A DNA stretch of 22,038 nucleotides from a virus: the IMG/VR virus record IMGVR_UViG_3300044970_001589, positions 1-22,038 of that record, one strand, 5' to 3'. The notes under the pieces are model-generated. The model was not told where the DNA came from. It was given only the letters and a program-made list of their open reading frames with translations, and made no database searches. This document shows, in pieces, positions 1 through 22,038 of this stretch; the first letter of the stretch is position 1; each line of letters starts with the position of its first letter. Position numbers and translations under genes: made by a program.

Positions 1-38
1 CTCGGGCGCTGGGGATATGTGCATTTGACACTGTTTCA

Positions 39-46
39 TATAAATA
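39..46 (+). promoter_or_regulatory. TATAAATA box (possible late promoter)
   Basis: An exact TATAAATA lies 33 bases before the ATG at 79. It matches the T4-type late -10 box, and the phage encodes a sigma factor at 9053. In DNA this AT-rich the match could be chance: the same octamer also occurs inside the gene at 8621. Confidence 0.3.
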
Positions 47-78
47 TTATATTAATATATAAAAAAAAGAATAAAAAA

Positions 79-1485
79 ATGTGTAATGGTATATCAGTGA
101 TCCGAACAATACATAAAGCCGAACAAGAAGGTCAAAATACACCTGTGCAAGTTTCGGTTGTTGATGGAGTTTTAGTAAACAATTTCCCAGCAGTTCAAAA
201 CGTAACTGGTAACGTATCTGTAATCAATCCAGTTGATGTTAATGTAACTAATTTTTCAAGTCAATCAGCGCAAATAGATGCATTTGGTCGCCAAAGAATA
301 TCTAACCCATTTACCCTCGCTGACTATTCCCATGTTTATGGAGAAGAAACAGAACTATTAACTAAAACTAGTGGGGCGAATGCTTCTGTATCATTCAATA
401 TTAATCAAGCGAAAGCAATATTGCAAGTTGGGACTGGCGCAAATGATTTTACCATCCACCAAAGCCGCATGTATCATCACTACATGCCAGGTAAAAGTGA
501 ATTAACTTTCCAAAGTTTTAATTTTACAGGATATCGTAATGGCACAAATAAAAGAATTGGTCTTTTTGATGACCGTAATGGAATCTTTTTTGAACAAAGC
601 GGCGATGGGACTTTATCACTTGTTTTAAGAGGTGATGTTTCTGGATTTGTATCGGAAGAAAGAATCGCCCAAAACAATTGGAACGTTGATAAATGCAATG
701 GAAGTGGACCATCCCTTTTTAATTTAGACCGTACTAAAACTCAATTATTTACAGCAGATTTTCAATGGCTTGGGGTTGGAAGAGTACGCGCTGGGTTTGT
801 TCATAATGGCGAAAGCGTGATTGCTCACGAATTCTATAATAGTAATAATAAACCCGCCGTTTATTGGAGTAATCCAAATCTTCCAGTCAGATGTGAAATT
901 AGAAATTATAGCAGCGCAGTTGGTACAGATACGATGGATCAAATTTGTGCAACGGTTATTAGTGAGGGTGGCTACAATGAAGCAGGTGTAGATTTTTCAG
1001 CAAGAAATACAGTGGCAAGATCTGTAACTACAACCAGTCAACTTCCTTTAGTTGCGATAGCATTAAAAACTGGATATTACGGAAAACCAAACCGTAGTGT
1101 TGTCAGAGCAAACATGGCCAATATTTTTACGGTAACAGATGCAATTACTTATGAGCTTTGGAGAATTCCAAGCACGGGGCAAATAGTTGGTGGTTCTTGG
1201 GTAAGCGCAAATGATGATAGCGTTGTTCAATATAATATTAGTGCAACAAGCGTTAATTTTACAAGTGGAATGCTAGTAGACGCAGGATATTGCATTGCTG
1301 GCGGTCAGGGTGCTGGAAAATTTAGCGCACAATCTCAAATAGCAAATTTATCAAGCGCAAAAAGAGGATATATTAGTCAAAATATCGATAGCACGGATAG
1401 TAATGTTTTTGTTATAATTGGATCTGGAATTGGCACTAATGCAAGTAATACTTTTGCTAGTTTACAATGGCGCGAAACTAGGTAA
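79..1485 (+). CDS. Phage structural protein with FGRxRxSxP motif (putative adsorption/tail-associated)
   Basis: This encodes 468 residues. Residues 20-65 are Val/Asn-rich. The motif AFGRQRISNPFTL follows at 68-80. A motif of this shape (AFGRLRVSxPxTL) recurs in virion proteins of many large phages and marks the entry into a compact beta-rich domain. The rest (about 90-468) is rich in Gly, Asn, Ser and aromatic residues and has no signal peptide or membrane segment, as expected of a beta-sandwich virion protein. The ATG at 79 is preferred over an in-frame ATG at 19, because the intervening codons are poly-Lys/Ile translation of the AT-rich leader. That leader holds a TATAAATA box at 39-46. A structural role is inferred from the motif and from the neighbouring virion genes. 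No enzymatic motif was seen. Confidence 0.7.
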   Translation: MCNGISVIRTIHKAEQEGQNTPVQVSVVDGVLVNNFPAVQNVTGNVSVINPVDVNVTNFSSQSAQIDAFGRQRISNPFTLADYSHVYGEETELLTKTSGANASVSFNINQAKAILQVGTGANDFTIHQSRMYHHYMPGKSELTFQSFNFTGYRNGTNKRIGLFDDRNGIFFEQSGDGTLSLVLRGDVSGFVSEERIAQNNWNVDKCNGSGPSLFNLDRTKTQLFTADFQWLGVGRVRAGFVHNGESVIAHEFYNSNNKPAVYWSNPNLPVRCEIRNYSSAVGTDTMDQICATVISEGGYNEAGVDFSARNTVARSVTTTSQLPLVAIALKTGYYGKPNRSVVRANMANIFTVTDAITYELWRIPSTGQIVGGSWVSANDDSVVQYNISATSVNFTSGMLVDAGYCIAGGQGAGKFSAQSQIANLSSAKRGYISQNIDSTDSNVFVIIGSGIGTNASNTFASLQWRETR

Positions 1486-1562
1486 CAATATTGTAACTTT
1501 TTTGACACCTTTTTTTCTATAATTTTAATTTTAAAAATTTTTTTTATTTCATATAATTAAAT
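1486..1562. other. AT-rich intergenic spacer
   Basis: This 77-base gap contains long T and A runs and a near-palindrome around CAATATTG just after the stop at 1485, but no convincing hairpin terminator. It ends in ATATAATTA 12 bases before the next ATG, which could be a -10 element of the same class as the GTGTAATTA boxes elsewhere in the window. Confidence 0.4.
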
Positions 1563-2213
1563 ATGAATACATGGAGTAAAGACACTGATTTTATAATTGT
1601 CTCACAATTATTTGAAGAAGATTTATTAAGTCGAGATTGGTTATATAAGAATTTTTTTAATGTTCCAATTATATTATATAGAAAAGGTACCGATGTCCCA
1701 TTTCACGGATTAGAAGCATCTACTTACTTAAAATTTATTTGTAATAATTATAATAATTTGCCAAAAAGTATAATGTTTTTATATGGCGACGAAGCCGCGT
1801 GGCATCAAAATAATCGTAATATTATCAGATGGCAACAAAAATTAAATGAGTCGCCAAATTTTATAAAAAAGAATCCATATGTGAATTTAAATACAACCGA
1901 TTATGATGATAGAATTTTGGGGCATAATCCCGCTATGGATTTACTATGCGAACTTTGGGACGAATATTTTAAACCACATTTTCAAAGAGATTGTCCGAAT
2001 TATGTAAGACATTTATGTTGCGCGCAATTTGTAGTTCAAAGTTATCTTATAGAAAAAATTCCATTAGAAACTTTTCAAAAATGGTATGAATTATCTATAA
2101 ATGAAAATTATGATAATTTTTTAATTGCCAGGGTTTTTGAATATATTTGGCATATGATTTTTGGATTACCAGATGTGGTTAAACCCTCGGAACGCGAAAC
2201 TATATTTGTTTAG
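1563..2213 (+). CDS. DUF3431-like (glycosyltransferase-type) protein
   Basis: This 216-residue protein has the landmarks of the DUF3431 family. An N-terminal beta segment IIVSQLFEEDL (11-21) is followed by VPIILYRKG (34-42), then by GLEASTYLKFICNNYNNLP (49-67) and FLYG (72-75). The C-terminal marks are CAQFVVQSYLI (153-163) and EYIWHMIFG (193-201). DUF3431 proteins are thought to be glycosyltransferase-like, but no reaction can be assigned from sequence alone. Such a protein in a phage could modify virion proteins, DNA or host surface glycans; that is inference. There is no signal peptide, so it should act in the cytoplasm. No Shine-Dalgarno sequence precedes the ATG. Confidence 0.65.
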   Translation: MNTWSKDTDFIIVSQLFEEDLLSRDWLYKNFFNVPIILYRKGTDVPFHGLEASTYLKFICNNYNNLPKSIMFLYGDEAAWHQNNRNIIRWQQKLNESPNFIKKNPYVNLNTTDYDDRILGHNPAMDLLCELWDEYFKPHFQRDCPNYVRHLCCAQFVVQSYLIEKIPLETFQKWYELSINENYDNFLIARVFEYIWHMIFGLPDVVKPSERETIFV

Positions 2214-2228
2214 TTTTTTTAAAAAATA

Positions 2229-2237
2229 GTGTAATTA
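2229..2237 (+). promoter_or_regulatory. GTGTAATTA element before the beta-propeller gene
   Basis: GTGTAATTA begins 16 bases before the ATG at 2245, in the 31-base gap after the DUF3431-like gene. It is one of seven close copies of a GTGTAANTA element placed just before unit heads. I infer a phage late promoter; the function is untested. Confidence 0.45.
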
Positions 2238-2244
2238 AGCTGTA

Positions 2245-3903
2245 ATGGACACTATATTTGGAAAGAAATCCCTATACGCCCCCGAATCAGAAATTAAATT
2301 TGCTCAAAAAACACAAAAGTTTATAGAATCTGGCGTAGAAAATTATTTCGTTAAACAAAAGTTGACAGGTGATACTGCTGGTGATCAATTTGGTAAGATA
2401 GTCTCTATGAATTCTTCTGGAACTATTTTATTAATGTCATCAAGATTAGATGATGATGGCGGAACAAATGCTGGTGCGGCACTTATTTATACGGGTAGTG
2501 CAATAAATGGATGGCAATTAAAACAAAAATTGACTGGCGATAGTGCTAATGATCAATTTGGAGTGAGCGCTAAAATGAATAATGATGGGTCTGTTTTAAT
2601 GATAGGTGGTAACACTGATAGTGGTAATGGGGGTGGTGCTGGCGCGGCATTTGTATATACGGGCAATGCTATAAACGGCTGGCAGTTAAAACAAAAATTA
2701 ACAGGATCTGCTGGTGATTCTATGGGGGCAAGTGTTGCAATTAATAATAATGCTAATATTTTAGCAATGTCAGGTCCGAACAATGACGAAGGAGGAATAA
2801 ATGCTGGGGTAGTTGCATTATACACTGGAAATGCTATAAATGGATGGCAATTAAAGCAAAGAATTATTGGTTCGGTAAATAGCGCAGAATTTGGAATAAG
2901 TATGGACATGAATGAAAGTGGTAGTATGTTATTGATAGGAAGGTCAAGATTTTTAGGTGGTGCTTTAATTTACACAGGAGATTTTTCATCTCAATGGGTG
3001 CTTAAACAAACGCTTACTGGTAGTGGTAGTGCTACATCTCGTTATGGCGAAAGTGTTGCAACAGATGCAAATGGATCTATTATAATTATGGGCGGACCTT
3101 TTGATGATTTTAATGTAGATGAGGGGGGCGTATTAATTTATACAGGTAATTTAATCAATGGATGGACATTTAAACAAAAATTAATGGGTGATAGTCCATT
3201 TGATCAACTCGGAACAAGTGTTGATATAAATTCAAATGGAACTACTTTAATAGTAGGTGGAGTAAATGATGCGCCAGCCAGGGGATCAGCATCTATATAC
3301 ACTGGAAATATAAATACTACCTGGCAATTCAAACAAAAACTTACTGGTAACAATGATAGTGCGGATAATTTTGGATCGAGCGTTGCGACCAATGTTGACG
3401 GAACTATTGTAATGGTTGGTGGCATTAAGGATAGCGATGGCGGAACAGACGCTGGCGCAGCCCTGGTTTATACCAATAAAGTTTTATCCCCAGCGCCACA
3501 AATAGAAATTAAATTTTTAAAACCGCAATTAATTCTTGGAATCGGTTATGACGATCCAAATAATGCGCTAGAACCAGATGTTACAGCATGGGTATTAATG
3601 GATGGCCCGCTTTATAATACCGAAAGTGACGAAAATTCTGGTTTTATTGGTGGACAAAGCTGGAGGAAAATGGCTCCGATTGGTTACCTACCATATGGAA
3701 AAGAAACATATAGTTACGGAGATGAGCAAGTAAGGTGGAATGGTGCTTTCTGGGCATATACAAACGATTTAGTTGGAAGAACTTTTGCTATTTCCTATGA
3801 TGATGTTCAATGGCCATGGCTAGCAACATGGACTAATAATTTTGTTGGGGCAAAAATTACATCCACATATGTAAAAACAACTAATTACCCAGCCGTGCCA
3901 TAA
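2245..3903 (+). CDS. FG-GAP-like seven-bladed beta-propeller virion protein
   Basis: This 552-residue protein is built from seven degenerate repeats of about 50 residues between about 36 and 412. Each begins with a (W/F)xxKQKLTG strand, continues with a DxFG turn and an SxxGTxLxxGG strand, and ends in AxxYTGxxxxxW. Good copies start near residues 36, 86 and 136. This is the FG-GAP pattern, and seven units predict a closed beta-propeller. A distinct Trp- and Tyr-rich C-terminal domain (about 415-552) follows. Residues 1-35 may be an attachment segment. There is no signal peptide, so the protein is probably carried on the particle, perhaps as a receptor-binding or decoration protein; that is inference. 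A GTGTAATTA element lies just upstream and there is no Shine-Dalgarno sequence. Confidence 0.75.
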   Translation: MDTIFGKKSLYAPESEIKFAQKTQKFIESGVENYFVKQKLTGDTAGDQFGKIVSMNSSGTILLMSSRLDDDGGTNAGAALIYTGSAINGWQLKQKLTGDSANDQFGVSAKMNNDGSVLMIGGNTDSGNGGGAGAAFVYTGNAINGWQLKQKLTGSAGDSMGASVAINNNANILAMSGPNNDEGGINAGVVALYTGNAINGWQLKQRIIGSVNSAEFGISMDMNESGSMLLIGRSRFLGGALIYTGDFSSQWVLKQTLTGSGSATSRYGESVATDANGSIIIMGGPFDDFNVDEGGVLIYTGNLINGWTFKQKLMGDSPFDQLGTSVDINSNGTTLIVGGVNDAPARGSASIYTGNINTTWQFKQKLTGNNDSADNFGSSVATNVDGTIVMVGGIKDSDGGTDAGAALVYTNKVLSPAPQIEIKFLKPQLILGIGYDDPNNALEPDVTAWVLMDGPLYNTESDENSGFIGGQSWRKMAPIGYLPYGKETYSYGDEQVRWNGAFWAYTNDLVGRTFAISYDDVQWPWLATWTNNFVGAKITSTYVKTTNYPAVP

Positions 3904-3960
3904 TTAATATACTTATTCTAATATCACATCAACTTTTTTAAAATATTACAATATCGTCAC

Positions 3961-3989
3961 TTGAATTGGCCCATCTTTTGCTGTAATAT
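3961..3989 (+). promoter_or_regulatory. Sigma70-like promoter for the small gene at 4011
   Basis: TTGAAT at 3961-3966 and TAATAT at 3984-3989 are separated by 17 bases, with TG directly before the -10 box. Transcription would start near 3996, just ahead of a strong ribosome binding site (AAAGGAGGT, 3998-4006). This housekeeping-type arrangement differs from the GTGTAANTA elements and suggests expression by unmodified host polymerase. Confidence 0.5.
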
Positions 3990-4010
3990 ATAGTATGAAA
4001 GGAGGTGCTT

Positions 4011-4175
4011 ATGAGTTTAAATCATTATCAAACAAATCAATTAGGTATTGTTTTTGGACCTTATGGTTCAATTGGCTATGCTGGAACGATACAGCGGAAA
4101 GATTTGAAAAAAGTCGCTCAGACTTTTTCCAAATTATTTCGTTGGGCTAAAAATGTTTTAGCTTCGTTTCTGTAA
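4011..4175 (+). CDS. Small basic protein of unknown function (54 residues)
   Basis: This short open frame has unusually good expression signals: AAAGGAGGT (3998-4006) ends four bases before the ATG, a sigma70-like promoter lies directly upstream, and a strong terminator lies directly downstream. The protein starts MSLNHYQTNQLGIVFGPYGS. It has a Gly-rich N-terminal half and an amphipathic, Lys/Arg/Phe-rich C-terminal helix (about 30-54). The C-terminal half could bind a membrane or nucleic acid. I do not recognise a family. It forms a one-gene unit convergent with Hsp20. A small host-takeover protein is possible. A structured RNA acting through its three 3' hairpins is the alternative. Confidence 0.6.
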   Translation: MSLNHYQTNQLGIVFGPYGSIGYAGTIQRKDLKKVAQTFSKLFRWAKNVLASFL

Positions 4176-4183
4176 AACAGAAA
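4146..4183 (+). other. Two consecutive RNA hairpins over the end of the small gene
   Basis: GCTAAAA (4146-4152) pairs perfectly with TTTTAGC (4156-4162) over a 3-base loop. TTTCTG (4167-4172) pairs perfectly with CAGAAA (4178-4183) over a 5-base loop that contains the stop codon. The second hairpin shares 4181-4183 with the terminator stem, so the two are partly exclusive. Confidence 0.45.
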
Positions 4184-4209
4184 AGCCCCTTGAAAGAGGG
4201 GCTTTTTAT
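4181..4209 (+). terminator. Rho-independent terminator, probably bidirectional
   Basis: A perfect 10-bp stem (AAAAGCCCCT, 4181-4190, with AGGGGCTTTT, 4197-4206) encloses a 6-base loop and leads into TTTTTATT. It ends the transcript of the 54-residue gene. Read from the other strand the stem is followed by a T-rich tract, so it can also stop the convergent Hsp20 transcript, whose stop codon is at 4216. Confidence 0.9.
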
Positions 4210-4215
4210 TATACA

Positions 4216-4617
4216 TTATTTAATTTCAATTGTTTTATGTTTTGCTTGTTCGGCTTTTTGAGCGGAGATCGTGAGCACACCATGTTCAAGTTTAGCGTCA
4301 ATTCTATTTGTGTCTAAGGTTGGTGGAATACTTACTGAATGATAAAATTTCAGATTATCTTGTTCTGCACTAATATGTAACATATTATTTTCAGAACTAA
4401 TTTTAATATTTTCTTTTCGAAAACGCGGAAGTTCAATTTCCAAACTATAAGAATCTTTGTTATCTTTAAATCCGAAAGTTTGGGTAAAACTATATTTAGG
4501 ACTTGTTACAATATTGAAACTATTGGAAAGTGTGGGCCAAAGATGTTCAATGTCATCAATAAAGTCCCAACTTTCAAAAGTATTATTTAAGGGTATAAGT
4601 GAATAATTTAAGTTCAT
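4216..4617 (-). CDS. hsp20: Hsp20/alpha-crystallin small heat-shock protein
   Basis: This 133-residue protein has an alpha-crystallin domain from about 48 to 121: a Phe/Asp-rich first strand, SYSLEIELPRFRKENIKI (56-73), and the conserved LEHGVLTISAQK (110-121). A C-terminal IxI motif, IEI (130-132), mediates oligomer contacts in this family. The size is normal. Small heat-shock proteins hold unfolded proteins in a refoldable state without ATP, and phage copies probably help virion protein folding under stress. The gene runs against its neighbours, with a convergent terminator downstream. It starts in a divergent spacer shared with phoH. TTGAAC at 4650-4655 on the minus strand, followed by TCTAAT, may be its promoter. 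Confidence 0.92.
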   Translation of the reverse strand: MNLNYSLIPLNNTFESWDFIDDIEHLWPTLSNSFNIVTSPKYSFTQTFGFKDNKDSYSLEIELPRFRKENIKISSENNMLHISAEQDNLKFYHSVSIPPTLDTNRIDAKLEHGVLTISAQKAEQAKHKTIEIK

Positions 4618-4699
4618 AGTATTAGATTAGACTCACAATTATGAAGAACGTTCAAAAAAATTTTTATAGATTAAATAAAAAGTGTCTATATTATATATA

Positions 4700-4708
4700 G
4701 TGTAAATA
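4700..4708 (+). promoter_or_regulatory. GTGTAAATA element before phoH
   Basis: GTGTAAATA begins 23 bases before the phoH ATG at 4723, within the divergent Hsp20-phoH spacer (4618-4722). It belongs to the longer-spacing class of this element, with 8597 and 13729. No Shine-Dalgarno sequence lies between it and the start. Confidence 0.45.
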
Positions 4709-4722
4709 TATATGTTCTTTGC

Positions 4723-5448
4723 ATGAAGTCTAAAAAAGAAAAACCTCGTGACGTTTCTCCATATACGGAGAAGAAAAAAACAAAATCAAACATTGAACTC
4801 AATATAAGAGAATTACCATGGACAGATAAACAAAAAGAGTTTATTAAGTTAGCAAGTGATAAACATACTAAAGTAATTATCACTAAAGGTGTCGCTGGTA
4901 CTAGTAAAACACTGCTTGCTGTATATTGCTCTCTGCAAAAAATTAAAGATAAAAAAATTAGTGAAATATATTATAGCCGCGTTCCAGTAGAAGCTTCTGT
5001 TCACGGAATTGGATATATAAAAGGTACATCTGAAGAAAAAATGTCTCCATATACACATCCAATGGTTGATAAATTAAATGAATTATTAACCGAACCGCAT
5101 GTTAAAGCGCTAATGGCTGATGAAAGAATTGTGGGAATTCCATTGGGGTTTTTGCGAGGATTGAATATTTCTAATGCAAGTTTTATAATGGATGAAGCTC
5201 AAAATTGTCGTATAGAAGATTTTCTTCTTGTAATGACTCGTATGGCAAAATTTTCTACACTGTTTATTTGTGGTGATGCTCAACAGTCGGATATTAAACA
5301 GAGTGGATTTTGTAAAGTATTTGAGATGTTTGATAACGAAGACGCTAAAAAACGAGGTATTTATACTTTTGAATTTGGAAAAGAAGATATTGTTAGATCA
5401 GAGATTCTTGCTTATATTATAGAACAATTTGAAAATAATAGAAAATAA
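4723..5448 (+). CDS. phoH: PhoH-like P-loop ATPase
   Basis: This 241-residue protein carries the PhoH domain. A Q-motif-like PWTDKQKEFI (32-41) precedes Walker A GVAGTSKT (56-63), Walker B FIMDEAQN (154-161) and the conserved GDAQQSD (184-190). Serine replaces the usual second-to-last glycine of GxxGTGKT. PhoH is a cytoplasmic ATPase related to helicase cores and is very common in phages of aquatic bacteria. Its role in infection is unsettled; phosphate stress response and RNA metabolism have both been proposed. The length suits phage PhoH, which lacks the extra domains of some bacterial homologues. It probably forms its own unit, headed by the GTGTAAATA element. The next gene follows after 16 bases with its own element. 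Confidence 0.95.
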   Translation: MKSKKEKPRDVSPYTEKKKTKSNIELNIRELPWTDKQKEFIKLASDKHTKVIITKGVAGTSKTLLAVYCSLQKIKDKKISEIYYSRVPVEASVHGIGYIKGTSEEKMSPYTHPMVDKLNELLTEPHVKALMADERIVGIPLGFLRGLNISNASFIMDEAQNCRIEDFLLVMTRMAKFSTLFICGDAQQSDIKQSGFCKVFEMFDNEDAKKRGIYTFEFGKEDIVRSEILAYIIEQFENNRK

Positions 5449-5449
5449 A

Positions 5450-5458
5450 GTGTAATTA
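5450..5458 (+). promoter_or_regulatory. GTGTAATTA element before the short fibre gene
   Basis: GTGTAATTA begins 15 bases before the GTG start at 5465 and only two bases after the phoH stop. It is identical to the element at 2229 and has nearly the same spacing. Confidence 0.45.
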
Positions 5459-5464
5459 GAGACA

Positions 5465-6172
5465 GTGCCAATTAAAAACATTATAGAAAAAGCGGAAAAA
5501 CAGTTTCCAGTTGATCAGAATATTACAGATGCAATTAAACAAGCAGTCAGTAATATATCTGGTGGCGCAACTTTTAATACGCGTCCAACAGTTAATGGTA
5601 CTGGGGTTCTTTTAAGCGGTGAAGCCGCAAAATTGCCAGATACTCTTGTTTATACCACTGGAGGTCAAACGATAAGCGGAAGTTTATCTTTTGAATCAGA
5701 CAATTATTTTTTTGATGGTGCAAACGTTTATTTCGTAAATAATACGGGTATCGTTAGTGGAGAATGGAGATTTACAAATCGTCCTACGGTTAATGGGACT
5801 GGGATTATATTAAGCGGAGAAGGAATTGTCGCAAATCAAATCTCTGATAGCACAGCGGCGGGTAGAACTTTATTAACTAGTAATTTAGCTAATCAAAGAA
5901 CTCATCTTGCATTTTTTCCAAGTTTTTCGGGTAGGTCTTCTTTTCCAGTTAATGGAGACGTTAATCGTGTTTATACGGCACTGGATACCTCAAAAATTTA
6001 TGCCTGGATATCTTTGTTAAATGATTATGTAGAAATTTCTCCAACGCCAACTGGAGAATTGGATAATCGTTATACTCAAAACTTAGGAAATGTAAGTGGA
6101 ATTCGCGCAATGACTACTGGAGAATATAATTCTCTTACTCCTATTAGTGGAGTGCTATATATTTTAATATAA
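5465..6172 (+). CDS. Short tail-fibre protein with NGTG-LLSGE modules
   Basis: The protein has 235 residues and starts with GTG; no other good start lies nearby, and the GTGTAATTA element supports this choice. A helical N-terminus (1-30) is followed by two copies of the fibre module (R)PTVNGTGxxLSGE at 41-53 and 107-119. Each copy goes with a strand of the QTISGxxxF type. This module recurs in tail fibres of many phages and twice more in this window (16046 and 19287). The C-terminus has the fibre ending YNSLTPISGVLYIL. It is probably a trimeric fibre or adaptor. Its stop overlaps the next start by one base (TAATG), so the cassette is translationally coupled. Confidence 0.75.
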   Translation: MPIKNIIEKAEKQFPVDQNITDAIKQAVSNISGGATFNTRPTVNGTGVLLSGEAAKLPDTLVYTTGGQTISGSLSFESDNYFFDGANVYFVNNTGIVSGEWRFTNRPTVNGTGIILSGEGIVANQISDSTAAGRTLLTSNLANQRTHLAFFPSFSGRSSFPVNGDVNRVYTALDTSKIYAWISLLNDYVEISPTPTGELDNRYTQNLGNVSGIRAMTTGEYNSLTPISGVLYILI

Positions 6173-6735
6173 TGACTTTAAACCAATCAAAAGTAATTCA
6201 ATACGGCCCGAAATCTGCTAAACAAATTTATTATAATAATAATTTAATTTGGACTAATCTAGTTGTCAATGGAGATTTTTCTAATGTCTCTGGAATGACT
6301 ACTAACTCTGCAAATTGGTGGGGAAGAGCAGTTCCTTTTGGATGGAATACTTTCGTAAATATTTCTACAAATGATTTTGTAGTAAGATTGCTCAATGGCG
6401 TTTATTATGCAAATATTAATGTTCTATCAAGATCTTCAGCGGAAGCAGGAGGACTGTTACCTTTTTATCAAGATATAGTAATGCCAGCAACTTCTAATGT
6501 TACTTTAACATTTTTTGGGTCTAATCCTTTTAATGCTAATGCTTGGGCTCTTGGATGTAACATAATAAACCAAACTACCTCAACTACTCTAGCAAATACA
6601 AGTATAACTACTCCTCAAACAGTTACTCTATCAGCTTCAAATGTTCCTGCTGGAAACACTATACGCATTAATTTTTGGAAAGGGGCGGCTGGTCATTCCC
6701 CAGGAATTACCAATGTTTTTGTAACATTGAATTAA
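6172..6735 (+). CDS. Fibre handle protein with carbohydrate-binding-like domain
   Basis: This 187-residue protein opens with the handle KQIYYNNNLIW (17-27), equivalent to the IYxGxxLVW segment at the start of many phage receptor-binding proteins and seen again at 19747. A jelly-roll-like domain follows: NLVVNGDFSN (29-38), WWGRAVPFGWN, then alternating beta strands to the end. The NGDFS...GW pattern is typical of galactose-binding or CBM-like folds. I infer a virion protein that binds glycans. The assignment to a carbohydrate-binding fold is by pattern only. The start overlaps the preceding stop by one base, and five bases separate its stop from the LRR gene. Confidence 0.6.
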   Translation: MTLNQSKVIQYGPKSAKQIYYNNNLIWTNLVVNGDFSNVSGMTTNSANWWGRAVPFGWNTFVNISTNDFVVRLLNGVYYANINVLSRSSAEAGGLLPFYQDIVMPATSNVTLTFFGSNPFNANAWALGCNIINQTTSTTLANTSITTPQTVTLSASNVPAGNTIRINFWKGAAGHSPGITNVFVTLN

Positions 6736-6740
6736 ATAAT

Positions 6741-7706
6741 ATGGCCGGAATTAGTTTAATATTACAAAATAGTCCGAACGTTACCGGAATCAACTGTGGC
6801 TCAAGTTCTCCAAGACTAGGTGGAACTATTGATTTATCTGCTTTTCCTAATTTGCAAGATTTTAGATGTCAAAATAATGATATTACAGCTATTAGTGGTT
6901 ATCAAAATAATGCAAATTTAACTTTTATAAATCTTATTGATAATAAAATTACAGGGTCTTTACCATCTTTTGCGGGAACCCCTAATTTAGTTACTGCTGT
7001 GTATAGTAGTAATTTATATTCAGGAACTATTCCAAATTATAATTCTCAATTAAGAAACTTTCAATGCATTAATAATAATCTTTCTGGGACAATTCCTGAT
7101 TTAACCAATAATAATGGTTGGACTAACTTTTTGGTTCATGATAATAATCTTACAGGACCAATTCCACCATCTTTAAGCAATCAAAGTAATATATCAGTAT
7201 TTTCTTGTTATGAAAACCCTTTAACAGGGTCTATTCCTAATATTAATGCATGCGGACAATTACAAAGGTTTTTATTGGCTTCATGTAATTTAACAGGCTC
7301 TATACCAAATCTAACAAATAATGTAGATCTCACGGAGTGCTGGTTTCATAATAATCTTTTAACAGGTTCTATACCAAGTCTTAGTGCAAATACTGGATTG
7401 GCTAAATTTTTATGTCAAAATCAACGGGGAACATCCAAAATAACAGGCTTTGCTGGCGGCTCTGTTTCTATTACTTTGGGTGATTTTTCAGCACAAGGCA
7501 ATCAATTAAGAGCTAGTGCGGTCAATTCGATTCTTGCATCTTTTGTTGCTGCCGGAAGAACAACGGGAACTCCAGTATTAAATGGAACATGTATATTAAA
7601 TTTAGGTGGAACAACTAATTCCAGACCAACGGGGCAAGGCGTAACACACGTTACAACCCTAAGAAATCGTGGATGGACAGTAACAACAGGAACAGCTTTA
7701 CTATGA
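6741..7706 (+). CDS. Plant-type leucine-rich-repeat phage protein
   Basis: This 321-residue protein contains seven repeats of about 20-24 residues with the plant-type LRR signature NxLxGxIPxL. GSLP, GTIP, GTIP, GPIP, GSIP, GSIP and GSIP lie between residues 72 and 212, and more degenerate units flank them (about 28-70 and 213-265). The tail (about 278-318) has a GGTTNSRPTGQG...LRNRGWTVT segment that, as I recall, often follows LRR arrays in phage and bacterial surface proteins. LRR arrays form curved binding surfaces, so receptor recognition is likely. ATG 6741 is chosen because it lies five bases after the previous stop; an in-frame ATG at 6675 would overlap that gene by 61 bases. The stop overlaps the next start (ATGA). 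Confidence 0.8.
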   Translation: MAGISLILQNSPNVTGINCGSSSPRLGGTIDLSAFPNLQDFRCQNNDITAISGYQNNANLTFINLIDNKITGSLPSFAGTPNLVTAVYSSNLYSGTIPNYNSQLRNFQCINNNLSGTIPDLTNNNGWTNFLVHDNNLTGPIPPSLSNQSNISVFSCYENPLTGSIPNINACGQLQRFLLASCNLTGSIPNLTNNVDLTECWFHNNLLTGSIPSLSANTGLAKFLCQNQRGTSKITGFAGGSVSITLGDFSAQGNQLRASAVNSILASFVAAGRTTGTPVLNGTCILNLGGTTNSRPTGQGVTHVTTLRNRGWTVTTGTALL

Positions 7707-7966
7707 TTAAAATATATTCAAATCAAGAAAAACCAGATGTTGTCCCCATGGTAGATGGGGTATTCACTAATGAAGTTGAATGGTGGATGATTTATGATGC
7801 GGTCACTAATAAAGTAATTATACCACCACTACAATGTTATGGAGGAACTTCAAGTCCATACACAATGGTTATCGCAGATACAGAAGAAGAATTAAATCAA
7901 TTTATTACAGATAACGGGTTAATTCTTCCACCTAGAGAGTTTGACTCTACTTATAATATTGAATAA
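7703..7966 (+). CDS. Small acidic protein at the end of the fibre cassette
   Basis: This 87-residue acidic protein begins MIKIYSNQEKPDVVPMVDG and ends in a region with TEEELNQFI. It has no membrane segment and no known catalytic motif. The ATG at 7703 overlaps the LRR stop in an ATGA junction, which favours it over the longer frame from 7673 that runs inside the LRR gene. Its place as last gene of a fibre cassette suggests a small fibre accessory such as a chaperone or capping subunit, but I do not recognise the family. Its 3' end overlaps the convergent metallopeptidase gene by 20 bases. Confidence 0.6.
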   Translation: MIKIYSNQEKPDVVPMVDGVFTNEVEWWMIYDAVTNKVIIPPLQCYGGTSSPYTMVIADTEEELNQFITDNGLILPPREFDSTYNIE

Positions 7967-8534
7967 CACGTTCTGGTATTTCTAGATATTCTTTGTAAGA
8001 TTTTAATATTTTAGTCGGGCAAAAATCCTGCACTTTTTGATATTTTCTATTGTCGCTCGGCCATTTATTGTATTTATAAAGCATTGCATATTTATATAAA
8101 ATAGCATTGGCACTTTGTATATATTTTTTGTGGTCGAAAAGTTTATTATTTTTAATTATATTTGCCGCGCATTTTTCACAATCAATTTCTAATTCCATTA
8201 GAGCCGCAAGTTCTTTTTTATATTTTTGTGGCTTTAAAATAATTTGTGAATAGGTTACATCATAATCGCAAAAACGATTCCATAATTTTGAATCATCTCT
8301 CCACTGTATAAAGTGGCAATACTCATGAATAAGCACGCCAAACCACTCTTCTTCTTCTAGATTTCCTTTTGCTACTTTAATAACTGGATCGTCATTAGAA
8401 TCCATATAAAAAAGGCCGGAGCATTTGCTCTTACCACCACAATAATTTCCTTTTAATAAAACAATACGACCATCAAGAGATTCGACATCTTCCTTGATGA
8501 TATCGAACACCTTGGAATTGATTAAAGACGACAT
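7947..8534 (-). CDS. Putative zinc metallopeptidase (HExxH)
   Basis: This 195-residue protein has the motif VLIHEYCHFIQW (67-78), where H70, E71 and H74 form an HExxH zinc site. A downstream ELEIDCEKCAANII segment could supply the third ligand, as in ImmA/gluzincin-type peptidases with an Exx(A/C) motif. There is no signal peptide, so it should act inside the cell. Targets cannot be predicted; it might cleave host regulators or process phage proteins. It is one of only two minus-strand genes and overlaps the fibre cassette end by 20 bases. Its own GTGTAAATA element (8542-8550) lies 16 bases upstream. That places it in the same regulatory class as the plus-strand late units. Confidence 0.65.
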   Translation of the reverse strand: MSSLINSKVFDIIKEDVESLDGRIVLLKGNYCGGKSKCSGLFYMDSNDDPVIKVAKGNLEEEEWFGVLIHEYCHFIQWRDDSKLWNRFCDYDVTYSQIILKPQKYKKELAALMELEIDCEKCAANIIKNNKLFDHKKYIQSANAILYKYAMLYKYNKWPSDNRKYQKVQDFCPTKILKSYKEYLEIPERVIQYYK

Positions 8535-8541
8535 CAGTAGT

Positions 8542-8550
8542 TATTTACAC
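8542..8550 (-). promoter_or_regulatory. GTGTAAATA element (minus strand) before the metallopeptidase gene
   Basis: Read on the minus strand, GTGTAAATA begins at 8550, 16 bases from the start codon at 8534. A TATAAATA box (8556-8563, minus strand) lies just upstream. The same spacing as at 2229 on the opposite strand argues that this is a directed signal and not a by-product of plus-strand composition. Confidence 0.45.
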
Positions 8551-8596
8551 ATATATATTTATAAAAAGTTTATAGAAGAGATTTTAGAATTTTTTT

Positions 8597-8605
8597 GTGT
8601 AAGTC
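8597..8605 (+). promoter_or_regulatory. GTGTAAGTC element heading the packaging operon
   Basis: GTGTAAGTC begins 24 bases before the ATG at 8621 and is followed by CTATAAAATA. It is a divergent partner of the minus-strand element at 8542-8550. It would drive the zinc-ribbon, sigma, HTH, nuclease and terL genes. Confidence 0.4.
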
Positions 8606-8620
8606 TATAAAATACTGTGT

Positions 8621-9046
8621 ATGAAATATTTTTGCTCAAAATGTGGTAAGACCACTCAATATAGTTTTGAAATGCCAAAATTTTGCGCATTTTGTGGGCA
8701 GTCTTTTGCCAGTAAACCTACATCAGTAGAAGCCGATGATAAAAGAAATAAATTTTTAAATGAATTAAAATTAAAGAAAAATATAAACTCTATAAATATA
8801 GAAGAAGATATTTTATATAATTCCGAATATGTTGAAGAGGGGGGTTATAAAGTTCATGATTTCAAAAAAATAAAACCATCTTTTAAAATCGATATTTATC
8901 AAAATAAAGGCGAATCTTTTGCCTCTTTATTAGAAAATCCCTCTGAGGATATAAAATCAAATAATGAAAATCCAATCGAACAAAAAACAGAGGAAGAAAT
9001 TTTAGCGGAATTTCAGAGAGAAGCGAGTTCATTAAGATCTAAATAA
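8621..9046 (+). CDS. Zinc-ribbon protein heading the packaging operon
   Basis: This 141-residue protein starts with a classic zinc ribbon: CSKC (5-8) and CAFC (22-25). The remainder is charged, acidic and low in complexity, probably helical or disordered, with Lys/Glu-rich stretches and a C-terminal Glu-rich helix. Zinc ribbons of this kind bind nucleic acids or proteins. The gene is first in a tight unit with the sigma factor (six-base gap), so a role in transcription or packaging is reasonable but unproven. No Shine-Dalgarno sequence precedes the ATG. Confidence 0.7.
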   Translation: MKYFCSKCGKTTQYSFEMPKFCAFCGQSFASKPTSVEADDKRNKFLNELKLKKNINSINIEEDILYNSEYVEEGGYKVHDFKKIKPSFKIDIYQNKGESFASLLENPSEDIKSNNENPIEQKTEEEILAEFQREASSLRSK

Positions 9047-9052
9047 TTTAAT

Positions 9053-9763
9053 ATGCCAAAAAAGAAAAAAGGCATTGTTAGACCCTCTTTTGAAGAATCG
9101 ATAGAAATAATCAATTCTGAAATACAAAAACGCAAACATCGTTGGCATCTTACCGCAATTGCATGGATGGATTTTGAAGATATCGCGCAAAGACTACGAC
9201 TACATATTTACAAAAAATGGGAGAAATGGGACCCAGCTCGCCCTATGCGTCCTTGGTTAAATCAAGTCATTAATCATCAAATGACTAATATGCTAAGAAA
9301 TCATTATTCCAATTTTTCACGCCCATGTTTGAAATGTCCATTTAATACTGGAGAATACGGATGTTCAATTTATGGTACGCAAAATAATTCATGCAAAGAT
9401 TATAAAAAATGGGAAAAAAGTAAAAAATCTGCATATGATGTTAAATTTCCATTAAGTATTCATAGTCCAAATCATGATAACCCAGAAACTACTTTGGAAA
9501 ATATATTACATGATACAGAGTATATTCTAGACATAGAAAGCTTGATGCCACTTTTTCATGAAATGATGAAAAAACATTTAAGTACAATTGAATGGAAAGT
9601 TTATGATTATATGTTTCTTCAACATTTGGGAGAGGCAGATGTAGCAAAAAAAATGGGTTATAAACTAAGTTTAAAAGAAGGGCGGCCAGCTTATAGACAG
9701 ATTAGTAAAATCAAATCTAAAATTTTACAAAAAGCGCGTGAAGTTGTAAAGGAGGTTTTATAA
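9053..9763 (+). CDS. Phage RNA polymerase sigma factor with a four-cysteine insert
   Basis: This 236-residue protein looks like a divergent sigma70-family factor. Residues 35-85 resemble region 2: DFEDIAQRLRLHIYKKW (40-56), KWDPARPMRPWL, then QVINHQMTNMLRNHY, the helix that binds the -10 element in this family. Residues 175-232 resemble region 4: LSTIEWKVYDYMFLQ, GEADVAKKMGY, then a basic helix with RQISKIKSKIL. Between them lies a Cys cluster C92, C95, C104 and C114 (CxxC-x8-C-x9-C), a likely zinc site. It would direct host polymerase to phage promoters, as gp55 does in T4, and the GTGTAANTA elements are candidate targets. The TAATG stop overlaps the next start, and AAGGAGGT just upstream provides strong translation of that gene. 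Confidence 0.72.
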   Translation: MPKKKKGIVRPSFEESIEIINSEIQKRKHRWHLTAIAWMDFEDIAQRLRLHIYKKWEKWDPARPMRPWLNQVINHQMTNMLRNHYSNFSRPCLKCPFNTGEYGCSIYGTQNNSCKDYKKWEKSKKSAYDVKFPLSIHSPNHDNPETTLENILHDTEYILDIESLMPLFHEMMKKHLSTIEWKVYDYMFLQHLGEADVAKKMGYKLSLKEGRPAYRQISKIKSKILQKAREVVKEVL

Positions 9764-10875
9764 TGGAAGAAATTCTGACATTAGAACAGCAAAATAGATT
9801 AAAAGAATTTTTGCAAAAAAATCCTGAAGCTACCCTTACAGAGATTACCGCTTACACTTATAATAATGAAAATATTGATAGCCGTAGTAAAGAAGGACGT
9901 ATACTAAAAAAATATCTATTAGATAATAATATTGAATATAAAAATCGTTCAATATTTCAAAGAGATCGTGTTTCACTAACTAAAGATCAAGAAGAATTTA
10001 TAAAAAATAATTATAAAAATCAACATTATTTAGACATGGCAAAAATTTTATTTAAAAATAATAATTTAACCCATTTAAGTCTTGAATCGCGCGAAGTTAA
10101 CAAATATGTTAACAAACTACAAAAGGCTGATCCTACATATTTAGATATGACTACTTATGTCCCTAAAGAATCAGAGGCGCCAGCACAAAGTCATATTGGG
10201 GAATATTTTCCACCGCGCCGTATGGATCAAACTTTGTATAGAATTAATAAATATCTTAATTTAGGCTGGGAAGAAAAGAAATTAAAAGCTATGCAACTTA
10301 AACAGGTTGAAATGCTTCAAAGATATTTGAATACTTTTAGTTTTTGCTATCAAATTAATACTTATCGCCGTGAAGATGACCGTAAATTATTTGAGGATGC
10401 TTTTATTCGTTATACGTATGACAAGGAAGATTTAACACAAGAAGAATTAGATCAATTTATTACTTTATGCACAGAAGTTGTTACGGCTTCTACAATTTTA
10501 CAACAAGTTGAAGATTTGCGTCAATTATTACGTCAAGCCTCCGAAGAGGATGAGGGGCGCAATATTAAAATGAGTCTTAACGAGGCGATTAGTAGCTTAC
10601 AAACTGAGTATAACCAATGTCGTAATAGGCAAAATAAATTATATAAATCTCTTGTTGATGATAGGTCTAAAAAAATACAAGAGAGGAAACAGGAAAATGC
10701 AAGTATATTGAACTTAGTACAGGCGTGGAAAGATGAGGAACGTAGAAAAAGTATTATCAATTTAGCGGAAGCCCAAAAACAAAATCTCGAAGATGAGGCT
10801 AAACGTTTATCTTCTATGGACGAATTAAAAGCTGTTATTCGTGGAATTGATATTGATGAAATGGTTCATAGTTAA
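9763..10875 (+). CDS. HTH/coiled-coil protein in the small-terminase position
   Basis: This 370-residue protein has an N-terminal part with two helix-turn-helix-like segments, about 15-55 (PEATLTEITAYTY...GRILKKYL) and 70-118 (SLTKDQEEFIKNN... to REVNKYVNKL). A middle helical domain (about 150-250) contains CYQINTYRREDDRKLFEDAF. A long C-terminal coiled coil (about 255-355) is rich in Gln, Glu, Lys and Arg. The segment LTxxxEEFIxxN...LSLESREVxxYV looks like DNA-binding domains of other large-phage proteins. No known small terminase motif is recognised, but a DNA-binding, oligomerising protein encoded just before the nuclease and TerL could fill that role. Translation starts within the sigma stop (TAATG) behind AAGGAGGT (9749-9756). 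Confidence 0.5.
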   Translation: MEEILTLEQQNRLKEFLQKNPEATLTEITAYTYNNENIDSRSKEGRILKKYLLDNNIEYKNRSIFQRDRVSLTKDQEEFIKNNYKNQHYLDMAKILFKNNNLTHLSLESREVNKYVNKLQKADPTYLDMTTYVPKESEAPAQSHIGEYFPPRRMDQTLYRINKYLNLGWEEKKLKAMQLKQVEMLQRYLNTFSFCYQINTYRREDDRKLFEDAFIRYTYDKEDLTQEELDQFITLCTEVVTASTILQQVEDLRQLLRQASEEDEGRNIKMSLNEAISSLQTEYNQCRNRQNKLYKSLVDDRSKKIQERKQENASILNLVQAWKDEERRKSIINLAEAQKQNLEDEAKRLSSMDELKAVIRGIDIDEMVHS

Positions 10876-10886
10876 TATAATATATT

Positions 10887-11819
10887 ATGAATAAGAATAA
10901 AATTTACTTAAAATGTAAAGTTTGCGGCGAAGAATTTAATTATTTTGCTGAACTTCAGAAACATTTAAGATATTATCATAAGCTTTCTTGTAAAACTTAT
11001 TTTGAAACTTATTGGAAACGCATTGATCGTTTTGATGGTAAAAAGATTGAATATAAGTCATTAGATCAATATATTACTTGTGATTTTATTGACAAAAAAA
11101 ATTATAAAAACTGGTTAAAAACATTAACCCAAGAAGAGTGTGGAGATTATTTTAAAAGTAAGTTAGGGCAATATTGTGATTTAAAAACTCTTGATATGGC
11201 GCCCAGTCAGGTAGAGTGTCAAAGTATTAATTGCTTATTACCAGTTAGTACGATGGAGTCATTTTCTGGAATGCGTTACAAGAATTTATATCAAAAACAT
11301 GGATTGCATTCCAGGTTTAATTATGAAATTCCAGAAGAGATCCCATTTACTCCCATTCCACAAATTATTGTAGATAGCCGAGAACAAAAGCCATTTCATT
11401 TTGAAGGTCATACTTTAATTGAATCTAAATTAGAATATGGTGATTATTCGCTACACCCTAATAATAAATTAGCAGTTGAACGTAAAAGTTTGAGTGATTT
11501 ATATGGAACTTTAAGTGGCGGTCGTGAAAGATTCGAACGCGAAATTCAAAAGGCTAAAAAATTAGAAGGATATATTGTAGTAGTTGTTGAATCAACTCTT
11601 AATAATATGATGTATCAAAAACAAAAATTTGGCAAAGCTTCTGGTGAATTTATTGCTCATAACATGAGAAAATTATTACGTCAATATGATAATTTACAAT
11701 TTATTTTTTGTGATGACCGTGAAGATGCTAAAATTAAAACTCTACATATCTTAGCAATGAATGAAGAAGCTTGTAAATTTGATTTGCAATATTATTTTGA
11801 TACACTATGGCACTTATAG
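10887..11819 (+). CDS. C2H2 zinc finger plus ERCC4-type nuclease
   Basis: This 310-residue two-part protein has an N-terminal zinc finger with C10, C13, H26 and H31 (CxxC-x12-H-x4-H). A linker domain with several further cysteines follows. The ERCC4/XPF nuclease domain spans about 155-295 and includes IIVDSREQKPF (160-170), GDY (185-187), VERKSLSDL (197-205) and GGRERFEREI (211-220). The residues D163, D186, E198, R199, K200 and D204 match the GDxn-ERKxxxD active site of structure-specific nucleases that cut branched or flap DNA. In a packaging operon it probably resolves branched replicative DNA before packaging, like T4 endonuclease VII though unrelated in fold. It overlaps terL by 13 bases, so the two are likely coupled. 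Confidence 0.85.
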   Translation: MNKNKIYLKCKVCGEEFNYFAELQKHLRYYHKLSCKTYFETYWKRIDRFDGKKIEYKSLDQYITCDFIDKKNYKNWLKTLTQEECGDYFKSKLGQYCDLKTLDMAPSQVECQSINCLLPVSTMESFSGMRYKNLYQKHGLHSRFNYEIPEEIPFTPIPQIIVDSREQKPFHFEGHTLIESKLEYGDYSLHPNNKLAVERKSLSDLYGTLSGGRERFEREIQKAKKLEGYIVVVVESTLNNMMYQKQKFGKASGEFIAHNMRKLLRQYDNLQFIFCDDREDAKIKTLHILAMNEEACKFDLQYYFDTLWHL

Positions 11820-13711
11820 TAGGAAATCAAAAAAAATCTAAACCATTAGCTAACGTTAATAAAGAGTTACTGAATTTAAAAGGTGATTTAACTGACGAAG
11901 AGGCAAGGATTAGTCTTGCTAAATTTCTAAGATATAATCTTGGTTTTACCACGGAATTATCTATGGGTTTAACATTAGAAGCGTATCAAGAATTAACACT
12001 TAATTCTTTTTTTAATAGAAATTATTGCATGTTAGTTTGGGGTCGTGGTGGCGCTAAAAGTTTTTGCGCTGCAATCTATTGTATTCTTAAATGTATATTA
12101 GAGCCTGGGACTAAAATACTTATTGCGTCTATTAACTTTCGTACTAGTCGCCGTGTTTTTAATGAAATTGAAAAATTTTTAATGTCTCCAGGCGCGGCCT
12201 TAGCCAGACAATGTTTTGGTTTAAAAAGTAAGCGGAATGACCAATACGAATGGCAAATTAATGGTGGCAGCATCACAGCTATTCCACTAACTGGAGAAAA
12301 AATTCGTGGTATCCGCGCTAACGTACTTATTTTGGATGAGTTTTTACTTTTACCTCCGGATATTATTGACAATGTTCTTATTCCATTCTTGAGTTCTCCA
12401 AGAGACGTAGGAGAGCGTATTCGTATTAGAAAATTAGAAGATGAATTAATAAAAAAGGGTTTATTACATCCAGATAATCGGCATATTTTTGAGAACACAT
12501 CTCAAATGTTATGTTTAAGTTCAGCAAGCTATACTTTTGAACATTTATTTCGTGTTTATCAGCAATGGTCACATTTAGTAGAACACCCAGACGAGCAAGA
12601 GTCTAAAGAAGGCGAGCTTCCTGGAACATATTTTATTTCTCAATTAAGTTATGAAGCCTTACCGCAACATATGGTCGATCAAGGCGCTATCCAAGTTGCT
12701 AAAAGTGGTGGGAGTTCACACCATTCGTTTTTACGTGAATATTGCGCCCGTTTTATTGATGGTGGGGATAGTTATTTTTCACCTAAAAAAATGCATGAAT
12801 GTACGATTTCAGATGGAGAATATCCAACTACTAAGGTAATTGGTGATAGTGATAAAAAATATATTTTAGCAATTGACCCGAACTTTTCGTCTTCTAAAGT
12901 TGCTGACTATTTTGCCATGAGTGTGATTGAGTTGGATGAAGAAAAAAAACAAGGCGTGTTAGTTCATGGATACCAAGCTGCGGGGTCATCATTACAAGAT
13001 CATATAAAATATTTTTATTATTTATATAAAAATTTTAATATTGCCTTGATTATTATTGACCATGCGGGTGCGGATACTTTTATAGATGCAGTAAATAATT
13101 CTCAGTTTTTTAAAGACATGAATCGTAAAGTTGGCTTTGTAGATTTTGATTCTGATAAAGAAAATGAAGATTATACAAAAATGTTAAAAGATTGCGCTCG
13201 TCAATATAATAAAGATTTTGGCAATATATGTATTAAACAATATTTTACAAGCTTCTTTTTGGGTCGCGCGAATTCTTATTTACAAACTTGTATTGATCAT
13301 AAAAAAATATGGTTTGCCTCGCGCGCGAGCAACCATCCTGATATTTTAGAAAATATTTTTACAATGAATCTTCCGATGGAGTATATATATCCTAGAGGTA
13401 TTGGAGAAAAAGCGGATAACGAATATGAAACAAAAAAATTGACAGTCCGCGAATTTATAGAAGAGCAGGACTTCATTGTTCAAGATACGAAAGATCAATG
13501 TGCTAATGTTGAAGTAACCACAACATCTAGGGGTACCCAAAGTTTTGATTTGCCATCACATTTAAGAAAATCTACAAGTATAAATAGAGCTAGAAAAGAT
13601 AACTATACTACTCTTATGTTAGGAAACTGGGGGGTTAAAGCTTATTTTGATATAATGGCTCCAGAAAATTTTGCAAAGAAAAATACAGAGTTTGTCGCAG
13701 AATTAATCTAA
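11807..13711 (+). CDS. terL: Terminase large subunit
   Basis: TerL (634 residues) is the ATPase-nuclease motor that pumps DNA into the prohead and cuts it. The ATPase half shows a variant Walker A GRGGAKS (79-85), a RxxGIRANVLILDEF stretch with Walker B D177 and E178, and a C-motif-like SSAS near 238. The nuclease half is RNase H-like: YILAIDPNF with D357 and ALIIIDHAGADTF with D418, the expected metal-binding acidic residues. The length is normal for TerL of large phages. The start lies inside the nuclease gene and no Shine-Dalgarno sequence is visible, so coupling is probable. The portal gene follows after 42 bases with its own GTGTAATAA element. Confidence 0.95.
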   Translation: MALIVGNQKKSKPLANVNKELLNLKGDLTDEEARISLAKFLRYNLGFTTELSMGLTLEAYQELTLNSFFNRNYCMLVWGRGGAKSFCAAIYCILKCILEPGTKILIASINFRTSRRVFNEIEKFLMSPGAALARQCFGLKSKRNDQYEWQINGGSITAIPLTGEKIRGIRANVLILDEFLLLPPDIIDNVLIPFLSSPRDVGERIRIRKLEDELIKKGLLHPDNRHIFENTSQMLCLSSASYTFEHLFRVYQQWSHLVEHPDEQESKEGELPGTYFISQLSYEALPQHMVDQGAIQVAKSGGSSHHSFLREYCARFIDGGDSYFSPKKMHECTISDGEYPTTKVIGDSDKKYILAIDPNFSSSKVADYFAMSVIELDEEKKQGVLVHGYQAAGSSLQDHIKYFYYLYKNFNIALIIIDHAGADTFIDAVNNSQFFKDMNRKVGFVDFDSDKENEDYTKMLKDCARQYNKDFGNICIKQYFTSFFLGRANSYLQTCIDHKKIWFASRASNHPDILENIFTMNLPMEYIYPRGIGEKADNEYETKKLTVREFIEEQDFIVQDTKDQCANVEVTTTSRGTQSFDLPSHLRKSTSINRARKDNYTTLMLGNWGVKAYFDIMAPENFAKKNTEFVAELI

Positions 13712-13728
13712 TAAAATATAAGATTTTA

Positions 13729-13737
13729 GTGTAATAA
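13729..13737 (+). promoter_or_regulatory. GTGTAATAA element before the portal gene
   Basis: GTGTAATAA begins 25 bases before the portal ATG at 13754, in the 42-base gap after terL. TATAAT follows at 13743-13748. It is one of the longer-spacing copies of the element. Confidence 0.45.
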
Positions 13738-13753
13738 CCTGTTATAATAAATT

Positions 13754-15655
13754 ATGGCACGAAATAATAATAAAAATATTAAATTTCCAGAACCACAGGT
13801 AATAGAAGGATCTATAAAGTCAAAAGACACTATAGAGTTAAAAGCAAGTCGTGGAGAGGTTAATACTTCTGTAAGAAGAAATCGAGCGTCTACTATTTCA
13901 AGAACAGATAAATATAAAAATATTGAGGGTGGAGTTATTCCTTTTATTTATGGTGGTGGGTACGGAAAGTATACTTCTAATATTAGTGTTAAAGATACTA
14001 TTATTTTATGTCAAAAAGCCTATTATAACTTTTCAATATTTAGGAATACTATTGATTTAATGACTGAATTTAGTTGCTCTCCAGTTTATTTTACCGGTGG
14101 AAGCGAGCAGTCAAGGAAATTCTTTCAAGCATGGGGTGATAGAATTAATTTATGGCGTTTACAAGATATGTTTTTCCGTGAGTTTTTCCGTAGCGGAAAT
14201 GTTTTTCTTTATAAATTAAATGCTGAATTTACAAAACAAGATATGCGTGTTTTATCGGACTTAATCACAACAGAAGCAAGGACTGGGGAAATTCCAGTTA
14301 GGTATATCATGTTAAACCCTGCTGATATTCAAGCTATCGGATCAGCTTCATTTATTACTCCTCAATATGTTAAAGTTTTAAATGATTTTGAAATGAAGGT
14401 TTTAGTAAACCCAGATAATGAACAAGATCGACAATTGGCTCAGCGTGTAAAAAATTTAAAAGATATAAAAAATACAAGCAATATAACACCAACAAATCAA
14501 TACATGGTTTTTGAACTAGAGTCAGATAAATTTATACCAGTTTTTTATAAAAAACAAGATTATGAACCATTCAGTGTCCCAATGGGCTTCCCAGTTCTCG
14601 AAGATATTAACTGGAAGCAGGAACTTAAAAATATGGATATGGCAATCAGCCGTACTATACAGCAAGCAGTCCTATTGGTTACAATGGGAAATGATGAAGT
14701 TGGTATGCCGACCAAAGAACAAATCGGAACATTAAGAAAAATTTTTGAAAACGAAAGTGTTGGTAGAATTTTAGTTAGTGATTATACGACAGATATTAAA
14801 TTTATTATTCCTGAAATTAGTAATATTTTAGATCCTAAAAAATATGAAGTTGTAGATCGTGATATTCGTTACGGTCTTAATAATGTTCTTTTTGGTGAAG
14901 AAAAATATGCTAATACTAATACTAAAATTGAAGTATTTCTTTCTCGTTTAAAACATGCACGTGAGACATTCATGAATGATTTTTTACTTCCAGAAATGAA
15001 AAAAATCGGTAAAAATCTTGGATTTAAAAATTTACCAACAGCACGTTTTAAAGATGCGGATTTTAAAAATGATACAAACTTAACTCGTATTTATTCCAGA
15101 TTAATTGAATTAGGAGTATTAACTCCAGAAGAGGGAATCACAGCTATTGATACTGGGCGCTTACCTCTTCCGGAAGAAAGTATTAAATCGCAAGAACAAT
15201 TTAAAACTCTTCAAGAAGATGGCTTATATCAACCTCTTTTAAATAAACCTCAACAACAACCTGTTGGGCGCCCATCTGGTACAGACGCTCCTCAAGCAAA
15301 TAAAGCTCCGAGATCAACGCCTACAGTTCAAGCTTCTGAAGATAAATCTAAAATTAATGCAGATTTAGTTGCTAAAAATTTAGCCAAATTTGATAATTTA
15401 ATAGAATCAATTGAAAATTCTTTAAAAGAAAAATTTGATCGTAAAAGACTAACTAAAGAACAAAAAGAAATTATTCAAACTGTTGCAGAGACAATCGCAA
15501 CAAATGAAAACCCTAAAGATTGGATAAATAAGATTACCGATTATATTAATAAACCAGTCCAATATAATGTCAATATGCAAGAAATAAATAAAATTGCTGA
15601 AGAGTTTGGTTTAGATTACAAAACAGCTATTTTACTTTATCACAGTAAAATATAA
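13754..15655 (+). CDS. Portal protein
   Basis: This 633-residue protein sits directly after TerL, the usual portal position. After a basic, disordered N-terminus (1-55), residues 80-115 carry KDTIILCQKAYYNFSIFRNTIDLMTEFS, the conserved entry helix of large-phage portals (shown here in two parts: KDTIILCQKAYYNF, then SIFRNTIDLMTEFS). The core runs to about 480 and includes DINWKQELKNMDMAI and the wing/stem segments. A Pro/Gln-rich linker (about 495-530) joins an extra helical C-terminal domain (about 530-633) ending in LDYKTAILLYHSKI. The portal ring forms the DNA channel and docks TerL. The C-terminal extension is not in every portal; it may bind scaffold or head-completion partners. Confidence 0.88.
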   Translation: MARNNNKNIKFPEPQVIEGSIKSKDTIELKASRGEVNTSVRRNRASTISRTDKYKNIEGGVIPFIYGGGYGKYTSNISVKDTIILCQKAYYNFSIFRNTIDLMTEFSCSPVYFTGGSEQSRKFFQAWGDRINLWRLQDMFFREFFRSGNVFLYKLNAEFTKQDMRVLSDLITTEARTGEIPVRYIMLNPADIQAIGSASFITPQYVKVLNDFEMKVLVNPDNEQDRQLAQRVKNLKDIKNTSNITPTNQYMVFELESDKFIPVFYKKQDYEPFSVPMGFPVLEDINWKQELKNMDMAISRTIQQAVLLVTMGNDEVGMPTKEQIGTLRKIFENESVGRILVSDYTTDIKFIIPEISNILDPKKYEVVDRDIRYGLNNVLFGEEKYANTNTKIEVFLSRLKHARETFMNDFLLPEMKKIGKNLGFKNLPTARFKDADFKNDTNLTRIYSRLIELGVLTPEEGITAIDTGRLPLPEESIKSQEQFKTLQEDGLYQPLLNKPQQQPVGRPSGTDAPQANKAPRSTPTVQASEDKSKINADLVAKNLAKFDNLIESIENSLKEKFDRKRLTKEQKEIIQTVAETIATNENPKDWINKITDYINKPVQYNVNMQEINKIAEEFGLDYKTAILLYHSKI

Positions 15656-15679
15656 ATTATTAATATAATTAATTATTTA

Positions 15680-15688
15680 GTGTAAAGT
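15680..15688 (+). promoter_or_regulatory. GTGTAAAGT element before the second fibre region
   Basis: GTGTAAAGT begins 14 bases before the ATG at 15694 and departs from the consensus in its last bases. It would head the unit 15694-19992. Confidence 0.4.
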
Positions 15689-15693
15689 ATCCT

Positions 15694-16041
15694 ATGGTTC
15701 CTGGAAATTATAATTTACCAACTGGTTATAGAGGCGATACTTATGGCCCAATATCTTTTTATTTTTTAAATAATAGCGGTAGCGGTATAAGTTTTCATAA
15801 TTATACTGGAGCGTTACAAGTTAAAAAATTTGAAAGTTCTAATACGGTAATTGGTTGGTACACAACAGATAGCTCAATGACAATTAGTGGCAATAAAGTA
15901 ACTTTATTGCCCAAAAATGGTGATTGTATGAAAATTTTTCCTGGTATTTATAATTTTGATTTGCAACTCAGTTCCGGAAATAAAACAAGAACATATGTCA
16001 AAGGAAAGTTTCCTATAGAAGGAGATATAACAGATTTATAA
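15694..16041 (+). CDS. Small BppU-like/Ig-like baseplate or fibre adaptor
   Basis: This 115-residue all-beta protein has YRGDTYGPISFYF (18-30), then an Ig-like domain with DSSMTISGNKVTL, MKIFPGIYNFDLQL and a C-terminal GKFPIEGDIT strand. The GDTxxxxxF start and the GxYxFDLQ core are seen in N-terminal domains of baseplate upper proteins and other small phage adaptors placed before a long fibre gene. It probably connects the 989-residue fibre to the baseplate. The four-base gap to that gene supports a joint role. Confidence 0.65.
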   Translation: MVPGNYNLPTGYRGDTYGPISFYFLNNSGSGISFHNYTGALQVKKFESSNTVIGWYTTDSSMTISGNKVTLLPKNGDCMKIFPGIYNFDLQLSSGNKTRTYVKGKFPIEGDITDL

Positions 16042-16045
16042 AAAT

Positions 16046-19015
16046 ATGTCTGATGAAATTTATATTAATGTAAACGAAGACTCGAATGATATTCTTGTTC
16101 AAGTCGCAGAATTTGATCAAGTTCTTTCGGTTAATGGTGAAACTGGTAATGTTATTGTTGATAAAAATACTATTGGTTTAAGCAATGTTGAAAATGTTAG
16201 TATTGTTGCTACTAGCGGACATTTGCAAAATCAAATTCCAAAAGAAAATAGTATACAAGAATCGCAATTCGGATTAAAAAATTATTATTTAACTGGTTCG
16301 AATGATAATTATATTTTATATCTCAATTGTTATGGCGGGACTGGTAATATTTATTTAGAACAACAGACTAAAACAGCAATCGGGTCAAAATATGTTTTTC
16401 AGTTTATAGGGTTAGCGCGCACGACTTTGAATATATACGCGAGCGGACTCTCAGCACCAACACCCCCATTAACGATTGTTCCGAAAATTTTATATTCAAC
16501 CGTACAAGAAGGATCTAAAAATCGCCAACTAGAATTTACTTTATTAAATAATACTATTTCATTTCAACCTGTTGACGAGTATTTGTTTACAGAAAGAACA
16601 CCATCTACTAGTTTACCATTAGATGATAGATACGTTTGGACACAAACTGGAACTCAATCTATTATTGGTTTAAAAATGTTTAGTGAGCGCCCACTTGTTA
16701 ATGGGACTGGATTCGTTTTAAGTAATGAGCTTGACTTAGTTTCAAGTAGCGCCGTTTATAAAACTGGCGATCAAACAATCAGTGGCGTTAAAACTTTCGT
16801 AAATACAACTCATGTTGACAGCGTTGATTTTATAAGAAATTTTAGAGCGACGGGAACACCTTATAATTTTACTAGTAATCAGTTCTTTAACTTTGGGCCA
16901 ACTGGTTTCTTATTTACAGGATGGAATTTAGCGCCAATCAATCCTTCTGATGATAGTCGAAGTATAAAATTAAGTAATGGTAGTTATACTGTAGTTACCA
17001 TTAATCAACCTGCTGGCGGCGGCAGCAATGTAACCTGGGAAGCTATTCCAAATAAAAATGATTTATCTAATAGAATATCTTTTAATTTATATTCTGGTAA
17101 TACACCTTTTAAAGCGGCTTCTGTTAATGTTGGTCCAGAAACCATTTCTGTTTCTGGGTTCTTACCTAGAGAATATGATAGATTTATTATAAGATATGTA
17201 GGGGGTGGCGGCTTATTACCATCTGTTAATGTTTCTGGAAATTTTGGCGTTAACAATGAAATAAGATTAGAAGCTCGTGATAATAGATTATTTTTAGGAA
17301 GTTCTGGCGTACTATTTCAAAATGAAACTTCCGCACTTTCAACTGCTAATTATATTACTGTTCCAGTAACTGATAATCCTATGACTAATGGAACAAATTT
17401 ATTAGCAGCTTATGCTAAAGCAAAAACAACATTACCTAATGGTAGCGCACTTTCTGCGACAAATAGGTTAGCAATTATTTTACCACCGGCGATTTATGAT
17501 CTTGGGACGCAAAGTTTAACTCTCGATACTCAATATATTGATATTATTGGTTCCACTCCAGATAGAAGCAAACATCATATCAAAAGCGATATTGGGATAA
17601 CAAATAGGGGCACTATCCAACAAACTGCAAACAATGTTAAGTTATATAATTTAACAATAGAAAATGTAGATAATACTTATATTAAAAACTATGCCGCATC
17701 AGATCCGGCCGCATATTTTCCCAGTTCTAATTTAAATAATACATATTTAGAGAATATAAATTTAATTGGAAGCGTTAATATTTGGTCGATGCGTTTATCC
17801 ATAGAGTATTCGGGAACTTTTAAAAATTGCACTAGTGGGGATTTTGCTTTCGGGGCCACTGGGTCCGCAAGCGGAACTTTCGAAGATTGCACTGGTGGAG
17901 ATTACGCATTCGGTGGCGATGGTGGAACCGCAAGCGGAATTTTCAAAAATTGTACTGGTGGAGATTACGCATTCGGTGGCGATGGTGGAACCGCAAACGG
18001 AATTTTCAAAAATTGCATTGGTACATATGCCGCATTTGGCGGGGATCTTGGAACCGCAAGCGGAACTTTCAAAGATTGTACTGGTGGAAATTATGCATTT
18101 GGTTATACTGCAAGTGGAACTTTCGAAAATTGTACTGGTGGATATAGCGCATTTGGTGGCTATGGAACCGCAAGTGGAACTTTCAAAGATTGTACTGGTG
18201 GAGATTATGCATTTGGTGGGGGTCTTGGAACCGCAAGCGGAACTTTCAAAGATTGTACTGGTGGAGATTATGCATTTGGTGGGGGTCTTGGAACCGCAAG
18301 CGGAACTTTCGAAAATTGCATTGGTACATATGCCGCATTTGGCGGGGATCTTGGAACCGCAAGCGGAACTTTCAAAGATTGCATTGGTACATATGCCGCA
18401 TTTGGCGGGGGTATTGGAACCGCAAGCGGAACTTTCGAAAATTGTACTGGTGGAGATTACGCATTCGGTGGCGATAGTGGAACCGCAAGCGGAATTTTCA
18501 AAAATTGTACTGGTGGAGATGGCGCATTTGGTGGCTATGGAACCGCAAGTGGAACTTTCGAAAATTGTACTGGCGGAGATTATGCATTTGGTGGCTATGG
18601 AACCGCAAGTGGAACTTTCGAAAATTGTACTGGTGGAGATTATGCGTTTGGCGGGGATATTGGAACCGCAAGCGGAACTTTCAAAGATTGTACTGGTGGA
18701 GACGGCGCATTCGGCTATGATGCAAGTGGAACTTTCGAAAATTGTACTAGTGGAAATTATGCATTTGGTTATACTGCAAGTGGAACTTTCAAAGATTGTA
18801 CTGGTGGAGATGGCGTATTCGGATCTAATGGAACTGCAAGCGGAACTTTCAAAGATTGTACTGGTGGAGATGGCGCATTCGGTGGCGATGGTGGAACCGC
18901 AAACGGAATTTTCAAAAATTGCACTGGCGGAGATTATGCATTTGGTGGCTATGGTGGAACCGCAAGCGGAACTTTCAAAGATTGTATTGGAGGAAACGGC
19001 TCTTTTAACTTATAA
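16046..19015 (+). CDS. Long tail fibre with C-terminal 20-unit beta-solenoid
   Basis: This is the longest protein in the window (989 residues). Its N-terminus (30-55) has SVNGETGNVIVDKNTIGLSN, a segment common at the virion-bound end of phage fibres. A shaft follows and carries RPLVNGTGFVLSNE and QTISGVKTF modules (about 213-255). A domain resembling pectate-lyase-type beta-helices (about 440-585) has LAIILPPAIYDLG, IDIIGSTPDRSKHHI and a NVKLYNLTIENVD strand. Residues 589-989 are 20 tandem units of 18-21 residues, SGTFKDCTGGDYAFGG-like, each with one cysteine at the same place. This predicts a right-handed beta-solenoid ending at the C-terminus. Depolymerase or receptor-binding activity is possible; I saw no clear catalytic site. 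Confidence 0.85.
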   Translation: MSDEIYINVNEDSNDILVQVAEFDQVLSVNGETGNVIVDKNTIGLSNVENVSIVATSGHLQNQIPKENSIQESQFGLKNYYLTGSNDNYILYLNCYGGTGNIYLEQQTKTAIGSKYVFQFIGLARTTLNIYASGLSAPTPPLTIVPKILYSTVQEGSKNRQLEFTLLNNTISFQPVDEYLFTERTPSTSLPLDDRYVWTQTGTQSIIGLKMFSERPLVNGTGFVLSNELDLVSSSAVYKTGDQTISGVKTFVNTTHVDSVDFIRNFRATGTPYNFTSNQFFNFGPTGFLFTGWNLAPINPSDDSRSIKLSNGSYTVVTINQPAGGGSNVTWEAIPNKNDLSNRISFNLYSGNTPFKAASVNVGPETISVSGFLPREYDRFIIRYVGGGGLLPSVNVSGNFGVNNEIRLEARDNRLFLGSSGVLFQNETSALSTANYITVPVTDNPMTNGTNLLAAYAKAKTTLPNGSALSATNRLAIILPPAIYDLGTQSLTLDTQYIDIIGSTPDRSKHHIKSDIGITNRGTIQQTANNVKLYNLTIENVDNTYIKNYAASDPAAYFPSSNLNNTYLENINLIGSVNIWSMRLSIEYSGTFKNCTSGDFAFGATGSASGTFEDCTGGDYAFGGDGGTASGIFKNCTGGDYAFGGDGGTANGIFKNCIGTYAAFGGDLGTASGTFKDCTGGNYAFGYTASGTFENCTGGYSAFGGYGTASGTFKDCTGGDYAFGGGLGTASGTFKDCTGGDYAFGGGLGTASGTFENCIGTYAAFGGDLGTASGTFKDCIGTYAAFGGGIGTASGTFENCTGGDYAFGGDSGTASGIFKNCTGGDGAFGGYGTASGTFENCTGGDYAFGGYGTASGTFENCTGGDYAFGGDIGTASGTFKDCTGGDGAFGYDASGTFENCTSGNYAFGYTASGTFKDCTGGDGVFGSNGTASGTFKDCTGGDGAFGGDGGTANGIFKNCTGGDYAFGGYGGTASGTFKDCIGGNGSFNL
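17810..19012 (+). repeat. Tandem array of 20 coding repeats (54-63 bp units)
   Basis: Nineteen full units and one shorter last unit encode 18, 20 or 21 residues each with the core SG(T/I)F(K/E)(N/D)C(T/I)GG. Units 7 and 8 differ by a single base at their start, and a CIGTYAAFGGD variant is shared by units 4 and 9, so units have been copied as blocks. Length variation is confined to the loop after the AFG core and is always a multiple of three bases. Confidence 0.95.
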
Positions 19016-19021
19016 TAAATT

Positions 19022-19285
19022 ATGACAATATATACGAAAACACAAAAAAATGTAACCTTTAAAAAAATAAATGTTTCAAAAGGCGAAGACAATAAACCCA
19101 AAAGGGAAGAATCTGACCCATCTTCAGAGGAGTCTTCTATTTTAGAAAACCATTACAATAATATAACCGCAAATTTAAATGATTATGAAACTTTAATAAG
19201 TTTTGATGTAAATAATATTGAAGATCTTGGTGGTATTTTAAATTATAGAAACTCTAAAGGAGATCATAAACAAGTAAGGTATTAA
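19022..19285 (+). CDS. Small charged protein of unknown function
   Basis: This 87-residue protein begins MTIYTKTQKNVTFKKINVSK. A disordered Ser/Glu/Lys-rich middle (about 20-40) follows, then a hydrophilic C-terminal half with ETLISFDVNNIEDLGGIL. It has no membrane segment, cysteine or recognised family. It starts six bases after the fibre stop and is followed after one base by a short fibre gene, so it belongs to the adsorption unit. It may be a fibre linker or assembly factor; this rests on position only. Confidence 0.55.
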   Translation: MTIYTKTQKNVTFKKINVSKGEDNKPKREESDPSSEESSILENHYNNITANLNDYETLISFDVNNIEDLGGILNYRNSKGDHKQVRY

Positions 19286-19286
19286 A

Positions 19287-19745
19287 ATGAGTAATCAAGT
19301 ATTTCATTTTTCAAATACGGGAATATCATCTGGACAAAGATTTTATCTTAAAGATGATGTGTCTGGTATTTTTTTAAGAAATCTTGTAATTAATTCGGAT
19401 TTTCCAGTACTTGGTTCAAATTTAGTTTACAATACTGGCAATCAAACTATTAGTGGTATTAAAAATTTCGCGTCTCACCCAACTGTTAATGGAACTGGCG
19501 TTCTTTTAAGCGGTGAGGTCGCACAAGCGGATTTAAGTTCGACCGTCCGAACTACTGGAGATCAAACTATTAGTGGTATTAAAAATTTCGCGTCTCACCC
19601 AACTGTTAATGGAACTGGCGTTCTTTTAAGCGGTGAAGCAGTTAGAAGCAATGGCACAATCAATACGATGGTAAAACTAACGCAATCTCAATATAATGCT
19701 CTTTCACTAAAAGACCCAACAACTTTCTATGTAATTGTAGGCTAA
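19287..19745 (+). CDS. Short tail-fibre protein, paralogue of the 5465 gene
   Basis: This 152-residue protein holds two near-identical modules QTISGIKNFASHP-TVNGTGVLLSGE (about 52-77 and 92-117), encoded by a 120-base duplication. The C-terminus (about 127-152) is the fibre ending VKLTQSQYNALSL...TFYVIVG, equivalent to the YNSL...LYIL ending of the 5465 protein. The N-terminal 45 residues differ and may specify where it attaches. It probably forms a short trimeric fibre or adaptor. AAGG 10 bases before the ATG is a moderate ribosome site. One base separates it from the handle gene at 19747. Confidence 0.75.
   Translation: MSNQVFHFSNTGISSGQRFYLKDDVSGIFLRNLVINSDFPVLGSNLVYNTGNQTISGIKNFASHPTVNGTGVLLSGEVAQADLSSTVRTTGDQTISGIKNFASHPTVNGTGVLLSGEAVRSNGTINTMVKLTQSQYNALSLKDPTTFYVIVG
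19441..19636 (+). repeat. 120-base direct duplication inside the short fibre gene
   Basis: Bases 19441-19516 recur without a mismatch at 19561-19636, with the copies offset by exactly 120 bases (40 codons). The perfect 76-base identity at third codon positions shows the duplication is recent or kept uniform by recombination. Confidence 0.95.
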
Positions 19746-19746
19746 T

Positions 19747-19992
19747 ATGTTATTACAAGAAGCCGATAATTTTCTTTTAGGAACTGGAATTGTCAATCGT
19801 TTATACATGGGCGAAACACTGGTTTGGCCAGTTCCAAGTGGAAATCTTTGGCAATTTATAGCTAATCCATTTAATAAAACTTTGTTGGGTTTTAGCGTGG
19901 TTTATAATAATGGAAATGTATTCGCAAATTGGGGTGACGGAAATGTAAGCGGTATAATTTCTAATACAGGTTATAATCATACTTTTGAATAA
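19747..19992 (+). CDS. Short handle protein with PKD-like segment (possible truncated receptor-binding protein)
   Basis: This 81-residue protein opens with the handle IVNRLYMGETLVWP (15-28), matching the one in the 6172 protein. It then has LLGFSVVYNNGNVFANWGDG (46-65) and YNHTF (76-80). WGDG followed by HTF/HTY is the mark of PKD-like domains, which in phage and bacterial surface proteins often lead into LRR arrays. Here the frame stops just after HTFE, so no LRR follows. The protein may be a natural short form or the stump of a longer one. It follows the short fibre gene after one base, repeating the 5465/6172 gene order. Confidence 0.6.
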   Translation: MLLQEADNFLLGTGIVNRLYMGETLVWPVPSGNLWQFIANPFNKTLLGFSVVYNNGNVFANWGDGNVSGIISNTGYNHTFE

Positions 19993-20016
19993 TAAAGTTT
20001 TTATAATTTATTTCAT

Positions 20017-20029
20017 GTGTATATAAATA
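20017..20029 (+). promoter_or_regulatory. GTGTATATAAATA element before the lysis region
   Basis: A degenerate copy of the element, GTGTATATA, begins 14 bases before the ATG at 20031 and overlaps a TATAAATA box (20022-20029) that ends one base before the ATG. If used, it would give a nearly leaderless transcript of the lipoprotein and downstream genes. Confidence 0.35.
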
Positions 20030-20030
20030 T

Positions 20031-20300
20031 ATGAGATACTTATTAATATTTAGCGTGTTTTTAACTGGGTGTATTTGTTTGAACCCAGATCATAAAAAAT
20101 CTGCGCCCCCAATTGCTAATACTGGAGAAGTAATTAGTTCGTTAGAAAAAACAAAAACGGAATTAGAAAAAGCTGGCGAGTCAAACACTTTAGTCGGTGA
20201 AAAAGTTGACAAAGCGTTGACTCTCGCTGAGCGTTTAGAAAAATTGTTAGAACAAATAGAACAATCAGAACCAAAGATAGTAAAGGACCCAATTAAATGA
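20031..20300 (+). CDS. Small lipoprotein (spanin-like candidate)
   Basis: This 89-residue protein has a lipoprotein signal: MRYLLIFSVFLTGC, with lipobox LTGC and C14 as the lipidated residue. The mature part is short, with a Lys/Pro-rich start and a helical Glu/Lys/Leu-rich coiled coil (about 33-80). It would be anchored in the outer membrane (or the cytoplasmic membrane of a monoderm). The size, lipid anchor and lysis-region position fit an outer spanin subunit, but typical o-spanins are often Pro-rich and embedded in an i-spanin gene, so this is tentative. Its stop overlaps the next start (ATGA). Confidence 0.6.
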   Translation: MRYLLIFSVFLTGCICLNPDHKKSAPPIANTGEVISSLEKTKTELEKAGESNTLVGEKVDKALTLAERLEKLLEQIEQSEPKIVKDPIK

Positions 20301-20812
20301 AAAAATTATTACCATTAATTATATTGCTAGTTTTACCTATAACAAGTTATGGACAATTCTGGAAACCAAAACCCAAAGCAACACCAAAACCTACCCCTGT
20401 AGTTGTTGAAAAAACAAAAACACCCGTTCAAGATGCTAAATTAATTATTAAAGAATTGAAAAATGAATTAAATGTCGCTAAAACTGAGAATTCTAAATTA
20501 ACACAAAGCTTAAATCAAGCACGTTTAGATCTTGATCAAAGTTTTGCAGAAATTGATAAGCTTAATAAAGATATTTCTACTTTAAAAGAATGGGGTGTTG
20601 TCCAACAGGCCGAGGCGCAAAAATGGCTTGAAAAATATACAAATGCGATTAAACGATATCATCGTTTGAAATGGATTGCTGCTTTGATAGCTGCTGCTGG
20701 TGGCGTTTTATTAGGATTACAAATTATGGGATTCGTACCCCCGCCATATAATTTACTTGTGCCAATTGGTGGCGCTGGACTCTTTGGAGCATTAGTTTGG
20801 TTCTTTTTATAA
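20297..20812 (+). CDS. Secreted/membrane coiled-coil protein of the lysis region
   Basis: This 171-residue protein has a signal peptide (1-19, probable cleavage after SYG), a Lys/Pro-rich linker (22-43), a long coiled coil (about 45-120) and two C-terminal membrane segments (about 125-145 and 152-171). The coiled coil would lie in the periplasm and could pair with that of the overlapping lipoprotein, as the subunits of a spanin pair do. However, an i-spanin normally has its membrane anchor at the N-terminus, so this topology is unusual. AAGGA about 10 bases before the ATG and the ATGA overlap suggest coupled translation. Confidence 0.6.
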   Translation: MKKLLPLIILLVLPITSYGQFWKPKPKATPKPTPVVVEKTKTPVQDAKLIIKELKNELNVAKTENSKLTQSLNQARLDLDQSFAEIDKLNKDISTLKEWGVVQQAEAQKWLEKYTNAIKRYHRLKWIAALIAAAGGVLLGLQIMGFVPPPYNLLVPIGGAGLFGALVWFFL

Positions 20813-20816
20813 AATT

Positions 20817-20936
20817 ATGAACAAGATAACAGAATACTATGAAAAAACAGTCGCTTGGGTTCAAGCTAACCCTGGTAAGGCTACATTAATTGGAATATTT
20901 GCCGCTGGATTATTATTTGGCGCAATATTATTTTAA
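20817..20936 (+). CDS. 39-residue single-membrane-segment peptide
   Basis: The open frame encodes MNKITEYYEKTVAWVQANPG followed by a hydrophobic helix (about 22-39, ATLIGIFAAGLLFGAILF). It starts four bases after the preceding stop, and the next gene's ATG follows its stop directly, so it fits the tight spacing of the region. A polar N-terminal amphipathic helix with one C-terminal membrane segment is compatible with a small holin, antiholin or membrane adaptor. No Shine-Dalgarno sequence is visible; expression may depend on coupling. Confidence 0.65.
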   Translation: MNKITEYYEKTVAWVQANPGKATLIGIFAAGLLFGAILF

Positions 20937-21413
20937 ATGTGGGAGAATGTAAAAAATATTGCTAGCAATGCAGCGGCTTTTTTAAGCTCGAATAAGGTTC
21001 CGCCAAATACGCCAATCGAATTACAAAATTCGATGAGGAATGAAAACCATTTTAAATCTAAAAAATTTTTCTTAGCATTTTCTTCCTTTATTGGTCTATT
21101 GGGCTTTTATTTATTATCTGTTGCAATTCTTTTTTTATTACCAAGCAAGAATGAATTAATTGCAGGCTACGTAACTATTTTTACAAAAACAGTCGAGATT
21201 GTCGCCATAATTGTCGCGTCTTATATTGGTGTCCAAGCGGCTATTGATTTTAAATACGGTAGTACTTCTAATACAAACTTGGACTCTGTATTAACATCGG
21301 AGCAACGCGAAGAAAAAATCATCGAAGAACAAACAGTTGTTTACGCAGAAAAATATAAAAATGATCCATCATACGCACCAATTGATTGGGTGTTTAATCA
21401 AGAACAGGAATAA
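20937..21413 (+). CDS. Holin-like two-membrane-segment protein
   Basis: This 158-residue protein has a polar N-terminus (1-43), two hydrophobic helices (about 44-69, FFLAFSSFIGLLGFYLLSVA and on; and 76-103, including VEIVAIIVASYIGVQAAIDF), and an acidic C-terminal tail of about 50 residues. The position directly upstream of the endolysin and the topology fit a holin that forms the membrane lesion for lysis, though the long tail is unlike small canonical holins. It starts directly after the stop of the 39-residue peptide. A structural membrane protein is the alternative. Confidence 0.6.
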   Translation: MWENVKNIASNAAAFLSSNKVPPNTPIELQNSMRNENHFKSKKFFLAFSSFIGLLGFYLLSVAILFLLPSKNELIAGYVTIFTKTVEIVAIIVASYIGVQAAIDFKYGSTSNTNLDSVLTSEQREEKIIEEQTVVYAEKYKNDPSYAPIDWVFNQEQE

Positions 21414-21414
21414 T

Positions 21415-22038
21415 ATGAAAGTTTTACAAAAAGGAGATGTGAGTGAAGAAGTAAAACAATGGCAATTGTTTCTTCAAAGTGCTGGTTATAAAATTCCCTA
21501 TGTTGATGGAGCTTTTGGACCGGCAACTGAACGAGAAACTGTAAAATTTCAAGTTAAAAATGGGTTAAAAGCGGATGGAGTTGTTGGACCAAAAACTTGG
21601 AAATTTGTAACGAATATTTCTAAGAATACCCCGCTTTCTCAAAAATGGCCAAAACAAAATTACACAAGTATGGTTAATTTTTATGGACCAGTTGGTGAAA
21701 ATCAAACTAAATTAGATGTTCCATATAAATTAAAATTAGCATGGGCGCCATCGACAACCTTAACACGTATTACTTGCCATGAGAAAGTTGCACAATCTCT
21801 TTATAAAATATTTGAAAGTACTTTAAAAACATATGGAGAGAAAGAAATTTCTCGTTTAAAATTAGATATGTTTGGTGGATGTTTAAATGTTCGTCGTATG
21901 CGCGGGGGGTCCGCATGGTCAATACACAGCTGGGGAGCAGCAATAGATCTTGATCCAGACAATAATCAATTAAAATGGCCAAAACCAAAAGCAATATTAA
22001 GTCGTGCTGAATATAATGAATTTTGGAAAATAGTTGAA
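21415..22038 (+). CDS. Endolysin: peptidoglycan-binding domain plus M15 peptidase (3' end outside window)
   Basis: The frame is open to the window edge and gives 208 residues. Residues 1-66 form a PG_binding_1 domain (LQKGDVSEEVKQWQLFL, DGAFGPATERETVKFQ, DGVVGPKTW). After a linker, residues about 95-208 are an M15 (VanY/L-Ala-D-Glu type) peptidase with SIHSWGAAID (169-178), the SxHxxGxAxD zinc motif with H171 and D178. The last zinc histidine should lie beyond the edge. It cleaves peptide bonds in the cell wall to release progeny. AGGA about eight bases before the ATG is a moderate ribosome site. It follows the holin-like gene after one base. Confidence 0.9.
   Translation, partial: MKVLQKGDVSEEVKQWQLFLQSAGYKIPYVDGAFGPATERETVKFQVKNGLKADGVVGPKTWKFVTNISKNTPLSQKWPKQNYTSMVNFYGPVGENQTKLDVPYKLKLAWAPSTTLTRITCHEKVAQSLYKIFESTLKTYGEKEISRLKLDMFGGCLNVRRMRGGSAWSIHSWGAAIDLDPDNNQLKWPKPKAILSRAEYNEFWKIVE

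Follow-up and report, generated by a model that had tools for sequence, protein, structure and literature searches.

A positionally enriched GTGTA element is a candidate promoter of putatively leaderless mRNAs in an uncultured phage lineage

The T4 late promoter is built from one −10 element without a −35 box, is read by a phage sigma factor and spans positions −13 to −6, a geometry that predicts transcription to start 14 nt past the first G of the element described below. Leaderless mRNAs, in which transcription starts at the start codon with a −10 box at a fixed distance ahead, are known in bacteria and for single phage genes (lambda cI, mycobacteria). An excerpt of the AR9 paper states that phage transcripts "are often leaderless" (PMC5312081), so a leaderless gene in a phage is in itself no novelty. 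For phiEco32, an excerpt gives the middle/late promoter motif of its sigma factor gp36 as tAATGTATAtA, said to sit 6–8 nt upstream of the transcription start (PMC4281155).

We compared these systems with a recurrent element in a viral window, meaning here the whole 22,038-nt stretch of DNA that was analysed. At its core stands GTGTA, with A as the usual next base and T or C as rarer ones, and an A/T-rich tail beyond. It resembles the phiEco32 system, as described in that excerpt, in its single −10-like motif, its TGTA core followed by A/T and a small ECF-like phage sigma factor as its (here putative) reader; putative TGTA-cored, −10-only promoters occur in these phages, in line with the motif of PMC4281155. 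The two differ in that the phiEco32 motif lies 31–67 nt ahead of the ATG at the six sites found, five of which have, as judged by eye, an AGG-type ribosome site, and in that the window sigma factor carries a four-cysteine insertion. The T4 late motif is TATAAATA, in contrast to GTGTA[ATC] in the window, and in 50 kb of T4 it stands 22–81 nt ahead of the ATG at 15 sites, 12 of which have a Shine-Dalgarno-like site; our hexamer method recovers TAAATA/TATAAA from T4. Unlike the known leaderless mRNAs, the pattern here seems to cover two promoter classes and many units within one large phage lineage. Searches of open-licence PMC text listed no paper on the GTGTA motif.

All eight sites named by a sequence-only reading of the window are present (Table 1). 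The nine-letter form GTGTAANTA proposed there holds exactly at four sites only (2229, 4700, 5450 and 8542 on the minus strand) and is too narrow as a consensus; with one mismatch allowed it has 32 matches in the window against 29.9 expected, which is no excess. Bare GTGTAA is likewise not enriched over the whole window (12 copies, 11.35 expected). By position, GTGTAA lies 13–26 nt upstream of 8 of the 26 gene starts in the window, the best result among all 4,096 hexamers (the runners-up reach five starts each), and GTGTA[AT] does so at 9 of 26. As a control, 89 permutations gave a mean of 0.2, with a maximum of five for the overlapping word AGTGTA. The 26 starts were listed by hand, and GTG 97 and GTG 5465 were picked partly for the element; without these two the GTGTAA count is 6 of 24. 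Positional enrichment, named beforehand as the key test, is strong in the window, in longer contigs and in relatives. The GTGTAA element is thus confirmed as real, with an enrichment that is positional and not overall.

Table 1. Copies of the element and the sigma factor gene in the window (distance, first G to start codon; conservation, located orthologues that keep the element).
Feature	Position	Strand	Gene start	Distance (nt)	Predicted leader (nt)	Conservation	Remarks
Element	81..89	+	GTG 97	16		12/12 (GTGTA[AT])	Absent from the earlier list; predicted transcription start ~95
Element	2229..2237	+	ATG 2245	16	2	4/8	
Element	4700..4708	+	ATG 4723	23	9	51/66	PhoH; spacing in orthologues mostly 22–23 or 34–35
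Element	5450..5458	+	GTG 5465	15	1	4/11	
Element	8542..8550	-	ATG 8534	16	2	74/74	
Element	8597..8605	+	ATG 8621	24	10	72/97	Mostly at 24–25 in orthologues
Sigma factor	9053..9763	+					Region 2 plus four-cysteine insertion; second gene of an element-headed unit
Element	13729..13737	+	ATG 13754	25		82/85	At 25 in 61; gene in portal position after terminase
Element	15680..15688	+	ATG 15694	14	0	35/35	At 14–18 or 21 nt in orthologues
Variant element GTGTATATA	20017..20025	+	ATG 20031	14	0	8/23 (GTGTA[AT])	GTGTAC instead in some other orthologues

For the gene behind the copy at 81, the ATG at 79 is excluded by an in-frame stop in the orthologue from L073 (60% identity), which makes GTG 97 the probable start. 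The unit behind the copy at 8597 encodes a zinc-ribbon-like protein (8621), the sigma factor, an ERCC4-type nuclease and the terminase. Between the copy at 13729 and ATG 13754 lies a TATAAT box, which starts at 13743, 11 nt ahead of the ATG.

We then turned to relatives, all of whose contigs were retrieved via the sigma factor or the terminase; at least 574 contigs in the viral collection carry this sigma factor. Of 11 longer related contigs, seven have GTGTAA as their leading upstream hexamer, with a count of 24 against 1.6 expected in G001, for example. It is not the top word in G014 (where GTGTAT is), G016 (fewer than four copies), G017 or G018. The longer form GTGTAAWTA outnumbers its reversed control by 124 to 25 in 12 close records and by 13 to 4 in seven distant ones.

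The distances from first G to ATG reveal a sharp edge. Among 210 homologue groups, ATG is found at 13, 14, 15, 16 and 17 nt in 1, 38, 20, 12 and 11 cases, counts that are not fully independent since the groups were split by a crude 4-mer rule. A set of 58 further loci repeats this one-sided edge (0, 27, 13, 7 and 14), with 6 of 138 copies there lying at 8–13 nt. Control words at 14–17 nt gave 2, 3, 4, 4 and 9, and the overlapping AGTGT 23, against 44 for the element. Clades II, III and IV of the sigma factor, ~40–44% identical to the window's version, all share the peak at 14–15 nt. In clade V the spacing is loose (11 copies at 15–38 nt, none at 14). The earlier proposal of two spacing groups about 9 bases apart survives only as a modest bump at 23–25 nt (8, 5 and 9 in the 210 groups), beside a single sharp peak at 14–17 nt with an abrupt left edge and then a tail. 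We rejected bimodal spacing as a rule, since the bump is modest and part of it may reflect a second TATAAT box at 10–13 nt, found in 7 of 28 long-spaced groups, compared with 39 of the 1322 genes that lack GTGTA. The one-sided edge is as leaderless transcription would predict and supports that reading. Together with the positional enrichment, it also favours the original proposal of a promoter whose close-spaced copies would give leaders of 0–3 nt, with the 5′ ends themselves predicted.

Host-type promoters provided a calibration through the known sigma70 geometry. In five contigs of relatives TTGAC stands most often at exactly 35 nt from the ATG (40 of 100), as it does in clade IV (20 of 58), and TATAAT peaks at 11–12 nt from the ATG. 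The spacing of TTGAC at exactly 35 nt suggests that leaderless starts are common to both promoter classes; that the TTGAC and GTGTA classes seem to share them is new here. T4 and phiEco32, which served as negative controls, do not have such close spacing at the sites given above. TTGAC spacing is weak in the 58 further loci (39 with an ATG; three at 34, four at 35, two at 36 and ten at 18–34 nt) and is seen in 1 of 5 in clade V. In the window itself TTGAC precedes an ATG twice, in neither case at 33–37 nt, so that a leaderless TTGAC example is absent there.

The sigma factor encoded in the window matches Pfam Sigma70_r2 (E 1e-6; 28.9 bits, cut-off 24), and the insertion cysteines C92, C95, C104 and C114 are invariant in 29 of 29 family members. 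It appears to be a distant relative of the phiEco32 gp36 family: 23 of the 29 members weakly match phrog_1740, the family of gp36 (best E 4.5e-6, region 2 of the window protein covered), which gp36 itself matches at E 1.9e-45. The family otherwise matches phrog_351, phrog_13787 and phrog_14737 only, and no member matched phrog_234, to which T4 gp55 belongs. Alignment of the family profile with hhalign against single gp36 and single gp55 found nothing in either case. A fold search with a model of pLDDT 70 returned weak ECF-sigma matches only, the best of them at E 4.7e-3 and none reaching 0.001, and solved structures gave no significant match. Among named phage records the sigma factor had no match and the terminase matched only 49, all distant. 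Four genome-bin contigs were matched by the sigma alignment, labelled Flavobacteriales, uncultured bacterium, Halobacteriovorax and Flavobacteriaceae, labels that differ and thus give no agreement on the host. Few TTGAC patterns with leaderless spacing occur in these bins, and those of the Halobacteriovorax bin are concentrated on small contigs rather than on the 1.3-Mb one.

We are fairly confident of the following explanation as a whole. GTGTA[A/T/C] with its A/T-rich tail would be a promoter with a single −10-type element and no −35 box, most likely read by RNA polymerase together with the sigma factor that the phage itself encodes, and transcription would start ~14 nt past the first G, which would explain the sharp spacing edge. 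In roughly half of the units the start codon would lie at that point or 1–3 nt on, leaving a leader of 0–3 nt, and on such an mRNA the ribosome must initiate at a 5′-terminal AUG or GUG. In another set of units, to which the tape measure gene belongs, the leader would be longer and a Shine-Dalgarno-like site more frequent. The sigma factor is the likely reader and, as its gene lies inside an element-headed unit, the regulon is probably self-feeding. The genes so driven may be expressed late, although they are not cleanly late in content: PhoH and homing-type endonucleases are included, and one head-maturation-protease match falls in the TTGAC set.

A G-to-ATG distance of 14 nt leaves 8 nt between hexamer and ATG, a Shine-Dalgarno-like spacing, and the element could instead be an RNA-level signal for ribosome binding or start selection, with no promoter involved. 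This would suit phages in which most genes have no Shine-Dalgarno site, a scarcity that also deprives the missing site of the special weight once given to it: genes of G001 without the element have one in only 16 of 224 cases. We nevertheless find an RNA signal improbable, as the distances have a hard left edge and a tail but no optimum, and a Shine-Dalgarno-like site accompanies the copies further upstream (17 of 61 against 5 of 97 close-spaced copies in the homologue groups; 13 of 35 against 4 of 61 in the further loci). The element is also scarce ahead of genes within units, being rarer before tightly packed same-strand genes in five contigs (p 5e-3 to 5e-5; G002, for example, has 2 of 90 against 26 of 141), a contrast confounded by packing too tight for any non-coding motif. 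Some copies lie directly 3′ of terminator-like hairpins or tRNA 3′ ends; GTGTA[AT] occurs within 60 nt upstream of 9 of 91 tRNA genes (a raw count without chance expectation), and TTGAC, a certain promoter word, has a similar edge.

The promoter might also be read by the host polymerase with an alternative or primary host sigma factor, which we consider unlikely. The element and TTGAC promoters stand before different genes (overlaps of 1, 0, 0, 0, 0 and 0 in six contigs), and the −35 box is absent: 1 of 94 groups has TTGAC where such a box would be expected, the same as in the control stretch, with AAGT (10 against 1.9, uncorrected) as the sole excess registered. In favour of a host reader, TGTAAT resembles a host −10 box, the long-spaced groups often have the TATAAT box mentioned above, and the link between phage sigma factor and motif is drawn from sequence comparison. 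Against it, the motif stays constant while the phage sigma factor diverges to ~40% identity, among contigs all retrieved via sigma or terminase, and the apparently related gp36 reads a similar motif according to the excerpt of PMC4281155. Also improbable, in our judgement, is the same promoter with true start codons further downstream and hence leadered mRNAs. The start codons are predicted, and GTG starts and metagenomic contigs add uncertainty; however, codons 2–12 after the predicted starts vary mostly at third positions (68, 48 and 120 changes by position in 36 pairs from 21 groups), and a random choice of starts would not place 38 ATGs at one distance.

The phage-sigma promoter reading yields, from sequence alone, a usable promoter code for a phage lineage that is large and uncultured, with 5′ ends predicted to the base. 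We lean, with some reserve, towards a large tailed phage lineage in which leaderless mRNA is usual for both TTGAC and GTGTA promoters and a subset of units is leadered with ribosome sites, an arrangement unusual for large tailed phages. If so, promoter placement would act as a two-tier translation code, and host or phage must favour initiation on a 5′-terminal AUG. The spacing edge offers a cheap screen for leaderless transcription in other phages without RNA data. Under one sigma factor, the proposed reader, the lineage would set many leaderless genes beside leadered ones, a natural setting in which to study how ribosomes choose leaderless mRNAs and whether phages shift translation during infection.

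All eight copies of the element that the sequence-only reading had placed in the window are present, and we found a ninth (Table). Overall, GTGTAA occurs 12 times in the 22,038 bases against 11.35 expected, i.e. at chance level, but it lies 13–26 nt upstream of 8 of 26 starts, the runner-up among 4,096 hexamers reaching 5 (the starts were listed by hand, and GTG 97 and GTG 5465 were picked partly on account of the element). Position, not abundance, is the unusual feature of GTGTAA here. The genes of the window, which is a virus record, include terminase, endolysin, PhoH, Hsp20 and tail-fibre-like genes. The three tail-fibre-like genes in the Table differ from one another but have a recurring peptide in common, as if modules had been exchanged among them.

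Features of the window and their positions
Feature	Position	Remark
Element, ninth copy	81	
Gene of 55 codons	4011-4200	strong AAAGGAGG ribosome site, exceptional in this window
Terminator-like hairpin	near 4183	after the 55-codon gene
Tail-fibre-like gene	5465-6172	peptide RPxVNGTGxxLSxE
Element	8597	head of the unit in which the sigma gene is second
Sigma factor	9053-9763	Sigma70 region 2
TATAAT before a gene that also has the element further upstream	13743-13753	
Tail-fibre-like gene	16046-19015	peptide RPxVNGTGxxLSxE
Long array of short in-frame repeats	17805-19010	within a 989-residue protein; alternative frame of 396 codons open across the array
Tail-fibre-like gene	19287-19745	peptide RPxVNGTGxxLSxE

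Relatives came from a terminase search, from which 80 of 330 loci were kept, from a sigma-factor search (76 loci) and from a wider sigma search (80 kept of at least 574). We read 11 contigs of 40–180 kb in pieces, called genes with a simple longest-frame script rather than a trained gene finder, and scanned hexamers upstream of the called genes without a preset target word. The same scan of 50 kb of T4 recovered the known late promoter word as top hexamer. Enrichment before starts, which the sequence-only reading would expect of a promoter, holds in these relatives: GTGTAA was the top upstream hexamer in 7 of the 11 contigs, with 24–26 copies in the five close contigs (1.4–1.7 expected), 13 in G013 (0.7 expected) and 9 in G015 (0.3 expected). 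It ranked second in G018, third in G017 and eighth in G014, where GTGTAT was first, and had fewer than 4 upstream copies in G016. TTGACA, the host-type -35 box, was the second-ranked word in several contigs.

We measured the distance from the first G of the element to ATG over 210 homologue groups drawn from loci L001–L210, with a single member standing for each group. Counts rose from 1 at 13 nt to 38 at 14 nt, followed by 20, 12, 11 and 4 at 15, 16, 17 and 18 nt. Of the two spacing groups proposed earlier, the short one is this peak, while the other survives as a slight bump at 23–25 nt within the tail behind it. A further 60 loci were fetched, from which 2 on contigs already used were removed; the remaining 58, at least one of which (L232) is closely related to an earlier contig, repeat the edge (0, 27, 13, 7 and 14 at 13–17 nt), with 6 of 138 copies at 8–13 nt. 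Among relatives grouped by sigma factor, clades II, III and IV each peak at 14–15 nt; clade V, with 11 copies at 15–38 nt, lacks this peak. Unrelated words scored 2–9 at 14–17 nt against 44 for the element, the exception being control words that overlap the motif (23 each). Since an mRNA beginning past the start codon cannot give its translation, the sharp left edge marks the predicted transcription start at about G+14. T4 late promoter geometry would likewise put the start there.

The lack of Shine-Dalgarno sites at short-spaced starts, noted earlier, was seen again (5 of 97 homologue groups with the element at 13–17 nt) but is not distinctive, because element-free genes are also poor in such sites (16 of 224 in the related contig G001). 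The informative part is therefore the excess in the long class (17 of 61 at 25–59 nt; Fisher p = 1e-4), and the 58 later loci gave 4 of 61 short-class against 13 of 35 long-class starts. In three related loci (L148:3065, L178 and L185) the element comes immediately after a hairpin, GGGCAC...GTGCCC, that resembles a terminator and has a T run, and a 74-residue gene with AAAGG sites lies downstream.

Host-type promoters of the five close contigs have a similar placement. Among 100 TTGAC[ATC] sites, 40 have their ATG at exactly 35 nt (3, 11 and 7 at 34, 36 and 37 nt), and TATAAT-to-ATG distances peak at 11–12 nt. The 35-nt spacing recurs in clades IV (20 of 58), III (9 of 22) and II (5 of 14), and unrelated words at 35–38 nt scored 1–6 against 67 for TTGAC, words overlapping the motif (23) again excepted. 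The 58 later loci, taken around the sigma gene, have few TTGAC sites and a weak edge; the window has none at leaderless spacing. By textbook sigma70 geometry, such spacing makes the first base of ATG the first base of the mRNA. Thus, judged by promoter spacing, it seems that both promoter classes of these phages, GTGTA and TTGAC, give leaderless mRNAs. The classes occupy different genes, with overlaps of 1, 0, 0, 0, 0 and 0 in six contigs. TATAAT also stands 10–13 nt before ATG in 7 of 28 groups with the element at 22–26 nt, one such site being in the window (Table), compared with 39 of 1322 GTGTA-free genes, and is perhaps a second, host-type leaderless promoter for the same gene. In a genome bin labelled Halobacteriovorax (G022), small contigs C1, C12, C24 and C33 have TTGAC promoters whose spacing is leaderless or nearly so, and may be other phages; the 1.3-Mb contig of the bin has none at that spacing.

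We sampled gene functions in G001 and G002 (48 of 50 element genes and 36 of 37 TTGAC genes), where most proteins had no match. Matches of element genes include tail tape measure, minor tail, cement and tail-tip proteins, HNH and LAGLIDADG endonucleases and PhoH; those of TTGAC genes include rIIB, RNA ligase, polynucleotide kinase and DNA polymerase, but also a head maturation protease, counter to a clean functional split. With matches this mixed and mostly absent, the element genes are no more than likely the late class.

The sigma factor encoded in the window carries an insertion (residues 92–114) whose cysteines C92, C95, C104 and C114 are invariant in 29 of 29 relatives and perhaps form a zinc site. 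Its position within an element-headed unit suggests self-reinforcing expression. Of the 29 family members, 23 weakly match phrog_1740, the family of phiEco32 gp36, and none matches phrog_234, the family of T4 gp55. A passage in PMC4281155 gives the gp36 motif as tAATGTATAtA, 6–8 nt upstream of the transcription start. The likeness of both sigma and motif to phiEco32 agrees with this sigma factor as the reader of the element, short of proof.

Unlike the element, with its 14–17 nt peak, the related phiEco32 motif lies 31–67 nt before ATG at 6 sites, and the T4 late promoter word lies 22–81 nt from the start, with a Shine-Dalgarno-like site at 12 of 15. Promoters that have only a -10 element and are recognised by a phage sigma are already known, and so are leaderless phage genes in general: according to a passage in PMC5312081, phage transcripts often lack a leader. 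We found nothing on this motif in open-licence PMC text. The new point is that the element keeps a leaderless distance throughout a large lineage, as do the host-type promoters of these phages.
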